Below are positions 1-58,472 of a stretch of 58,472 nucleotides of DNA, in pieces. Position numbers and translations under genes: made by a program. Under the pieces are notes generated by a model, which searched no databases, had not been told where the DNA came from, and was given only the letters and a program-made list of their open reading frames with translations. Each line of letters begins with the position of its first letter. Position 1 is the first letter of the stretch. This DNA is from a virus: positions 1-58,472 of the IMG/VR virus record IMGVR_UViG_3300043468_000545, one strand, 5' to 3'.

Positions 1-249
1 TTTTGGATCCAGTTGTATGTGGATGTGATTCGGTATCGTCGAAAGATGTTTTCACGTAAGTAGGAAGACATCGAAAAAACGGTCGCACCTTTAGAAAAAT
101 CGGGTTTTTGTGGGCGGGGGACCCTATGCTTAACATTATCTCCACACACCACGACACGCCTTAAAGGTCATCCACCACACTGACTTTACCGAATGGATTC
201 TAAAAAAATCCGCAACAAAATTTTCACACTTTTAAAGTTCGAGGATAAC
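1..249. other. leader region without a convincing gene
   Basis: I see no convincing gene on either strand. A 9-bp imperfect inverted repeat (45-53 with 64-72, one G-U pair) could form an RNA hairpin. An A5/T5 repeat around a TCGGG loop lies near 95-110. No sigma70 or T4-late promoter match is evident. An in-frame ATG at 193 exists but has no ribosome binding site, so I place the first start at 250. Confidence 0.4.
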
Positions 250-471
250 ATGTCAGTAATCAAGTGTAAAATTACCAAACCATATGTCGAGCGTACGCTT
301 TATAGCGATTTTACATGGCACGTGTATAATGTAACGAGAGGACATATCGTGGCCTCTACCTACGATCAGCAAATGGCAGAAACTATTCTCTTTGCTATAC
401 AAGAATGTGGTTATTATAGAGACGAATATGCAATTACCGAAACGTGGAAAACACCGGAGCCAATGGTATGA
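250..471 (+). CDS. hypothetical protein, 73 aa
   Basis: I do not recognise this small, soluble-looking protein. I chose ATG 250 because GAGGATAAC lies directly upstream, the same ribosome-binding context used by the gene at 5710. The upstream in-frame ATG at 193 has no such site. The protein is rich in aromatic residues and charge, with no signal peptide. Its stop overlaps the next start (ATGA), so the two genes are probably translationally coupled. It is the first member of a long run of tiny genes, typical of phage early regions. Confidence 0.6.
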   Translation: MSVIKCKITKPYVERTLYSDFTWHVYNVTRGHIVASTYDQQMAETILFAIQECGYYRDEYAITETWKTPEPMV

Positions 472-821
472 TTGAGAAGATGATTGGGTTAACCTTCTCT
501 AAGATTAAAGGTTATGAAGACAGCGAAGAATTGAAGTTCGTTGGTGAGGGTGATACTCCTTCTTTTTTGTTCTATCATGAGCAAGATTGCTGCGAGGATG
601 TTCGTGTCGAGGAAATTATTGGTGATCTTGATGATTTGGTGGGTACACCGATTCTAGAGGCTCGTGAAGATACAGAGAGTGGTGATATGCAATATGAAAG
701 TGCTACTTGGACTTTCTATAACTTTCGTACCATTAAGGGATCTGTTACCATTCGTTGGTTGGGGACTTCTAATGGTTACTACTCTGAATCAGTGCAATGT
801 AGAATTATCCAAAATGATTGA
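468..821 (+). CDS. hypothetical acidic protein, 117 aa
   Basis: No family is recognised. The start at 468 overlaps the previous stop (ATGA) and has GGAG at 456-459, so it is preferred over the in-frame ATG at 444. The protein is acidic in its first half (a DCCED motif with adjacent cysteines) and ends in a beta-like stretch with a WTFYNF motif. It overlaps the following membrane peptide by 8 bases, which suggests one operon. Confidence 0.6.
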   Translation: MIEKMIGLTFSKIKGYEDSEELKFVGEGDTPSFLFYHEQDCCEDVRVEEIIGDLDDLVGTPILEAREDTESGDMQYESATWTFYNFRTIKGSVTIRWLGTSNGYYSESVQCRIIQND

Positions 822-927
822 TTTTCTCTGGACCTATGTAATATGGCCACTGGGTTTCCTGTTGGTTGCGCTTTTGTTCGCTTCGGTGTTCTTTGGTAAA
901 AACGATGATGATAGGAATGTGGGGTAA
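814..927 (+). CDS. small membrane peptide, 37 aa
   Basis: The peptide has a short N-terminus, one strong hydrophobic helix (about residues 4-27, LLVALLFASVFF) and a charged tail (KNDDDRN), so it is a predicted single-pass inner-membrane peptide. I chose ATG 814, which overlaps the previous stop. A longer frame opens at 664 but would overlap the upstream gene by 158 bases. Function is unknown; membrane peptides of this kind are common in phage early regions. Confidence 0.5.
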   Translation: MIDFLWTYVIWPLGFLLVALLFASVFFGKNDDDRNVG

Positions 928-929
928 TT

Positions 930-1292
930 ATGATTAAAGTTGAACTGCCTTTTGAAGCTGTTGACGCTGTTCTTCTAGCAACACTGTATGATACCTATGA
1001 GACTTGCTATTACTGTATGAAAGAAGACATTGAGCTTGTCAAAAAAGATCCTCTAAGGTATGATTATAAGAGAGAAGATATAGCAGCGAATCAAAAGAAC
1101 CTGGAAGCTATGGAGACTGTCATCAAGTACTTTTCATATCCTAAAGAAGAAGTTGATGCCAAGCTGATGGCTATTCGACACCGTCGCTATTATAAGGTTC
1201 ACATTGCTAATGGTATGAGCCAGAGTTTATGTCGATTTGCGCTTTGCGAGAGGGAGAACAGCAATGAGATGGTTTCATTCAGCCGACCGTGA
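930..1292 (+). CDS. hypothetical protein, 120 aa
   Basis: Unrecognised, mostly helical, charged protein. It begins VELPFEAVDAVLLATL and continues with a long charged region resembling a helical hairpin. The opening resembles the beta-strand plus helix at the start of the small proteins at 4444 and 55565 (a V-E-L-x-F-x-x-x-x-A pattern), but this similarity is weak. The start lies 2 bases after the previous stop and the end overlaps the next gene by 29 bases. Confidence 0.6.
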   Translation: MIKVELPFEAVDAVLLATLYDTYETCYYCMKEDIELVKKDPLRYDYKREDIAANQKNLEAMETVIKYFSYPKEEVDAKLMAIRHRRYYKVHIANGMSQSLCRFALCERENSNEMVSFSRP

Positions 1293-1743
1293 GACTTGGT
1301 ACGAGATGGTTGCCGAAAACCGATGGGATGCTATCCAGGAGGGTCTTGATTATTATGCTCTCAATGACGACTTCTACATTTGCCGTGCTGAATATAAAGA
1401 CTTCCCTTATGACGCCTTGTTTGATGTCTCAGACATGGTTGAGAGGGCAATAGTGGACCACTGTGACAGTTGGGGCGAGGATCAGGATTCAATTTTTGAG
1501 CGCGAGCCAACGCAAGATCAACTCCAACTCTTGGAGCATATGCTCTGCGACACATTCAAGGAATGGGTGGCAAAAGAAAATATAAAACTTGCTACGCCTT
1601 GGTTTTTCGAGAAGATAGAGGACGAAGAGCACATTGAGCCTGATTATTTCTGCTGGGTTTGGACAAAATATAAAGGCATCAAGCTTGGCGGATGGACATG
1701 GGAGGAAATTCGAGCGTCTGATAAATTAGTGAGAGGGGTATAG
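1264..1743 (+). CDS. hypothetical Trp-rich acidic protein, 159 aa
   Basis: No family is recognised. ATG 1264 has a GGGAG-type ribosome binding site just upstream; a TTG-initiated extension from 1237 is less likely. The protein is rich in Trp, Tyr, Asp and Glu (CWVWTKY and GWTWEEI near the C-terminus), acidic and soluble, with no signal peptide. It is in the same operon as its neighbours. Confidence 0.6.
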   Translation: MRWFHSADRETWYEMVAENRWDAIQEGLDYYALNDDFYICRAEYKDFPYDALFDVSDMVERAIVDHCDSWGEDQDSIFEREPTQDQLQLLEHMLCDTFKEWVAKENIKLATPWFFEKIEDEEHIEPDYFCWVWTKYKGIKLGGWTWEEIRASDKLVRGV

Positions 1744-1745
1744 AA

Positions 1746-1955
1746 ATGAGCGACAATACAAACTCAAAACTATTCAAAGAGTTTCATAAACAATATGAAC
1801 ATATGGATTTTGTAGATGAGCTCCTGAAGCATTTACGTCAAGGATTACGATATCTCGATATTCGTCAAACTCATTATATGGACTTCCCCATGGATAAGGA
1901 AATGTATACGTTTTTGATCGATCTTATAGAAGAGAAATATGGAAATGAACGTTGA
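1746..1955 (+). CDS. hypothetical protein, 69 aa
   Basis: A small, highly charged, helical protein with no recognised domain, starting 2 bases after the previous stop. It contains a KHLRQGLRYLDIRQTHYMDFPMD region and an acidic/basic C-terminal helix. There is no signal peptide or membrane segment. Confidence 0.55.
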   Translation: MSDNTNSKLFKEFHKQYEHMDFVDELLKHLRQGLRYLDIRQTHYMDFPMDKEMYTFLIDLIEEKYGNER

Positions 1956-1967
1956 TATATATTGTTA

Positions 1968-2075
1968 ATGTGTCATTGCTCGCTAGATCCAATCGTGAGT
2001 ATTGGTGCTGTGAATATGTTATCGCTTACATCGGCTCTGCTGATTGCCCTGCTAGTGACTCCGAATTACGTATAG
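1968..2075 (+). CDS. possible small hydrophobic peptide, 35 aa
   Basis: A short open frame fills the gap between two genes. It encodes a peptide whose C-terminal half is hydrophobic (MLSLTSALLIALLVTP), like a signal peptide or membrane helix. There is no good ribosome binding site, and an internal ATG at 2016 would give a shorter version. It may be real or may be chance. Confidence 0.25.
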   Translation: MCHCSLDPIVSIGAVNMLSLTSALLIALLVTPNYV

Positions 2076-2084
2076 GTGAAATAG

Positions 2085-2291
2085 ATGTTTGATGCTCTTA
2101 AATTTATGATCATATGCTTTGTGTCTTTGACAATGGTTTTGTTCATTGACCTTATGTTTTCAGGTCCCAATCCATCTGAAGTTTATATGAAGGCATGTAG
2201 TGATGCTGGTGGTATTCCAGTTATCGTGGCAAAAGGACCTAATGTCTGTATTAATCCTGGTGCTGTCATAAAGGATATGGGTAATGACTGA
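2085..2291 (+). CDS. membrane-anchored small protein with a Cys pair, 68 aa
   Basis: Residues 5-27 form one transmembrane helix or uncleaved signal anchor. A short domain follows with two cysteines, in the pattern ACSDAGGIPV ... VCINPGAV, which could form a disulfide in the periplasm. Function is unknown. The gene overlaps the next one by 8 bases. Confidence 0.6.
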   Translation: MFDALKFMIICFVSLTMVLFIDLMFSGPNPSEVYMKACSDAGGIPVIVAKGPNVCINPGAVIKDMGND

Positions 2292-2472
2292 TTATACTAA
2301 ACTCAGCGATGAAGATCTTACAATTCAGTTTCAAATTCTTTGGAGCAGGTATATGTATTACCAGGCTGCAGAAGGTAATTGGAACCAGGAAACAGAGGCT
2401 CGTGGAGTTGCCAGTAAAGAATACTGGGAATGCCTAGCAGAATGCAAGGAACGTGGGCTTGAGGTGTATTAG
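2284..2472 (+). CDS. hypothetical protein, 62 aa
   Basis: Small acidic helical protein with aromatic residues; no family recognised. Its start overlaps the end of the previous gene, consistent with coupled translation. No signal peptide is visible. Confidence 0.55.
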   Translation: MTDYTKLSDEDLTIQFQILWSRYMYYQAAEGNWNQETEARGVASKEYWECLAECKERGLEVY

Positions 2473-2728
2473 AAAATACCAGATAAACTCAATGCTTAAT
2501 CCTCTGATCGCCATGCCGAGAGGAGCGAAGATACTCAAACTTGCGCACAAGAAGTCAAACCCGTTTATTTGGGCAGAGGTGGATACTTCGAAACCGATTG
2601 TAAAAAGATTAGTAAGAACCTTTGAGACTGACCAAGAATTACCAGATGAGCCAGGTCTCTACTTGGGGACTGTGGAGGTTCTTGGTATGATCTTTCATTG
2701 TTTCGATGGTGGTGAAAAAAGTAGTTGA
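2459..2728 (+). CDS. hypothetical protein, about 89 aa, start uncertain
   Basis: The frame is open from 2453 (GTG). I favour TTG 2459 because AAGGA at 2446-2450 lies 8 bases upstream; ATG 2492 is another possibility but lacks a ribosome binding site. The C-terminal half looks like a compact beta domain (KPIVKRLVRTFETD, then GTVEVLGMIFHCFDGG). No known family is recognised. Confidence 0.5.
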   Translation: MRCIRKYQINSMLNPLIAMPRGAKILKLAHKKSNPFIWAEVDTSKPIVKRLVRTFETDQELPDEPGLYLGTVEVLGMIFHCFDGGEKSS

Positions 2729-2805
2729 AGTAAACCGTCTCTAGAGGTATGATATGTCGGCGTTGTTACTGCTATGGCAATTTTAATAAGTAAAGAGGAT
2801 AGGCG

Positions 2806-2991
2806 ATGAGTATTACGCGAGAAATATATGTCGATGAACTACCTAATGGGTTTCGCCTGACTGCTTATACTAAACATGAAGATGTTTTGTATTTTGATCA
2901 TGTATATGAGGGCGAACATTTTGAAACTTTACTAGAAGATTTCATCATTGATAACCCAGAATATAAGGAAGTGTCCGTTTCTTGGGCCTAA
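2806..2991 (+). CDS. hypothetical protein, 61 aa
   Basis: A small acidic protein preceded by an AGAGGATAGGCG ribosome-binding region. Alternating hydrophobic residues suggest a small alpha/beta fold. Unrecognised. Confidence 0.55.
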   Translation: MSITREIYVDELPNGFRLTAYTKHEDVLYFDHVYEGEHFETLLEDFIIDNPEYKEVSVSWA

Positions 2992-3018
2992 AGTATCAAT
3001 CCAATAAAAGGTAAGCAA

Positions 3019-3210
3019 ATGAAGATTCCTTACTATTACGTTTTAATGCATAAGAAAAAAAATGATGGTGGTGCGGTCCTTGGGTTTTATAGCACCTTGG
3101 ATGAAGCAGAAACAGCTAAACAGCATTTTTCTAGTCCTGACTCAAATAATTTCGTTCCTTTTGATGAAATGCAAATTATAGAAACAGATTCGACTCTAAG
3201 AAAAGTTTAA
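3019..3210 (+). CDS. hypothetical protein, 63 aa
   Basis: A small protein with a beta strand (PYYYVLMH), a GAVLGFYSTLDEAETAKQHF segment that looks like strand-turn-helix, and a C-terminal strand. The pattern is that of small single-domain phage proteins of unknown role. A GGTAAG ribosome-binding region precedes the start. Confidence 0.55.
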   Translation: MKIPYYYVLMHKKKNDGGAVLGFYSTLDEAETAKQHFSSPDSNNFVPFDEMQIIETDSTLRKV

Positions 3211-3222
3211 AAAGGATTTCGC

Positions 3223-3408
3223 ATGGCAAAAGCTTCTAAAAAATACAATCAGTGTAATTTGTTCGAATTTAAACCAGCTAATGATATTTCAGAAGAGGAA
3301 ATTATTGAGCTAGCTAATCTCATTCGTATTGGCATTTCCGGCGAAATTTTAAACAAAGCTTCTGATAATCTAAAGAAACATTTTGTACAAATTAAAAAGG
3401 CAGCTTGA
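3223..3408 (+). CDS. hypothetical protein, 61 aa
   Basis: A basic N-terminus (AKASKKYNQ) is followed by an acidic helix (ISEEEIIELANLIRIGI) and a basic C-terminal helix. Unrecognised. AAAGGATTT lies before the start codon. Confidence 0.55.
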   Translation: MAKASKKYNQCNLFEFKPANDISEEEIIELANLIRIGISGEILNKASDNLKKHFVQIKKAA

Positions 3409-3418
3409 AGGATATATT

Positions 3419-3544
3419 ATGGTTATTGATCCGAAACTTGTTGTAGTGTTTTTGTTATTGTTGGGCACTTTCCAGCCTAGAGCAGCTTTTGCTTTATTGG
3501 CAGGATGGTTCGTATACCATAATTGGTATATGTTTTTTGTGTAA
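3419..3544 (+). CDS. hydrophobic membrane peptide, 41 aa
   Basis: The short open frame has a GAAGGA ribosome binding site. It encodes two hydrophobic stretches (about residues 7-18 and 22-40) separated by QPRA, so it is a likely two-helix inner-membrane peptide. Function is unknown. It lies between small soluble genes and a secreted peptide gene, in the same direction. Confidence 0.5.
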   Translation: MVIDPKLVVVFLLLLGTFQPRAAFALLAGWFVYHNWYMFFV

Positions 3545-3556
3545 AGGAGTGAGATT

Positions 3557-3709
3557 ATGAAATTGATTGCAGCGATTGTTTATATGTGTGTTGCTGGTGT
3601 ATGTACTGAGCAACATGTAGAAATTGAGCAGAAAGCATGTCATATTGGCACTCTCCATGGTAAAGTCATGGGCGCTGATGCTAAGTTTGGTGTTCGTTGT
3701 CAAGGATAA
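3557..3709 (+). CDS. small secreted Cys-containing peptide, 50 aa
   Basis: A strong ribosome binding site (AAAGGAG) precedes ATG 3557. The N-terminus MKLIAAIVYMCVAGVC resembles a signal peptide. The mature part keeps two cysteines about 23 residues apart (KACHIGTLHG and RCQG), compatible with a disulfide in the periplasm. The function is unrecognised. Confidence 0.5.
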   Translation: MKLIAAIVYMCVAGVCTEQHVEIEQKACHIGTLHGKVMGADAKFGVRCQG

Positions 3710-3714
3710 TTAAA

Positions 3715-4035
3715 TTGAGCGCCAAGATCATACCATTCCCAAAATCACAAAAACAACTAGAATTAGAGGCAATGAGAGATTTTGTCAACAAGGCAAAGAC
3801 TGTCATTGCTCAATCTATTGCTGAAGACATGAAGCGATATGATGTTCCTAATGTGAATGGTATTCCTGTTGAAGAACCTAAAACAGCAAAACAGTATCTA
3901 GAAGTTGTTAAACAATTTGTAGAACCAGAAGATTACATGGATATTCTTTGCGGAATTATGGACAGAGAGCATTATGATGCTCTCGAGCGTCCTCTGCAAA
4001 GAATTGTCGAAGCATATTATTCATTCCCTAAATGA
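3715..4035 (+). CDS. hypothetical protein, 106 aa (TTG start)
   Basis: I place the start at TTG 3715 because AAGGA at 3702-3706 is correctly spaced and the frame then follows the previous stop. The frame is open from TTG 3697. The protein is mainly helical, with a motif NGIPVEEPKTAKQYLEVVKQF and a C-terminal region ILCGIMDREHYDALERPLQ. There is no known family and no signal peptide. Its stop overlaps the next start (ATGA). Confidence 0.6.
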   Translation: MSAKIIPFPKSQKQLELEAMRDFVNKAKTVIAQSIAEDMKRYDVPNVNGIPVEEPKTAKQYLEVVKQFVEPEDYMDILCGIMDREHYDALERPLQRIVEAYYSFPK

Positions 4036-4208
4036 ACGAAGAAAAAGAATTTTTGTTGGGTTTAGCTGTCCTATTAGGAACACTAATAATACCCAGTATA
4101 GATGAAACCTATATAACATCAAGAATGAAAGAATCTGGGCTTCGAATGGAAGTCCAATGTCATGATGAACCTAATAAATGTTGGATTCAGAAAAGGGTAC
4201 ACAAATGA
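4032..4208 (+). CDS. small membrane-associated protein, 58 aa
   Basis: The start overlaps the previous stop and the end overlaps the next start, both as ATGA. After a short charged N-terminus (MNEEKEF) comes one hydrophobic helix (LLGLAVLLGTLIIP), then a soluble domain with two cysteines (VQCHDEPNKCW). Likely a single-pass membrane protein of unknown function. Confidence 0.55.
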   Translation: MNEEKEFLLGLAVLLGTLIIPSIDETYITSRMKESGLRMEVQCHDEPNKCWIQKRVHK

Positions 4209-4417
4209 ATGATTGGCAATTTAGTAATCAGTTCTTCACAGAAGGTCGTATTCACTATGAATCAGGAGGTTCTGTAAAAGATTGTCCATATAATTATATG
4301 GACGTTGACCAGGAAGATGAAAGACAGATTCAAAACGAGCTATACCGTCAAAAAGAATGGCTCGCTGGTTTTCACTTCCAACACAAAGAGTCTTTACTCC
4401 AACTAAAGACTGCATAA
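4205..4417 (+). CDS. ribosome modulation factor (RMF)-like protein, 70 aa
   Basis: The arrangement resembles the RMF family (PF04957): a helix with a Gly-rich end (EGRIHYESGG), then CPY at residues 27-29, then an Arg and WLAGF at 52-56. E. coli RMF has AG..G....CPY....R..WL.GW and dimerises ribosomes into inactive 100S particles; several phage and mobile-element proteins share this fold without known function. About 14 extra residues separate CPY from the second helix here. ATG 4205 overlaps the upstream stop and is preferred over TTG 4178. Assignment is by motif only. Confidence 0.5.
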   Translation: MNDWQFSNQFFTEGRIHYESGGSVKDCPYNYMDVDQEDERQIQNELYRQKEWLAGFHFQHKESLLQLKTA

Positions 4418-4443
4418 TATAACTACCATATGGAGAGTATAAA

Positions 4444-4617
4444 ATGGAAGATGTTGTAATTAAGTTCGAACTAACTTTTGACGAAGCGAATGCTGTCATG
4501 TTTGCTTTGGGCAAGCTACCTTACGATCAGGTCGCTGGTCTCGTTGAGAAGCTACGCCAACAGGCTGCTCCTCAGCTACCCACTCAGCCTGCACCGGTCT
4601 CTGATTCTTCTGAATAA
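4444..4617 (+). CDS. small conserved protein, 57 aa, paralogue of the gene at 55565
   Basis: The N-terminal 40 residues match the product of the gene at 55565: a strand (VIKFELTFDE vs VKLELTIDQ), then an alanine- or leucine-rich helix and a shared KLP motif. The C-terminus is Pro/Gln/Ala-rich. The role is unknown. One copy lies beside early-type promoters and the other in the late fibre region, so the family may have duplicated and been assigned to two expression classes. Confidence 0.6.
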   Translation: MEDVVIKFELTFDEANAVMFALGKLPYDQVAGLVEKLRQQAAPQLPTQPAPVSDSSE

Positions 4618-4621
4618 GAGC

Positions 4622-4650
4622 TTGACTTTTTAAAAATATCGAGCTATACT
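4622..4650 (+). promoter_or_regulatory. sigma70-type promoter
   Basis: TTGACT (4622-4627) and TATACT (4645-4650) are separated by exactly 17 bases, in the intergenic space before the DUF932 gene. This is close to the bacterial housekeeping consensus and probably serves host RNA polymerase early or mid infection. Confidence 0.75.
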
Positions 4651-4684
4651 ATGTTTATGATGGTTGATGTGAAGGAGAACTAAA

Positions 4685-5662
4685 ATGGCTCATGAAATCG
4701 AATACCTCGACGGTAAGTATCAGATGGCTTATGCTGGAGGTGTTCCGTGGCATGGTCTCGGCGTAAAGGTCCCTAATGACCTTACGCCGGATCAGATGCT
4801 CGAAGCTGCTGGTTTGAACTGGGAAGTGCAGAAGTTTCCGACTTTTGCTATTCTCGACGAAAATGATCCGGATAGCGTAATCGAGACAAAGCAGTCTGCT
4901 CTTGTTCGTACGAAGGACAAGAAGCTGCTTGATGTTGTCTCCGATGACTGGAATCCTGTTCAGAACGCCGAAGCCTTTGATTTCTTTAACGAATTCGTTA
5001 TGGCTGGCGATATGGAGATGCATACTGCTGGATCGTTGAAGGGTGGACAGATCGTTTGGGGTCTTGCTAAGGTTAAGGACTCTTTCGAACTGTTTAAGGG
5101 CGATGTTATCGATTCTTATCTGCTTTTCTCTAACTTCCACAAGTATGGGTTTTCTACAGATGTTCGGTTCACTCCGATCCGTGTCGTTTGTAATAACACT
5201 TTGACTCTGTCTCTAAGTTCTTCTGTAGAACGAATGGCTAAGATTTCTCATCGTAAGCAGTTTAATCCCGCTAACGTGAAGAATATGCTTGGTATCGCTA
5301 CTGACAAGCTACAGAAGTATAAGGAGATGGCTCAGTTCCTTGGTTCTAAGAAGGCTAAGACTGAATCTGTTGTTGAGTATTTTGAGCGTATTTTCCCGCT
5401 GGCTAATGTCACAGAAGAAAATAAGTCAGAAGGCAAGCGTTCTAAGAATGCTAATATGGCTCTTGGTATTCTTGAAACTCAGCCTGGTGCAGAATACGCA
5501 GAGGGAAGCTGGTGGCAGGCATTTAATGCTGTTACTTTTATGACTGATCATGTTCTTGGTCGTACGGCTGATACTCGTCTGCAGTCTGCTTGGTATGGCT
5601 ACAATAAGGGTCTTAAGACCAAGGCTCTTGAGCTCGCTGTTGAGATGGCCGAAGCCGCTTGA
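4685..5662 (+). CDS. DUF932 family phage/plasmid protein, 325 aa
   Basis: The N-terminus (PWHGLGVKV near residue 22) and the later segments (SLKGGQIVWGLAKV, HKYGFSTDVRFTPIRVVC) are hallmarks of the DUF932 (phage/plasmid-like) family. This family is common on phages and plasmids, and its biochemical role is not established. The length is typical. GAAGGAGAAC before the ATG is a good ribosome binding site. Arginine codons are almost all CGN and lysine is mostly AAG, unlike the AGA-rich structural genes, which suggests high early expression. It has its own promoter at 4622-4650. Confidence 0.85.
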   Translation: MAHEIEYLDGKYQMAYAGGVPWHGLGVKVPNDLTPDQMLEAAGLNWEVQKFPTFAILDENDPDSVIETKQSALVRTKDKKLLDVVSDDWNPVQNAEAFDFFNEFVMAGDMEMHTAGSLKGGQIVWGLAKVKDSFELFKGDVIDSYLLFSNFHKYGFSTDVRFTPIRVVCNNTLTLSLSSSVERMAKISHRKQFNPANVKNMLGIATDKLQKYKEMAQFLGSKKAKTESVVEYFERIFPLANVTEENKSEGKRSKNANMALGILETQPGAEYAEGSWWQAFNAVTFMTDHVLGRTADTRLQSAWYGYNKGLKTKALELAVEMAEAA

Positions 5663-5687
5663 CTTTTAATAAAAACTAAGTTATAAT
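5659..5687 (+). promoter_or_regulatory. sigma70-type promoter overlapping a stop codon
   Basis: TTGACT (5659-5664) and TATAAT (5682-5687) with a 17-base spacer. The -35 box contains the TGA stop of the DUF932 gene (5660-5662). The promoter serves the gene starting at 5710. Confidence 0.75.
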
Positions 5688-5709
5688 TCTATATAACTTG
5701 GAGGATAAC

Positions 5710-6843
5710 ATGGCTCGTCGACCCGCTCTTATTAAACGTAAACCGAAGATTACTCGCACGACTCGCTCGGAGCAGTATATCATTAATAAGAAGCATTTGG
5801 GCGACGAGCCAATTTTCACAAAGCCTCTTACAAAGGTGGATTACATCTATGCTCTGAATTGGTATAACTATATGTGCACCAATACAGAGGCCAAAGAATA
5901 CATTATAGACTATCTTAAAAATCTAGGACGTGTTAATGACGCGAAGAAAATCAAATCTGTTCCGGACAGTCTTATACCTACTACTGTTGCTTGGGTTTGT
6001 CGTCTTCTTGCCAGAGGGTGTAAGTTACCTACTGAAACACAAGATTATATAAACGATCGTATCAAACAAACATATAAATACATCCAGGAGCCCAAGGAAG
6101 AAGATAGTAAGCCAACGGTTTCTATTCAAGATCGCATGCGCGAGCGTACACACGATATTCTCGGTGAAATTGAGGGAATGATAGACGATTATATCTACAA
6201 TAATGTAGAATTTTCTCTTTATGAGTGGCTGCAGTCGAATAACATTCCGGCAGCATACGCTACTTCTATCATCTGCAAATTTACCCCAGTCTTAGATGAA
6301 TTGCTAGAAGCATATGAGGGTAAATGTGAACAACTCAAAGAAGGCTATCGTCATCTCAAGAAAGCCGAGATCAAAAATCTCGTCACATTCTACAACACTC
6401 TCATCGAAGACGCAGAGAGATATTGTTCGAATACAAAAAAGGTTAAGAAAGCTCGCAAGCCAAGAACGGTTTCGGTCGAAAAGAAAGTCAAGAATCTCAA
6501 GTATCAGAAGGAAGATCAAACTTACAAAATTGCTTCTGTTAGTCCAGAAAGAATTATTGGTGCGCAGGAATTGTGGACCTTCAATACAAGATATAAAAAT
6601 ATCACGGTATTCCGTGCGATCGATCGGGGTGGGTTACAAATTAAAGGTACTAGCATTACAAACTTTGATGAATCTAGTTCTATTACGAGATCAATTGGAC
6701 GAAAAGATCCCAACGAATTGGTCAAACGCATACTTGAGGGCGGAAAACTTGTTCTCCGCAAAGTCCTTGATGATCTCAAGACAGAGAAGCCTCTTGCGTA
6801 TCGTATCAACGAAAACACGATTTTATTGAGGGTGGTTACATGA
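5710..6843 (+). CDS. conserved hypothetical phage protein, 377 aa
   Basis: A soluble, Lys/Arg-rich, mostly helical protein with no domain I can name. It has a basic N-terminus (ARRPALIKRKPKITRTTRSE), a helical middle, a very basic linker near residues 245-265 (KKVKKARKPR), and a C-terminal beta-rich domain. Basic patches suggest nucleic-acid contact, but this is inference. I chose ATG 5710 after GAGGATAAC. The TTG at 5698 overlaps the ribosome binding site itself. The stop overlaps the next start (ATGA). Confidence 0.65.
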   Translation: MARRPALIKRKPKITRTTRSEQYIINKKHLGDEPIFTKPLTKVDYIYALNWYNYMCTNTEAKEYIIDYLKNLGRVNDAKKIKSVPDSLIPTTVAWVCRLLARGCKLPTETQDYINDRIKQTYKYIQEPKEEDSKPTVSIQDRMRERTHDILGEIEGMIDDYIYNNVEFSLYEWLQSNNIPAAYATSIICKFTPVLDELLEAYEGKCEQLKEGYRHLKKAEIKNLVTFYNTLIEDAERYCSNTKKVKKARKPRTVSVEKKVKNLKYQKEDQTYKIASVSPERIIGAQELWTFNTRYKNITVFRAIDRGGLQIKGTSITNFDESSSITRSIGRKDPNELVKRILEGGKLVLRKVLDDLKTEKPLAYRINENTILLRVVT

Positions 6844-7016
6844 ACGCCAACGAAGTAAAATTCTACGAAGACTTTAATGATATAAAGATCGTAGCAAAAT
6901 TCCTTCTAGAAAAAGAAGGAGTATCAAGAGAAGAAGCGATTAGTGCATTTTCTCGTATCACAAATTACGATGTTGCTTTGCTTAAGAACATTGTAAATAA
7001 TACCGAAAGGAAATAA
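6840..7016 (+). CDS. small helical protein, 58 aa
   Basis: ATGA overlap with the upstream gene implies coupled translation. The product is short, acidic and helical, resembling a small helix bundle (VAKFLLEKEGVSREEAISAF). Unrecognised. It lies directly before the secreted-protein cluster. Confidence 0.55.
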   Translation: MNANEVKFYEDFNDIKIVAKFLLEKEGVSREEAISAFSRITNYDVALLKNIVNNTERK

Positions 7017-7017
7017 G

Positions 7018-7212
7018 ATGAATAAGATTATCTTATCGACCGTTGCTGCCATGCTTATGGGTGGTAGTGCATTTGCTGGCGACGTTATTGCGCCTCCAGT
7101 TTCAAAGTATGTAGAAGAAACTCCTCTGCCTCCGAAGCGTCCTACCAATTTTGGTAAGACCGACGAACAGAAGATCGCTCAGAAGGTTCAGGAAGTAACC
7201 ACAAGGAAGTAA
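7018..7212 (+). CDS. small secreted proline-rich protein, 64 aa
   Basis: A clear signal peptide (MNKIILSTVAAMLMGGSAFA) with AFA just before the mature GDVIAPPVSKYVEE. The mature part is about 44 residues, proline-rich and then basic (PPKRP), and ends as a charged helix. It is probably periplasmic. AAAGGAAATAAG supplies the ribosome binding site and overlaps the previous stop. It is the first of several adjacent exported proteins; its function is unknown. Confidence 0.65.
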   Translation: MNKIILSTVAAMLMGGSAFAGDVIAPPVSKYVEETPLPPKRPTNFGKTDEQKIAQKVQEVTTRK

Positions 7213-7214
7213 TT

Positions 7215-7565
7215 ATGAAAAATATCATGTATAGCGTGGTGATTGCTTCAATGTTATCTGGCTCTGCTCTAGCAGCAGAGTCGGAATTGAAGTGTTATGA
7301 AAATAAAGTTTTCATGAAGATGATTGACGATAAGAATCTTTCTACCATTTATAATGGTTTTAAGGATGATAACCGAGTTTCTGAGATCATGATGTCTAAA
7401 GAAAGATATATCTACGTTGTAGAATATGATAAGGCTTCTGATGGTAATGCTTTTGCTGCTAAGCAATATTGTGTTACAACAATTCTAAAAAACGTAACAT
7501 TCAATGAATCTGCTATTGAATATCTTTATCAGCTTCTGGAAAAGGTGAGAGGACAAAAGACATGA
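7215..7565 (+). CDS. secreted protein, 116 aa
   Basis: The signal peptide is MKNIMYSVVIASMLSGSALA, cleaved before AESELKCYE. The mature protein, about 96 residues, has two cysteines (KCYE and QYCVTT) that could form a disulfide, and a mixed alpha/beta pattern. Family not recognised. The stop overlaps the next start (ATGA). Confidence 0.65.
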   Translation: MKNIMYSVVIASMLSGSALAAESELKCYENKVFMKMIDDKNLSTIYNGFKDDNRVSEIMMSKERYIYVVEYDKASDGNAFAAKQYCVTTILKNVTFNESAIEYLYQLLEKVRGQKT

Positions 7566-7852
7566 GTATTCTTGGACCAGATGGTGGCGTTGCTAATTTT
7601 CCTACACACGGGAAGGTCGAGAGGATAGAACCAATATGCGACATTCGCATGGTAATGTTTCCTAAGATGATGGTTCATCCAGAAACTAAACAGATGGTAA
7701 TGGTTCCTATGCAGGATTTTCAATATCAGCGCCAAGGTTCTAACGAATGGTTTTCTGTGGCTCTATATGAGACTGATAAGCATGAATTTAATCCGGAGAA
7801 TAAAAATGAAGAAGTATCTACTAGTAATTCTAGCGGGGTTATCCTTTCTTAG
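7562..7852 (+). CDS. hypothetical protein, 96 aa
   Basis: There is no signal peptide. The sequence is Met/Pro-rich with an IRMVMFPKMMVHPETKQM segment and a polar C-terminus. The last 47 bases overlap, in another frame, the lipoprotein gene starting at 7806. Unrecognised. Confidence 0.55.
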   Translation: MSILGPDGGVANFPTHGKVERIEPICDIRMVMFPKMMVHPETKQMVMVPMQDFQYQRQGSNEWFSVALYETDKHEFNPENKNEEVSTSNSSGVILS

Positions 7853-7928
7853 TTTGGTTGGCTGTTCAGCACTCGGAACAGTCGTCAAGTGCGCTGTACG
7901 GGATAGTAGTAATAGACCGTGCCAGTGA
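7806..7928 (+). CDS. small lipoprotein, 40 aa
   Basis: The N-terminus MKKYLLVILAGLSFLSLVGC is a lipoprotein signal with lipobox LVGC, giving a mature peptide of only about 21 residues starting at Cys20. GGAG (7796-7799) lies 6 bases upstream of ATG 7806. The mature part has two more cysteines (VKCAV and RPCQ). Small phage outer-membrane lipoproteins can be o-spanins or superinfection-exclusion proteins, but no matching i-spanin is adjacent. It overlaps its upstream neighbour out of frame. Confidence 0.6.
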   Translation: MKKYLLVILAGLSFLSLVGCSALGTVVKCAVRDSSNRPCQ

Positions 7929-7945
7929 ACCACCGCATCCTCAAA

Positions 7946-8239
7946 TTGAGGATTTTGAAAACACTCTTGATAATTAGTTCATTATTGAGTGGAACAGCAA
8001 TGGCATCGGAAGATATATCATGCGATAAGAAGGCTAGCGATAGCCATATCATCCACTGTAAAGCAAAGAAGGTGATGGATGTTTCGTTGGTTTCTATTAA
8101 CGGCGGCGATTGTAACGCTCCTACATTTCACTGGCATGGTAGCGGCGAGTTCTCCATTCCAGGAACAAAAGAATGTGGCTACGTTGGAGCAGTCACATTA
8201 TCAATCGACGGTCACAATAAAACCTTCGCCCCATTATAA
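7946..8239 (+). CDS. secreted protein, about 97 aa (start uncertain)
   Basis: From TTG 7946 the product starts with a normal signal peptide (MRILKTLLIISSLLSGTAMA) before SEDISCDKK. The frame is open from GTG 7919, but that extension adds a poor N-terminus, and neither start has a strong ribosome binding site. The mature part (about 77 residues) has four cysteines and a beta-rich pattern, so a disulfide-stabilised periplasmic domain is likely. The 3' end overlaps the late promoter at 8235-8242. Confidence 0.55.
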   Translation: MRILKTLLIISSLLSGTAMASEDISCDKKASDSHIIHCKAKKVMDVSLVSINGGDCNAPTFHWHGSGEFSIPGTKECGYVGAVTLSIDGHNKTFAPL

Positions 8240-8242
8240 ATA
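8235..8242 (+). promoter_or_regulatory. T4-type late promoter TATAAATA
   Basis: An exact match to the T4 late -10 element. It starts inside the last codons of the preceding gene and ends about 7 bases before the tmRNA acceptor piece, the right distance for a transcript starting at the tmRNA precursor. Confidence 0.65.
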
Positions 8243-8248
8243 GAATTG

Positions 8249-8314
8249 CCGAGGTCGTTGAGAGACGAAATATAGGTTTCTTGGACGTGGGTGCGATTCC
8301 CACCGCCTCCACCA
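8249..8314 (+). ncRNA. ssrA: tmRNA acceptor piece
   Basis: Contains the T arm, GTGGG and CCCAC around loop TGCGATT, then CGCCTCC, discriminator A and CCA (8312-8314). The 5' end is an estimate based on the late promoter and the CGAGGT pairing segment. Confidence 0.85.
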
Positions 8315-8407
8315 TAGATACACTCCTTCCCGACTCGCCAGGTTGATTAATATCCCCTGTGGGAAGATACTGTGAAGCGAATAATGGTATTTGAGTGTAT
8401 CTATGAT
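8315..8407 (+). other. tmRNA precursor spacer with long hairpin
   Basis: A 12-bp perfect stem (8314-8325 with 8393-8404) directly extends the acceptor stem. A second 6-bp stem (8326-8331 with 8361-8366) sits inside. The spacer is presumably removed by RNase P (5' end of the coding piece at 8408) and a 3' endonuclease or trimming to CCA. Confidence 0.75.
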
Positions 8408-8559
8408 GGGGGCGCACAGGTTCGACGGGATACAGTAAGGTCGTTTTGAGATCAAGGTAATTATAAATGGCGCAAACGATAATGCTCCATTTGACTTCGC
8501 TCTAGCAGCGTAAGTTCATTGGGTTCTGCAAGTCTTACCTCGAAACAGAAAAGACTTGC
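8408..8559 (+). ncRNA. ssrA: tmRNA coding piece
   Basis: Begins with GGGGGCG and the D-like segment (ACAGGTTCGACGGG). It then carries the resume codon GCA at 8472-8474 and the tag ANDNAPFDFALAA with TAA at 8511-8513. The 3' limit is set at the hairpin near 8528-8559 and is approximate. Confidence 0.85.
8528..8559 (+). terminator. hairpin at the 3' end of the tmRNA coding piece
   Basis: GCAAGTCTT (8528-8536) pairs perfectly with AAGACTTGC (8551-8559) over a 14-base loop. It could be a processing or termination hairpin, though it lacks a long T run. It overlaps the -35 box of the next promoter and contains the ACCTCG segment that could pair with the acceptor piece. Confidence 0.35.
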
Positions 8560-8584
8560 CTTTCTGATTGTACCATAGTATAAT
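8556..8584 (+). promoter_or_regulatory. sigma70-type promoter for tRNA-Arg
   Basis: TTGCCT (8556-8561) and TATAAT (8579-8584), spacer 17. It ends 9 bases before the tRNA, so the tRNA may be made early, independently of the late tmRNA transcript. Confidence 0.6.
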
Positions 8585-8593
8585 ACTAATAAT

Positions 8594-8670
8594 GGCTCCG
8601 TAGCTCAGCAGGATAGAGCAACAGACTTCTAATCTGTGGGTCGTACGTTCGAATCGTACCGGAGTCGCCA
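8594..8670 (+). tRNA. tRNA-Arg (anticodon UCU)
   Basis: Complete cloverleaf of 77 nt with encoded CCA. The acceptor stem is GGCTCCG/CGGAGTC (one G-U at the end), the D arm GCTC/GAGC, the anticodon arm ACAGA/TCTGT with loop CTTCTAA, and the T arm GTACG/CGTAC with loop TTCGAAT. Anticodon TCT reads AGA/AGG, the arginine codon dominating the phage structural genes but probably rare in a GC-rich alphaproteobacterial host. Confidence 0.95.
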
Positions 8671-8688
8671 TTTCTTAGGAGAACTAAA

Positions 8689-8799
8689 ATGTCAAGACAC
8701 GATCACTGGTTTTGGAATAGTTCTTTCGTTAATGCTATCCACCAAAAGTTACTACACCTAACTTCTTACATCTGGAAGAAGCAGAATCACAACCACTGA
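8689..8799 (+). CDS. small hypothetical peptide, 36 aa
   Basis: An open frame with a good TAGGAGAAC ribosome binding site immediately follows the tRNA. The product is rich in His, Trp and Asn (MSRHDHWFWNSSF at the start, KKQNHNH at the end). Unrecognised; the ribosome binding site and spacing support it being real. Confidence 0.5.
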   Translation: MSRHDHWFWNSSFVNAIHQKLLHLTSYIWKKQNHNH

Positions 8800-8815
8800 A
8801 ATCGGAGTATATATT

Positions 8816-9010
8816 ATGACTTATAGAGACGAACCTGGAATGGTTTTTTATGTAACATATCTGTTGATCGTTGTTTTTGCAATATATGGTTGGGTTTCGA
8901 ATATCCTTATCCTTTGGAATTCGTTTGATGCTCCTCTGACAGCTAAGACGATTGTTCGTGTTGCTGGCATTTTTGTAGCTCCTCTAGGAATTATTCTAGG
9001 TTATATCTAA
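8816..9010 (+). CDS. two-helix membrane protein, 64 aa
   Basis: Two hydrophobic helices (about residues 10-34 and 44-63) joined by a short polar loop (NSFDAPLTAKT) give a small inner-membrane protein. A CGGAG site precedes the ATG. Function is unknown. It lies just before the replication cluster. Confidence 0.6.
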   Translation: MTYRDEPGMVFYVTYLLIVVFAIYGWVSNILILWNSFDAPLTAKTIVRVAGIFVAPLGIILGYI

Positions 9011-9021
9011 AGGAATGTAGC

Positions 9022-9246
9022 TTGAAAAACTCTCGTCCTTCTTCGCTTTCGCAGATTTATAATCTGAAACATGCATTCGAATATGAATTGAATAATGTGT
9101 TAGCCTTTGAAGATAGACAGGAGTTTTTTAGAGTCATAAATTACTTTGAACAGAGAATTACAGAATTGAAAGAAGAAGAAAAACTATGCTTAAAAATTCA
9201 GGCTTCGTCGACGAAGTCGAAAAACTCTGCAGAGACAAAAATATAG
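9022..9246 (+). CDS. small helical protein upstream of gp33, 74 aa
   Basis: The start is TTG 9022 with AAGGA 7-8 bases upstream. The product is charged and helical (a QEFFRVINYFEQRITELKEEE segment). In T4, dsbA sits just before gene 33, so this is its positional counterpart, but I see no convincing sequence similarity. Its 3' end overlaps the gp33 homologue by 61 bases in another frame. Confidence 0.5.
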   Translation: MKNSRPSSLSQIYNLKHAFEYELNNVLAFEDRQEFFRVINYFEQRITELKEEEKLCLKIQASSTKSKNSAETKI

Positions 9247-9404
9247 AATATATTGATGCTGTTGTTTTTTGGTGTCAGAAAAATAATCTAGAGGTAGAAA
9301 CTGCTGCATACTGGATCAGAAAAGACCCAGTGATGAAGTCTAAAATTCAGGTCGAGGCAGAAAATCTAAACATTTTAAAACGTGGAGCTAGACTTCCCAT
9401 ATAA
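9186..9404 (+). CDS. gp33: late-promoter transcription coactivator, gp33-like, 72 aa
   Basis: The EYIDAVVFWCQKNNLEVETAA segment (near residues 18-40) and the C-terminal KIQVEAENLNILKRGARLPI resemble gp33-like proteins of T4-type phages, which are short. gp33 bridges RNA polymerase and the sliding clamp gp45 at late promoters. Context supports this: 33, 59 and 32 follow in the T4 order, and exact TATAAATA motifs occur in the window. T4 gp33 is longer (112 aa). The late sigma gp55 is not in this window. Confidence 0.6.
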   Translation: MLKNSGFVDEVEKLCRDKNIEYIDAVVFWCQKNNLEVETAAYWIRKDPVMKSKIQVEAENLNILKRGARLPI

Positions 9405-9407
9405 ATA
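9400..9407 (+). promoter_or_regulatory. T4-type late promoter TATAAATA
   Basis: An exact late motif covering the stop codon of the gp33-like gene, 28 bases before the ATG of the SprT-like gene. It would let the protease, gp59 and gp32 be transcribed late as well as from their early promoter. Confidence 0.55.
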
Positions 9408-9435
9408 TTAGGTTCAACCATTGTTGGAGGCGTTT

Positions 9436-10005
9436 ATGCGTATAAAAACAATCGGTCGACCATCGCATGTATCCTTGGGGATAGTTAAAAAAGCAGCTTA
9501 TTTTTATGGTAAATATCTAATCGGAGGCGGGAAGCTCTTTAATAATATCCGTTTGACTGTTCAGTTTGAGCATTTTAACAAAAATGACGGAGATTATGCA
9601 TACTGCGATTGGACAGACGACAATAATAGTTGCAGAGAGTTTTTAATAGGTATTGACCATGCTTTGAGTAAAAAAGAAACTTTGCTTGCTCTTGCGCATG
9701 AAATGGTTCATCTTAAGCAATATGCTAAAGGCGAAATGAAAGATATTTGGCGTCCAGTTCGGATGGTAAAGTGGCAAGGCGAAAGATATCTACACGAAGA
9801 AATGGATTATTGGGAATGTCCCTGGGAAATTGAAGCGTATGGTCGAGAAAAAGGTCTATACTTCAAATTTCTGACTTATCTACAATATGGAGAACCTGAA
9901 GAATTATGTCGGCGTTCGAAGCATATAAAGAGTACATCGCCCTCAAAAACCACTTCTCAAAAAAAGACTACGACTACATCAAATACAATGGGAAGACAGG
10001 ATTAA
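9436..10005 (+). CDS. SprT-like zinc metallopeptidase, 189 aa
   Basis: Zinc-protease motif HEMVH at residues 88-92, inside LLALAHEMVHLKQYAKG, as in SprT/wss-like and related phage metallopeptidases. The Glu is the expected catalytic base. The third zinc ligand is probably one of the downstream histidines or glutamates (HEEMDYWECPWEIEAY). ATG 9436 is chosen for its GGAGG site; TTG 9421 is less likely. The C-terminus is Ser/Thr/Lys-rich and overlaps gp59 by 100 bases. T4 has no such gene between 33 and 59. The substrate is unknown. Confidence 0.7.
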   Translation: MRIKTIGRPSHVSLGIVKKAAYFYGKYLIGGGKLFNNIRLTVQFEHFNKNDGDYAYCDWTDDNNSCREFLIGIDHALSKKETLLALAHEMVHLKQYAKGEMKDIWRPVRMVKWQGERYLHEEMDYWECPWEIEAYGREKGLYFKFLTYLQYGEPEELCRRSKHIKSTSPSKTTSQKKTTTTSNTMGRQD

Positions 10006-10481
10006 AACCAGCTTCATTTGAGAAGCGAAAAGACAAGATTTTCTTTGAGAAACTTTCAAAGATTGAGAATTATCATGAGTTTCTTATAGCTAATCTTAGT
10101 AATAATCCGAAGTTGTGGATACGTGATCTAGCTTATTCTGAAGTAGCGCAGTCCACATACCAAAATTGGAAAAAGCGAAACCAATCTCTAACATATAATT
10201 TTAAAAACGATTTCAAGAAAATATTAGAAGAACCAGGAGGGCAGCAACATCCAGCCGCCCTTCGATTATATCTTGGTAACCAGATCAGTTTAGAGTCTTT
10301 TTGTATCTTTGTTAAAATGACAAAGGCGATCATTTATTGGGACTCTAAACTTGAATATGACCCAATATGGGAAGATATCCGATTGAGGGTTGTAAAATAT
10401 ACTCCATTCATCAAATTTGATTATGAGAAAGTTAAGCAGACAATGCTTGACATGATGAATGATATGGAGTATACTAAATAA
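9906..10481 (+). CDS. gp59: gp59 helicase loader, 191 aa
   Basis: The N-terminus (residues 1-60) has the family pattern: FEAYKEYIALKNHFSKKDYDY, then YNGKTGLKPASFEKRKDKIFFEKL. The C-terminal half is helical and includes RLYLGNQISLESF. gp59 loads the gp41 replicative helicase onto gp32-coated forks. Length is close to T4 gp59 (217 aa). It is followed by gp32, its binding partner, as in T4. The gp32 promoter lies in its last 12 codons. Confidence 0.85.
   Translation: MSAFEAYKEYIALKNHFSKKDYDYIKYNGKTGLKPASFEKRKDKIFFEKLSKIENYHEFLIANLSNNPKLWIRDLAYSEVAQSTYQNWKKRNQSLTYNFKNDFKKILEEPGGQQHPAALRLYLGNQISLESFCIFVKMTKAIIYWDSKLEYDPIWEDIRLRVVKYTPFIKFDYEKVKQTMLDMMNDMEYTK
10447..10475 (+). promoter_or_regulatory. 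consensus sigma70-type promoter for gp32
   Basis: TTGACA (10447-10452) and TATACT (10470-10475), spacer 17, inside the end of gp59. The start site would be near 10482, giving an untranslated leader of about 60 bases before gp32, room for translational control as in T4. Confidence 0.8.
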
Positions 10482-10542
10482 TGGCGGGTGATACAAATGC
10501 CCAACATACAATTGTTATACACTGTAATACGGAGAAATACAC

Positions 10543-11451
10543 ATGGTAGATTTTAAGTCCCTCAAAGCAGCTTCTGGTAAGAAGTCTCTCGAAACACTAA
10601 CAGCAGAACTAAACAAGATTTCAGGCGGCGAAGGTAAAGGATCTGATGATCGTTTCTGGTCGCCCACAGTCGATAAGGCTGGAAATGGTTACGCTGTAAT
10701 TCGTTTTCTTCCCCCGCCAAACAACGAAGATGTTCCTTTCGTACGTTTGTTTGATCATGGTTTCCAGGGTCCAGGCGGATGGTATATTGAAAATTCACTA
10801 ACAACTCTTGGTAAGAACGATCCAGTTTCTGAATATAATTCTAAGCTATGGAACTCTGGAATCGAAGCTAATAAGGAAATTGCTCGTAAGCAGAAGCGTC
10901 GCCTTCATTTTATCAGCAATGTCTACGTTGTTAGCGACCAGGGTAATCCAGCAAATGAAGGTAAGGTTTTCCTTTATAAGTATGGAAAGAAGATTTTTGA
11001 TAAGCTGAAGGAAGCAATGGAGCCACAGTTTGCTGACGAAGAAGCAATCAATCCATTCGATATGTGGGCTGGCGCTAATTTCAAGCTGAAGATTCGTAAT
11101 CTAGAGGGTTATCGTAATTATGATAAGTCAGAGTTTGATAAGCCAGGTCCTCTTCTTAAGGATGACGAAGAGCTAGAAAAGGTTTGGAAGAGCGAACATT
11201 CTCTTCAGGAATTCCTAGATCCTAAGAACTTCAAGTCTTATGAAGAGCTACAGTCTCGTTTGTCAAAGGTTCTGGCTGAAGATTCTGCTCCTGCAAAGCG
11301 TAAGGCAGCTGAGAATACTGAAGTTCCTTGGCAGGAAGAAGAAGCTGCTCCTAAGTTTAAGGCATCTAGTACGCCAATTTATTCTAGCGATGAATTGGAA
11401 GAAGATGATGATGAGTCGTTAAAGTTTTTCAAGAACCTTGCTAATGACTAA
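10543..11451 (+). CDS. gp32: single-stranded DNA-binding protein gp32, 302 aa
   Basis: Coats ssDNA in replication, recombination and repair. Clear family features are a basic N-terminus (KSLKAASGKKSLETL), an OB core with NGYAVIRFLPPP and FQGPGGWYIENSLTTLG, a KQKRRLHFISNVYVV strand, and an acidic C-terminal tail (DELEEDDDESLKFF) that contacts replication proteins. Length matches T4 (301 aa). Unusually it has no cysteine: the T4 zinc ligands CPVC are replaced by DPVS (residues 93-96). Codons are host-like (CGT, AAG), as expected for high expression. A strong terminator follows. Confidence 0.95.
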   Translation: MVDFKSLKAASGKKSLETLTAELNKISGGEGKGSDDRFWSPTVDKAGNGYAVIRFLPPPNNEDVPFVRLFDHGFQGPGGWYIENSLTTLGKNDPVSEYNSKLWNSGIEANKEIARKQKRRLHFISNVYVVSDQGNPANEGKVFLYKYGKKIFDKLKEAMEPQFADEEAINPFDMWAGANFKLKIRNLEGYRNYDKSEFDKPGPLLKDDEELEKVWKSEHSLQEFLDPKNFKSYEELQSRLSKVLAEDSAPAKRKAAENTEVPWQEEEAAPKFKASSTPIYSSDELEEDDDESLKFFKNLAND

Positions 11452-11458
11452 AGCGAAA

Positions 11459-11481
11459 GGGGCCAAATTGGCCCCTTTTTT
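11459..11481 (+). terminator. strong rho-independent terminator
   Basis: GGGGCC (11459-11464) and GGCCCC (11470-11475) with loop AAATT, followed by six T. It ends the gp32 operon. The convergent minus-strand operon ends 2 bases away, so the hairpin may work in both directions. Confidence 0.9.
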
Positions 11482-11482
11482 A

Positions 11483-13573
11483 TTAACCCCACATGTTCTT
11501 TTTGTAATTCTTCATTTCTTTCCAATGATTACCACCAATCATTTCAGCCCAATCTGGCCATCCAACATCATATGTGCCATTGTAACCACCAGCGCTGATA
11601 TTACTACTGTTATTAACAATGGTGGAAGATGGAGTAGATTGTTGACCAAATATAGAAGCAAGTATTTCAGATATTGGTTCTTGTTGCGCAATTTCTTGTT
11701 GAACTTGATTTGTTACAGCAGCTTGTTTAAGAACCTGAGCGTTTTCTGTAGATCTACTTAATTGTTCTAGTATTTGTGTACTAGATAACTGTTGTGATTG
11801 TGGTTGTTCTGCTTGTTGTTGTGGAGCGATCGCTGCAGCTTCTTCTTGAGCTGATTGTAATTGACCCATCATTGCTGACGCTGCAGCTGCAGCCATAGGA
11901 TTCATTCCTGTCATCATCATTGTCATTTGCTCTGGGGTCAAACCTGCAGCAGTTCCAGGCATTGCCTGTGTCATTGCAACTGGAGTTGCAGTCTGTTGTG
12001 GCGAATAACCTGAACCTGGAGTTGTTGCAGATGGTTCTGCTCCAGGCGTTGTTTGACCACCTATTACAGAATGACCGCCTTTGATGCCTTTACCACCTAT
12101 TTGAGCGTGGATATGATTGTCATGACCTTTGGTTCTCCATAGAACAGTGTATCCAGCAGCTTGAATTTGTTTTGCTAATTCGTCAAATCTCTTGCCCCAA
12201 ACAGGATCATTTGCCTCAACTACAGAGCCAGGAGCGTTGATATCAATTGCCATTCCGTCATTATGTGCAGAACCTGGATGATGTTGCTCTGGATGAACGC
12301 CACCAAATGCTGGGTGTTCTGAAACTCTTATCCCTTGCGCTTGTAGTGCTTTACCTAAAGCAAGTATATCGCCACCGGGTAGAGGAGACATTTTACCGAC
12401 ACCAGCTTCTTTTTCGTTATGACTATGTTCAGCCGCACCACTTATTGGGCCATGCCCATGTTCTCCGCCAATTTTTTCAACTCTAGAAACGCTTTCAGAA
12501 GAAACTGGTGGTTGTTCAAACTTAGATTGCATTGGAGAAGATTGAGGAGTAGCGGATCCGCTGCTGGTTGGCGCATTAGTTTCTGTTTTGCCACCTATAG
12601 CTTTTTCTACGGCGGCAACGTTTCCTGCTCTTCTTGAAGCTTCTCCAGCTTGATCTCTTGGTTTTTCAAATTTATAAACAAATTGAGCAGCCGCTTCTTG
12701 GCCGCTAGAAACTGGAGTTTTTAAATAAGACTTCATTTCACGTTCAGTCAGAGCATAATCAATTTGTCCCTTCCAATTTTTCTGCCAGTCCGGACCAGCT
12801 GCTCTAGTCATATCAGTGAATCTATGTTCACCAGTTCTTAAATTATCATGATGTTGGAACAAACCACCTGATGGACCATTAACGTCGTTGCGATTATATG
12901 CGCCTGAATTAAATCTTGATTCGTTTTGTATATTAGCCAGCATTCCCACAGCGTGTTCGTGATCAATACCCTTTTCTTTTGTCAGATAGCTGTATATGTC
13001 CTTTGCCATAACAGGATTGCTTACCTGTTTAACACCACCAGCAGCACCTAGTCCTCCACCACCGCCACCTGCACCACCACCAGTCATATAATCCATAGCA
13101 GTTTTACCTGCGCCAAAAGCCAATCCGCCCATAGCTAAAGCACCAATACCTTTAACTATGGACATAGCTGTTCCGCTAAGACCAGTTAAAATACCTGGTA
13201 ATAAACTTTGTCCAATTGAGCTTTGTAGGTCTTGATTTAATCTAAAGATACTATTATCAACGTTTGATATTCCTCTGGCCATATTTTTGATGCCAGTAGC
13301 CATATCATGTATGCCAGAATTTATGTCTTGAAGCTCTGATTGAATTGCTTGTAGTGTAGAAGAATTTCTTTCAGATACGCCCTCGTTTTCTTGTAGAACA
13401 TTTTGAAGATCATTGAGATCCTGTCGCTGCGCCTTAATGGCAGCAGCAATAGTTCCCATAATCTTGGCTAGATTAGCATTTCCTCTTTCCGCAGCTTCTC
13501 TGAATTGACCAGCTGATTCGCCCATTGAAGAACGAATTACACCGGAGAGTTGCGAAAGTTCTGCTTGATTCAT
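11483..13573 (-). CDS. tail lysozyme/peptidase protein, candidate tape measure, 696 aa
   Basis: Residues 1-120 are helical and coiled-coil-like. Residues 122-180 are hydrophobic and Gly-rich. Residues 189-325 match the phage tail lysozyme family (PF18013), with likely catalytic Glu218 in NIQNESRF and the signature NGPSGGLFQHHDNLRTGEH. Residues 404-492 resemble an M15-type peptidase (His437, Asp444, His487/His489). The C-terminus is Gln/Met/Ala-rich and likely flexible. It cuts peptidoglycan during DNA injection. Its place after gp26 and a small overlapping ORF suggests the tape-measure position. The start directly follows the upstream stop. Confidence 0.8.
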   Translation of the reverse strand: MNQAELSQLSGVIRSSMGESAGQFREAAERGNANLAKIMGTIAAAIKAQRQDLNDLQNVLQENEGVSERNSSTLQAIQSELQDINSGIHDMATGIKNMARGISNVDNSIFRLNQDLQSSIGQSLLPGILTGLSGTAMSIVKGIGALAMGGLAFGAGKTAMDYMTGGGAGGGGGGLGAAGGVKQVSNPVMAKDIYSYLTKEKGIDHEHAVGMLANIQNESRFNSGAYNRNDVNGPSGGLFQHHDNLRTGEHRFTDMTRAAGPDWQKNWKGQIDYALTEREMKSYLKTPVSSGQEAAAQFVYKFEKPRDQAGEASRRAGNVAAVEKAIGGKTETNAPTSSGSATPQSSPMQSKFEQPPVSSESVSRVEKIGGEHGHGPISGAAEHSHNEKEAGVGKMSPLPGGDILALGKALQAQGIRVSEHPAFGGVHPEQHHPGSAHNDGMAIDINAPGSVVEANDPVWGKRFDELAKQIQAAGYTVLWRTKGHDNHIHAQIGGKGIKGGHSVIGGQTTPGAEPSATTPGSGYSPQQTATPVAMTQAMPGTAAGLTPEQMTMMMTGMNPMAAAAASAMMGQLQSAQEEAAAIAPQQQAEQPQSQQLSSTQILEQLSRSTENAQVLKQAAVTNQVQQEIAQQEPISEILASIFGQQSTPSSTIVNNSSNISAGGYNGTYDVGWPDWAEMIGGNHWKEMKNYKKNMWG

Positions 13574-13753
13574 TTATTTGCTCTTATTTTTGAGTTCTTC
13601 TACTTCTTTAAGATAATCAACTAACATCTGAACATAGATATCTCTTTCAAATGGCATAAGATGTTCAATCTCACTAATTGAATATTTATGGTGCTGGGCC
13701 AATGAAAATATCGTTGAGAAATAGTTACCCAACGAATTATGACTCAGCGCCAT
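13574..13753 (-). CDS. small tail-assembly ORF downstream of gp26, 59 aa
   Basis: Opens with ATG inside the end of gp26 (10-base overlap) and stops just before the 696-residue gene. The sequence (LAQHHKYSISEIEHLMPFER, then a helix ending in KNKSK) resembles in style the T-type tail-assembly chaperone ORFs of other phages. It may be made alone or fused to gp26 by the -1 shift at 13756-13762. T4 gene 51 sits in the equivalent position, but I see no sequence match. Confidence 0.65.
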   Translation of the reverse strand: MALSHNSLGNYFSTIFSLAQHHKYSISEIEHLMPFERDIYVQMLVDYLKEVEELKNKSK

Positions 13754-14457
13754 GTAAAAAAATCGTTTAACGAATTCAAAACAATCTCTCGTTTTGTCCC
13801 TGATGTGTTTTCATATTTAATTACATATTCGATCTTAGGAATATTAAGCAAAAACTTCTGAATTTCTTCAAAAACCTTAATATTAAGGTTTTCTAGAAAG
13901 TCTACTAGATCCTGTTTTTTGTAATCATTTGCTTTATAGATCTGATCTTCGTAATAAATTGAATCAATGCATCGAACTATGAGCTCAAATATGTAATCTT
14001 TCTCTAAACTCAAAAATTCTTTGTCGTCGTAAAGTTTTGCAGACGGATATTTCATAACAATACCCGAATTTTCAGTAATTTTTATGTTATTAATGATTTT
14101 TTCCGGAAATTTTACTTCAATTTTATTGAGATCTATATCAAAATCGTACGTTTTACCGTCTTCAGAATCTTTGTATGAGACTTTTACGATATTATCTACT
14201 GAAATTGATCTTAATTTAAGAAAAATATACTCAAGATCAAAGAGTGCTAGCTTATCGATATCAAATTTAGAATCAATAGAACAATTATTGATTATTTGTT
14301 TGATCGCAGATAAAATATCTGTTGCTTGTTCGCTTTCTTTGGCCATTAATAATAATTTTTCTTCTTTGACCAAGAAAGGTCTAAACTGAAATTCTTTTTT
14401 CAAAGAAGGAATATTTACTCTGTGAACTGGATAATCAATTTTAGGCAATGATGACAT
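13744..14457 (-). CDS. gp26: gp26-like baseplate hub/tail assembly protein, 237 aa
   Basis: Matches the T4 baseplate family (PF12322) in opening (YPVHRVNIPSLKKEFQFRPF), in the KEEKLLLMAKES segment and in overall length (T4 gp26 is 208 aa). It is a soluble alpha/beta protein. The last codons contain the slippery run described at 13756-13762. A GGAG site precedes the start. Given the frameshift and the neighbouring lysozyme/tape-measure candidate, it may act as a tail-assembly chaperone rather than as a stable hub part. Confidence 0.75.
   Translation of the reverse strand: MSSLPKIDYPVHRVNIPSLKKEFQFRPFLVKEEKLLLMAKESEQATDILSAIKQIINNCSIDSKFDIDKLALFDLEYIFLKLRSISVDNIVKVSYKDSEDGKTYDFDIDLNKIEVKFPEKIINNIKITENSGIVMKYPSAKLYDDKEFLSLEKDYIFELIVRCIDSIYYEDQIYKANDYKKQDLVDFLENLNIKVFEEIQKFLLNIPKIEYVIKYENTSGTKREIVLNSLNDFFTWR
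13756..13762 (-). promoter_or_regulatory. predicted -1 ribosomal frameshift site T TTT TTT
   Basis: On the minus strand the gp26 codons read GAT TTT TTT ACA TGG CGC TGA. The heptamer T-TTT-TTT is in the correct phase for a tandem -1 slip. After the slip the frame reads TAC ATG GCG CTG, exactly the frame of the 59-residue ORF. A small stem (CGTTG/CAACG) lies downstream. The fusion would be about 294 residues. Confidence 0.6.
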
Positions 14458-14472
14458 ATTTAAACTCCACTA

Positions 14473-15165
14473 TCATTGAAACGAACGATTTGGATTCAAC
14501 CCAACTTCTATACTTTCTAGTTCTCTTGCTGTCGATAAACCGCCAGATTGCGAACGTGTTCTTATAATTGTTGAACCCTCAATTGTATATTCTGTATAAG
14601 CTAAAGAAACATTAATTCTCATTAAATTACCATCACCCCAAGAAAGCGGTATTTCTCTTAAAGCTGTGGGAAAGGCTTCAAATAAATTAATTTTCTGAAT
14701 TATATTCCCATAATGATCGTAAATTACAATTACTATTGTTGAAGAATATTGATCTTTGTATTCGGCTGTATATGTTGGCGCTTGACCGGCAGAAGTACCA
14801 CTATATTGGAAAACAGATCTAGTCCATTGATACCAATATTGCCAAAATTCGCAAAAATGGTCGCCAATAATTGAAATGTTAATTTCTTGGTACTGGGCGT
14901 TTGTTGGTTTCTTTTGGGTTGGTCCTATGCCATAATGATTGATATCTGAAGATATTAAAGAAATTCCAGGAGCTCTAACTTGATCAATTCTGAACGACAT
15001 ATTTTCAGATATTTGTCTGAATGATGCTGGAGTGCCCTGATTACCCAAAGCTCCACCATTTTGTGTCATAACTGGAGGCGTTTGAACAAACACCTCAAAA
15101 GAGTTATTATCTAGGTATCCAAAATCTCTGATATTGGTTGAAAACTTGTTTATGTTAAAAGCCAT
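14473..15165 (-). CDS. tail-tube-fold baseplate protein, gp54 candidate, 230 aa
   Basis: The pattern fits the gp19-type tube fold: an N-terminal segment (FSTNIRDFGYLDNNSFEVFVQTPP split by the opening strand), a central SFRIDQVRAPGISL, and a C-terminal FPTALREIPLSWGDGNLMRINVSLAYTEY. This last part is typical of tail tube and gp48/gp54 initiator proteins. Since gp48 is recognisable at 16259 and tail tube genes usually lie elsewhere, gp54 is the best guess; another tube-like protein is possible. Confidence 0.55.
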   Translation of the reverse strand: MAFNINKFSTNIRDFGYLDNNSFEVFVQTPPVMTQNGGALGNQGTPASFRQISENMSFRIDQVRAPGISLISSDINHYGIGPTQKKPTNAQYQEINISIIGDHFCEFWQYWYQWTRSVFQYSGTSAGQAPTYTAEYKDQYSSTIVIVIYDHYGNIIQKINLFEAFPTALREIPLSWGDGNLMRINVSLAYTEYTIEGSTIIRTRSQSGGLSTARELESIEVGLNPNRSFQ

Positions 15166-15173
15166 TTTAGTTC

Positions 15174-15749
15174 CTAATAAGGTGGTGAACCAGCATATCT
15201 TTTATTTGAGTTTATCTTCCATCTATGAATTGGCAATACAGCAGCTTTTTCCCAATTAGATGGGTCAACTTCATGAAACGAACTTCTAACATGACTGTAA
15301 AGATATCTTTTTATACACCCATCAACGCCTTTGAATACGTTTGAATAACCTCTTAAAATTTCGTAAGATAAACTAAGTCTTTTATTCATTTTATATTTAT
15401 TTTCGTCAGTGAATTCTACTAGAGAATTTAATAGTCTAATTCTTGCTAATGCAGGTAGATAATGAAGATTGATGCCTAAAAACCCATCCATATACATTTC
15501 AACAGGCATAGTCAATGGAAACATATCATAAAACGGAAGGGTCGCTTTGTATTTTGGATCATACAAATAAAGATACATTCCTCCTATTTGAGGCATTGAC
15601 GTCTTTTTAAAATATTTGTTTGGATTTGCTTTGGTTTTATTTGATTTTAGATCTTCAACAGAATCATTAAACCAATCTTCGGCTGAAGTAGATTTATCTG
15701 CTAAAGCTCGAGCGGAGGCTCTTAGGAGGTCGTTGAACGTATTTGGCAT
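15174..15749 (-). CDS. conserved T4-type morphogenesis protein, unassigned, 191 aa
   Basis: Contains YLYLYDPKYKATLPFYDMFP and GFLGINLHYLPALARIRLL, motifs I associate with a conserved protein of T4-like phages of marine and alphaproteobacterial hosts whose role I cannot name. The N-terminus is a charged helix (FNDLLRASARALADK). It is encoded between gp4 and the tube-fold protein, so a role in head-tail or baseplate assembly is likely. It starts one base inside the gp4 stop (TAATG). Confidence 0.6.
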   Translation of the reverse strand: MPNTFNDLLRASARALADKSTSAEDWFNDSVEDLKSNKTKANPNKYFKKTSMPQIGGMYLYLYDPKYKATLPFYDMFPLTMPVEMYMDGFLGINLHYLPALARIRLLNSLVEFTDENKYKMNKRLSLSYEILRGYSNVFKGVDGCIKRYLYSHVRSSFHEVDPSNWEKAAVLPIHRWKINSNKRYAGSPPY

Positions 15750-16204
15750 TAATAACCTTTCGGTAATCCTAGTTCGTTTTCTGTCATGATTATGAAATCA
15801 AACCCTCTGTCTTTGCAATATTCACGAGCAGCTTTCCATTTGGCCGAATTTACACCCCAAGTCATAACTTCATTGATATATTTTCGACTTTTCTTTTTAT
15901 TTTCAGTTATAGTTGGTGGTTGAGTTTGTTTAAAAGGTTTTACCTCTATCAGCACGGTCTTGGTTCCACCATCATGTTTATTCATCTTTGCAGTAAAATC
16001 AACATAATATCGATGTATTCTATTATCAATAGGAGATCTATATGGTATTATGGTCTCTTCAGAAGACCACCATATTATGTTAGGATCAACATCAAATCGA
16101 CTCATTACTAATAATTCCCATCGAGAACGATAAATAATGTTGGTTGGATCGCCTTTGTATTTTTGAGGATTCCTAGGTTTAAAATAACCTTGATACTTAG
16201 CCAT
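15749..16204 (-). CDS. gp4: head completion protein gp4, 151 aa
   Basis: Matches T4 gp4 (150 aa) in size and layout. A basic N-terminus (YQGYFKPRNPQKYKG) and IYRSRWELLVMSRFD are followed by a nuclease-like core (IPYRSPIDNRIHRYYVDF, then TVLIEVKPFKQT). The D...EVK pattern is that of TnsA/PD-(D/E)XK-type folds. It acts at the packaged head before tail joining. It is the first gene of the minus-strand operon, with a late-type motif upstream at 16239-16232. Confidence 0.8.
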   Translation of the reverse strand: MAKYQGYFKPRNPQKYKGDPTNIIYRSRWELLVMSRFDVDPNIIWWSSEETIIPYRSPIDNRIHRYYVDFTAKMNKHDGGTKTVLIEVKPFKQTQPPTITENKKKSRKYINEVMTWGVNSAKWKAAREYCKDRGFDFIIMTENELGLPKGY

Positions 16205-16218
16205 GTTCTGTCGTCACT

Positions 16219-16226
16219 AATAAATA
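16219..16226 (+). promoter_or_regulatory. late-type promoter AATAAATA, plus strand
   Basis: Located 33 bases before the gp48 homologue that opens the baseplate operon. It faces away from gp4 and overlaps the start region of the minus-strand motif, so the two may compete for polymerase. Confidence 0.45.
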
Positions 16227-16231
16227 AACTA

Positions 16232-16239
16232 TATTTATT
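16232..16239 (-). promoter_or_regulatory. late-type promoter AATAAATA, minus strand
   Basis: Reads AATAAATA on the minus strand, 28 bases upstream of gp4. It is one mismatch from TATAAATA and interlocks with the plus-strand motif at 16219-16226. Confidence 0.45.
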
Positions 16240-16258
16240 CAAATCATAAAAGGGAATC

Positions 16259-17023
16259 ATGGCAGTACCTAATTTTCCAAAACCACCAGGAAGAAATATA
16301 GCTGGAGGAGCGGGCATGACCTTTCCTTCAGATCTTATCACAAGCGGCAGAGAATATTACACAGAAATAAATTTTCAAAGTTATGAGTATGCCACTGCTA
16401 CTGGTCTAGGGGCTCTTTCTTTTGGAGGAGGAGTGAGATTGCCTATTCCAAGAAGAATTAATGACAACGAGTCCATAATCTGGGAAGAATGGTCAGGAAC
16501 GCAAGCAGCACCGCAGATTTTGGGCGCTGGTGCTGCTATTGCTGGTACATTTGGAGCTGGCGCAGTAGCCAGAGTGGCGCAGGGACTTGGTGGTGTTATG
16601 ACCGGTCTGACGGCTGGTGTTGATATGGCTGGAACTTTTACCGGTCAATCAGTTAATCCATTCCAGTTTATGATGTTTAAAAGACCAAATTTTAAAGAAT
16701 ATACGTTTAGTTGGATTTTAGCTCCAAATACCAGAGAAGATTCAGAAAACCTTAAAGATATTATCAACAAGTGTAAAAAATCTGCTTTGCCCTCAACTGG
16801 TTCGCTAGGCGGCGGATTAATGAAATATCCGGATATTGCTATGGTTAGATTCAGACCAGATGATTATTTGTTTAAACTAAAACCTTGTGCCATTCTAGGC
16901 ATTCAAGTAGATTATACAGGCGCTGGACCATCGTTTTTCAAAAGCGGGGCGCCAACAATTGTAACTCTTACTATGCAGCTGAAAGAACTTCAATTGCAGA
17001 AAAAAGACACATACGTAGAGTAA
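16259..17023 (+). CDS. gp48: baseplate tail tube cap gp48, 254 aa
   Basis: The C-terminal half is characteristic: NPFQFMMFKRPNFKEYTFSW, LAPNTREDSENLKDIINKCK, LMKYPDIAMVRFRP and GPSFFKSGAPTIVTLTMQLKE. gp48 sits on gp54 and the hub, where the tail tube starts to polymerise. The middle is Gly/Ala-rich (LGAGAAIAGTFGAGAVARV), as in gp48 homologues. It is shorter than T4 gp48 (364 aa). AAAGGGAATC gives the ribosome binding site. It is the first gene of the plus-strand baseplate operon. Confidence 0.85.
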   Translation: MAVPNFPKPPGRNIAGGAGMTFPSDLITSGREYYTEINFQSYEYATATGLGALSFGGGVRLPIPRRINDNESIIWEEWSGTQAAPQILGAGAAIAGTFGAGAVARVAQGLGGVMTGLTAGVDMAGTFTGQSVNPFQFMMFKRPNFKEYTFSWILAPNTREDSENLKDIINKCKKSALPSTGSLGGGLMKYPDIAMVRFRPDDYLFKLKPCAILGIQVDYTGAGPSFFKSGAPTIVTLTMQLKELQLQKKDTYVE

Positions 17024-17026
17024 AAA

Positions 17027-17902
17027 ATGGTAGATAGATATTTCGATAAACACCCTATTATAAAATACGGCAATAATAATGTCGTAGATATTACAAAACG
17101 TGTTGCTTTGTTGGAAAAAGTTTCAACAGATCCTTTTGCTTTTTATCCTTACGAGATTACCTCAAACGAAAGAGCGGATCAATTAAGTTATCGTTATTAT
17201 GAAGATCCGTTTAAAAGTTGGATATTGTACCTAGGTAACAAAATAGTTGATCCATATTACGAATGGTATCTCCATACAGAAGAATTTGAAGAATACATAG
17301 TCAAAAAATATGGTTCGTATGTTAACGCTGCTGATAAAATCATGTTCTACAGAAATGATTGGTCTGGCGTAGAAGATATTAGTGTAGAAGTTTGGAATTC
17401 TTTGCCTAAAACATTAAAAAATTATTGGGAACCCAATTTTGGCCCAAATAATAAAATTATTGGTTATAAGAGAAAGCAAGTTGATTGGAAAACAGTGACG
17501 AATAAAATGGTTTCCTATCAAGTATCAAATACAAACTTTATTATAGATGAAATAATTGATATCGTGTTTGATGAAAACAATTCGGGTAAAGGTCAGATAT
17601 CTTCAGTCGCAAACAATACTATAATTGTTCAGCATGTAAGTGGAACATTTTTTACGAACGCCGAAATAACCATTAATGAAAGCAGTTATGTGTACGGAAG
17701 AGAAAGCACAGTGAATACAGTTTTCACTTCTGTTACTTCTGTCGCCAATAATCTATCAGAAGAAGAATATTCTTATTGGGTTCCGGTTACATATTTGGAA
17801 TATGAGAACGAAAAAAACGAGTTCAATAAATCTGTGAGGGTTATTGATAGTAATCTTAAACAAAATATGGTTAACAATCTAAGAGATTTGTTGAGAGAGT
17901 AA
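17027..17902 (+). CDS. gp53: baseplate wedge protein gp53, 291 aa
   Basis: The N-terminal half matches gp53 (PF11246): a DRYFDKHPIIKY opening, DPFAFYPYEITSNERADQLSYRYYEDPFKSWILYLGN split over residues 43-79, and VDPYYEWYL. T4 gp53 is 196 aa. The extra length is a beta-rich insertion at about residues 170-245 (FDENNSGKGQISSV, then FFTNAEITINESSY) resembling segments in other baseplate proteins here. The C-terminus returns to the family pattern (VIDSNLKQNMVNNLRDLL). gp53 helps lock wedges together. Confidence 0.88.
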   Translation: MVDRYFDKHPIIKYGNNNVVDITKRVALLEKVSTDPFAFYPYEITSNERADQLSYRYYEDPFKSWILYLGNKIVDPYYEWYLHTEEFEEYIVKKYGSYVNAADKIMFYRNDWSGVEDISVEVWNSLPKTLKNYWEPNFGPNNKIIGYKRKQVDWKTVTNKMVSYQVSNTNFIIDEIIDIVFDENNSGKGQISSVANNTIIVQHVSGTFFTNAEITINESSYVYGRESTVNTVFTSVTSVANNLSEEEYSYWVPVTYLEYENEKNEFNKSVRVIDSNLKQNMVNNLRDLLRE

Positions 17903-17903
17903 T

Positions 17904-19166
17904 ATGGCTGTTGGTAATATTAAAATTTCTTCAATGAAGGTTGGGCAGATGGATTTGGTCCAAGGGGGAAAAGTTTCTCTTGTTGGATTCAACATTTATG
18001 AGGATATCTTAAATCCTTATGGTCCATTGGCTGAAATAAGGGTTCTAGACCCAACAGATCAACTTGGAAAAACAAAGTTAAATGGTTCATACGATCAAGA
18101 TGTTGAAATAGATTTTTCTGGAGACAATACTATAGCTGGAATTGGTGGTGGTCATAAGTTAAAGATGAAAATGTTTCATAATAAAGATTTGAACGACCAA
18201 TCTTTGAATAACGTTGGCTCTGGGCACCATAAACAATATGATATTAGATGTGTTTCGCCAGAGTTTTTGAACGCTCAAGGTAACTATGTAGAAAAGAGTT
18301 TCAACCAAGAAACTTCCGAAGCAGTGAAACACATAGTCGAAAAGGGGTTTAAATCAAAAAAACAATTCAATGCTGGTAAAACCAAAAAAAGAAGATTGAT
18401 TATTCCTAAATCTCATCCTTTAGACGCTTACAAACAAATAAGCACTGAACATGTTTCTGACAAATATGAATCTTCTTGTTTTGTATTATTTCAGAAATCC
18501 GGGCAATCTGGCGGTGAGTATGAATACCACTTTAAGACTTTTGAAGAATTGTTTGAAGGTTCGGCAAAAGTAAAATTGAAGCAGACTACTAATTTGAATT
18601 TTGAATTGAATAATAGACAAGAAAGACAAAACTCAATTATGTGGTTTAAACCTTCAAAATCTTTTGATAGCGGTCCAAGAGCTTTAGACAAATCAGCCGA
18701 ATATACATTTGATTATACTACGCACAAAGTTGTCGCTGTAAATCAACCAAAGAGTAACAATAAGTTTAAGTTTGCGGACAGAGAACCAGTATATAATAAT
18801 TCGCCTTCATATGTTGATAAAGGCATACCAACTCATTACGTTCATGATAAAGCTAATAATAAAGAAAAACATGAGACTGCTTCAGCAATGACTAAAAGAG
18901 CAGCCTTCTTGTCTCATTTAGCACAAAATTCTGCAGAATTTGAAACTTATTATAATCCTAATATTAAATTAGGGGAGATGATAGAACTTGATATTCCTAC
19001 AAAGGCGAACAGTGATTGGGAAAGCGGTGAAAAACAAATGAATGGCAAGTTTTTGGTTGTTGCGATTAGAACAAAATATAGAATAGCAGCAGAACCGCCT
19101 AATTGCACTATGGTAGTTAGAGTTGTAAAGGCTTCTTATAAAGAAGGCGGCGGAGGTCAAGCATGA
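17904..19166 (+). CDS. gp27: baseplate hub protein gp27-like, 420 aa
   Basis: It has the tube-domain opening shared by gp27 and VgrG-type hubs (KVSLVGFNIYEDILNPYGPLAEIRVL split by a turn). A middle region follows with SHPLDAYKQISTEHVS and YEYHFKTFEELF, typical of hub domains. The C-terminal beta domain (KLGEMIELDIPTKAN, NGKFLVVAIRTKY) is the second tube-like domain. T4 gp27 is 391 aa. It forms the trimeric base for the central spike. The last 4 bases overlap the OB-fold gene. Confidence 0.8.
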   Translation: MAVGNIKISSMKVGQMDLVQGGKVSLVGFNIYEDILNPYGPLAEIRVLDPTDQLGKTKLNGSYDQDVEIDFSGDNTIAGIGGGHKLKMKMFHNKDLNDQSLNNVGSGHHKQYDIRCVSPEFLNAQGNYVEKSFNQETSEAVKHIVEKGFKSKKQFNAGKTKKRRLIIPKSHPLDAYKQISTEHVSDKYESSCFVLFQKSGQSGGEYEYHFKTFEELFEGSAKVKLKQTTNLNFELNNRQERQNSIMWFKPSKSFDSGPRALDKSAEYTFDYTTHKVVAVNQPKSNNKFKFADREPVYNNSPSYVDKGIPTHYVHDKANNKEKHETASAMTKRAAFLSHLAQNSAEFETYYNPNIKLGEMIELDIPTKANSDWESGEKQMNGKFLVVAIRTKYRIAAEPPNCTMVVRVVKASYKEGGGGQA

Positions 19167-19576
19167 CATTTCACATAGCAGAGGTAAGAAACTTTGAAGA
19201 CGATCCTACTAAATCAGGTCGTGTAAAGGTTAGAATATACAACAAACATAACGACGAACAGCAAGTAAAAGATGAAGAATTGCCATGGGCCATGGTACTT
19301 CATCCAATTACTTCGCCAGCAACATCTAGAATAGGTGTTTCGCCTTCGGGGTTGGTAGTCGGTTCTAGGGTTTTGATTATATATTCTGAAGAAGATCATG
19401 CCAAACAGTATCCTATTGTATTAGGATCATTAGCAAGAGGTGATATGCCAGAAGGACATGATAGTAGTAATGGTGGAGTTGGAAAGAGCGCTGATGATGC
19501 TAAGAAAAATTCTGGTGGTAAAATTAGAAAGCCAGGTATTGATAATCCAGCTTGGACCAAAAAGGATAGTAATTAA
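19163..19576 (+). CDS. gp5 N-terminal OB-fold protein, 137 aa
   Basis: Residues 1-100 form an OB fold as in the gp5/VgrG/gpV N-terminus: IAEVRNFEDDPTKSGRVKVRIY, then LPWAMVLHPITSP, then VVGSRVLIIY and YPIVLGSL. In T4 this domain is fused to lysozyme and beta-helix in gp5; here it stands alone with a polar, disordered tail. It connects hub (gp27) and spike. It overlaps the next gene by one base (TAATG). Confidence 0.8.
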   Translation: MTFHIAEVRNFEDDPTKSGRVKVRIYNKHNDEQQVKDEELPWAMVLHPITSPATSRIGVSPSGLVVGSRVLIIYSEEDHAKQYPIVLGSLARGDMPEGHDSSNGGVGKSADDAKKNSGGKIRKPGIDNPAWTKKDSN

Positions 19577-21045
19577 TGGCGCCTAAACCAGCTTTTGAAG
19601 ATAATAAAAAGAGAGTAAGTCCGAACAATCAAACTATTGGTGGAAAAAAACCAAAGATTGATGCTTCAGTAAAATATGCTGATGCGCCAGCAGTTAAACC
19701 AGAAGATACAAAAGAACTTTCTGAAGTCAGAGAAAAATTTGCTCCGAATGCTGACAAACCAACAACAGCTTCTGGTGACAAAGGTATAACAGATTTACCA
19801 CAATTGGTAAAACAAATTGATCCTCAAGGTAAAGCCCAGGTCATACCACAAATGTATCAACAGTTGATGCAAATGACTAGCATACTATCTATGGGTAGCG
19901 GTTTCGGTGGTGGTGGTGCTGGTGGTAATACTGGCTTGAACCAAATACCTGTATTGCCTTCTGGCATTTCTTCTGTGTTAGAAGATTCTTTTACTGGCGC
20001 ATTGGCAATTTTGGTTAAAAAATATGGATTTGAACGTGTAATACAAGTTTTTGTTTTATTGCTTTCTGATAATAGAATAAATTTGGTTGATTCTAGATTC
20101 AGGAAAATTGTTGAGAATGCTATGGCAAACTTAATAAAAGTTTGTTTATATTATGGTCCAGAAAAAATACCTGTATCAACATATGATCTAGTTGTATTTG
20201 GTGTCAATGTACCAGATCCATTGGTAGATCCAGCTTCTGTGCCAGATTTTTACCAAAAATACTATTACACTCTAGCATCAGACCCATATCCAGGTTATTA
20301 TGAATGGAGATCTCCGGCTTCTACGGATAAAGTTTGGACCAAAAAAGAAGAAAACACGTATCACTTTTCTTCGTCTAGTCAAGAAATTTATTCAAACTCC
20401 GAATTGGGTTTAGCTGAGGATCTAGATCAATATGTAAAGATACAAACACCACAGCCTATTTTAACAATTGCGCTATTCAATGAATTGTTGATAAAAAGAT
20501 CAAATTTAATAGAACAAGATACATTAAACAATAATATGGGAAACAATTCTGGTTCTAACTCCGGTAATAACGGAGGAAATAATATGGCAGGTATGATGGG
20601 CGGTCAATTGCAGCAATTAATGCAGTTGTTGCAGTCAGAACAACTACCAAAATCTGTTTTGAACCAAGGAGAGATTGGTAAAGTTTTACAACAATATACA
20701 AAAGATATGGCATTCAATAATCAACTTTTTGAATTAGGAAATGCAGCAATGGGTGGTGGTATAGGCGGTGCTTTAGGATCTCTTGGGAACATGGGAGGTT
20801 TGTCAAATATCATGGGAGGATTTGGAGCTGGCGGAGGAGGTATTGGTGGTATATTAGGAAATCTTGGTGGCGGAAATCTTTTAGGTAGTTTTGGTGGGTT
20901 TGGTGGTGCTTCCAATGGAGGTGGCGGAGGGGCTGGATCTGGATTCCCTGAAGCTTCTGGTGGTGGCAGTTATTCCGGAGGAAATATTTCAGAATCAGGA
21001 TTAACAAATATTCAAACAATGTTAACTCTATTAGGAATAACATAA
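19576..21045 (+). CDS. Gly-rich structural protein between gp5 pieces, 489 aa
   Basis: Residues 1-85 are polar, Lys/Pro-rich. Residues 85-125 are Met/Gln/Gly-rich. Residues 130-290 form a folded, conserved-looking core (a VKKYGFERVIQVFVLLLS helix, then YPGYYEWRSP). Residues 320-350 are an Asn/Gly linker, and the last 110 are very Gly-rich. I cannot name the family. Its place between the OB-fold and spike genes suggests a central hub component. On the opposite strand the Gly-rich stretch looks like a Pro-rich ORF, which is an artefact. Confidence 0.65.
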   Translation: MAPKPAFEDNKKRVSPNNQTIGGKKPKIDASVKYADAPAVKPEDTKELSEVREKFAPNADKPTTASGDKGITDLPQLVKQIDPQGKAQVIPQMYQQLMQMTSILSMGSGFGGGGAGGNTGLNQIPVLPSGISSVLEDSFTGALAILVKKYGFERVIQVFVLLLSDNRINLVDSRFRKIVENAMANLIKVCLYYGPEKIPVSTYDLVVFGVNVPDPLVDPASVPDFYQKYYYTLASDPYPGYYEWRSPASTDKVWTKKEENTYHFSSSSQEIYSNSELGLAEDLDQYVKIQTPQPILTIALFNELLIKRSNLIEQDTLNNNMGNNSGSNSGNNGGNNMAGMMGGQLQQLMQLLQSEQLPKSVLNQGEIGKVLQQYTKDMAFNNQLFELGNAAMGGGIGGALGSLGNMGGLSNIMGGFGAGGGGIGGILGNLGGGNLLGSFGGFGGASNGGGGGAGSGFPEASGGGSYSGGNISESGLTNIQTMLTLLGIT

Positions 21046-21870
21046 ATGACTGGCGAAAAAGATAATAAAAAATTACCAAAATCTGGCGTAGACGAAGACG
21101 ATATTGTTCCAAAATATGGTTATATTCATGGAGAATGGGATGCATTAGGAGGCCATCATTTTAAATATCGTTATCCGGAAGAAAACGAAAAATCTTATTC
21201 TGAAGAACTATTACCTAGTGGTAGTTATCACACTACTCAACATGATTCCAAGAAAAAAGAAATACACACAAATTTAAAATCGGGCGAATACAGAGGCTAT
21301 ACTGCTGGAGGACATGCCAGTCAAGTTGATGGTCATTATGATCATAATGGCGAAAAAACTGGTAGAATTGAATATGGTAAAGATTTCGGCCAAGCAACTG
21401 GCGGAAAGTATTACAGAGGTACACAAAAAGAAGAAATTAAAATGTCTGGGGGTGCACAATTTAAGTCAACCCAGAAAGCCTCTGATTCTGTGACTTGTAA
21501 AGTTAGTTCCGGAACTCTTAGGGACAGGTGTAAAAAAGATAGATTCAAAGCCACTGAAGGCAACTATGTTTCTATGGGAGAAAAGAATAAAGTAGAAGTA
21601 TTCAAACAAGATGTTTCTATGTATGCTGGTTCTAATCATGATATTCATATAAAACAAAAAGGTAAAATAGAAACTGGTAGTACTATGATGATTCAAACAG
21701 GATCAGATGCTACTATTAATTCTGCAGCCAAAATTTTAGGAAAAGCGCAATCTGATATTACAATAGATTCTCAATCAAAAATCACATTAAAAGTTGGTGG
21801 ATCTAGTATAGTTATCGAAAGCGGCTCAATAACAATTAAATCTTCACAGATCAAGTTCGAACAAGGTTAA
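21046..21870 (+). CDS. central spike beta-helix protein (gp5 C-terminal-like), 274 aa
   Basis: The C-terminal 90 residues show the repeating short beta strands of gp5/VgrG needles (HDIHIKQKGKIETGSTMMI, then ATINSAAKILGKAQSDITID, then SIVIESGSITIKSS). This predicts a trimeric beta-helix that pierces the outer membrane. The N-terminal part has Gly/Tyr/His-rich turns (YIHGEWDALGGHHFKYRYP). It has no lysozyme domain, unlike T4 gp5. The next gene is the PAAR tip. Confidence 0.75.
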   Translation: MTGEKDNKKLPKSGVDEDDIVPKYGYIHGEWDALGGHHFKYRYPEENEKSYSEELLPSGSYHTTQHDSKKKEIHTNLKSGEYRGYTAGGHASQVDGHYDHNGEKTGRIEYGKDFGQATGGKYYRGTQKEEIKMSGGAQFKSTQKASDSVTCKVSSGTLRDRCKKDRFKATEGNYVSMGEKNKVEVFKQDVSMYAGSNHDIHIKQKGKIETGSTMMIQTGSDATINSAAKILGKAQSDITIDSQSKITLKVGGSSIVIESGSITIKSSQIKFEQG

Positions 21871-21877
21871 ATAGTAA

Positions 21878-22165
21878 ATGAGTCAAGCGCATAGACATGG
21901 CGATCAAAGATCATGCGGAGCTACTACAGTTGTTAGTGGGCAGAGTTTTGTTACTATAGATGGAAAATTATGGGCTGTTGAAAATGATCAAAATACACAT
22001 GGCGGCGGTGGTTTAATAGCTTCTAAATCATATATTACAATTGCTGGTAAAAAGATAATAGTTGTAAATGATAGTGCCAATCCGGACAATTTATGCCCAA
22101 CAGCTGGTGGACAACATTGTAATCCCAAAGCTTCTTCTGGAAGCAGTTTAGTAGAAGTAGGATAA
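21878..22165 (+). CDS. PAAR-like spike tip protein, 95 aa
   Basis: A small PAAR-fold protein (T4 gp5.4 class), with repeating short strands and turns: HRHGDQRSCGATTVVSGQSF, FVTIDGKLWAVEND, GLIASKSYITIAGKKI and NDSANPDNLCP. His and Cys residues (H6, H8, C13, C73, H80, C81) could hold the central metal ion that sharpens the tip. It caps the beta-helix spike encoded just upstream. Confidence 0.78.
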   Translation: MSQAHRHGDQRSCGATTVVSGQSFVTIDGKLWAVENDQNTHGGGGLIASKSYITIAGKKIIVVNDSANPDNLCPTAGGQHCNPKASSGSSLVEVG

Positions 22166-22591
22166 ATGCCAATAACAAGAGCAGATGCCTTAACAGGCAC
22201 AACAAAACAAAAAGAATATTTTTCGGATTTTTTGACTAATTTCGATATGACTCCTTTTGGTAATCAAATTGGTAGAGTTACCAATGAACAAGCAGTCAAT
22301 CAGTCATTGAAAAATCTTATAAAAACTAGTTTAGGCGAAAGACCCTTTCAGCCAATGATAGGCTCGGATGTTTATTCTATGCTTTTCGAAAATCAGTATC
22401 CTGAAGACATTTCGCTCTTAGAACTTTTCATAAAAAATACCATAGAAAATAATGAACCAAGAGCAAACCTTTTAGGGGTTGAAGTTAAAATTCAACCAAA
22501 CGAAAATTCTTTAGAAATAAGCATTTATTATAATTTAATAAATAATCCAGAACCTATTACTCTTACTGTACTATTGAAACGAGTCAGATAA
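22166..22591 (+). CDS. gp25: baseplate wedge protein gp25, 141 aa
   Basis: gp25/gpW-type sheath initiator. The core has VTNEQAVNQSLKNLIKTSLGERPFQP and an EPR motif in NNEPRANLLGVEVKIQ, conserved across contractile tails. It nucleates the sheath and joins the wedge heterotrimer. Length matches T4 (132 aa). It directly precedes gp6, as in most contractile systems. Confidence 0.92.
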   Translation: MPITRADALTGTTKQKEYFSDFLTNFDMTPFGNQIGRVTNEQAVNQSLKNLIKTSLGERPFQPMIGSDVYSMLFENQYPEDISLLELFIKNTIENNEPRANLLGVEVKIQPNENSLEISIYYNLINNPEPITLTVLLKRVR

Positions 22592-24490
22592 ATGGCAGCA
22601 AATAGCTCACTAACACTTAGTTCTTTAGATTTTGACACTCTAAAAGATAACTTTAAAGAGTTTCTGAAAACTCAATCTGTTCTAAAAGATTATAACTACG
22701 ACGGCTCGAATATTAACGTTTTATTAGACGTTATGGCGTATAACTCATATTTGAATTCTTTTTATCTCAATATGGTTGCTTCTGAGATGTTCCTGGATTC
22801 GGCGCAAAAATATGACTCAATCGTATCTCATTCAAAAGAATTAAATTATACACCAAGAAGTGCTCATTCTTCAGTTGCTAATGTTTCGTTCACGGTTGAA
22901 ACTACTGGAATTTTAGGTAATCTTACTATTCCAAAAGGGGCGAGATTTTCAGGGTCAAACTCTAACGGTTCCTTTAACTTCGTAACTGATTCTAGAATTA
23001 CTGTCACTTCAACAAACAACATTTTCGTAGTAGACAATCTTCAAATCAAAGAAGGTATTTACTTTCAAGATTCGTTTGTGATGAATTATGATATTGAAAA
23101 TCAATTATTTGTTCTTTCCAACCAAAATATTGATACTAGTTCTTTAGAAGTATACGTAATTGAAGATAATGGTTCTTCAAACACAGAATTTACACGTTCT
23201 GAAACATTATTCGAACTTGATAATAAATCAGAAGTATTTTTCGTTCAAGGTTCTGATAACAACAAATATGAAGTTGTTTTTGGCGATGGTTATTTTGGTA
23301 GAAAACCTAAAAATGGTGCTACCATTCTTGTGAAATATATTGTCACCAATGGGCACAATGGCAACGGCGTTGAGGAATTCACGTTAGATGATGACATTGG
23401 ACCGTTTAACAATGGTATCGCGACAGTTTCTTCCATAACAACAGTCTCTCCTTCTGTAGGAGGATCTACCCAAGAATCCATTGAATCTGTAAGATTTGCT
23501 GCACCAAGATATTTTGCAACTCAACAAAGAGCAGTTTCTTCTGACGATTATGCTGCTCTTGTTAAAAACAATTTTGGCGGCGAGATCCAAGACGTTGCTA
23601 TATTTGGCGGTCAAGATGTAGAACCTAAAAGATACGGTAGAGTTATTGTTTGTATAAAGCCAGTTATAGGAACTATTGCTCCAGATTATCTGAAAAATAG
23701 AATAATAAATTTCCTTTTGAGATATGTAGCTCTTCCTAATAGATTAGATCTATCTGATCCAGAATACATGTATGTCAAGCTTGATACAATTGTTCAGTAT
23801 AACATATATACTACAAGTAAATCTGTCTCAGAACTAAAAACAGAAGTTTTGAATGCTATACTTCAATACAGTTCAGATCATTTGGAATTATTTAACAAAG
23901 ATCTAAGATTCAGTAGACTGGCCGCAGAAATCGACGATTCTGATACTAGTATAGTAAGTAATCAAACATATTTGAGATTAGTCAAAAAAATTGCGCCTTT
24001 GTTGAATTATCCTACAACATTTAGTATAAACACAAAAAATGCTATTACATATGAAACGCCGACCAAAAAAGTTTACGAAAATGGCGTGTTAATACCACAC
24101 GCTGAACTTTATTTGGCAACATATCAATCTCATTATGACCACGCTTCTTTAATTTCTTCTAAATTTACATACAGATATAATGGTGTTGAATATCCAGAAG
24201 CTTATTTTGCTGACGATGGTCAAGCAGAAGAAACTGGTGATGATACAGGTAAAGCAATTATTAAAGTTTATGCTCCAGTAAATGGCATTATTACACCTAT
24301 TGTTGAAGTTGGTAAAATTAGATATAGTGATGGATCTTTTACTTTGAATAATATTACAGTTTCTTCTTATACTGGAGAAATTTCAATTTACCTCCGCAAC
24401 GAAGATGTAGATATTTTTGCTGGCTTAAATAATATTATTAAAATAGTACCCGAAGATGTATCTATAACCATAATCGAAGCTAAAGAATAA
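22592..24490 (+). CDS. gp6: baseplate wedge protein gp6, 632 aa
   Basis: gp6/gpJ-type wedge protein (T4 gp6 is 660 aa). Residues 1-80 carry the family opening (FDTLKDNFKEFLKTQSVLKD, then GSNINVLLDVMAYNSYLNSFY). The middle has the VVFGDGYFGRKPKNGATI motif and FAAPRYFATQQRAVSSDDY, which are hallmarks of this group. gp6 forms the inner baseplate ring. The last base is shared with the next start (TAATG). Confidence 0.93.
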   Translation: MAANSSLTLSSLDFDTLKDNFKEFLKTQSVLKDYNYDGSNINVLLDVMAYNSYLNSFYLNMVASEMFLDSAQKYDSIVSHSKELNYTPRSAHSSVANVSFTVETTGILGNLTIPKGARFSGSNSNGSFNFVTDSRITVTSTNNIFVVDNLQIKEGIYFQDSFVMNYDIENQLFVLSNQNIDTSSLEVYVIEDNGSSNTEFTRSETLFELDNKSEVFFVQGSDNNKYEVVFGDGYFGRKPKNGATILVKYIVTNGHNGNGVEEFTLDDDIGPFNNGIATVSSITTVSPSVGGSTQESIESVRFAAPRYFATQQRAVSSDDYAALVKNNFGGEIQDVAIFGGQDVEPKRYGRVIVCIKPVIGTIAPDYLKNRIINFLLRYVALPNRLDLSDPEYMYVKLDTIVQYNIYTTSKSVSELKTEVLNAILQYSSDHLELFNKDLRFSRLAAEIDDSDTSIVSNQTYLRLVKKIAPLLNYPTTFSINTKNAITYETPTKKVYENGVLIPHAELYLATYQSHYDHASLISSKFTYRYNGVEYPEAYFADDGQAEETGDDTGKAIIKVYAPVNGIITPIVEVGKIRYSDGSFTLNNITVSSYTGEISIYLRNEDVDIFAGLNNIIKIVPEDVSITIIEAKE

Positions 24491-27400
24491 TGGAATTTGC
24501 AGTAGAAAAATATATCTCTAATTTTGTAGAGAACCAGTTTCCGCAGTTTTATCAGGAAGATGGTCCAACTTTCATATTGTTTATGAAAGCATATTATGAA
24601 TGGATGGAAAGCGATGGCAACCCTATTGGCGAAGCCAGAAGCTTATTCGACAATAGAGATATCGATAATACTACAGAAAACTTTTTACAGCATTTTCAGA
24701 AAAAATATTTGTATGGTATTCCTTTTGATATTATTTCAAATAAACGATTTCTTTTAAAACACATTCTTGATGTTTATAGATCTAAAGGATCAATATTTTG
24801 TTATAAGCTTCTTTTTAGATTAATTTACGACGAAGACGTTGACATTTATCTTCCGGGCAATGATGTATTGAGAGTGTCCGATGGTAATTGGTATAAACCC
24901 CAATATCTAGAAATTACTGACAATGATGTAATGAAAGATTGGGTTGGTAAAACTATTGTTGGTACTTCTTCTAACACTTTCGCTGTTGTTGAAAATTATG
25001 TTCAACAAAGATATAATAATGATATCGTAAATCTTGTTTATATTACTAATGTTTTGCCAAATGGTGGCGAGTTTATCATCGGCGAAAAGATAATTCGCTA
25101 TGATTTTCTAGATAATAGTGAAATTAATTACCAAGCCCCAACAGTTCTTGGATCTATGTTTAATCTTGATATTACAATTGGTGGACAAGACTTCAACGTT
25201 GGCGACGTTTTAAAATTAGTTTACAGAGACCCCATTACTGACGATATTATTTCCTATGGTAAAGAAGGTCTAATAAGAGTTGCTGAAGTATTTAAACAAA
25301 TTGGTTCTTTAACTATTAGAGTTCAAAGCAGCGGGTTTGGGTTTACAGCAAATTCTCTAACATTTCTTTATAATGACACTTACGATAAAACTGGCACAGG
25401 CGCTAGTTTTAATATTCGTAATCTTTATTCTAAAAGATATGTAATATATAACGATGATATTATTTTTAATTATAAAAGAGTTTATTTAAACGATCCAACT
25501 TTTGGTTTTGATAAAAACCCAATAGGTAATATCAATTCAACATTAAATAATGTATTGACTTACAAAGGCGGCACTTTTGGACGTATTCTCAATCTTAGAA
25601 ATATTAAAATTGGTTCAGATTATACCAAACCAGCTACCACATTCACAAGATCAGTAATCACATCTAACGAATTACCTGGAGTAGTCTCGTATTCTGCGGA
25701 CGCTTTAGAAGTTAGAGAATTGATTTATTCCGGAAATGCTGCTAATTATGATAATACAGATATTATTACTGTTGTTAATTTAAGATCTAATGTTAACATA
25801 AGAGACGCCAGAGGCGCTGCCGATCCTGCTGAAATGCATGACATCGTAGCTAGTAATGGCGCAATATATCAATTTTACGCGAATTCACAAGGATTCAGTA
25901 ACACCACTGACGTAATTTATATTTATCAAGCAGACGATTATTTTGCAAAAGGCGATAAGATTTATTATCAAGTTCCTACCAATAACACAGCTCTGAGGGG
26001 TTTAACTGGTAACAATTATTATTGGATTAATTTCGTAAATACTACATCTATTGCTCTTACCGCTAACGCTCTTGGTACTAACGCTACATTATCAATGACT
26101 ACCAATAACGTTGGAGGCGATTTATCATTTACAGTCACCAATCCAGGAACAAACTTTATTAATTTGAATCCTATTATTGTGGTATCAAATTCTAGTGGTG
26201 GTTCTTCAAACGGATCTGGTGCAGTTTTTGATGTTGGTTTTGCTTATTACGTTACTGGTTCAACTCCTGTTCTTGGAACAAACGTAGATATTCTTGCTGT
26301 TGTCCGCGAAGCAGATAATCCCGCCGAAACTCATTATCTTGAAGATGAAACAGGCACACAGTTTCAGTTTTATGCAAATGGAAATGGGTTCAGTCTTTTA
26401 GGTAATTGGATAAAACCAATAAAGGTAAGTCGTAATTTTGAAGTTGCTAATGTAAGTATTAATAATACTGCACCTGGAGCAAACTCTGATGAAACTCATA
26501 GTATTATACTATTAAAAAATAATTCTACATATAATTTTTACGCAAATTCTACTGGGTTTGATTATTCTACAGACACAATTAAAATAAATTCAGCTAGCAG
26601 TCATTTTGCAAAAGGTGATAGAGTATATTACCAAGTGCCCAATAGTAATACTCCATTATCCGGTTTGACTGGTAATACGTATTATTACGTAAACTTTGTC
26701 AATAGTTCTTCTATAGCTTTAGAATATTCAGAACTAACTTTCGGACAAAGAATCGAATATGTAGTACCAGATGGTAACACTGAGTTAGACGGTTTGACAG
26801 GCAACTCTTATTACTATGTTAATTATACAAACAATCTAATCATTACTCTTACCACTGATGAAATAACTAATGCTAATTTTGGCACTGTGTTTTCAGAAGT
26901 TTTTGAAGCAAACGATGTAATTTGTTTCCAAGCAAACAGTGCTGATTCTAATACTGTTGAATTTCAAGTAATTAAAGAAGTTGTAAGCAATACAAAATTG
27001 TATCTATATGGAAATACCATATATAATTCAACTGATTCTTCAAAGTATTTCTTGGCGCCAACTACTATACCTGCAAATTTCGCCAAATATGACACTTTGA
27101 TGTTTACCGCCAATGGCTCTATAAATGGTGAGAACGAAAGAATTACAGCTGTTCCTAGTTCTGGAAATAATGCCATTAAATCAGTAACTAGTTTGGATTC
27201 CGGAGTTGGTTACGTTGAAGGCGAAGAAGTAACAGCTTATTTGTATAACGCTGTTTCCGACGCTATTACAATCGTTCAAGGCGGCACAGGTTATGCCAAT
27301 AATGAAAAATTAGTTTTTGCTGGCGGAGATCCAGGAACTATTGCTACTGGGTTTATAACCACTAATTCGACAGGCGGTATTGTAGACGCGACAGTGTTGA

Positions 27401-28062
27401 ACGGAGGTTCTGGATACAGACAAGCTCCGCAAGTACTTGTTCAAACTAAAAATGGTAAAGGCGCATTCTTAACTTCCGAACTTGTAGAGTTTAACACTCT
27501 AGTGGAAGTTACTGGATTAGTAAACAAAAAAGGTATAGGACAAGGTAAAGGATTCTGGAATTCTACTAGAAGTTTCTTAGATTCTGATAAATACATTCAA
27601 GATAGCTATTATTATCAAGATTATTCTTATGAAATAAGGGCTGCAAAAAATCTTTCTAAATATAAAGATATATTTAACGAAACTTTTCATACTGCTGGAT
27701 CTGAATTATTTGGGAAATATTTATACAAAGATCTAAATACTTCTTTGCTTAATATTGCTCATGAACAAATATACGCTAATACTGATCCTGTTACACTATA
27801 TACTTTGGTTGACGGTGATTTCATTACTTGCGACGAGGATCGTTTCACAGTAGATACATATGTCTATGATTATTATGAATATGTAGATATTCCTACAGTT
27901 TCTGTCGATAGCGAAACTATCAGAGTAGACAGTATATCAAAGACCTCTGATTTCATTGTTATTTCTGTGGATAGAGATTTGAATTCTAATGGTGAAATTT
28001 ATGTTCATTTGACTGCAGACAGTAATTCTAGATTCGTAACTTCGGATATTATTGCTTATTAA
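24490..28062 (+). CDS. large baseplate wedge protein in gp7 position, 1190 aa
   Basis: The N-terminal 110 residues are conserved-looking (YISNFVENQFPQFYQEDGP, FMKAYYEWMESDGNP, then FLLKHILDVYRSKGS). The rest is beta-rich with internal repeats: FAKGDKIYYQVP...LTGNNYYWINFVN recurs around residues 485-520 and 695-740, with a partial copy near 750-790. It lies between gp6 and gp8, as T4 gp7 (1032 aa), but I cannot confirm homology beyond position and size. The C-terminus returns to a compact domain. Confidence 0.7.
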   Translation: MEFAVEKYISNFVENQFPQFYQEDGPTFILFMKAYYEWMESDGNPIGEARSLFDNRDIDNTTENFLQHFQKKYLYGIPFDIISNKRFLLKHILDVYRSKGSIFCYKLLFRLIYDEDVDIYLPGNDVLRVSDGNWYKPQYLEITDNDVMKDWVGKTIVGTSSNTFAVVENYVQQRYNNDIVNLVYITNVLPNGGEFIIGEKIIRYDFLDNSEINYQAPTVLGSMFNLDITIGGQDFNVGDVLKLVYRDPITDDIISYGKEGLIRVAEVFKQIGSLTIRVQSSGFGFTANSLTFLYNDTYDKTGTGASFNIRNLYSKRYVIYNDDIIFNYKRVYLNDPTFGFDKNPIGNINSTLNNVLTYKGGTFGRILNLRNIKIGSDYTKPATTFTRSVITSNELPGVVSYSADALEVRELIYSGNAANYDNTDIITVVNLRSNVNIRDARGAADPAEMHDIVASNGAIYQFYANSQGFSNTTDVIYIYQADDYFAKGDKIYYQVPTNNTALRGLTGNNYYWINFVNTTSIALTANALGTNATLSMTTNNVGGDLSFTVTNPGTNFINLNPIIVVSNSSGGSSNGSGAVFDVGFAYYVTGSTPVLGTNVDILAVVREADNPAETHYLEDETGTQFQFYANGNGFSLLGNWIKPIKVSRNFEVANVSINNTAPGANSDETHSIILLKNNSTYNFYANSTGFDYSTDTIKINSASSHFAKGDRVYYQVPNSNTPLSGLTGNTYYYVNFVNSSSIALEYSELTFGQRIEYVVPDGNTELDGLTGNSYYYVNYTNNLIITLTTDEITNANFGTVFSEVFEANDVICFQANSADSNTVEFQVIKEVVSNTKLYLYGNTIYNSTDSSKYFLAPTTIPANFAKYDTLMFTANGSINGENERITAVPSSGNNAIKSVTSLDSGVGYVEGEEVTAYLYNAVSDAITIVQGGTGYANNEKLVFAGGDPGTIATGFITTNSTGGIVDATVLNGGSGYRQAPQVLVQTKNGKGAFLTSELVEFNTLVEVTGLVNKKGIGQGKGFWNSTRSFLDSDKYIQDSYYYQDYSYEIRAAKNLSKYKDIFNETFHTAGSELFGKYLYKDLNTSLLNIAHEQIYANTDPVTLYTLVDGDFITCDEDRFTVDTYVYDYYEYVDIPTVSVDSETIRVDSISKTSDFIVISVDRDLNSNGEIYVHLTADSNSRFVTSDIIAY

Positions 28063-28076
28063 AAGGGGACAAATTT

Positions 28077-29012
28077 ATGGGTACATATCAAGAAATTGAT
28101 GTTGGAACGACAGCTAATGATGGTACTGGCGATCCACTAAGAGTGGCTATGATTAAGGTTAATGAAAGTTTAGCCAATGCTTTCAGTAATCCTACAGTCA
28201 CTAGTTGGGTAACAGTTGGAAATACAACTTCAAATGTTATCATCACTTCAAATTCAACAGCAGCGCCAAGCGTTCAGGTTGCTAATGCTACTAATTCTTC
28301 CAAATCAGTAGTAAACACCTATACTATTCAAGTTTCAAATAATACATATACTGCTAATCTGACAGCTGCGCAGCTTACTATTGGTAATACTTCTTCTGGC
28401 GCTTTTGGTGCAATTGTAAATAATTCTGTTATTTCTGTCGGTAATGCTACATCTAACGTATTTGCCAATGGAACTAATTTTTCAGTTGCTAATAACACGC
28501 AAGGCTCCGTTATTATTCATCCAAACAGAATTCTTGTAGGCGCAAACGTTTCTGTCAATAACATTGCTGCTTTTTTTGGCAATACCTCAGCAAATTTGGT
28601 AATGGATTACAGTGTTGTTCGTGTTGCCAATGGCACTTCTGGTATGGCAAACGTTGAACCTGGCAAAATCAGTGTAGGCGCTAATGTTACCATTAACACA
28701 ACAATGGCTACTGTACCTTCGGCAAATGTAACTTCAAATACTGGATTTACTTTGGGTTCTTCAACATCAGCAGCTATTGGTTATACATATCTTCCTAATG
28801 GCCTTAAGATGGTTTGGGGATGGGTATTGGCTAATACTACTGCTGGAAATGCAAGTTTTGCTGACGTTTTCAGCACAGCTGTTTATTCAGTTACTGCAAC
28901 AGGTAATACTGCTGATTATGTATATGTTACAGCAAGAACAGTTTCCAATGTAAACATTAGAACTTCTAACACTACTGGAACAAACGTATCTTATATTGCT
29001 ATTGGTAAGTAA
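28077..29012 (+). CDS. fibre-like protein with gp53-type tail-fibre C-terminus, 311 aa
   Basis: The N-terminus (EIDVGTTANDGTGDPLRVAM, then KVNESLANAF) is an attachment motif common in phage fibres. The middle is repetitive Asn/Thr/Ser/Val beta sequence. The C-terminal 80 residues (GYTYLPNGLKMVWGWV, then FADVFSTAVYSVTATG) resemble the receptor-binding knob family named after a tail-fibre protein gp53 (not the T4 wedge gp53). It lies between the gp7-position gene and gp8, perhaps a short fibre mounted on the baseplate edge. Confidence 0.7.
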   Translation: MGTYQEIDVGTTANDGTGDPLRVAMIKVNESLANAFSNPTVTSWVTVGNTTSNVIITSNSTAAPSVQVANATNSSKSVVNTYTIQVSNNTYTANLTAAQLTIGNTSSGAFGAIVNNSVISVGNATSNVFANGTNFSVANNTQGSVIIHPNRILVGANVSVNNIAAFFGNTSANLVMDYSVVRVANGTSGMANVEPGKISVGANVTINTTMATVPSANVTSNTGFTLGSSTSAAIGYTYLPNGLKMVWGWVLANTTAGNASFADVFSTAVYSVTATGNTADYVYVTARTVSNVNIRTSNTTGTNVSYIAIGK

Positions 29013-29022
29013 GGGTTAATAA

Positions 29023-30582
29023 ATGGGTAAGTTACTGCCGGCATACAAAAAAGCTATCATTGATGAGATGAAAGATAATATGCTATCGGGCACAAGCGAT
29101 TATTACGCTTTTGCCGCCGATCCTGTTGCTAGTCTTACTGTTCCCGCACTAGCAAATGACGATTATGATACAAATTATCCTGTTTGGTCAATGCTTTTTG
29201 GTAAACGACTTACCTACAATGATGTTGTATTGGTAATTGATAATAAACAATGGGAATATGGAAAAGTTTTTGACGAGTATGATAACACTTCAGATACAGT
29301 GCATTCTAACAGCAATTTTTATACTGTTTGTATTCCTGGTATTGTTGGTGGTAATTATCTAATATATAAATGCATAGATAATGCCAATGGATCCCCTTCA
29401 ACAATTGATCCTAGTACTATTGGTGATCCTCAAGGTAAACTATCATTTCAAACATCAGATGGTTATGTTTGGCGCTATGTTTACTCAGTTTCTTCTGCAA
29501 ATTATGATAAGTTTGCAACACACGATTATATTCCGGTTTATACAGATCAAAACATATTTGCTACTGCATCAAGTTATTCGGGCGTAGAAGTTGTAGTGTT
29601 AACTAATCCAGGATCTGGTTACGACGCTCATCATGATGGTGTCGTAGAAGCTGTATTAAATAGTACTATGATTCAGATTTCTTCAAACGCATCATCTCTT
29701 AATGAGTTTTATACTAATAACGGAATTTATATTTACAATACATTTGAAACCACTTCTCAGTTAACATATGTTAAACAATATATTTCTAACACTACTGGTA
29801 ATTTCGTAAGAGTGCAAGACGAAGGAATTGACCCTGATAATATAATCGAAGGTGAAACTCAGTATAAAATTAGCCCAAGAGTAGTTTTTAATACAGACGC
29901 TGATTTGGGAGCTAGACCAAAAGCTTATACTACGATTAACCCTTATCAGAATTCTATTGGTAGTATAGTTATGCTTGATATTGGCACTGGTATTACAAGA
30001 GCCGAAGTTTCTATCCAAAGTAACACTCTTTGGGGTTCTGGTGCTACTGCTTATGCTATTGTTCCTCCTCCAGGAGGCCATGGAAGCGACCCAACATCAG
30101 AATTAGACGCTAAAGGGTTTTGTGTTGCTTTTAGATTCTCTAATAATGAATTATCAACAATACCCGACAATATCAAATATTCTAAAATTGGATTGTTGAA
30201 AAATCCCTACGCTATGGATACGAATTTCGAAAAAAGCGAAAACAGATACCAATCTAATACTTTTAATCAACTTTTGAAGTTTGACATTAACAATATATTT
30301 TATACTTTTGATGTTGAAGATATTATCTATGGTGAGAGTTCTGGCGCTAAAGGAATCATTACATTTGTCAACAGTACAGCGATGTATGTTGCTGGAGATA
30401 GAAGCTTCGAAGACGGCGAGAGAATTACTTATGAAGATGGTACACCTACCCTCAATATAACTATAAGTTCAGAGGGCGCTATTTACACCAAAGACATTAG
30501 CCCTCTTTATGTTCAGAATATAAATACAGTTGAAAGATCAAACACGCAGACTGAATCATTCAAGTTGATTGTAGAATTTTAA
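29023..30582 (+). CDS. gp8: baseplate wedge protein gp8-like, 519 aa
   Basis: Matches gp8 in the N-terminal half: an early Tyr/Phe-rich strand (SGTSDYYAFAADP), DTNYPVWSMLFGKRLTYNDV, NYLIYKCIDNANGSPS, and SDGYVWRYVYSV. The last is equivalent to GDGYVWEYLF in T4 gp8. T4 gp8 is 334 aa. The extra length is mostly C-terminal, including a DVEDIIYGESSGAKGIITFV module like ones in the neighbouring baseplate proteins. gp8 forms dimers on the wedge periphery. Confidence 0.8.
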   Translation: MGKLLPAYKKAIIDEMKDNMLSGTSDYYAFAADPVASLTVPALANDDYDTNYPVWSMLFGKRLTYNDVVLVIDNKQWEYGKVFDEYDNTSDTVHSNSNFYTVCIPGIVGGNYLIYKCIDNANGSPSTIDPSTIGDPQGKLSFQTSDGYVWRYVYSVSSANYDKFATHDYIPVYTDQNIFATASSYSGVEVVVLTNPGSGYDAHHDGVVEAVLNSTMIQISSNASSLNEFYTNNGIYIYNTFETTSQLTYVKQYISNTTGNFVRVQDEGIDPDNIIEGETQYKISPRVVFNTDADLGARPKAYTTINPYQNSIGSIVMLDIGTGITRAEVSIQSNTLWGSGATAYAIVPPPGGHGSDPTSELDAKGFCVAFRFSNNELSTIPDNIKYSKIGLLKNPYAMDTNFEKSENRYQSNTFNQLLKFDINNIFYTFDVEDIIYGESSGAKGIITFVNSTAMYVAGDRSFEDGERITYEDGTPTLNITISSEGAIYTKDISPLYVQNINTVERSNTQTESFKLIVEF

Positions 30583-30595
30583 GTAGGATTAGAAA

Positions 30596-33500
30596 ATGCC
30601 AATAAACACAAATTTTAACGTCAACCCTTACTTTGACGATTATGATGAAAATAAAAATTATTATAAAGTCCTTTTTAGACCTTCTTCAGCTATTCAAGCA
30701 CGCGAACTTAATCAAATGCAGACTATTCTGCAGAAACAAATTGATAGGTTTGGTCAGCATGTATTTAAGAATGGAGCTATAGTATTAGATGGTTCTTTTG
30801 ACTACGAACATCTAATAGACACCGTAAAGGTGGCTTCGTTAACTCAAGATCTAGAATCATCATATTTTGTTGGAAAAATTGTTACTGGATCTGTTTCCGG
30901 CGTCGAAGCTTACATAAAACACGTAGACTATGATTTCGATAATAATGTTTATGTATTTTTCGTTAGATATACAAAATCAGGCACAGATACTAATTTCTTT
31001 CTGACGGACGAAATTGTTACTGACAATAGCAATCCTAATAATTTCTTTAAAACTGTAGAAGAAGATTGCAACTCAGTAGGAACTATCTTTAGCATTTCAC
31101 AAGGCGTAATGTTCTCGAAAGGATTTTTTGCAGCCTTTCCTGCACAAACAGCAGCGCTTTCTTTTTATACTACAACTCCTTCTGTTATAGTAGGATTTAA
31201 GGTTGTAGAATCAGTTGTAACAGATTTACAAGATCCATCTTTATTGGATAATGCACTGGGATCTCCTAATGAAAACGCTCCAGGAGCTCATAGATTTGCA
31301 GTAGATCCTGTTCTTACGGTTGAAGATTATGATGCAGAAATAACCGATCCTGACTTCTCAATTCTTTGTGTTATTAAGAACGGCATTATTGAACAGTCTA
31401 AAGAAAGAACTGAATATGCGAGAATTTATGACGAATTCGCAAAAAGAACTTTCGACGAATCAGGCGATTATTATGTTTCTGGTTTTAACGCAAGAGTAAG
31501 AGAACATTTAAACGTAAACGAAAACGAAGGTTTGTTTTCGTTGTCCGAAGGTGGTGATTCTCAAAAACTAACTATTGACATTGATCCTGGTGTTGCTTAC
31601 GTAAAAGGATATGAAGTTAATAAGCTAATCACACAACATATTATTACTGATAAGGGTATAGAATACGAATCTGAGAATAGCGAAACTATTAATGCAAGAA
31701 CAAGTGGATATTATCTAGTAAAAGAAGCATTAGGAACATTATCTCTAGATACTGGAACTTTAGTAAATCTTTATGATGCCGCTGAACAGAGAATCACAAA
31801 TAAGACTACATTGGCAACAGCAAATACTGGCAGATTAATTGGTACTGCCAGAGTTAAATATTTTGCATATGATTCCGGAATACAGGGTTCGGCAAATGGT
31901 TCGTATAGATTATATCTATATGATACACAGCTTTCAAATGGCAATATTACAAATCTTAGATCAGTAGGTATTAATTCTACGTTTTTTGCTGATGTTCAAT
32001 TAAATTCAAACAACACTCCGATATATAACGATTATAATCTTAATACCTTAATTTATAAGGTAAATACTGATTATACTAGATCGCTTAGAGGCACTAATGG
32101 TATTTCTGATACTATTTTCAATTTTAGCAGAACAGAATCTAGAAACACAAATTTTGCCACCGGTGGTATTCTAACTTTATCTTTAAGTGGTTCTGATCAA
32201 GAAGAATTAGCATATTCTACTGGTTCTTTTTCTTCAACTGAAAAAAGAACTATTCTTCTTACTGTTAATGCTAATAAAGATATTCATTTGTTCTCGCCAT
32301 CTGGAGTGGTCTCCGGAACTTCTGGACAAGGTAATCTCGTCGGAACTTCTACATATTTTTCTAGATTGAATTCTGGGGATAGAATCAAAGTAGGCGGTAA
32401 TTACTATTTCGTAAACACCGTATACAGCGATATATCGATGAGTATTGTGGGAACTCTTTCTACTAGCCCAGTTTCTAATACAATCTATAGATCATACATA
32501 GCGGGCGATATAGTTGATTTAACTGTGAAGGGTAGTTCGGGTGTAATCAGAGACGTTAGTCTGTCAACTTCTGGTGTTATGACCGTTGATTTGAAAGAAG
32601 ATACTTCAAACACAACAGGTTCTGTTTCATGTTCAATCACTTATAATATTACTAGAAGTGGCGCTCAAGAAATCAAAAAAATATTGAGCCCTAGACGTTA
32701 TGTTATGATCAATACAGCAACTAACGTTGCTAATAGTGTTGGACCATATAATTTGGGACTATCGGACGTTTATAGAATAAGATCCATAAGAATTAAAACT
32801 GGTGCGTTTGTTAATAATACTGATGGTACTGATGCTACATCATATTTTGCTCTAGATGATGGTCAAAGAGATTGTTTTTACGACCATGCTTCTTTGGTAT
32901 TTAGAGGTGGTATTGATATTAAAAACAAATATCTGTTGGTTGAATTGGATCATTTTGAGGCGGATTATACCGGTGGCGCTGGATATTTTTCTGTTGATTC
33001 GTATCCAGTTGATGATACAACAGTTTCTGAAAATACAATTTTCACATATCAAATACCAGTATATTCTACGTCATACGGAGAAATATTTGATTTAAGAAAT
33101 TGTATGGATTTCAGACCATACAAAATTGCAACAGCTGCTAGCACTCAAGCTACTTCATCTGGCAATATTTCTGCAGCAACAGTAAATCCAGCAATAACCA
33201 CTTCTTTGTATGTTCCTACAGGCGGTTTGAGAACTTCTATTCCTGGAAGTAATATGTATATTGATTATTCATATTATCTTGCTAGAAGAGATTTGGTCGC
33301 TGTGGACACTAATGGTAATTTTATTTTATATAAAGGCAAGCCAGATATAAATCCTATCAGCCCTATTGCGCCTGATAATGTTATGCCTTTGGTTAGAGCT
33401 CTTATCAAACCATATCCTTCTTTATCTGAAACTTATGCAAGACAGCTTGGCAATCAAACATATGGTTGTACTGCCAAAAATATTGCAAATAAAAGATATA

Positions 33501-36500
33501 CTATGAAGGATATTGGCACTATTAAAAATAGAGTTGATAATCTAGATTATTATAATGCTTTGACTCTATTGGAAAAGTCGGCAACGGATTTAAATATCAC
33601 AGATGCTGCTACTGGCCTGGATAGATTTAAAAACGGATTCTTTGTTGACGGTTTTGTAGATCATTCTTTGGGCGATACTAGAAATGTAGATTACCTATGC
33701 TCTATCGATTCTAAAGAAAATTGTATCAGACCTTTCCATGAAGCAGATTCTGTAAAGTATCAATATCAATCTTCAGGTTCTTCTGGCGTTCAACTAACTG
33801 GTAATTTGTTAACAAGACCATATACCGAAACGGTATTACTCAGTCAGAAAAACATTTCAACAAGAAGAAATATTGAATATAGTGTTTACAGATTCGTTGG
33901 AAGAATGACCTTTCGACCAGAAACTGATATTTGGTGCGACCAAAACACCGTTGATAAAAAAATTACTTATGGCGACGATTTACCTAATCCTATTTTGTTA
34001 AGCACAGAATGGACCTCTTGGGAAAAATATAGTGTAGGACAGCCAGTCTATAACGTTTATTCAACAAATGATGGAGGTTGGGGTAATAACTGGGATGGCG
34101 GCAAATCATTAGAAGGATCGTTCTCTAGTTATAAAGACGCTTTAGATTTTGCTAAACCAGTTAAAACAAACACTCTTCCTGGTGGTTACTATGCTCAGAA
34201 TCCAAGCGGAAATTATAATCCAAGATCACCATTTCGTTTAGCTAATGGCCAATTAGTTACTGGTTATTTTGGTTGGTCAACGAACCCAGATATAGCCATT
34301 CAAATGGGCAGGGGTGGTTTCGGTGGTAATACACCTGATAATTACTATCGTTCTTTCGCTATCGAAGGCACTGACCCTGGCTACACAGAACGTAGAAGCA
34401 AGATTCAAAAGTCTCTTGACTGGGGCACAGAAACACAAACTCTCGGTTCTTTCGTAACTGATGTTACATTAGCAACATATATTAGACCACAGACTATCAC
34501 TGTAACAGTTCAAGGTCTAAAAGCCAGAACTAGATATTGGGTATATTTTGACTCAGAAAATATGACCAATTATTGTTCTCAGTGGAATTATTATCTTTTT
34601 GGTAATAGACCACATAGCTATAAAGCTGAAGGCGCAGAACTTATTACTGATGATGGCGGCGATCTTATTTTTGATTTGAGATTGCCAACAACTGGTAAGC
34701 GTTTCAAAGTTGGTACCAAGGAAGTAATTGTAACTGACTCGCCAACTAATGCTGTTGATGCATCTTCTCATGCCAGAGGGTATTGGACTTCTCTTGGAAT
34801 CAACGCCCAGAAACAAAACACTATTGTTTCTACCGTTGTTCCTACTATTGAAACCAATTCAACCCCAGAAGAAAGATTTATCCCAGGAAAGGGACAAACT
34901 CTAGAAATTTGGGCTTGTTCATGTATGGCATATTCATTCAAAGTTGATGTGCCACCAACAGAAGATGGTATTTTCTTAACTTCTGTGGACATTTTCATCG
35001 AATCAATGCACCCAACTCTTGGAGTATGGTTTGAAATTAGAGAAATGAACGCTGGTGGTGTTACTAAGAATCAGGTTCCTTATTCTGAAGTTTGGATGAA
35101 GAGAAATGATCCTAGAATTAGATTGAATCCTGTTGGAACAACTAATTTCCAAGCCACAAAGGTAAACTTCCCTTCGCCCGTTTACTTAATGAATAATACT
35201 TCTTATGCGTTTGTTATTCACACTGAAGGCTTGAATCCAGACACTTATTTCTGGGTTTCAAGACTAGGCGAAACTGATGTTCTCACTAACAGTCAAATTA
35301 CCAGTAGAAGATTGACAGGAACGCTTTATACTACCAATAACAATACTAACTATGATATGGTTCCTGACGTAGACTTGACTTGCACCTTCAACAGAGCAAA
35401 CTTTGCTGTTGGTACAGGAACTGCTATACTTGGCAATATTCCTCAAGAATACATTAAACTAAAATCAGGCGCTGGTGTTTTCACTACTTATGGTGAAGAA
35501 ATTGTTGGATCAGATAAACTAGCACTGACAAGCATAACTTCAACAGGAAATACTATTATAGTTGGTGATATTCTCACAGGTTCAAGCTCAGGCGCTGTTG
35601 GTAATGTTATTGCAATAGGCGCTGGATCAACATATTCTACCACAGGAATTGGTTTCTCTAATACTGAAACTGTTACTGTTAAGAATTCTGCTGGAACTCT
35701 TAAGAATATTTCAGCTATTGTTAACGGTATATACAGTGGTTTAGGAAAACTAAAATCTTACGATAGTGCGAATAATATTTTTGTTGTTGAAGAATCTAAT
35801 GGTTTGTATCTAGCAAACGGTGTAGTTAGAGGAATAAAGAGCGCGAACGTTGGTGTTATTGATTCGTTTACTTATTATCCATATTCTACCACATGTTTGA
35901 AGCCTCATTATTTAACTTTTAGAAACACTTCTTGTGGATTCGAAAAAAGAGGTTTTAGATCTGATACAAACACATATGGGAATTATTATCCTGGATTACC
36001 AGACGTTTCTTCAGATTTTTACGAGGAAAATAAGATACTTTCTAGAGTAAATGAAATATCTTTGAATTCTGGATTCCCAAGTTCGCAATCTAGAGCAACA
36101 TTGACTACTTCTAGTGCATTTGTTTCTCCAGTTATCGATCTATCTAGAGGCAACAGCGTTTATGTTCATAATTTAATTAATGCAGACGATCCGGATGTAT
36201 TAATATTGGACAACATCGACGAAGGAGCTAATACCATAATCATAGGTGATAAGATCGTTGGTTCAGTAAATGGTTATGTTACATCTATTATAGGAAACAC
36301 ATGTATTACTGATGTAAACGGATATGCAAACGCCGAAACAATTACTGTATATGAATCTACAGGTACAACAAGCAAAGGCATAACTGCTAATCTTGTAAGC
36401 GTTTCTAAATCCGAAAACCAAATCTCTGGAGGCGGTCTAATAAATAGATATATTAGTAAAGTCATTACTTTAGCAGAGGGTCAAGACGCAGAAGATCTGA

Positions 36501-36853
36501 TAGTTAAGGTAACTGCATACAGACCAGTTGGAACCGATGTTAAAGTTTGGTTTAAAGTTGCTAACGCAGAAGACTTCCAAGGGTTGAGTAATAAAAAATG
36601 GACGCCAATGGTCTATTTTGACTCGATTTATAGTTCAAGCGTAAACAATAGAGATTTCTTAGAATTTGATTATTCTATAAATCCTGAAAACTATGACGGT
36701 AATGGTATATTACAATATACTTCTGAAGGAAACACTTTTAAGGGTTTCAAACAGTTCCAAATTAAGATTGGATTATATGGTAATGCTGATGGTATAAGTT
36801 CAGCGTTAGTTCCTAAAGTTGGTGACCTTAGAGTCATTGCACTACAGAGATAA
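30596..36853 (+). CDS. giant DUF4815 baseplate/tail protein, 2085 aa
   Basis: The N-terminus is the DUF4815 signature: NPYFDDYDENKNYYKVLFRP, SSAIQARELNQMQTILQKQI and FGQHVFKNGAIVLDGSF. Many beta domains follow. About residues 1270-1420 look like an Ig/fibronectin-type part (TYIRPQTITVTVQGLKARTR). About 1425-1600 is a beta-sandwich (KGQTLEIWACSCMAYSFKVD). Two small GD.I.GSSSG-type modules sit near residues 1656 and 1882. The C-terminus has FKQFQIKIGLYGNADG. It is much larger than typical DUF4815 proteins. Probably the outer wedge to which fibres attach; DUF4815 has no assigned biochemistry that I know of. Confidence 0.8.
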   Translation: MPINTNFNVNPYFDDYDENKNYYKVLFRPSSAIQARELNQMQTILQKQIDRFGQHVFKNGAIVLDGSFDYEHLIDTVKVASLTQDLESSYFVGKIVTGSVSGVEAYIKHVDYDFDNNVYVFFVRYTKSGTDTNFFLTDEIVTDNSNPNNFFKTVEEDCNSVGTIFSISQGVMFSKGFFAAFPAQTAALSFYTTTPSVIVGFKVVESVVTDLQDPSLLDNALGSPNENAPGAHRFAVDPVLTVEDYDAEITDPDFSILCVIKNGIIEQSKERTEYARIYDEFAKRTFDESGDYYVSGFNARVREHLNVNENEGLFSLSEGGDSQKLTIDIDPGVAYVKGYEVNKLITQHIITDKGIEYESENSETINARTSGYYLVKEALGTLSLDTGTLVNLYDAAEQRITNKTTLATANTGRLIGTARVKYFAYDSGIQGSANGSYRLYLYDTQLSNGNITNLRSVGINSTFFADVQLNSNNTPIYNDYNLNTLIYKVNTDYTRSLRGTNGISDTIFNFSRTESRNTNFATGGILTLSLSGSDQEELAYSTGSFSSTEKRTILLTVNANKDIHLFSPSGVVSGTSGQGNLVGTSTYFSRLNSGDRIKVGGNYYFVNTVYSDISMSIVGTLSTSPVSNTIYRSYIAGDIVDLTVKGSSGVIRDVSLSTSGVMTVDLKEDTSNTTGSVSCSITYNITRSGAQEIKKILSPRRYVMINTATNVANSVGPYNLGLSDVYRIRSIRIKTGAFVNNTDGTDATSYFALDDGQRDCFYDHASLVFRGGIDIKNKYLLVELDHFEADYTGGAGYFSVDSYPVDDTTVSENTIFTYQIPVYSTSYGEIFDLRNCMDFRPYKIATAASTQATSSGNISAATVNPAITTSLYVPTGGLRTSIPGSNMYIDYSYYLARRDLVAVDTNGNFILYKGKPDINPISPIAPDNVMPLVRALIKPYPSLSETYARQLGNQTYGCTAKNIANKRYTMKDIGTIKNRVDNLDYYNALTLLEKSATDLNITDAATGLDRFKNGFFVDGFVDHSLGDTRNVDYLCSIDSKENCIRPFHEADSVKYQYQSSGSSGVQLTGNLLTRPYTETVLLSQKNISTRRNIEYSVYRFVGRMTFRPETDIWCDQNTVDKKITYGDDLPNPILLSTEWTSWEKYSVGQPVYNVYSTNDGGWGNNWDGGKSLEGSFSSYKDALDFAKPVKTNTLPGGYYAQNPSGNYNPRSPFRLANGQLVTGYFGWSTNPDIAIQMGRGGFGGNTPDNYYRSFAIEGTDPGYTERRSKIQKSLDWGTETQTLGSFVTDVTLATYIRPQTITVTVQGLKARTRYWVYFDSENMTNYCSQWNYYLFGNRPHSYKAEGAELITDDGGDLIFDLRLPTTGKRFKVGTKEVIVTDSPTNAVDASSHARGYWTSLGINAQKQNTIVSTVVPTIETNSTPEERFIPGKGQTLEIWACSCMAYSFKVDVPPTEDGIFLTSVDIFIESMHPTLGVWFEIREMNAGGVTKNQVPYSEVWMKRNDPRIRLNPVGTTNFQATKVNFPSPVYLMNNTSYAFVIHTEGLNPDTYFWVSRLGETDVLTNSQITSRRLTGTLYTTNNNTNYDMVPDVDLTCTFNRANFAVGTGTAILGNIPQEYIKLKSGAGVFTTYGEEIVGSDKLALTSITSTGNTIIVGDILTGSSSGAVGNVIAIGAGSTYSTTGIGFSNTETVTVKNSAGTLKNISAIVNGIYSGLGKLKSYDSANNIFVVEESNGLYLANGVVRGIKSANVGVIDSFTYYPYSTTCLKPHYLTFRNTSCGFEKRGFRSDTNTYGNYYPGLPDVSSDFYEENKILSRVNEISLNSGFPSSQSRATLTTSSAFVSPVIDLSRGNSVYVHNLINADDPDVLILDNIDEGANTIIIGDKIVGSVNGYVTSIIGNTCITDVNGYANAETITVYESTGTTSKGITANLVSVSKSENQISGGGLINRYISKVITLAEGQDAEDLIVKVTAYRPVGTDVKVWFKVANAEDFQGLSNKKWTPMVYFDSIYSSSVNNRDFLEFDYSINPENYDGNGILQYTSEGNTFKGFKQFQIKIGLYGNADGISSALVPKVGDLRVIALQR

Positions 36854-36857
36854 TACG

Positions 36858-37064
36858 ATGGAACAGAAAACTGAAAAAGAAGGTTTGTATAGAGATTTGA
36901 CTACAGGAGCGTTATTAAACAAAAATAACGCTGCTCTGTTAGCTTATAAAATAAAAAGAGAAAAAGAAAAAGAATTCGAATCTTTCAAAGAAAAAATAAA
37001 AAGAATTGATGATGATATTTCTGAAATCAAAAATGTTCTTAAGGCTATAGCAGAGAAGATCTAG
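36858..37064 (+). CDS. small coiled-coil protein, 68 aa
   Basis: ATG 36858 is chosen; the frame is open further upstream but overlaps the previous gene. The N-terminus is EGLYRDLTTGALLNKNNAAL; the rest is a charged coiled coil (KIKREKEKEFESFKEK, then DISEIKNVLKAIAEKI). Similar small proteins occur among the tail genes of other T4-like phages. A role as a fibre or neck adaptor is possible but unproven. Confidence 0.65.
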   Translation: MEQKTEKEGLYRDLTTGALLNKNNAALLAYKIKREKEKEFESFKEKIKRIDDDISEIKNVLKAIAEKI

Positions 37065-37065
37065 A

Positions 37066-39828
37066 ATGACAATTAATGTAGCAAATACGGAATTAAATAA
37101 CACGTTTGAATTTTGGCGTGCAAGAACAAACGAACTTGCAACGCTAATGTCAAATTGTGTGATTACAACCACAGCAAATTTGGCTTCAGCCCAAACTGCT
37201 GGCAATGCTGCAATTTCAGGTAGATTTTCTGCTAATAGTTTAACAGCTGCCAATGTTTACACTAATAGTGTTCTTACTGTCAATGTTTCATCTATTAATT
37301 CTGTTAGCGAAGACTATTACTTCACAGTAAATACGACTACTCTTACTTTAGGTAATAATACTTGTAATACATACATCACGCCAATTTCTATCAGAGCTAA
37401 TAATGTTCTGGTCAATGATAATGTTGCTATCAACACTTCAGCTTTGTTTGTTGGTGATATCAACGGAAATCTAGTTGTAAATAAAACTAGCGTTTATATA
37501 CAAAGTAATGATATTGTTAATACCGTATTAACTTCTACAAGTTTCAGAGTTTCGAACAATAACGTTAATTCTAACTTAACATACAATACATTAACAATTG
37601 GAAACGTAGTAGTAAACAGTACATCAGTGTCGTTCCCAACAGTTACTGGGACTCCTGTAATTAATTCTTCTACGATAGTTATTGGCGCTAATGTTTACGC
37701 AAATACTTCAACATTATTGATTGGTAATTCAACTGTAAACTCTACAGTCAATTCGACAATGGTTCAAATGTCGAATTCTTCCGGCACCGCCAATTTAACT
37801 CCTGTTCATTTAAGAATTGGAACTTCATTCGTCAACAGTTCAATTATAACGACAGGTAATGTTACAATAAACACAACTGCAGTTATTGCGGGTTCTATTA
37901 ATTCTCCGGATCAAGCTATAACTGCATATTCTAATAATAATGTTACTATTTACAGCGAATCAAACTCTTATTACGCTGTATATGGTAAATCGAATTCTAG
38001 TGTTGGTGTTTCTGGTGTTTCTAATACTGGCATTGGTGTTTCTGGATCTTCGGAAACAAGTTACGGTGTTATGGGTTCTGCTAATAGTGGTTGGGGTGGT
38101 ATATTCACTTCTAAATCTGGCGGTTCTCTATATGCTGGTAACAACACTACAGAATTCTTCAGAGTAGCAGTTACTGGCTATGTTGGTATTGGTAACGCTT
38201 CTCCGGCGCATGCTCTATCTATCAATGGCAACGTATACGTACTATCTTCTGTTAATATTGCAACAAATTTCGTTGCAAACACTGCAGGCATATATCATAC
38301 TGGAACTGCTAATCTAAACACTTTGACTGTAGGTTCCAATACTTCGGCCAATCAATCTATCACAGCATATTCTAATAATAACGAAGCTGTTGTTGGTTTC
38401 TCTAATACTAACTATGCTATTCGTGGTATTTCTAATACTAGCTATGGCGTTTATGGTGTATCAACTTCTAATGTTGGTGTCGTTGGTGAATCGACATCTA
38501 GTTGGGGTGGATATTTCGTATCAACTACTGGTAATTCTCTGTTTGCTGGTAACAACACTACAGAATTTTTTAGAGTAGCATCCAACGGAAATGTAGGCGT
38601 TGGTTCTTCTACTAACACAGATTCTAGATTTAGAGTTTTTGACGTTAATTCTAATGCCGGGATTAGAATAGGTTTCTCTGGTACAAGCGTAAATCAATAT
38701 GAAGCAAACACTCACAATTTCAGAGATACTTCAGGTAATATATTAGTTACTTCAAATACATCCGGCGTAGGAATAAACAACACATCTTTCATCACTAGCG
38801 ATAGATTGTCGGTTGGAGGTAATGTTTATTTTGATTCTAATCTTCGTGTTGTAACGAGCGTAAATTCTGCATCATTCACTGTAGGAACTGCTACTATCTC
38901 TAATTCCACTGGTTTTTGGACTACTGGCACAGTAAACGCTGCTGTTCATTCTGTTGGATCTGTTGTCATAGCTAATACTAGTGGTGTGTTTGTTTCTAAT
39001 TCAGTAAATGCTAATACTGTGCGTATAGGTAGTACCTCTGTAAACACATCAGTCAATTCTACAGCGTTTTTTGCTACTAATGGAACACAGACAACCACTA
39101 TCAATGCTACTTCTATTTCTACAAACGCTAATATAGTTGGCACTGGTAACGTAGATATTTGTAGTGGAGTTTCTGGTGCTGCATATGCCAATGTCCGTGG
39201 TGATTTGTTCGTTAGAGGAAACTTGCAAGTTAGCGGTAATTTGGCTTATACTGGTGTTGCTATTGGCGATGTTATTCCAGCTGGTAACACCTACAATCTA
39301 GGTAATATTAACAACAGATGGGGTTTGTATTCTGGAGAAATTATCGCTTCTGGTAATGTGTCAACTTCCAGAAGTATATCTGTCAATACAGAAATAATTC
39401 TTGGAAATACTTCTACGACTTCTTTTATTACCATTGTACCCCCTAATAACACTCAGAGGACTCAAGGTAATACATTCCTAAGCGCCAATGGTTCTTGGAG
39501 CAATCTACCTACTTTGCCCATAACTAATAATGCGGTGACAACATCAGGAACAACGGCTCAAGTTATTGACAGTGTACTGCTCTCCGATAACGACGCTTAC
39601 GAATGGTTAGTTAATGTTGTTGATAATATAACAACCGGTAGAAGACATGCCACTAAAGTTATAGCAACAACAAATTCTACTGCTATGGTTGGTACAGAAT
39701 ACGCAACAATATTCAATGTTGCATCTTTAGGAACTTTTAATGTCTCCTCTAATGCAACTCATGGTCTTTTGCAGTATACACCAGTTTCAACTTCAACAAC
39801 AGTATCGTTTAGTAGGATCAACACCTAA
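37066..39828 (+). CDS. tail fibre protein with duplicated GV-repeat module, 920 aa
   Basis: A short helical N-terminus (ELNNTFEFWRARTNELATLM) precedes long Asn/Thr/Ser-rich beta repeats. A module of about 110-140 residues occurs twice (nt about 37912-38200 and 38345-38620). Each copy has QxITAYSNNN, a run of GV.G.S pseudo-repeats, SxWGG, and AGNNTTEFFRVA followed by a VGIG/VGVG turn. The C-terminus ends with a compact beta domain (GRRHATKVIATTNSTAMVG). It is probably a trimeric fibre. The last base is shared with the next start (TAATG). Confidence 0.75.
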   Translation: MTINVANTELNNTFEFWRARTNELATLMSNCVITTTANLASAQTAGNAAISGRFSANSLTAANVYTNSVLTVNVSSINSVSEDYYFTVNTTTLTLGNNTCNTYITPISIRANNVLVNDNVAINTSALFVGDINGNLVVNKTSVYIQSNDIVNTVLTSTSFRVSNNNVNSNLTYNTLTIGNVVVNSTSVSFPTVTGTPVINSSTIVIGANVYANTSTLLIGNSTVNSTVNSTMVQMSNSSGTANLTPVHLRIGTSFVNSSIITTGNVTINTTAVIAGSINSPDQAITAYSNNNVTIYSESNSYYAVYGKSNSSVGVSGVSNTGIGVSGSSETSYGVMGSANSGWGGIFTSKSGGSLYAGNNTTEFFRVAVTGYVGIGNASPAHALSINGNVYVLSSVNIATNFVANTAGIYHTGTANLNTLTVGSNTSANQSITAYSNNNEAVVGFSNTNYAIRGISNTSYGVYGVSTSNVGVVGESTSSWGGYFVSTTGNSLFAGNNTTEFFRVASNGNVGVGSSTNTDSRFRVFDVNSNAGIRIGFSGTSVNQYEANTHNFRDTSGNILVTSNTSGVGINNTSFITSDRLSVGGNVYFDSNLRVVTSVNSASFTVGTATISNSTGFWTTGTVNAAVHSVGSVVIANTSGVFVSNSVNANTVRIGSTSVNTSVNSTAFFATNGTQTTTINATSISTNANIVGTGNVDICSGVSGAAYANVRGDLFVRGNLQVSGNLAYTGVAIGDVIPAGNTYNLGNINNRWGLYSGEIIASGNVSTSRSISVNTEIILGNTSTTSFITIVPPNNTQRTQGNTFLSANGSWSNLPTLPITNNAVTTSGTTAQVIDSVLLSDNDAYEWLVNVVDNITTGRRHATKVIATTNSTAMVGTEYATIFNVASLGTFNVSSNATHGLLQYTPVSTSTTVSFSRINT

Positions 39829-40160
39829 TGGCTACAAAGGCTAATCTAGTTATAGATCAAGGAACAACGTTTTCGGTAGAATTGGACTTAACCGATGATA
39901 ATGGAGACGCTCTAAATTTAGATGGATTTTCTGCCAACGCTCAGATGAGAAAGTGGTATACTTCTTCGAATGCTACAATTTTTACTACTTCTATCAATTC
40001 TTATTCCGGGCAGATAATGTTAAATCTTACCGCAAATCAGACTGGATCTTTGACAGCAGGAAGATATGTTTATGACGTAGAACTGACAGATGTTTCTACA
40101 AACGCTATATCTAGAGTTGTTGAAGGAATAGTAACGGTGACACCACAAGTAACGAGATAA
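39828..40160 (+). CDS. conserved small structural protein with Ig/BppU-like fold, 110 aa
   Basis: The pattern is LVIDQGTTFSVELDLTDDNG, then FSANAQMRKWY, then GRYVYDVELTD and RVVEGIVTVTPQVTR. It resembles the small beta-sandwich proteins (baseplate upper protein N-terminal-like) that accompany fibre genes in other T4-like phages. It could be a fibre adaptor or decoration. It starts one base inside the previous stop and leads directly to the gene at 40164. Confidence 0.65.
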   Translation: MATKANLVIDQGTTFSVELDLTDDNGDALNLDGFSANAQMRKWYTSSNATIFTTSINSYSGQIMLNLTANQTGSLTAGRYVYDVELTDVSTNAISRVVEGIVTVTPQVTR

Positions 40161-40163
40161 TAC

Positions 40164-40433
40164 ATGGTAAATGTTGTTGTTTCAAGAAAAAGAAATGTTA
40201 GAGTATCCTCAAACGCTACAGCTGGCGTTATTGACACAACTGTACCCGTAACGCTTAAAAATGCTCCCGTATTGTCTAGTGGGCTGGATACTATAGACGA
40301 ATTAAGAGACGTAGGTTTGACTCAAAGAACCGACGGATCTACTTTAATATACGACAATATTACCGACACCTATCAGGTTAAACCATTGGATTTTGATAAT
40401 ATAGTAGGCGATTTAGATGGTGGAGTTTTTTAA
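40164..40433 (+). CDS. small structural protein, 89 aa
   Basis: A short basic N-terminus (VVVSRKRNVRVSSN) is followed by a conserved-looking C-terminus (DTIDELRDVGLTQRTDGST, LIYDNITDTYQVKPLDFDN, then DLDGGVF). The ending DGGVF echoes the DGGSF end of the 547-residue fibre gene just downstream, perhaps a common assembly tag. Function is unassigned. Confidence 0.6.
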   Translation: MVNVVVSRKRNVRVSSNATAGVIDTTVPVTLKNAPVLSSGLDTIDELRDVGLTQRTDGSTLIYDNITDTYQVKPLDFDNIVGDLDGGVF

Positions 40434-40436
40434 AAT

Positions 40437-40444
40437 TATAAATA
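40437..40444 (+). promoter_or_regulatory. T4-type late promoter TATAAATA
   Basis: An exact late motif immediately after the 89-residue gene and 29 bases before the 547-residue fibre gene. AAAGGAG lies between it and the ATG. Confidence 0.75.
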
Positions 40445-40472
40445 TATAAAATTTCAAAGGAGCGCTGTCTAG

Positions 40473-42116
40473 ATGGCCAACAATAGAATTCAGATCAAAA
40501 GATCGGTAGCTAATGCTACAGTAACAGGTCTTTCAAATGGTGAATTGGCGTTCACCCAAGCCAGTAACACCCTTCATATCGGACTCCCAGACGGATCTGG
40601 CGTTCTAAGGATCGGTGGCGCTCAGTACCCAGGCGTATTGACTAATAATCATGCTCTTGTCGCTAATACGACTGGGGGCATTGATAAGGTTATTGTAGCC
40701 AATGCAGTAATTGCCACTCTTACAGCTAATGGTTCAGCAGGTACCAATGGCCAGGTTCTTGTTACCAATGGCACAGCCATATACTGGGGAACGGGTACTT
40801 CCGGCGCTAACACTCAGATCCAGTTCAACGATTCAGGCGTTGCTAACGCTACTGCTGGATTTACGTTCGATAAAGTTACCAACACTATGTTCATCGGTAA
40901 CTCCATTACTTTTGGAGCTACTGGTAACAATCAACTTATCAGCCTTTCTAACAGCTTCCTAGAAGTTCGTGGTGGTTGGGCAGATAATAACGGTGTTCTT
41001 AGTGTTATTGGTGGTAATTATACAGACGGTAACTATGCTAAAATCGCCCTTCAAGGCAATAACAAAACAGTTACCATCGAATCTGATAACACTCTTGTTA
41101 AGACTCTTGCAAACTCAACTATTGCCACAGCCAATTTAACTGGCGTATACGTTGTTGGAACTGTTAATGCTGCTGTTCATTCTACAGCCGGAAATTTCTC
41201 TAATACCTCTGGTAATTATCCTTTATCCAATACAGTAGGTGCAGAACTTGGTGACGCTGATCAACGTTGGGTAATTAGTGCCAATACAATTTCAGCAACT
41301 GGTTTGATTGACGGTAATGCTGGTTTAACTATTACTGGCACAGCCAACGTTTCTTCTGCTATCAATATACCAGGTTATCTAGTTGCTAATCAGAGCGGTA
41401 TCTATCATACTGGTACTGTTAACGCTCTGTCTTACACTGTTGGTTCAAATTATAGCGTTAACAGTACTGCTCTTGTATACGGTGGCGGAACAGTCAATGC
41501 CACTTCTGCAACTCTTAATGTTCGCGATGCCAACATCTCTGGAAACCTTATTGTTTCTGGTACTGTTATTTCTATTAATGTTGCAACTCTTTCTGTAAAC
41601 GATAATATCATCTCTCTTGGCGACAATAATCTAACAACAGATCTTGTCGACACTGGTTGGTATTCTCCAGCTGGTAACTCTTCGGCAGTATGGTATTCAG
41701 GTTTCGTCCGTGTTGCTGGCGATTCTTCTGTAACGAATCCATACTTCAAACTATTCGCAACACCAGTTAATCCTAATACAGCTAGCACTATAGCTGCTAA
41801 TGCGGCAACTGGTACTCTCCAGGCATTCCTAACGCCTTATGGAGTCGGTGGTGCATTCGTTGCCAATAGCTCTAACGTTCAGATTACAGCTAACAGTACT
41901 ATTGGCGTAAATATCGTAGCCAATACTCTAACTCTAACAACTGCTCTTGCAGGAATAGATGGTGGTACAGGTTACAAGACTACAACGAATCAGGCAATTC
42001 TAGTAGGTAATACATCCAATGGTTATTCTCAGCTAGTACTAGGATCCGAGGGATTCGTTCTACAGTCTAATGGTACTGCTCTTCTTTATGACTATTTGGA
42101 TGGTGGATCTTTCTGA
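40473..42116 (+). CDS. tail fibre protein, 547 aa
   Basis: The N-terminus MANNRIQIKRSVANATVTGL, then GELAFTQASNTLHIGLPDG, is the common fibre attachment domain. The middle contains beta repeats and a segment near residues 340-440 (NISGNLIVSGTVISINVATL, then DNIISLGDNNLTTDLVDTGW) seen in phage fibres. The C-terminus ends LLYDYLDGGSF. It has its own late promoter, a strong ribosome binding site and unusually host-like codons (CGT/CGC rather than AGA), so it is probably the most strongly expressed fibre here. Confidence 0.75.
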   Translation: MANNRIQIKRSVANATVTGLSNGELAFTQASNTLHIGLPDGSGVLRIGGAQYPGVLTNNHALVANTTGGIDKVIVANAVIATLTANGSAGTNGQVLVTNGTAIYWGTGTSGANTQIQFNDSGVANATAGFTFDKVTNTMFIGNSITFGATGNNQLISLSNSFLEVRGGWADNNGVLSVIGGNYTDGNYAKIALQGNNKTVTIESDNTLVKTLANSTIATANLTGVYVVGTVNAAVHSTAGNFSNTSGNYPLSNTVGAELGDADQRWVISANTISATGLIDGNAGLTITGTANVSSAINIPGYLVANQSGIYHTGTVNALSYTVGSNYSVNSTALVYGGGTVNATSATLNVRDANISGNLIVSGTVISINVATLSVNDNIISLGDNNLTTDLVDTGWYSPAGNSSAVWYSGFVRVAGDSSVTNPYFKLFATPVNPNTASTIAANAATGTLQAFLTPYGVGGAFVANSSNVQITANSTIGVNIVANTLTLTTALAGIDGGTGYKTTTNQAILVGNTSNGYSQLVLGSEGFVLQSNGTALLYDYLDGGSF

Positions 42117-42159
42117 TATGTATTTCTCTTCAACAAAGTAATTATACCGGAGTTTTATT

Positions 42160-42717
42160 ATGGAGTCAAGCGAAAAAGGTACTGATAGAGAAAATTATTT
42201 AACAGCTTATATCCAGAAGCACGAAACATTGCTTCTGGATTCTATGCGTAAGAACATTGATTTTGAAATTAAATTGATGGCTTATAGCACTTCTTATAAT
42301 GAAGTTTTAGAACAATTAGAAACAGTTAAAAAAGAATTGGCTGTTCAGACTGATTTAGTTTCACAAGCCACTAATGGTCTGCAGAGTCTCACAGTTGAAA
42401 AGAATCAACTGGTAGGAAGAGAAGAAAGTTACAATAAGAGAATAAAAGATCTTGAGAACAGAATTCGTGAATTAGAAACAGCTGTTGCTCAAAAAACAGC
42501 TGATCATAATAATGCTGTTCGTGCTTTGGAAGATTATAAAAAGAACGTTGAAAATTCCACTAAAGAAACATCTGAAATACGTAGAGAATTACAATTACGT
42601 GATGAAGAACTAAATAAAATTTATAAAGAAAATGAAGATTTGAAGGCTAAATTGCCTCAAACAAAAAAGGTGGTAAAGAAACCAACAGAGGTAATATTAC
42701 CTCCTGATGAATTTTAA
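42160..42717 (+). CDS. coiled-coil protein, 185 aa
   Basis: Long heptad pattern from about residue 45 to 165 (VLEQLETVKKELAVQTDLVS, KRIKDLENRIRELETAVAQK, IRRELQLRDEELNKIYKENE), with a basic C-terminus ending LPPDEF. There is no membrane segment. CGGAG upstream is the ribosome binding site. It lies between two fibre genes, so it may be a fibre-assembly chaperone or a structural linker. Confidence 0.7.
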   Translation: MESSEKGTDRENYLTAYIQKHETLLLDSMRKNIDFEIKLMAYSTSYNEVLEQLETVKKELAVQTDLVSQATNGLQSLTVEKNQLVGREESYNKRIKDLENRIRELETAVAQKTADHNNAVRALEDYKKNVENSTKETSEIRRELQLRDEELNKIYKENEDLKAKLPQTKKVVKKPTEVILPPDEF

Positions 42718-42719
42718 TA

Positions 42720-42735
42720 CCTAGTATATACTAGG
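42720..42735. repeat. perfect 16-bp palindrome
   Basis: CCTAGTAT followed by its exact reverse complement ATACTAGG, in the 36-base gap between two fibre-region genes and 19 bases before the next ATG. It could bind a dimeric protein, or form an RNA hairpin near the ribosome binding site. Confidence 0.7.
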
Positions 42736-42753
42736 ATTTGTTAGGAGCCTAGA

Positions 42754-45700
42754 ATGGCAAACACTGTGTTCAAACTGCGACGTTCATCGGTCGCAGGCAA
42801 GGTACCGAATACATCTACTCTCGCAATCGGCGAGCTTGGTCTAAACCTTACCGACAAAATTCTATACTCTTCAGACGGAACCAATGTTTTCGAAATTGGT
42901 TCTAACAACACAATTATAAGAGTAACAAATACAGCATTCATTGCTAATGCTACCGTCAATTCTATCGCTTTCACAAACGCTGGTATTACTGCTACCTCTG
43001 GAGTCCTTACATGGAATCCGGACGAATCAACGCTTGATCTTGGTTTGGCTGGTAACAACTCTATCCTTAAGATCGGCCAAGAAACTGTTTACTTAGTCAG
43101 AAATGCAACAGGTTCCACTATTACAAAAGGAACTGTTGTTATGGCCAATGGCACAATTGGCAATTCAGGTAGAATTAAAGTAACTCCTGCCATAGCGAAC
43201 AATTCTGTTCCTTCGCATTATATTATGGGTGTTGCTACAGAAAACATCACAAATGGTAGTGATGGTTATGTGGCTCATTTTGGTAAAATTCGCGGCATTA
43301 ATACAACAGCTTGGCCAGACGGTTCTATTCTATACGCTGATCCTGCCAATACTGGTGGATTGACTGCTACTAAACCAACAGCACCAAACCACAAAACAAT
43401 TGTTGCTATTGTTATTCACTCTGCTTCAAATGGTATTCTGTTCGTAAGACCAACATTTGGTTCTGATCTTGCTGACGATGAAAGAGTAGAATTAACAAGC
43501 ATTGCCAATGGTGATATGCTTGTTTACAGATCAGCTACGAGTAGATTTGAGAATACTAAAGATCTAATAGTAAATTCAATAACAGCCAATAATACTAAAG
43601 GAGCTAATGGTCAAGTACTTGCTTCTAGTGGAAATGGCACATATTGGTTTACGCCGATCGGCGGTGTTTTGCCTGTTCAACAGCAATATACAGCCAATGG
43701 TTCTACTACTTCCTTCATAGTTACTGGCGGATATGTACCTAATACTATTAGTGTGTTTCTTAACGGTGTAATGTTAAGAAACGGCATAGAAGTTGATGTT
43801 ACTTCTGGGTCTGAATTTACTATATCGCCAGCACCAGCCAATGGATCTTTTATAGATGTTGTTGGTCAATCACGTCTGTATTCTACTGGTGTTAATACAA
43901 TCGTTTCGCAACAGTTTACTGCTAATGGAACTGCTAATAGTTTCGTTGTAACTGGTGGTTATATCGCTAATAGCGTATTGGTGTTCTTGAATGGTGTTAA
44001 ACAGATACCAGGTACAGACGTTGATATTAGTTCGGGCGCTAATGTTGGGTTCTATTCAACACCATCAAATGGTTTTATCGTCGATGTTTATGGTTATCAA
44101 ACGTATGTGTCATTAGGCGCTAACACTATTACTGTTGGTTCCAATTTAACTATTGGTACTGATTCTATCAATATTGGTAATTCAACAGTTAATACGCAGA
44201 TTACTGCTGGTAACATTGCTCTTAATGGTTCATTATTGAAAATTGGTAATAGCACAGTTAATACCAGTTTAGATGGCGGAACTTTAGTTTTAGGAAGTAA
44301 TACTGCTACATTTGGTAACGCTGTTTACTTTGTTGCTAATGGTAATGTTGGCGTTGGTAACGCAACACCAGCGCATAAATTATCAGTTGGAGGTTCGGCA
44401 TATTTTACTGGCACAATTACATCAAACGCCGGAACTCCGATTGTAGCGATATCAAATAATTCATATACACCACAAATACAATTATACAATACAGCTAATG
44501 ATGTTAGCGGCGCATATTTCTCTTGTATTAAATCAAGAGGCTCTGGCGCATCTCTTAATGGAGATACTTTAGGCACTATTGCTTTTACTGGTTCGAATTC
44601 TAGTGGTTCTGGTATACTTTCTGGATACATAGCAGCATTACAAACTGGTGATACTGGAACTACTGTTCCAATGGATATGGTATTTTTAACATCAAATTCT
44701 AGTATTGGCAATCAAGAAAGATTAAGAATTGCTCGTGATGGTAATGTTGGTATTGGCACTTCTTCTCCAGGAGCAAGATTACAAGTAGTTGGCGCTTCTG
44801 GAGCAGTTCAATTCAGATCAGGAACTGCCAATGGTTATTTGGAAGTTAATGCTTTTGAAGCTGGAACAGTTTTTGCAGTTTTAGGAGGAACTAGTTTAAG
44901 CGGTGGTAGTATAGGAACACAAGCAAACGTTCCTTTAGGTTTGTTGGCTAATAATACAACACACGCTCTTTTAGCTGCTAATGGTAATTTTGGTATTGGA
45001 ACAACTTCGCCTGACGGCAAATTAGCCGTAACAGGCGGTAGAACTATATTAAGACCTTCGAACGAACCATATGCTCTTGGTTTGTTTTATGGAACTGGTT
45101 CCAATCCTGTATATATTGGTTCTCCTGCTGCTAACTCGTTCCAGATTTCTAGGGCAGGCGGCGATGCAGTATTTAATATTGATGGTAATGGCAATACCGG
45201 TATTGGTAATACAACACCAGCACATAAATTATCAGTAAGCGGAAATTCGTTTATTAATGGATTTCTTACTTTAGGATCTGCTGGCACTCCAGGTTTTATT
45301 TCTTACAGAAGCACTGGAGTTTCTCAATTTGATGTTGGTCTACTTGGTGGAGATTCAGATTCTACTGCTTTTGTGTATAATAGAGCAAATGGCGGTCTTG
45401 TCTTTGGCGCCAACAATGCTCAAAGAATGGCTATTTCTGCTGCTGGTGATGTGAATATAGGTACAGCTGCAGAAGCTGGTAATTCGTTAAGGTATTTTGA
45501 TATTCAGAATGCCAATACAGGTTCTTCAGCTGGCGCAATTATGCGATTTATCACTGCTAATGCTGCTGGCACCGGTGTTACTACTGTTGATATTGTAAAA
45601 TATAAAAACGGTCTATTTGTCATTAATAATAACGAACCTTCTGGCATTTTTACGCTTAATAATGCTGGTTCGGAGAGAATTCGTATTAATAGTTTTGGTA

Positions 45701-45975
45701 ATGTTGGCATCGGCAACTCCTCGCCGAGCGATAGGTTAGTAGTTGCTGGTAATATTACGCCAAGCACAGACAATTCTCATGATCTTGGTTCTAGTTCTCT
45801 TAGATGGGCTAACATTTATACAGGAGACTTGAACTTATCTAACGAAGGTTCTGGTGGTAATGATGTTGATGGTACTACTGGTTCTTGGACAATACAAGAA
45901 GGCGAAAATGATCTTTATATCATAAATAAAAAGAATGGTAAGAAATTTAAGATCAAACTCGAAGAGATAGTATAA
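42754..45975 (+). CDS. long tail fibre protein, 1073 aa
   Basis: The N-terminus ANTVFKLRRSSVAGKVPNTS, then LAIGELGLNLTDKILYSSDG, is a typical fibre attachment domain. Two tandem copies of a beta domain (VTGGYVPNTISVFLNGV and VTGGYIANSVLVFLNGV) sit near residues 308-450. At least six turns of G.VGIGN/TSP.HKL.V.G type follow. The C-terminus (GSWTIQEGENDLYIINKKNG, then KKFKIKLEEIV) is conserved in fibres of related phages. The first 40 codons have host-like codon use and the rest do not, hinting at mosaic origin. The last base is shared with the next start. Confidence 0.78.
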   Translation: MANTVFKLRRSSVAGKVPNTSTLAIGELGLNLTDKILYSSDGTNVFEIGSNNTIIRVTNTAFIANATVNSIAFTNAGITATSGVLTWNPDESTLDLGLAGNNSILKIGQETVYLVRNATGSTITKGTVVMANGTIGNSGRIKVTPAIANNSVPSHYIMGVATENITNGSDGYVAHFGKIRGINTTAWPDGSILYADPANTGGLTATKPTAPNHKTIVAIVIHSASNGILFVRPTFGSDLADDERVELTSIANGDMLVYRSATSRFENTKDLIVNSITANNTKGANGQVLASSGNGTYWFTPIGGVLPVQQQYTANGSTTSFIVTGGYVPNTISVFLNGVMLRNGIEVDVTSGSEFTISPAPANGSFIDVVGQSRLYSTGVNTIVSQQFTANGTANSFVVTGGYIANSVLVFLNGVKQIPGTDVDISSGANVGFYSTPSNGFIVDVYGYQTYVSLGANTITVGSNLTIGTDSINIGNSTVNTQITAGNIALNGSLLKIGNSTVNTSLDGGTLVLGSNTATFGNAVYFVANGNVGVGNATPAHKLSVGGSAYFTGTITSNAGTPIVAISNNSYTPQIQLYNTANDVSGAYFSCIKSRGSGASLNGDTLGTIAFTGSNSSGSGILSGYIAALQTGDTGTTVPMDMVFLTSNSSIGNQERLRIARDGNVGIGTSSPGARLQVVGASGAVQFRSGTANGYLEVNAFEAGTVFAVLGGTSLSGGSIGTQANVPLGLLANNTTHALLAANGNFGIGTTSPDGKLAVTGGRTILRPSNEPYALGLFYGTGSNPVYIGSPAANSFQISRAGGDAVFNIDGNGNTGIGNTTPAHKLSVSGNSFINGFLTLGSAGTPGFISYRSTGVSQFDVGLLGGDSDSTAFVYNRANGGLVFGANNAQRMAISAAGDVNIGTAAEAGNSLRYFDIQNANTGSSAGAIMRFITANAAGTGVTTVDIVKYKNGLFVINNNEPSGIFTLNNAGSERIRINSFGNVGIGNSSPSDRLVVAGNITPSTDNSHDLGSSSLRWANIYTGDLNLSNEGSGGNDVDGTTGSWTIQEGENDLYIINKKNGKKFKIKLEEIV

Positions 45976-47336
45976 TGACATATTTTGTAGGCAATTCTAC
46001 AGCTAACAGTTATTTAACGCATAACACACTAGAATTCAGATCTACTATCAGCGCTGGGTTTGGTATAATCAAACCAACATCGAATTCGACATTTCAAAAT
46101 AGATTAGATATCGCTCCGATTGGTGGTAATAACGCTATTTTAAGTGGACCATGGTGGAATGGCCTTCATCTAGCTGCTCCATTGTTATCTTATGCTAATG
46201 GTTCTTTTGCGTTCCCAAGAACTTCTGTGTATTACAGTTATACTAATAGCACAGGTCCAACCGATATGACATTTAATATCGTTGCTGGTAATGATGGTGG
46301 TTTAGGCACAGCAATGAGATTATATGCCAGTGGTATAGATTTTAATAATAGAGGCATTGATATTGCTGCCAATGGTAATGTTGGTATAGGGACGACTTCG
46401 CCAGCATCAAAATTGCATGTTAGTGGTTCTTTTAGATTACAAGCGCCAACTGTACCGTTTGAATGGACCGCTAACGCTGGCGCAAACGATTTTCTTAAAC
46501 TGAATGCTGTTGGTTATACTGACAATATATTAGTCATTAATTCTTTGGGTAATATTGGTATAGGAACAAGTTCGCCATCAACAAAATTAGAGGTGTCAGG
46601 CGGAATAATAAAGGCTGGTACCAACACATCAACTGCTGGTTCTACAATATTACAAGGAATATATGGCGCAGGATCGCTGACTAATATTGGGACAGAATTT
46701 TCTTCTGGTGGTCCAGTCATTGGATATGCAGTAACACCATCTTTATCTGCTACTGGTAGTTTTTTATCTTCCACTAGTATTAATATTGCAAGAAATGCCA
46801 TTACTTTAAATGGCGCAGAGGTAAGATTTTTTCAAGGAGCGATACAGACAGTAGCAATTGGTTCGCCTGTTACAATGTCCGAAACAATGCGTATTAACAG
46901 CTTTGGTCATGTTACTGCGTCTAATCAGCCATACTGTAGGGTTGTATGCAGCGCAACAAGCATAACTATAGCTTCTGGAAGTCAAGTAGTTCCTTTTAAC
47001 AGTGCGCTCAATAACGTAGGAAGTCATTTTAACACATCGACATTCAGATTCACTTTGCCTGTTACTGGCAAATATCTAGTAACAGCGTCTATTCAAACTA
47101 ATGGAGTAACTGCTCAATATTATAATCTATATTTGAGATTAAATGGTTCTGGCATATTTGGTACTTTCCAAACTGGTTCTGGCGTATCATATCAGCAATT
47201 TAGCACAACAGGAGTCATATCAGGTAATGCGAGCGACTATATAGATGTTGCTCTTTTTGCCGTTACTGGTGGAGGAACTTTAGAAACATCAGCAAGCGAC
47301 AGTAGATGTGCTTTATCGATAACTTTGTTGAGTTAA
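45975..47336 (+). CDS. tail fibre/adhesin with C1q-like head, 453 aa
   Basis: Residues 1-310 are fibre repeats with two VGIGTTSP/IGIGTSSP turns. Residues 320-453 look like a C1q/TNF-type beta jelly roll: ITIASGSQVVPFNSALN, STFRFTLPVTGKYLVTASIQ, YYNLYLRLNGSGIFGTF, YIDVALFAVTGG. Such heads bind receptors or trimerise fibres. It starts at the last base of the upstream fibre gene, so the two may assemble together. Confidence 0.75.
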   Translation: MTYFVGNSTANSYLTHNTLEFRSTISAGFGIIKPTSNSTFQNRLDIAPIGGNNAILSGPWWNGLHLAAPLLSYANGSFAFPRTSVYYSYTNSTGPTDMTFNIVAGNDGGLGTAMRLYASGIDFNNRGIDIAANGNVGIGTTSPASKLHVSGSFRLQAPTVPFEWTANAGANDFLKLNAVGYTDNILVINSLGNIGIGTSSPSTKLEVSGGIIKAGTNTSTAGSTILQGIYGAGSLTNIGTEFSSGGPVIGYAVTPSLSATGSFLSSTSINIARNAITLNGAEVRFFQGAIQTVAIGSPVTMSETMRINSFGHVTASNQPYCRVVCSATSITIASGSQVVPFNSALNNVGSHFNTSTFRFTLPVTGKYLVTASIQTNGVTAQYYNLYLRLNGSGIFGTFQTGSGVSYQQFSTTGVISGNASDYIDVALFAVTGGGTLETSASDSRCALSITLLS

Positions 47337-47348
47337 AGGAGATAAACA

Positions 47349-47624
47349 ATGACAACTTACACAGTAAATTATACAGAAACAGAAGATTTAGCTATGCAGT
47401 ACGCAGCCGCTTCTGTTGATGATTGGATTCAGAATGCAGCACACGAAAGAGCTCGCATTGCTATCGACGAAATCGTTAAGATTGCTGTCGAAAAGTTTCT
47501 AGAGGCTGGTCAGACAATTCCTAGTTCAAGAGAAGAGATTGTAGCTGCAGCTTTTACTAATGGTTGGGTTAAGACTGCAGCGCAAAGAAATGAAGATTTT
47601 CAATCTTCAGCAAATACGCAATAA
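47349..47624 (+). CDS. small helical protein in fibre region, 91 aa
   Basis: A short acidic N-terminus (TTYTVNYTETEDLAMQYAAA) precedes helices (DDWIQNAAHERARIAIDEIV) and a polar tail. There is an AAAGGAGATAAAC ribosome binding site. Similar small proteins accompany fibre genes in related phages; an assembly or accessory role is possible. The late-type motif at 47620 overlaps its stop. Confidence 0.6.
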   Translation: MTTYTVNYTETEDLAMQYAAASVDDWIQNAAHERARIAIDEIVKIAVEKFLEAGQTIPSSREEIVAAAFTNGWVKTAAQRNEDFQSSANTQ

Positions 47625-47627
47625 ATA
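47620..47627 (+). promoter_or_regulatory. late-type promoter AATAAATA
   Basis: One mismatch from the T4 late consensus, covering the stop codon of the 91-residue gene, 20 bases before the S74-type fibre gene. Confidence 0.45.
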
Positions 47628-47646
47628 ACAACAAAAAGGTTATTAA

Positions 47647-50004
47647 ATGTCAACATTAACAAACGATCTAGCCAGACTTGCAAATAGTGCTAACGTATTA
47701 GCGACTGCTATTACGGTAAATTCTAGTGCTATTACTTCTGTTAATGTTGGTGGTATTGCTATCAATTCTTCTGGTTTTAGTGGAGTTGCTAATCAGGCAA
47801 CATATGCTAATGGGTCTTTTACTAATACATTCACTGTAGGAACAGCAGCTTATTTCGTTGCTAATGGTAATATTGGGTTTGGGCAGAATAATCCTATTTA
47901 TCCTTTAGATGTTTATAAAAATGACTTAGGCGTTATAAGAGTTGGAGGCGGTTCAGGCACAAACCAAGGTGGCGCTTTTTATATAAAATATGCTAACGTT
48001 TCTTCTAATGAAACGTTAGCAGCATTCGGTGATGGCGCTAGAATCGTCGGAGGAACACCCGATCAGATTGTTACACTATATACTGGCATTGTACCATTAA
48101 ATTTTCACGTAAGTGGATCGGAACGCCTACGTATTTCAACCAATGGCAATATTGGGCTTGCTGCATGTACTACTCCAATAGCTCGTTTTGATGTCGGCTC
48201 TGTGACTGTAGCAAATACTCCAATGATGGTATTGGCTAGACCTTCTGGCGGCGATGTTAATTTCAATCTAGCAGCAAGTTCTGGATCAGGCACAGCAGTA
48301 AACACAGAATTTTGTAGATTAGGATTGTTATATTCTAATAATATTCATAATGCTGGTATAGGTTTTTATCGTGGAAACGATACCACTGGCGGTTATATGA
48401 CATTTAATGTCAATAACTGGGCAGAAGCTGTACGTATCGCTGCTAATGGTAATGTTGGTATTGGGACTAGTAATAATACAGCTAAATTTGCTGTTCAAGA
48501 ACTTGGACTTTCTGTGTTTAAAACATCTGTTAATTTGGTTACAGAATACACTGTGAACACTTCTGCTACGAGTTTATTTGATCATGATTTTTATGGAGGC
48601 GTTGCTGGTGGTAGTGGTTTTTATCGCATAAGAAAAGCTGGCGGAACTTTTGCATCTCCTACTCTCGTATCATCTGGTTCTGTTCTAGGTCGTTGGGGAG
48701 CTATGGGTTATGATGGCACACAGTTCCTAGATGCTGGTTTGATTAGAGTTGCAACTGACGGTACGCCAGCATCAAACAATATGCCTGGTGCTATTGAATT
48801 TTGGACAACAGAAACATCGACTCTGTCGCAAAAAATGAAAATTTCTGCCAATGGTAACGTTGGTATTGGAATTACTAATCCGCAAACTAAATTACATATA
48901 ATAAAAGATTTTGCTGCAAGTAGTCCTGAGTTTACAGGCGCACAACCTATGAAAAAAAGATGGGTGGCGACTGTCAGTCAAGGACCTAATGGTCATACTT
49001 ACAAAATTTGCACCATATCAAGGGATCCTATTAATTGGGGCGAACAGAGTCCAATAGAAATTATTGCAAGAAACACTTATTATGCTGGAGGATCATATTC
49101 AAGATGGGTATTTACGCACGGATATGGTATAGCTCCTTCTTTGGTATGCGTTGAAACTGGTGGCATTTCTGGTAACATTCCTAATCTTTATCTAGGATCA
49201 GAAGTAACAGTCAATAGTAATTTAAGATATACTCCTATATTCTGCGATTCTCCTTACTATAGACAATTTAATTTTGAAATTAGTCATAATTACCAAGAAG
49301 TATCTTCTATAACTGCTGCAAATCAAATTTTATTTGATAATACATATACTGCTAATTCTAGTGCTACGATGTATAGCGGTAATATGACGCTTGCTCCTAA
49401 TGGTGGAGGCGTTATTGTTAATGGAACTTCTTTTCTTTCTGGAATGAGTGGAACTTTTGCAGTAGGATCAGGTAGACAAATATCTATCGATGGCGGCAAC
49501 GGCGGAGAAATTCGTTTCAAAGGCGATACTGGTGGATGGGCGATGGGTTCATATGCTATTGGTAGTTCCGGAACCAATAGAGGTGGGTTTGGTTGGCTCG
49601 GCGGCGTAGACAGCGTTAGTTATTATTGGGTAGCAACAGCTTATAATGGCACTGGAGTTCAATTATCATATGGCGGTAATTCTTGGTCAACACTATCTGA
49701 TTTAAGAGATAAAAATGTATATAACAATATTGAAAACGCTCTTGATAAAATCAGTTCAATAAATTCAGTATATTATAACTATAAAACAGACGAAGAAGAT
49801 ACGCCTCGTCGTGTAGGTTTTATAGCTCAAGAAGTTCAAGCAGTTTATCCTGAAGCGGTAACAGAAATTCAGAGAGAAATTGATAATCCAACCGAAGAAA
49901 CTAAACGCCTTAGTTTGTCTTATACTGATATGATTCCTCTGCTTCTTCAGGCTATTAAAGAACTCAAAGAAGAGTTTGACGAATACAAAAGAACGCACCC
50001 CTAA
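47647..50004 (+). CDS. tail fibre with C-terminal S74 self-cleaving chaperone, 785 aa
   Basis: Residues 1-75 are an Asn/Ser-rich attachment-like region. Three GNIG/GNVGIG turns follow. Residues about 420-660 form a large receptor-facing domain. The last 107 residues are a peptidase S74 intramolecular chaperone: SDLRDK with Ser684 and Lys689, then RRVGFIAQEVQAVYPEAV, then a coiled coil. In this family the chaperone trimerises the fibre and cleaves itself off before the Ser. So the mature fibre is probably 683 residues plus a released 102-residue chaperone. Late-type motifs flank the gene. Confidence 0.88.
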   Translation: MSTLTNDLARLANSANVLATAITVNSSAITSVNVGGIAINSSGFSGVANQATYANGSFTNTFTVGTAAYFVANGNIGFGQNNPIYPLDVYKNDLGVIRVGGGSGTNQGGAFYIKYANVSSNETLAAFGDGARIVGGTPDQIVTLYTGIVPLNFHVSGSERLRISTNGNIGLAACTTPIARFDVGSVTVANTPMMVLARPSGGDVNFNLAASSGSGTAVNTEFCRLGLLYSNNIHNAGIGFYRGNDTTGGYMTFNVNNWAEAVRIAANGNVGIGTSNNTAKFAVQELGLSVFKTSVNLVTEYTVNTSATSLFDHDFYGGVAGGSGFYRIRKAGGTFASPTLVSSGSVLGRWGAMGYDGTQFLDAGLIRVATDGTPASNNMPGAIEFWTTETSTLSQKMKISANGNVGIGITNPQTKLHIIKDFAASSPEFTGAQPMKKRWVATVSQGPNGHTYKICTISRDPINWGEQSPIEIIARNTYYAGGSYSRWVFTHGYGIAPSLVCVETGGISGNIPNLYLGSEVTVNSNLRYTPIFCDSPYYRQFNFEISHNYQEVSSITAANQILFDNTYTANSSATMYSGNMTLAPNGGGVIVNGTSFLSGMSGTFAVGSGRQISIDGGNGGEIRFKGDTGGWAMGSYAIGSSGTNRGGFGWLGGVDSVSYYWVATAYNGTGVQLSYGGNSWSTLSDLRDKNVYNNIENALDKISSINSVYYNYKTDEEDTPRRVGFIAQEVQAVYPEAVTEIQREIDNPTEETKRLSLSYTDMIPLLLQAIKELKEEFDEYKRTHP

Positions 50005-50011
50005 ATAAATA
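50004..50011 (+). promoter_or_regulatory. late-type promoter AATAAATA
   Basis: Begins at the last base of the stop of the S74-type fibre, 24 bases before the 1591-residue fibre. It is followed by A/T-rich DNA and an AAGGGATAA ribosome binding site. Confidence 0.5.
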
Positions 50012-50035
50012 AAAACTTTTTCGTTAAGGGATAAA

Positions 50036-53000
50036 ATGGCACAGAACAGAGAATTAGGCGAACTTGGTCAGATAGTAACTGTCAACACTGCTTCTGAAAG
50101 CATTAACGTTGGCAATACTGTCATCCATACCAGCGGTATTACTGTTGGTAATACTTCTCTACATAGTAATGGTATTACTATTGGGGGAGTTAATGTAAAC
50201 GGTTCTTCTTTCTCTGGCACTTCCAATAACACTTTATTTGTTGGTTCTGTTTCTGCTGCTAATGTTGTATCAAACGCACAATTACAGTCTAATCTTGCTA
50301 ATTATTTGCCATTAACAGGTGGTACTATTACTGGCGATTTAATTGTTACTGGTACTACTTTTAGTGTCAATACAACAACTCTTGACGTCAAAGACCTTAA
50401 CATCACAGTCGCTAAAGGAGCAGCTTCGGCGGCTGCAGCTAATGGTGCTGGTATTACTGTTGATGGTGCATCGGCTACTCTCACATATGATAATGTTGGC
50501 AATACTTGGACCTCTAGTATTGGGCTAAAATCAACTAATCTAACGACTACAACTAATACAGTTACTATCGGAACATCAACTTACTTTTTGTCTAATGGTA
50601 GCGTAGGTATTGGAACGACAACTCTCGCCAGTACCAAGCTCGTTGTGAATGGTAACATTGCAACAATCGGCGGTGCAGCATCGGGTATCTCTCAAGCTGC
50701 CGGAACATTCTATTACGATATCGCTAATGATTATGCGGTAATTTCCTCTCTCTACAATGGCGTCGCGTGGAAACCTTTTGTTGTTCGTTCTGCTGGGATG
50801 TATTTTAAAACCAGCTCTGACGTTGAGGCCATGCGTATTGATAATGCTGGTAACGTAGGTATTGGAACTGCACCAAATCCTGCGTGGAAAGTCGTTGTTG
50901 ATAGCTCTAGTCTTTTCGGATCCGGATTATACGACTGCAGAAGTAATACAAACTTCCCGGTAGTTGGAACAAACAGAACAAGATCAGGAACAACTTCCGT
51001 TCAATCTGGTGACATTCTTGGTCGTTTTATGTTATCCGGTTGGACTGGAACTTCAACAGCAGGCGCTCATATTGAGGGTATTGCATCTGGAACAATATCA
51101 AATACGGCCTTGCCGATTGACATGCGTTTTTCAACAGTTCCTTCTGGTTCTGTTGTAGCATCAGAACGAATGAGAATAACAGCGGATGGTAATGTTGGTA
51201 TTGGGACCAGCAGTCCGACAAATTTGCTCCATTTGAAGAAAACAGGGCAGTGTTACCTCGATGTCGAAGGTTCTACTCAATCTGGTTTTATCTTAAGAAG
51301 AGGTGATGGAAGCAATGGTTATGCGATTCTTCGCTCTCTCCTTAATGACAATTCTCAAAACTTTGCCATTTATGATAGCGTAAACGCTGCAACAAGATTT
51401 TATATCAATAACAGTGGTGGTGTAGGAATTGGAACAACTACTTTTTCGGTGGGTTCAACGCTTGAGGTTGCAGGAAATGCATACTTAACTACTCCAACAT
51501 ACGCCTTTCTTGGTGTTAATAGCGGGACCGTCCAAGCGCAATTTGCAGCGAATGCCGGTGGCACAGTTGATGTGCGTGCTGTATCAAACCATCCTATGAC
51601 GTTCTTCACGAATAACGCTGAACGTATGCGTATCACCAGCGGTGGTGACGTTGGTATTGGTACTAGTACAATAAATGCTCGTCTTGCTCTTGGTGCGCTT
51701 GTATCAAATAAATTGTTTTCTCTTTATGACGACGGTACCAATCAATATGGCATGGGCATTGCTGGTTTTCAATATAGGTTGTTTGCTGCGGACAACGCTA
51801 GTGTTTGCTTAGGACAATATAACCGTGGAACAGACACATTCACTGAACGTATGCGAATTGATGCCTCGGGTAACGTTGGTATTGGCACCAATTCTCCCGC
51901 ATACAAACTGGACGTAGCAGGAGCGGCTAAAGTTGGAACAACAGCTAATCATACATTAAGATTTGGTGAACTAGGAACTTTAATTAGCGCAGACACTCAT
52001 TTATCGCATAATTTTTATTATAATTCCGGATGGGCTGTTATAAACACAGCGGTTCCTTCTTCTTCAATAAAATTGGGGTCGACTACATCTAATCAAATTG
52101 AATTTTTGTATGCTGCAGCTAACTCTATTGCAATATCTTCTTCGTTTTCGTTCAATAGTGCTGGAGTAGGGCAGACTTCCGGTTCTTGGCGTTCTCCGGT
52201 ATTCTATGATTCGGATAATACTGCATATTATGTTGATGCTGCTTCAACATCGAATCTAAATGGTCTGACCATAAACAGCGCCCTAACAGGTTTGGGCGCT
52301 AACTTTACTAATGATATTAGAATTTATAGAAATGGCGCAACGAATCAAGGCGTTATCTATTTTGCACAAACTGGTGACTATTATCTACACTGGACTAGTT
52401 CAAACTTTTATTTCAATGGTGGTTTTCTTCAATCAACTGGTTCTATGCGTTCGCCAATTTTTTATGATTCTGATAATACTGGATATTATGTTGATGCTGC
52501 TTCAACATCGAATCTAAACCAATTGCAAGTGATTGGTCTAACTGTAGGACAGGGTCAGACATCATCAACTATCACAATGTTTGATAGTGATAACGGAAAC
52601 AGATTCATTCATGCTAATTCAGGTAGATTAGGATTCTTGAATCTTGCTGCGGATGGTTGGTGGGCATGGAATGATAATGCTGGAAATTGGTTCTCTGCTT
52701 CTTCTATGCGTTCGCCGATCTTCTATGATTCGGATAATACTGCTTTTTTTGTTGATGCAGCATCAACATCGAATATGCATCAAATCAATGCTGGTGGTGG
52801 CACTCAAATTGTTCCTTCGCCAGGTTCTGGCGTCGCTTGGTTTAGCACAGCAGCATATGGTGTGTCACAAGGCGATAATAGAACCCATTTTGGTTATAAT
52901 GCTAGCGGAACCTATGTAAATTATATTCGTGGCTCCTATACCGAAATACATGGCGACGCACGATCACCAATCTTTTACGATTCAAATAATACAGGCTATT

Positions 53001-54811
53001 TTATTAATCCTGATGGAACATCTGTTCAGGTAAGTATTGACCTTAGAGGTAAAATTAATTTTCCGTCAGGTTCAGGCGGTGGTACTACTTTCTCTGCCAA
53101 TCATTACAGTATGGGTGAAGATATTGCTAATGGTGGATGGTCACATCCTCATTACTCGGACTTGATTATTGGTTACCATACCGGTATTCGTATTGGCGCT
53201 CATTACTCTGGTGTAAGATTCTATAGTGATTCACCAACAACGGATGCTAACAATGATGGAAATGGAGATAATGGTGAAACACTAATCATGACTGTTGGCG
53301 GTCATGCTGGTAGTCATTCTTTTGTTATTGCACATGCCTCAATGCGTTCACCAATCTTCTATGATTCGGATAATACTACATATTATACTGATCCTGCTTC
53401 TGGTTCAAGATTAGGAGGATTAGTAACATTCGATACTGCTTATGGTTCTTCGCGCCTACAAGATGGTATGGGGTTTGTTATTAATGGTAATTATACTAAT
53501 GGTCTATATAGTCATAGATTTAGAAAATGGGATGAAGGTAATGGCGTTCCTATGTATGTTCAATACACAACTGGAACTATCGGAACTTGGACTAATATAG
53601 CAAAATTTGGACCAGGTGGTAACGGAGAAACAGCAGAATTTTCAGTTTTTGGTTTTGGTTATGCCACTGGTTCGTGGCGAGCACCAATCTTCTATGATTC
53701 AGATGATACAGCACGTTTTATCGATCCTGCTAATGGAGGATTCAATCTTGTTGGCGGTACTAGTAATAGAGTTTCGTTTATATGCAACGATTCAGGTATC
53801 TTTGTAGGAAATGCCGAAGGTAATGGCGTCAATCATGTCAGACTAGGTGCAGCATGGGGCCGCCCAGGAGTTTACTCTCCAACGTATTTGAGTTTGATGG
53901 CAGATGGTAGTCAATATATTGAATTTGTTACAAATAATGTTCAAAGAGGATACGTTAATAATTCTTCGGATTTATATATCTATGGTTCTATGAGATCTGG
54001 TTCGTTTATTGATAATAACGATAGTGCTTGGTATGTAGATCCAGCAGGGTATACAAGAATTTCTGCTCTCCAATCCATTGGTACTAGTGGTAACTGGAAT
54101 ACAGATTTCCAAAATACTCCTAGTAATGGACTTAGATATACTGGAGACTTGAATAGCGGAACAAACTGTCCTACCGGTGGCGGCTGGTGGTTTCTACAAA
54201 ACTATCGCCACTCTAACTCTTCTAATTTTTGGGGCGTGCAGGTTGCTTGGGGTTGGGAAGATAGAGCCAACGAACTTTATACTAGAAACGTATCTGGAAA
54301 TAGTTTTGGCGGTTGGACTAGATATTGGAACTCTGCTAATGCTCCCGGCGCAATTCTACAAGTTCAGCAAACTCATTGGAGTGGAGTAGCTACTGTAGCA
54401 TCATCGTCGTTTGTTAATCATCCTAATCTTTCTGTATCAATTACACCAAGATCAACCAGCAGTAGAATTTTGATTATGGTTTCAATGCAAGCTACTGTTT
54501 ATAATCTAACCACACAATTAAGATTTACTAGAAATGATACACCTATTGGTATTGCGGATGCTGCTGGTTCAAGAGTTCGATCTACCTTTGGCGCTTTACC
54601 AACTATCGGAGACGGCAATCATCAATGGAATCCGTGGAATTTTCAGTTTCTAGATTCACCAGGAACAACCGCTGCTCTGACATATAGAATACAGTTGAAA
54701 ATGCAGGGTGGTACAACCGCATATCTCAATCGTTCTATTAATGATGCTGACAACACAGATTGGGCGCAGAGAACAACATCTACTATAACTGTTATGGAGA
54801 TTGCATCGTGA
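50036..54811 (+). CDS. giant tail fibre protein with repeated FYDSDNT modules, 1591 aa
   Basis: N-terminus NRELGELGQIVTVNTASESI, then beta repeats and LPLTGGTITGDLIVTG-type segments. Five or more GNVGIGT turns lie in residues 170-640. Residues about 715-1350 carry about seven modules opening with RSPIFYDSDNT.YYVDAAS. Residues about 1340-1435 look like a pyocin-knob-type region (GWWFLQNYRHSNSSNFWGVQ). The C-terminal 140 residues form a beta sandwich (RSTSSRILIMVSMQATVYN). No S74 domain. Probably the main long receptor-binding fibre. Its stop overlaps the next start. Confidence 0.8.
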   Translation: MAQNRELGELGQIVTVNTASESINVGNTVIHTSGITVGNTSLHSNGITIGGVNVNGSSFSGTSNNTLFVGSVSAANVVSNAQLQSNLANYLPLTGGTITGDLIVTGTTFSVNTTTLDVKDLNITVAKGAASAAAANGAGITVDGASATLTYDNVGNTWTSSIGLKSTNLTTTTNTVTIGTSTYFLSNGSVGIGTTTLASTKLVVNGNIATIGGAASGISQAAGTFYYDIANDYAVISSLYNGVAWKPFVVRSAGMYFKTSSDVEAMRIDNAGNVGIGTAPNPAWKVVVDSSSLFGSGLYDCRSNTNFPVVGTNRTRSGTTSVQSGDILGRFMLSGWTGTSTAGAHIEGIASGTISNTALPIDMRFSTVPSGSVVASERMRITADGNVGIGTSSPTNLLHLKKTGQCYLDVEGSTQSGFILRRGDGSNGYAILRSLLNDNSQNFAIYDSVNAATRFYINNSGGVGIGTTTFSVGSTLEVAGNAYLTTPTYAFLGVNSGTVQAQFAANAGGTVDVRAVSNHPMTFFTNNAERMRITSGGDVGIGTSTINARLALGALVSNKLFSLYDDGTNQYGMGIAGFQYRLFAADNASVCLGQYNRGTDTFTERMRIDASGNVGIGTNSPAYKLDVAGAAKVGTTANHTLRFGELGTLISADTHLSHNFYYNSGWAVINTAVPSSSIKLGSTTSNQIEFLYAAANSIAISSSFSFNSAGVGQTSGSWRSPVFYDSDNTAYYVDAASTSNLNGLTINSALTGLGANFTNDIRIYRNGATNQGVIYFAQTGDYYLHWTSSNFYFNGGFLQSTGSMRSPIFYDSDNTGYYVDAASTSNLNQLQVIGLTVGQGQTSSTITMFDSDNGNRFIHANSGRLGFLNLAADGWWAWNDNAGNWFSASSMRSPIFYDSDNTAFFVDAASTSNMHQINAGGGTQIVPSPGSGVAWFSTAAYGVSQGDNRTHFGYNASGTYVNYIRGSYTEIHGDARSPIFYDSNNTGYFINPDGTSVQVSIDLRGKINFPSGSGGGTTFSANHYSMGEDIANGGWSHPHYSDLIIGYHTGIRIGAHYSGVRFYSDSPTTDANNDGNGDNGETLIMTVGGHAGSHSFVIAHASMRSPIFYDSDNTTYYTDPASGSRLGGLVTFDTAYGSSRLQDGMGFVINGNYTNGLYSHRFRKWDEGNGVPMYVQYTTGTIGTWTNIAKFGPGGNGETAEFSVFGFGYATGSWRAPIFYDSDDTARFIDPANGGFNLVGGTSNRVSFICNDSGIFVGNAEGNGVNHVRLGAAWGRPGVYSPTYLSLMADGSQYIEFVTNNVQRGYVNNSSDLYIYGSMRSGSFIDNNDSAWYVDPAGYTRISALQSIGTSGNWNTDFQNTPSNGLRYTGDLNSGTNCPTGGGWWFLQNYRHSNSSNFWGVQVAWGWEDRANELYTRNVSGNSFGGWTRYWNSANAPGAILQVQQTHWSGVATVASSSFVNHPNLSVSITPRSTSSRILIMVSMQATVYNLTTQLRFTRNDTPIGIADAAGSRVRSTFGALPTIGDGNHQWNPWNFQFLDSPGTTAALTYRIQLKMQGGTTAYLNRSINDADNTDWAQRTTSTITVMEIAS
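52190..54050 (+). repeat. about seven repeated modules in the giant fibre gene
   Basis: Module starts lie near 52190, 52448, 52706, 52960, 53342, 53676 and 53990. Each contains a variant of RSPIFYDSDNT.YYVDAAS. The first three are almost identical at DNA level over about 70 bases; the last is more divergent. Spacing is 250-380 bases. Confidence 0.8.
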
Positions 54812-55158
54812 TAGCTAAAGCATTAGAAAAACTAGGTATAAATTATGTTCTTTCAGGAGAACCCACAAATGAACAAGAATTTAATTCTATGTTTAGAGTT
54901 ATTGTGGGCGAAGACGAACATGGTAGCGCCATTCTATCTGATGATCCTGCTAAATTTGGTATTACATGGAATGAACTTTGTATCGCTGCGCAAAATGCCA
55001 AAGATGAATTTGATTCTAAGGAATATCAACGTCTAAGAGCCTCTGAATATCCAGATTTCAAAGATTATCTTGATGGTGTGGTTAAGGGCGATCAGGCACA
55101 AATTCAGGCTTATATTGACGCTTGTTTGGCAGTTAAAGATAAATATCCAAAACCATAA
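54808..55158 (+). CDS. fibre-associated protein with XkdW-like C-terminus, 116 aa
   Basis: GTG 54808 overlaps the previous stop (GTGA) and has GGAG upstream, so it is preferred to a TTG-started extension from 54760. The C-terminus (RLRASEYPDFKDYLDGVVKG, then KDKYPKP) is the pattern of XkdW-like and tail-fibre-accessory proteins: an EYP..xDyLD segment and a terminal kYPkP. The N-terminal half is acidic alpha/beta. Likely an assembly or attachment partner of the giant fibre. Confidence 0.65.
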   Translation: MIAKALEKLGINYVLSGEPTNEQEFNSMFRVIVGEDEHGSAILSDDPAKFGITWNELCIAAQNAKDEFDSKEYQRLRASEYPDFKDYLDGVVKGDQAQIQAYIDACLAVKDKYPKP

Positions 55159-55173
55159 TAAGAGGAAAATAAA

Positions 55174-55551
55174 ATGGCAGTTACATATACATGGAAAGTG
55201 ACCGGTCTCAAAACAACTACGATAAATAATACGTCAGATGTTGTAGTCCAGACATACTGGGAGAAGATTGGCAAAGACGGAGAGATTGAAGGCAAATTTT
55301 CAGGCGCTACTCCATTTACCGCCAATTCTATGCCAGCAGGAACAACATTCATACCGTTTTCTGAATTGACAGAAGAAGATGTTCTAGTGTGGATCAAAGC
55401 AGTTGTGGTTGGTTCTTATGAAGAACATGTCAACTCTCGAATTCAAAAACAGATTGACGAAAAGAAAAACCCAGTGATAGATGCAACACTACCATGGGCT
55501 CCAGCAAATACTGTTGCAAACACTACAACAAATACTACAGCAAATACTTAA
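55174..55551 (+). CDS. DUF7936-like small tail protein, copy 1, 125 aa
   Basis: A beta-rich start (AVTYTWKVTGLKTTTI), then VVVQTYWEKIGKDGEIEGKF, a FSELTEEDVLVWIKAVV helix and the terminal LPWAP motif, are shared with the genes at 55758 and 56100. The tail after LPW is an Asn/Thr repeat (NTTTNTTANT). The family accompanies fibre genes in T4-like phages; its role is not known. AGAGGAAAATAAA is the ribosome binding site. Confidence 0.7.
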   Translation: MAVTYTWKVTGLKTTTINNTSDVVVQTYWEKIGKDGEIEGKFSGATPFTANSMPAGTTFIPFSELTEEDVLVWIKAVVVGSYEEHVNSRIQKQIDEKKNPVIDATLPWAPANTVANTTTNTTANT

Positions 55552-55564
55552 TAGGAGAAATAAT

Positions 55565-55744
55565 ATGGATAAGAATGTAAAACTTGAATTGACAATTGAC
55601 CAGCTTAATGTTGTTATGCTCGGACTTTCTAAGTTACCATTAGAAACAGTTCTAGCAACTTTTACAGAAGTGCAGAAACAAGCTGATGCTCAACTAAGAG
55701 GCCCAAGACCCGAAGGCCCTCTTTCTGATAAAGTAATTAACTAA
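55565..55744 (+). CDS. small conserved protein, 59 aa, paralogue of the gene at 4444
   Basis: Matches the product at 4444 over the first 40 residues (VKLELTIDQLNVVMLGLSKLP), with a different Pro/Gly-rich tail. ATG 55565 follows TAGGAGAAATAAT; a longer frame from 55481 overlaps the upstream gene and lacks a ribosome binding site. It lies between two DUF7936-like copies, suggesting a small-gene cassette. Confidence 0.65.
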   Translation: MDKNVKLELTIDQLNVVMLGLSKLPLETVLATFTEVQKQADAQLRGPRPEGPLSDKVIN

Positions 55745-55757
55745 AAGGTTATCACAC

Positions 55758-56084
55758 ATGGCTATTTCATACGAATGGATTATTTCACAACTAGAATGCT
55801 ATCCGGAAAAAGATAAGAAAAAAGATGTAGTATTCACAGTGCATTGGAGATATGCAGCCAAAGACGGTGAATATTATGCAGATGTTTATGGTTCTCAGGG
55901 TCTTAACGTCGACAATTTAAAAAATTTCACAGCATATTCAGATTTAACTAAAGAAGATGTTGTTGAATGGTTGGAAGAAACTATGGGCGAAGAAAAGATA
56001 GAAGGATTTCAGTCATCTTTAGCGTCAGCTATAGATAATTTAAAGAATCCTCCAGTAGTAACTCCGCCTCTACCTTGGGCATAA
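55758..56084 (+). CDS. DUF7936-like small tail protein, copy 2, 108 aa
   Basis: Same layout as copies 1 and 3: AISYEWIISQLECYPE start, VVFTVHWRYAAKDGEYYADV, YSDLTKEDVVEWLEETMG helix and PPLPWA at the C-terminus. It is the most divergent copy, about a quarter identical by eye. AAAGGTTATCACAC precedes the ATG. Confidence 0.7.
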   Translation: MAISYEWIISQLECYPEKDKKKDVVFTVHWRYAAKDGEYYADVYGSQGLNVDNLKNFTAYSDLTKEDVVEWLEETMGEEKIEGFQSSLASAIDNLKNPPVVTPPLPWA

Positions 56085-56099
56085 TATAAGGAGTTTAAG

Positions 56100-56465
56100 A
56101 TGCCTTTAACATACACATGGAATATTAAAAACATAAAAACCATGAAAGACGAATCTGGCGAAGATTTGGTTTCTGAAATTTATTGGGTTAAAACTGGCAA
56201 AGATTCAAAGGGCGTTGAAGGTTCTTTCGAAGGAGTTGTTTATGCTAATTCTATTCCAGTATTAGAGGAAGAAGAATCTAAGTTTATCCCTTACAAAAAA
56301 TTAAAAGAAGAGAATGTTCTTAATTGGGTCAAAAAAGTAGTTTCTTGTTACGAAGATCACATTGACAGAACTATTCAGAAACAGATTGATGAACAGAATA
56401 ATGTATTAGTTGACTCTCCTTTGCCATGGGTTTCTTCTGCTAAATCAGAAAAAACGTCTAAATAA
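56100..56465 (+). CDS. DUF7936-like small tail protein, copy 3, 121 aa
   Basis: Closest to copy 1: PLTYTWNIKNIKTMKDESGE, IYWVKTGKDSKGVEGSFEGV, IPYKKLKEENVLNWVKKVV, and RTIQKQIDEQNNVLVDSPLP followed by W. The C-terminus is a short Lys/Ser tail. AAGGAG upstream is a strong ribosome binding site. Confidence 0.7.
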   Translation: MPLTYTWNIKNIKTMKDESGEDLVSEIYWVKTGKDSKGVEGSFEGVVYANSIPVLEEEESKFIPYKKLKEENVLNWVKKVVSCYEDHIDRTIQKQIDEQNNVLVDSPLPWVSSAKSEKTSK

Positions 56466-56495
56466 TAAAAACAATACCATAGGGGATAGGGAACC

Positions 56496-58472
56496 ATGGC
56501 GTCATTAGATTTCAGAGTAAAAAACGGTTTAGTAACCGGAGCAAATACCACAACATTAGGAACTGCAGTTTCCGTTCTTAGTGGAGGAAATGTTGGAATT
56601 GGTGATTCTAATCCAAGCCAAAAACTTTCTGTTTCTGGAACTCTGAACGCTACTGGTGCCATAACACAAGCTGGTAATCAAGTACTTCATGCCGCCAATT
56701 TTAATTCATACACACCAACATTAACAGGAACTGGCGCTTCAGGAACCTGGGGAATTAATATTACCGGTAATGCTGTAACTGCTGGTGGATTATCAGTTTC
56801 TTCCGCTCAAGCTGTATCTACTATAGTTGCTAGAGATTCTAGTGGTTTTGCATATTTTAATTACATCAATAGTAATACATCTAATGGTGAAAATCCAACA
56901 GTTTCTCAAATTATTGTTACTAATGGCTCTGATGGATTTTTCCGCAAAGCTGGTATAGGTCATTTAACTTCGGCTGTGCAGGCCAGCGCATCTGGAAACT
57001 GGAATATTAATTCTGTTAATATTACTCAATTCCCACTCAACCAAAGCGTAACTACTACTGCTGCCCCAACCTTTGGTGGTTTAACTTCAACAGGAAATTT
57101 AACAGTAGCAGGAGCAGATATTTACTCTTATAGAGCGGGCGGTACTACTGGAGTATTGTTCTTAAATAGTGCTGGTAGTAGATATCTTTACTGGGACAAT
57201 TCAGTTTATACTCTTCATGGTGCAGAACTAAACATCAATGGTCATAGAGCTCTGAATGCTGGTAATTATAATTCATACGCTCCAACATTAACCGGTGGTA
57301 ACGCTTCTGGTACTTGGGGTATTAATATTACTGGTTCTGCACCAACATTAACTACTGCTAGAACTATTAACGGTACTTCTTTCAATGGATCTGGCAATAT
57401 TACTACTGCTAATTGGGGAACTGGTAGAACAATTACTATTGGTGCTACTAGTAGAACTGTTGATGGATCCGGCAACTATTCTTGGTCATTAGCCGAAATT
57501 GATGCTCCATCTAGAGCTGGTTCTGGTGCTTCTGGCACCTGGGCTATTAATGTTACAGGTTGGGCGACCGGCATAGAATCCACACAGTCTTCGTTGGGTT
57601 ATTCTATATCTGGTCAAAACATAGATTATGGCGGCCATGGCGGACCTCAAGTAAGAAGCCAAGGCGGCGGCGCAGCGATGATGTCATTTCATCGCGTCGG
57701 TTCTTATGCCATTAACTTCGGCCTGGGCAACGACAACCAACTTCGTACTGGTGGTTGGTCTCGTGGCGGTAACTATGTTATTTTAGATTCAGGAAATTAC
57801 AATTCATATGCTCCAACATTAACCGGTGGTAACGCTTCCGGAACCTGGGGAATTAATATTACTGGTAATGCTGGTTCAGTGAACGGTAATATTCAAGGTA
57901 CAATGGTTAGTAATATTCGTTGGAATTCTGGAGCAAATTGGCTTATTAATGGCGACAGTTCTTTTGATTTAGAAGCTGGTGGCGTTGTAGGTTTCTGGGA
58001 TGGTGGCCGTGGTGGTTGGTCTCTTAGAGCAAATCACAACGACCATATTCGAATGGTTGAATCTGGTGGTAATGTATACGTATATGGTTCGAGACTATTT
58101 AATGATTCTGGTCAACAAGCAGTATTTAATAACGGTGGTAACTGGAGTATCAGATCTTTCAATTATACTGATTATGGTGGGGTCGATCAAGATTTAAGAA
58201 CTTCTGCATCGCCTTCGTTTTCAGCAGGAACATTTGCTGGATTACACGCTATTAATAGTTTAGGCGGCGCTTTTAGAACTGGCGCTGGTAACTATGGTAT
58301 AAGAATATATGCTGGTGGTGGTTCGGATTCTACAGCAAGCGTTATACAATTTACTAATTCTGCTCAGAATGTTCAGATAGCATCTATTGCTGCTACTTCT
58401 TCAGCATTCATATTGGGTTCCGACAACAATACTACTGTTTATATCAAAGCTAATGGTTCGAACAAATATCAG
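56496..58472 (+). CDS. tail fibre protein, partial (at least 659 aa, runs off window)
   Basis: Open from ATG 56496 to the window end with no stop. AGGGGATAGGGAACC precedes the ATG. The N-terminus (ASLDFRVKNGLVTGANTTT) and the NVGIGDSNPSQKLSVSG turn are fibre-like. The GASGTWGINITG motif recurs four times (near 56730, 57300, 57530, 57840), usually after NSY.PTLTG. Another conserved fibre piece is QLRTGGWSRGGNYVILDSGN (near 57740). The segment 57580-57780 is richer in G/C with different codons. Probably another long fibre; the C-terminus is not visible. Confidence 0.75.
   Translation, partial: MASLDFRVKNGLVTGANTTTLGTAVSVLSGGNVGIGDSNPSQKLSVSGTLNATGAITQAGNQVLHAANFNSYTPTLTGTGASGTWGINITGNAVTAGGLSVSSAQAVSTIVARDSSGFAYFNYINSNTSNGENPTVSQIIVTNGSDGFFRKAGIGHLTSAVQASASGNWNINSVNITQFPLNQSVTTTAAPTFGGLTSTGNLTVAGADIYSYRAGGTTGVLFLNSAGSRYLYWDNSVYTLHGAELNINGHRALNAGNYNSYAPTLTGGNASGTWGINITGSAPTLTTARTINGTSFNGSGNITTANWGTGRTITIGATSRTVDGSGNYSWSLAEIDAPSRAGSGASGTWAINVTGWATGIESTQSSLGYSISGQNIDYGGHGGPQVRSQGGGAAMMSFHRVGSYAINFGLGNDNQLRTGGWSRGGNYVILDSGNYNSYAPTLTGGNASGTWGINITGNAGSVNGNIQGTMVSNIRWNSGANWLINGDSSFDLEAGGVVGFWDGGRGGWSLRANHNDHIRMVESGGNVYVYGSRLFNDSGQQAVFNNGGNWSIRSFNYTDYGGVDQDLRTSASPSFSAGTFAGLHAINSLGGAFRTGAGNYGIRIYAGGGSDSTASVIQFTNSAQNVQIASIAATSSAFILGSDNNTTVYIKANGSNKYQ

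Follow-up and report, generated by a model that had tools for sequence, protein, structure and literature searches.

Baseplate genes and the fibre array

The window, i.e. the whole stretch of DNA analysed here, is a 58,472-base virus record of a T4-superfamily phage; all features for which coordinates are given below lie on its plus strand. The fibre array is preceded by gp25 (assigned by its place upstream of gp6), gp6, a gp7-like baseplate wedge protein, gp8 (assigned by its place and a Pfam match slightly under the cut-off) and a VrlC-like DUF4815 baseplate protein of 2085 aa (30596..36853), which forms the left border of the island. The latter matches PF16075 (E 5e-60), phrog_358 and annotated VrlC genes, and its profile picks up the DUF4815 chain of entry 9euf (E 2e-79), the title of which names the phi812 baseplate. 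A literature search for DUF4815 in baseplates returned only Wolbachia genomics. The VrlC gene is followed by a small protein (36843..37064) matching phrog_473, a virion structural protein family (E 3.5e-11). Among phage records, no megablast-level DNA matches to positions 15000-39000 were found.

Seven fibre-like ORFs start directly after the VrlC gene and extend over 37066-58472, the last one being open at the contig end. Together with the gene at 28077 they amount to 6,339 residues, and the ORF list thus bears out the count given in the preliminary description (seven fibre-like genes from 37066 and one at 28077, over 6000 residues). Chance is no concern here, since these are long ORFs with relatives. 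PHROGs tail-fibre families were matched by the products of 42754, 45975, 47647, 50036 and 56496. For 37066 and 40473, there was no PHROG match at E 0.01, no Pfam match over the cut-off and no PDB sequence match at E 0.1; their fibre status is based on repeats, position and relatives. By eye, the seven fibres have six or seven different kinds of N-terminal starts, those of fibres B and C resembling each other.

The gene at 28077 (28077..29012, 311 aa) had been counted among the fibres, and this has to be corrected. It encodes a Gp53-like C-terminal domain (PF21882, E 5e-6, over the cut-off). In a profile of this protein and its relatives, positions 3-36 correspond to residues 2-35 of T4 gp10 (E 5.5e-7), the significant match being confined to this stretch (the protein has 311 aa, gp10 602). 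The same N-terminus is found in a P-TIM40 protein annotated as T4 gp10-like, and the tail fibre connector of a Klebsiella phage is a weaker match to the profile (E 0.003). Because of this gp10-like start and the position of the gene between the gp7-like and gp8 genes, a baseplate pin is the more probable identity of this protein, and we set the fibre assignment aside.

Fibre A (37066..39828, 920 aa) is composed of an anchor (residues 1-260), a variable middle and a gp9-like end domain. In phage records, its anchor was found only in DLP_6. The C-terminal domain was modelled from eight sequences (mean pLDDT 71.5), with confidence from residue 61 onwards. Its fold resembles that of the C-terminal domain of gp9, which in T4 connects the long tail fibres (Z 12.4 over 105 residues, 3.4 A). 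Judging from this model, fibre A is likely a connector or a proximal segment; as tailspike and fibre tips match this end too (Z 9-10), it may instead be a tip. Next come a 110-aa protein (39828..40160), related to phrog_1084 (unknown function, E 2e-25) and to the L-shaped tail fibre assembly family phrog_3304 (E 5e-23), with relatives in 139 phage records at E 0.01, and an 89-aa mini-protein ending in LDGGVF (40164..40433), for which phage records gave no match at E 0.1. The profile of the mini-protein picks up a 90-aa Melnitz protein with the end NGGTF. Fibre B (40473..42116, 547 aa) has an IKRS anchor (residues 1-150; no match in phage records at E 0.01), a variable middle and the end LDGGSF. 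An LDGG.F end is thus common to the mini-protein (8/8 of the lineages compared below) and fibre B (7/8, the missing one being G028, in which fibre B is frameshifted), the two proteins being otherwise unlike. A coiled-coil protein ending in LPPDEF (42160..42717, 185 aa) follows.

Fibre C (42754..45975, 1073 aa) starts with an FKLRRSS anchor, which is also present at the start of T4-like genes annotated as long or L-shaped tail fibres (E about 1e-4), and its residues 941-1072 match gp28, a fibre of cyanophage P-SCSP1u (8i4m, E 9e-22). Fibre D (45975..47336, 453 aa) has no recognisable anchor and carries a C1q-like head (PF00386, E 1e-6; 29.5 bits against a Pfam cut-off of 23.7); a search of viral contigs for its relatives with six peptide patterns returned none. 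A small conserved protein (47349..47624, 91 aa; 86% identical in G030, 83% in G020) lies beside fibre E (47647..50004, 785 aa), which ends in an S74 domain (PF13884, E 1e-14; 54.8 bits against a curated cut-off of 22). In its site SDLRDK, Ser-Asp is followed by Lys five residues after Ser, residues which have a role in this domain. S74 is a chaperone/autoprotease folding domain.

Fibre F (50036..54811, 1591 aa) contains GNVGIG and PIFYDSDNT repeats, a pyocin-knob-like region and a TNF/C1q-like jelly-roll tip, and has no match in Pfam. Its last 262 residues were modelled with moderate confidence (mean pLDDT 61). Model residues 15-106 resemble the R1 pyocin fibre 6cl5 (Z 9.2, 79 residues, 2.1 A). 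Behind this region, TNF/C1q-like folds were recognised, the best matches being the fucose or blood-group lectins PLTL and BC2L-C (Z 11.9-12.4), with non-lectin jelly rolls nearly as good (Chlamydia Pgp3, Z 11.4; spore protein BxpB, Z 10.3). By sequence, fibre F matches orf22 of entry 9efk (E 1.4e-16); no paper was found for entry 9EFK. Behind fibre F lie three DUF7936 paralogues (55174-55551, 55758-56084 and 56100-56465; PF25590, E 1e-16, 4e-30 and 5e-18) and the last fibre (56496..58472, at least 659 aa), which is cut by the contig end and whose relatives end in S74. Repeats matching stretches of Bdellovibrio fibres (8oml, 8ond) occur in 42754, 47647 and 50036 and, with a weaker match, in 45975.

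The preliminary description had attributed differing C-terminal designs to these genes, namely a gp53-type knob, a C1q-like head, an S74 chaperone and a pyocin-knob-type region. The first three are over the Pfam cut-offs, and the last was recognised only by its fold, in a moderate model. The S74 domain is indeed present in 47647, but as a member of a known chaperone family it was set aside as a receptor head or tip. The jelly-roll end of fibre F comes in addition to that list.

Frame and cargo in the uncultured clade

Relatives were collected by two routes. A scan with the fibre A anchor yielded 43 loci, of which 19 were carried forward; gp13 was present in 11, five of which were read. The gp6 route yielded 22 loci (15 carried forward). 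Altogether, eight lineages were read through the island, gp13 being reached in all but the window. Near-identical contigs were counted once (G002, G004 and G013 with G006; G012 and G015 with G008), and contigs with equal or nearly equal match scores were merged (G016 with G017; G027 and G033 with G018; G021 and G022 with G020; G023 with G030). G014 (about 78-87% nucleotide identity to G008) contributed to the anchor profiles and was kept outside the eight-lineage table. G028, the contig of which has frameshifts in fibres A and B, was excluded from identity means and residue sums.

A common frame was present in the eight lineages, comprising fibre A, the assembly-type protein, the mini-protein, fibre B, fibre C and, in most cases, a last fibre ending in S74. 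Every lineage possessed the 110-aa protein and the mini-protein, and at least one end of each of the fibres A, B and C was found as well. The coiled-coil protein (by HMM) and the last-fibre anchor were each detected in seven of eight, G028 being without both. The anchor of the last fibre was accompanied by an S74 end in six of the seven other lineages, with the sites SDERLK or SDKRLK in G006, G008, G017 and G020, and SDAIFK in G018 and G030. The island was followed by gp13 in 7/7 relative lineages, recognised by search in G017, G018, G020, G028 (broken frame) and G030, and by sequence and place in G006 and G008; in the window, the contig ends before it.

Mean pairwise identities of N-terminus, middle and C-terminus across seven lineages were 61/35/52% for fibre A, 79/33/59% for fibre B, 75/25/28% for fibre C and 57/29/44% for the last fibre (middle and S74 part without the window). 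Conservation at both ends, which adapters or segments would be expected to show, is thus seen in fibres A and B; in fibre C, conservation is confined to the anchor. Island content is hypervariable and non-syntenic between the relatives, and includes tail fibres.

The size of the array was expressed as the sum of ORFs of 300 aa or more. The window, although cut, holds seven such ORFs (6,028 aa). In 14 isolates the sum ranged from 0 to 5,243 aa, the largest being that of S-SSM7, with enzymes included; Pelagibacter phage Mosig, whose island was fetched in part, was kept outside this table. Six relatives of the window's own clade possessed 5 to 9 ORFs summing to 4,804 to 6,023 aa (for G008, eight enzyme-like ORFs were removed by eye and three RCC1-like ORFs retained). 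The VrlC-gp13 interval was examined in 15 named phages. It spanned 0.8 kb (SynMITS9220M01) to 28 kb (S-SSM7) in 13 of them and about 35 kb, by match positions and partly read, in Mosig; in DLP_6 it spans the record ends. SynMITS9220M01 and S-SRM01 had no ORF of 300 aa in this interval. Given these sums, the arsenal, which had been termed unusually large, is large against the isolates but ordinary for its uncultured clade, and we reject its size as a special trait within the clade.

Change of kinship inside fibre A

The window and G006 share one 28-kb match (86.9% nucleotide identity), which breaks off within the fibre A gene, at about codon 264. From the ORF at 13744 through VrlC, proteins of the window are 85-96% identical to those of G006 and 32-78% to those of G017 (VrlC itself, 92 and 32%). 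Residues 1-260 of fibre A follow the same pattern (90% to G006, 41% to G017). Behind about codon 260, kinship switches to G017: identities to G006 and G017 are 40 and 70% for residues 584-920 of fibre A, 67 and 87% for the 110-aa protein, 52 and 78% for the mini-protein, and 56 and 88% for residues 1-60 of the last fibre. Other parts of the island have other closest relatives. The fibre C anchor is nearer to G030 (79%, 63 aa) and G018 (78%, 50 aa) than to G017 (64%), the C1q head of fibre D is closest in G020 (73% identical), and the first 46 residues of fibre E are 87% identical in G030.

These identities suggest that the island was likely swapped by recombination, with a crossover in fibre A and further shuffling afterwards. 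Alternatively, the flip might be an assembly chimera of two strains from one sample, as the window is a single contig, its fibre A junction falls within a repeat unit, and no second contig with this junction was present among the 11 loci which a search for it returned (this search can miss records very near the window). We nevertheless regard such a chimera as improbable. The window differs from G006 upstream (86.9% at the nucleotide level) and from G017 downstream (e.g. 70% at the amino acid level), so neither known strain is the exact parent; moreover, the fibre A frame reads through and aligns along its full length with fibre A of G017, and the same pattern of anchors and middles recurs in other lineages.

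Proposed working of the island and comparison with known systems

Taken together, the array is quite probably a host-recognition island of a T4-superfamily phage, with kept adapters and exchanged shafts and tips. The T4 gene order is gp9-gp10-gp11-gp12-wac, and the island would occupy the place of these genes. Its adapter set would include the gp10-like pin at 28077, VrlC, fibre A, the 110-aa assembly-type protein, the mini-protein, fibre B, the coiled-coil protein and the anchors of fibre C and the last fibre. This fixed set would couple trimeric fibres of the virion to the baseplate, and shafts and tips (C1q head, lectin-like head, gp28-type tip and others) would be swapped as cassettes by recombination. 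Each such exchange would alter the receptor range, with the fit to the baseplate being kept. The preliminary description had proposed either a branched multi-fibre tail or several receptor types. Several receptor tips or types appear likely, because the anchors are kept while the distal parts vary from one relative to the next and carry heads of different kinds; a branched tail is possible.

Other layouts of the proteins were considered. Fibres A, B and C might be consecutive segments of one long composite fibre, with only the most distal proteins touching receptors. The T4 long fibre is such a composite, of gp34-36-37, and end-joined segments would be expected to be conserved at both ends and variable in the middle, as A and B are. 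The last residues shared by the mini-protein and fibre B point the same way, but this tag has no known role, and the type of anchor found in fibre C starts annotated T4-like fibre genes, which makes a composite unlikely in our opinion. As for a branched complex, fibres B, C, D, E and F would be docked on a hub of 28077, VrlC and fibre A, in the manner of Ackermannviridae tailspikes. The gp10-like start of 28077, the gp9-like fold of fibre A and the relative of the L-shaped-fibre assembly family make it conceivable, and the tailspike genes of Ackermannviridae are also located beside vriC (PMC8432352, PMC10892097), their complex branching via gp10-like domains (PMC11414711), as far as the cited parts of these papers describe. 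On the other hand, the gp10-like stretch covers about 34 residues and is confined to 28077, sequence searches (Pfam, PDB) having revealed no such domain in the island fibres, and similarity to T4 gp9 is common to tailspike tips. On balance this layout is doubtful, though by no means far-fetched.

Alternatively, most fibres could have separate attachment points on the baseplate and each recognise a receptor of its own. This would agree with the variety of N-terminal starts and with the different heads or C-terminal domains of C, D, E and F, and phi92 is cited as a phage with several separate receptor-binding proteins (PMC11414711, in the part consulted). Since D lacks a recognisable anchor and the shared assembly-type protein suggests joint assembly, we treat separate attachment as a tentative possibility. 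It is highly improbable that several of the ORFs encode something other than tail fibres (head fibres, decoration or non-virion proteins): 37066 and 40473 are indeed without family matches, but the position beside baseplate genes, the tail-fibre families matched and the anchor common to T4-like tail fibres speak against it. Finally, one could speculate about a plug-in chassis, in which the gp10-like pin, fibre A and the frame from A through the 110-aa protein and the mini-protein to B serve as a hub, LDGG.F as a docking signal, and a set of tips is swapped by a single crossover within A; as a whole, this seems rather unlikely.

The preferred reading, a host-recognition island with kept adapters, offers a gene-by-gene picture of a possible island exchange: the baseplate stays nearly constant, the crossover lies in the first fibre gene, adapter ends are kept, and shafts and tips are replaced. 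If true, it allows ends that act as interfaces with the baseplate or in assembly to be told apart in advance from receptor tips, which would help in predicting the hosts of uncultured phages.

Several known systems share features with the locus. With T4, the locus has in common the N-terminus of gp10 (in 28077), a domain of predicted gp9-like fold (in fibre A) and the anchor of fibre C, a start also seen in long tail fibre genes of T4-like phages. The window differs from T4 in possessing a VrlC/DUF4815 protein and in having its fibres in the structural block, not in a long tail fibre cluster such as gp34-38 of T4. The C-terminal ~130 residues of fibre C are shared with gp28 of P-SCSP1u, which is, by contrast, a T7-like podovirus. 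Repeat stretches and S74 or TNF-like tips are shared with the Bdellovibrio MAT fibres, which are, however, described as cellular adhesins of a predatory bacterium and not phage tails (PMC10769870, in the part cited).

In the TSP cluster of Ackermannviridae, receptor-binding genes likewise lie beside vriC, N-termini are conserved, C-termini are variable and genes are exchanged, according to the portions cited (PMC8432352, PMC10892097, PMC11414711). The VrlC query matched 162 records named Salmonella. In the window, VrlC adjoins the fibres. For phage Sajous1, 311 virion spectra were assigned to VriC (PMC10892097, part cited). In contrast to that cluster, the window has long repeat fibres with S74, C1q and lectin-like ends.

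The closest counterpart is the host recognition cluster of pelagimyophages and cyanomyophages. Zaragoza-Solas et al. gave this name to a hypervariable island, bordered by VrlC on one side and the neck gene gp14 on the other, which, in the part of the paper cited, contains several tail fibres (PMC7029224), and the same interval was read here in HTVC008M, Syn1, S-SSM7 and others. Published islands average 44.6 kb in pelagimyophages and 34.2 kb in cyanomyophages (PMC7029224, same part), and that of the window is smaller. In the cut window, no sugar enzymes, glycosyltransferases or LPS-related genes were seen with Pfam. By eye, sugar-enzyme-like ORFs apparently occur in G008. The kind of locus is thus already described, and our comparison gives a clearer view of what is frame and what is cargo; new here is the shared frame of an uncultured clade, with its small proteins, conserved N-terminal anchors and variable middles.

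Mosaic relationships outside the fibre island

Over window positions 4620-11569, the related uncultured viral contig G008 was 87% identical at the nucleotide level across 7 kb, while identity to another such contig, G006, was lower (77-83%). This order of kinship is the reverse of that found at the baseplate genes, which suggests, from these alignments, that the mosaic has a second boundary at about 11.5 kb of the window.

Small and additional genes of the fibre islands

Three DUF7936 paralogues are located at window 55174-56465, and blastp detected their relatives in the islands of G017 (three), G030 (two) and G020 (one). Within window 40164-42717, the mini-protein (40164-40433) and fibre B (40473-42116) have LDGG.F in common as a tag at the C-terminus. 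Of seven coiled-coil proteins identified, six terminate in DEF. Several further genes were named by eye. The island of G008 (L035, record 81630-92167) contains three RCC1-like repeat proteins and a series of sugar/heptose-type enzyme ORFs, and G006 (L026, record 57017-58817) carries three small head-like paralogues with short anchors, resembling the terminal portion of the 1191-aa fibre (51855). Homing-endonuclease-like ORFs lie within or adjoining the island in G006 (46899; NUMOD3 match, E 8e-4, below the cut-off) and, as assigned by eye, in G017 (75238), G020 (119018) and G030 (block 20864).

A permuted tmRNA gene and the possible host

A permuted (two-piece) tmRNA gene is present at window 8214-8670, beside tRNA-Arg(TCT), and matches RF04321 (87.4 bits). 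When pieces of the related contigs were scanned with ARAGORN, tmRNA was also detected in those of G008, G017 and G020, and none in that of G006. The window gene additionally matches RF01849, the alphaproteobacterial tmRNA family; it may point to an alphaproteobacterial host for this phage.
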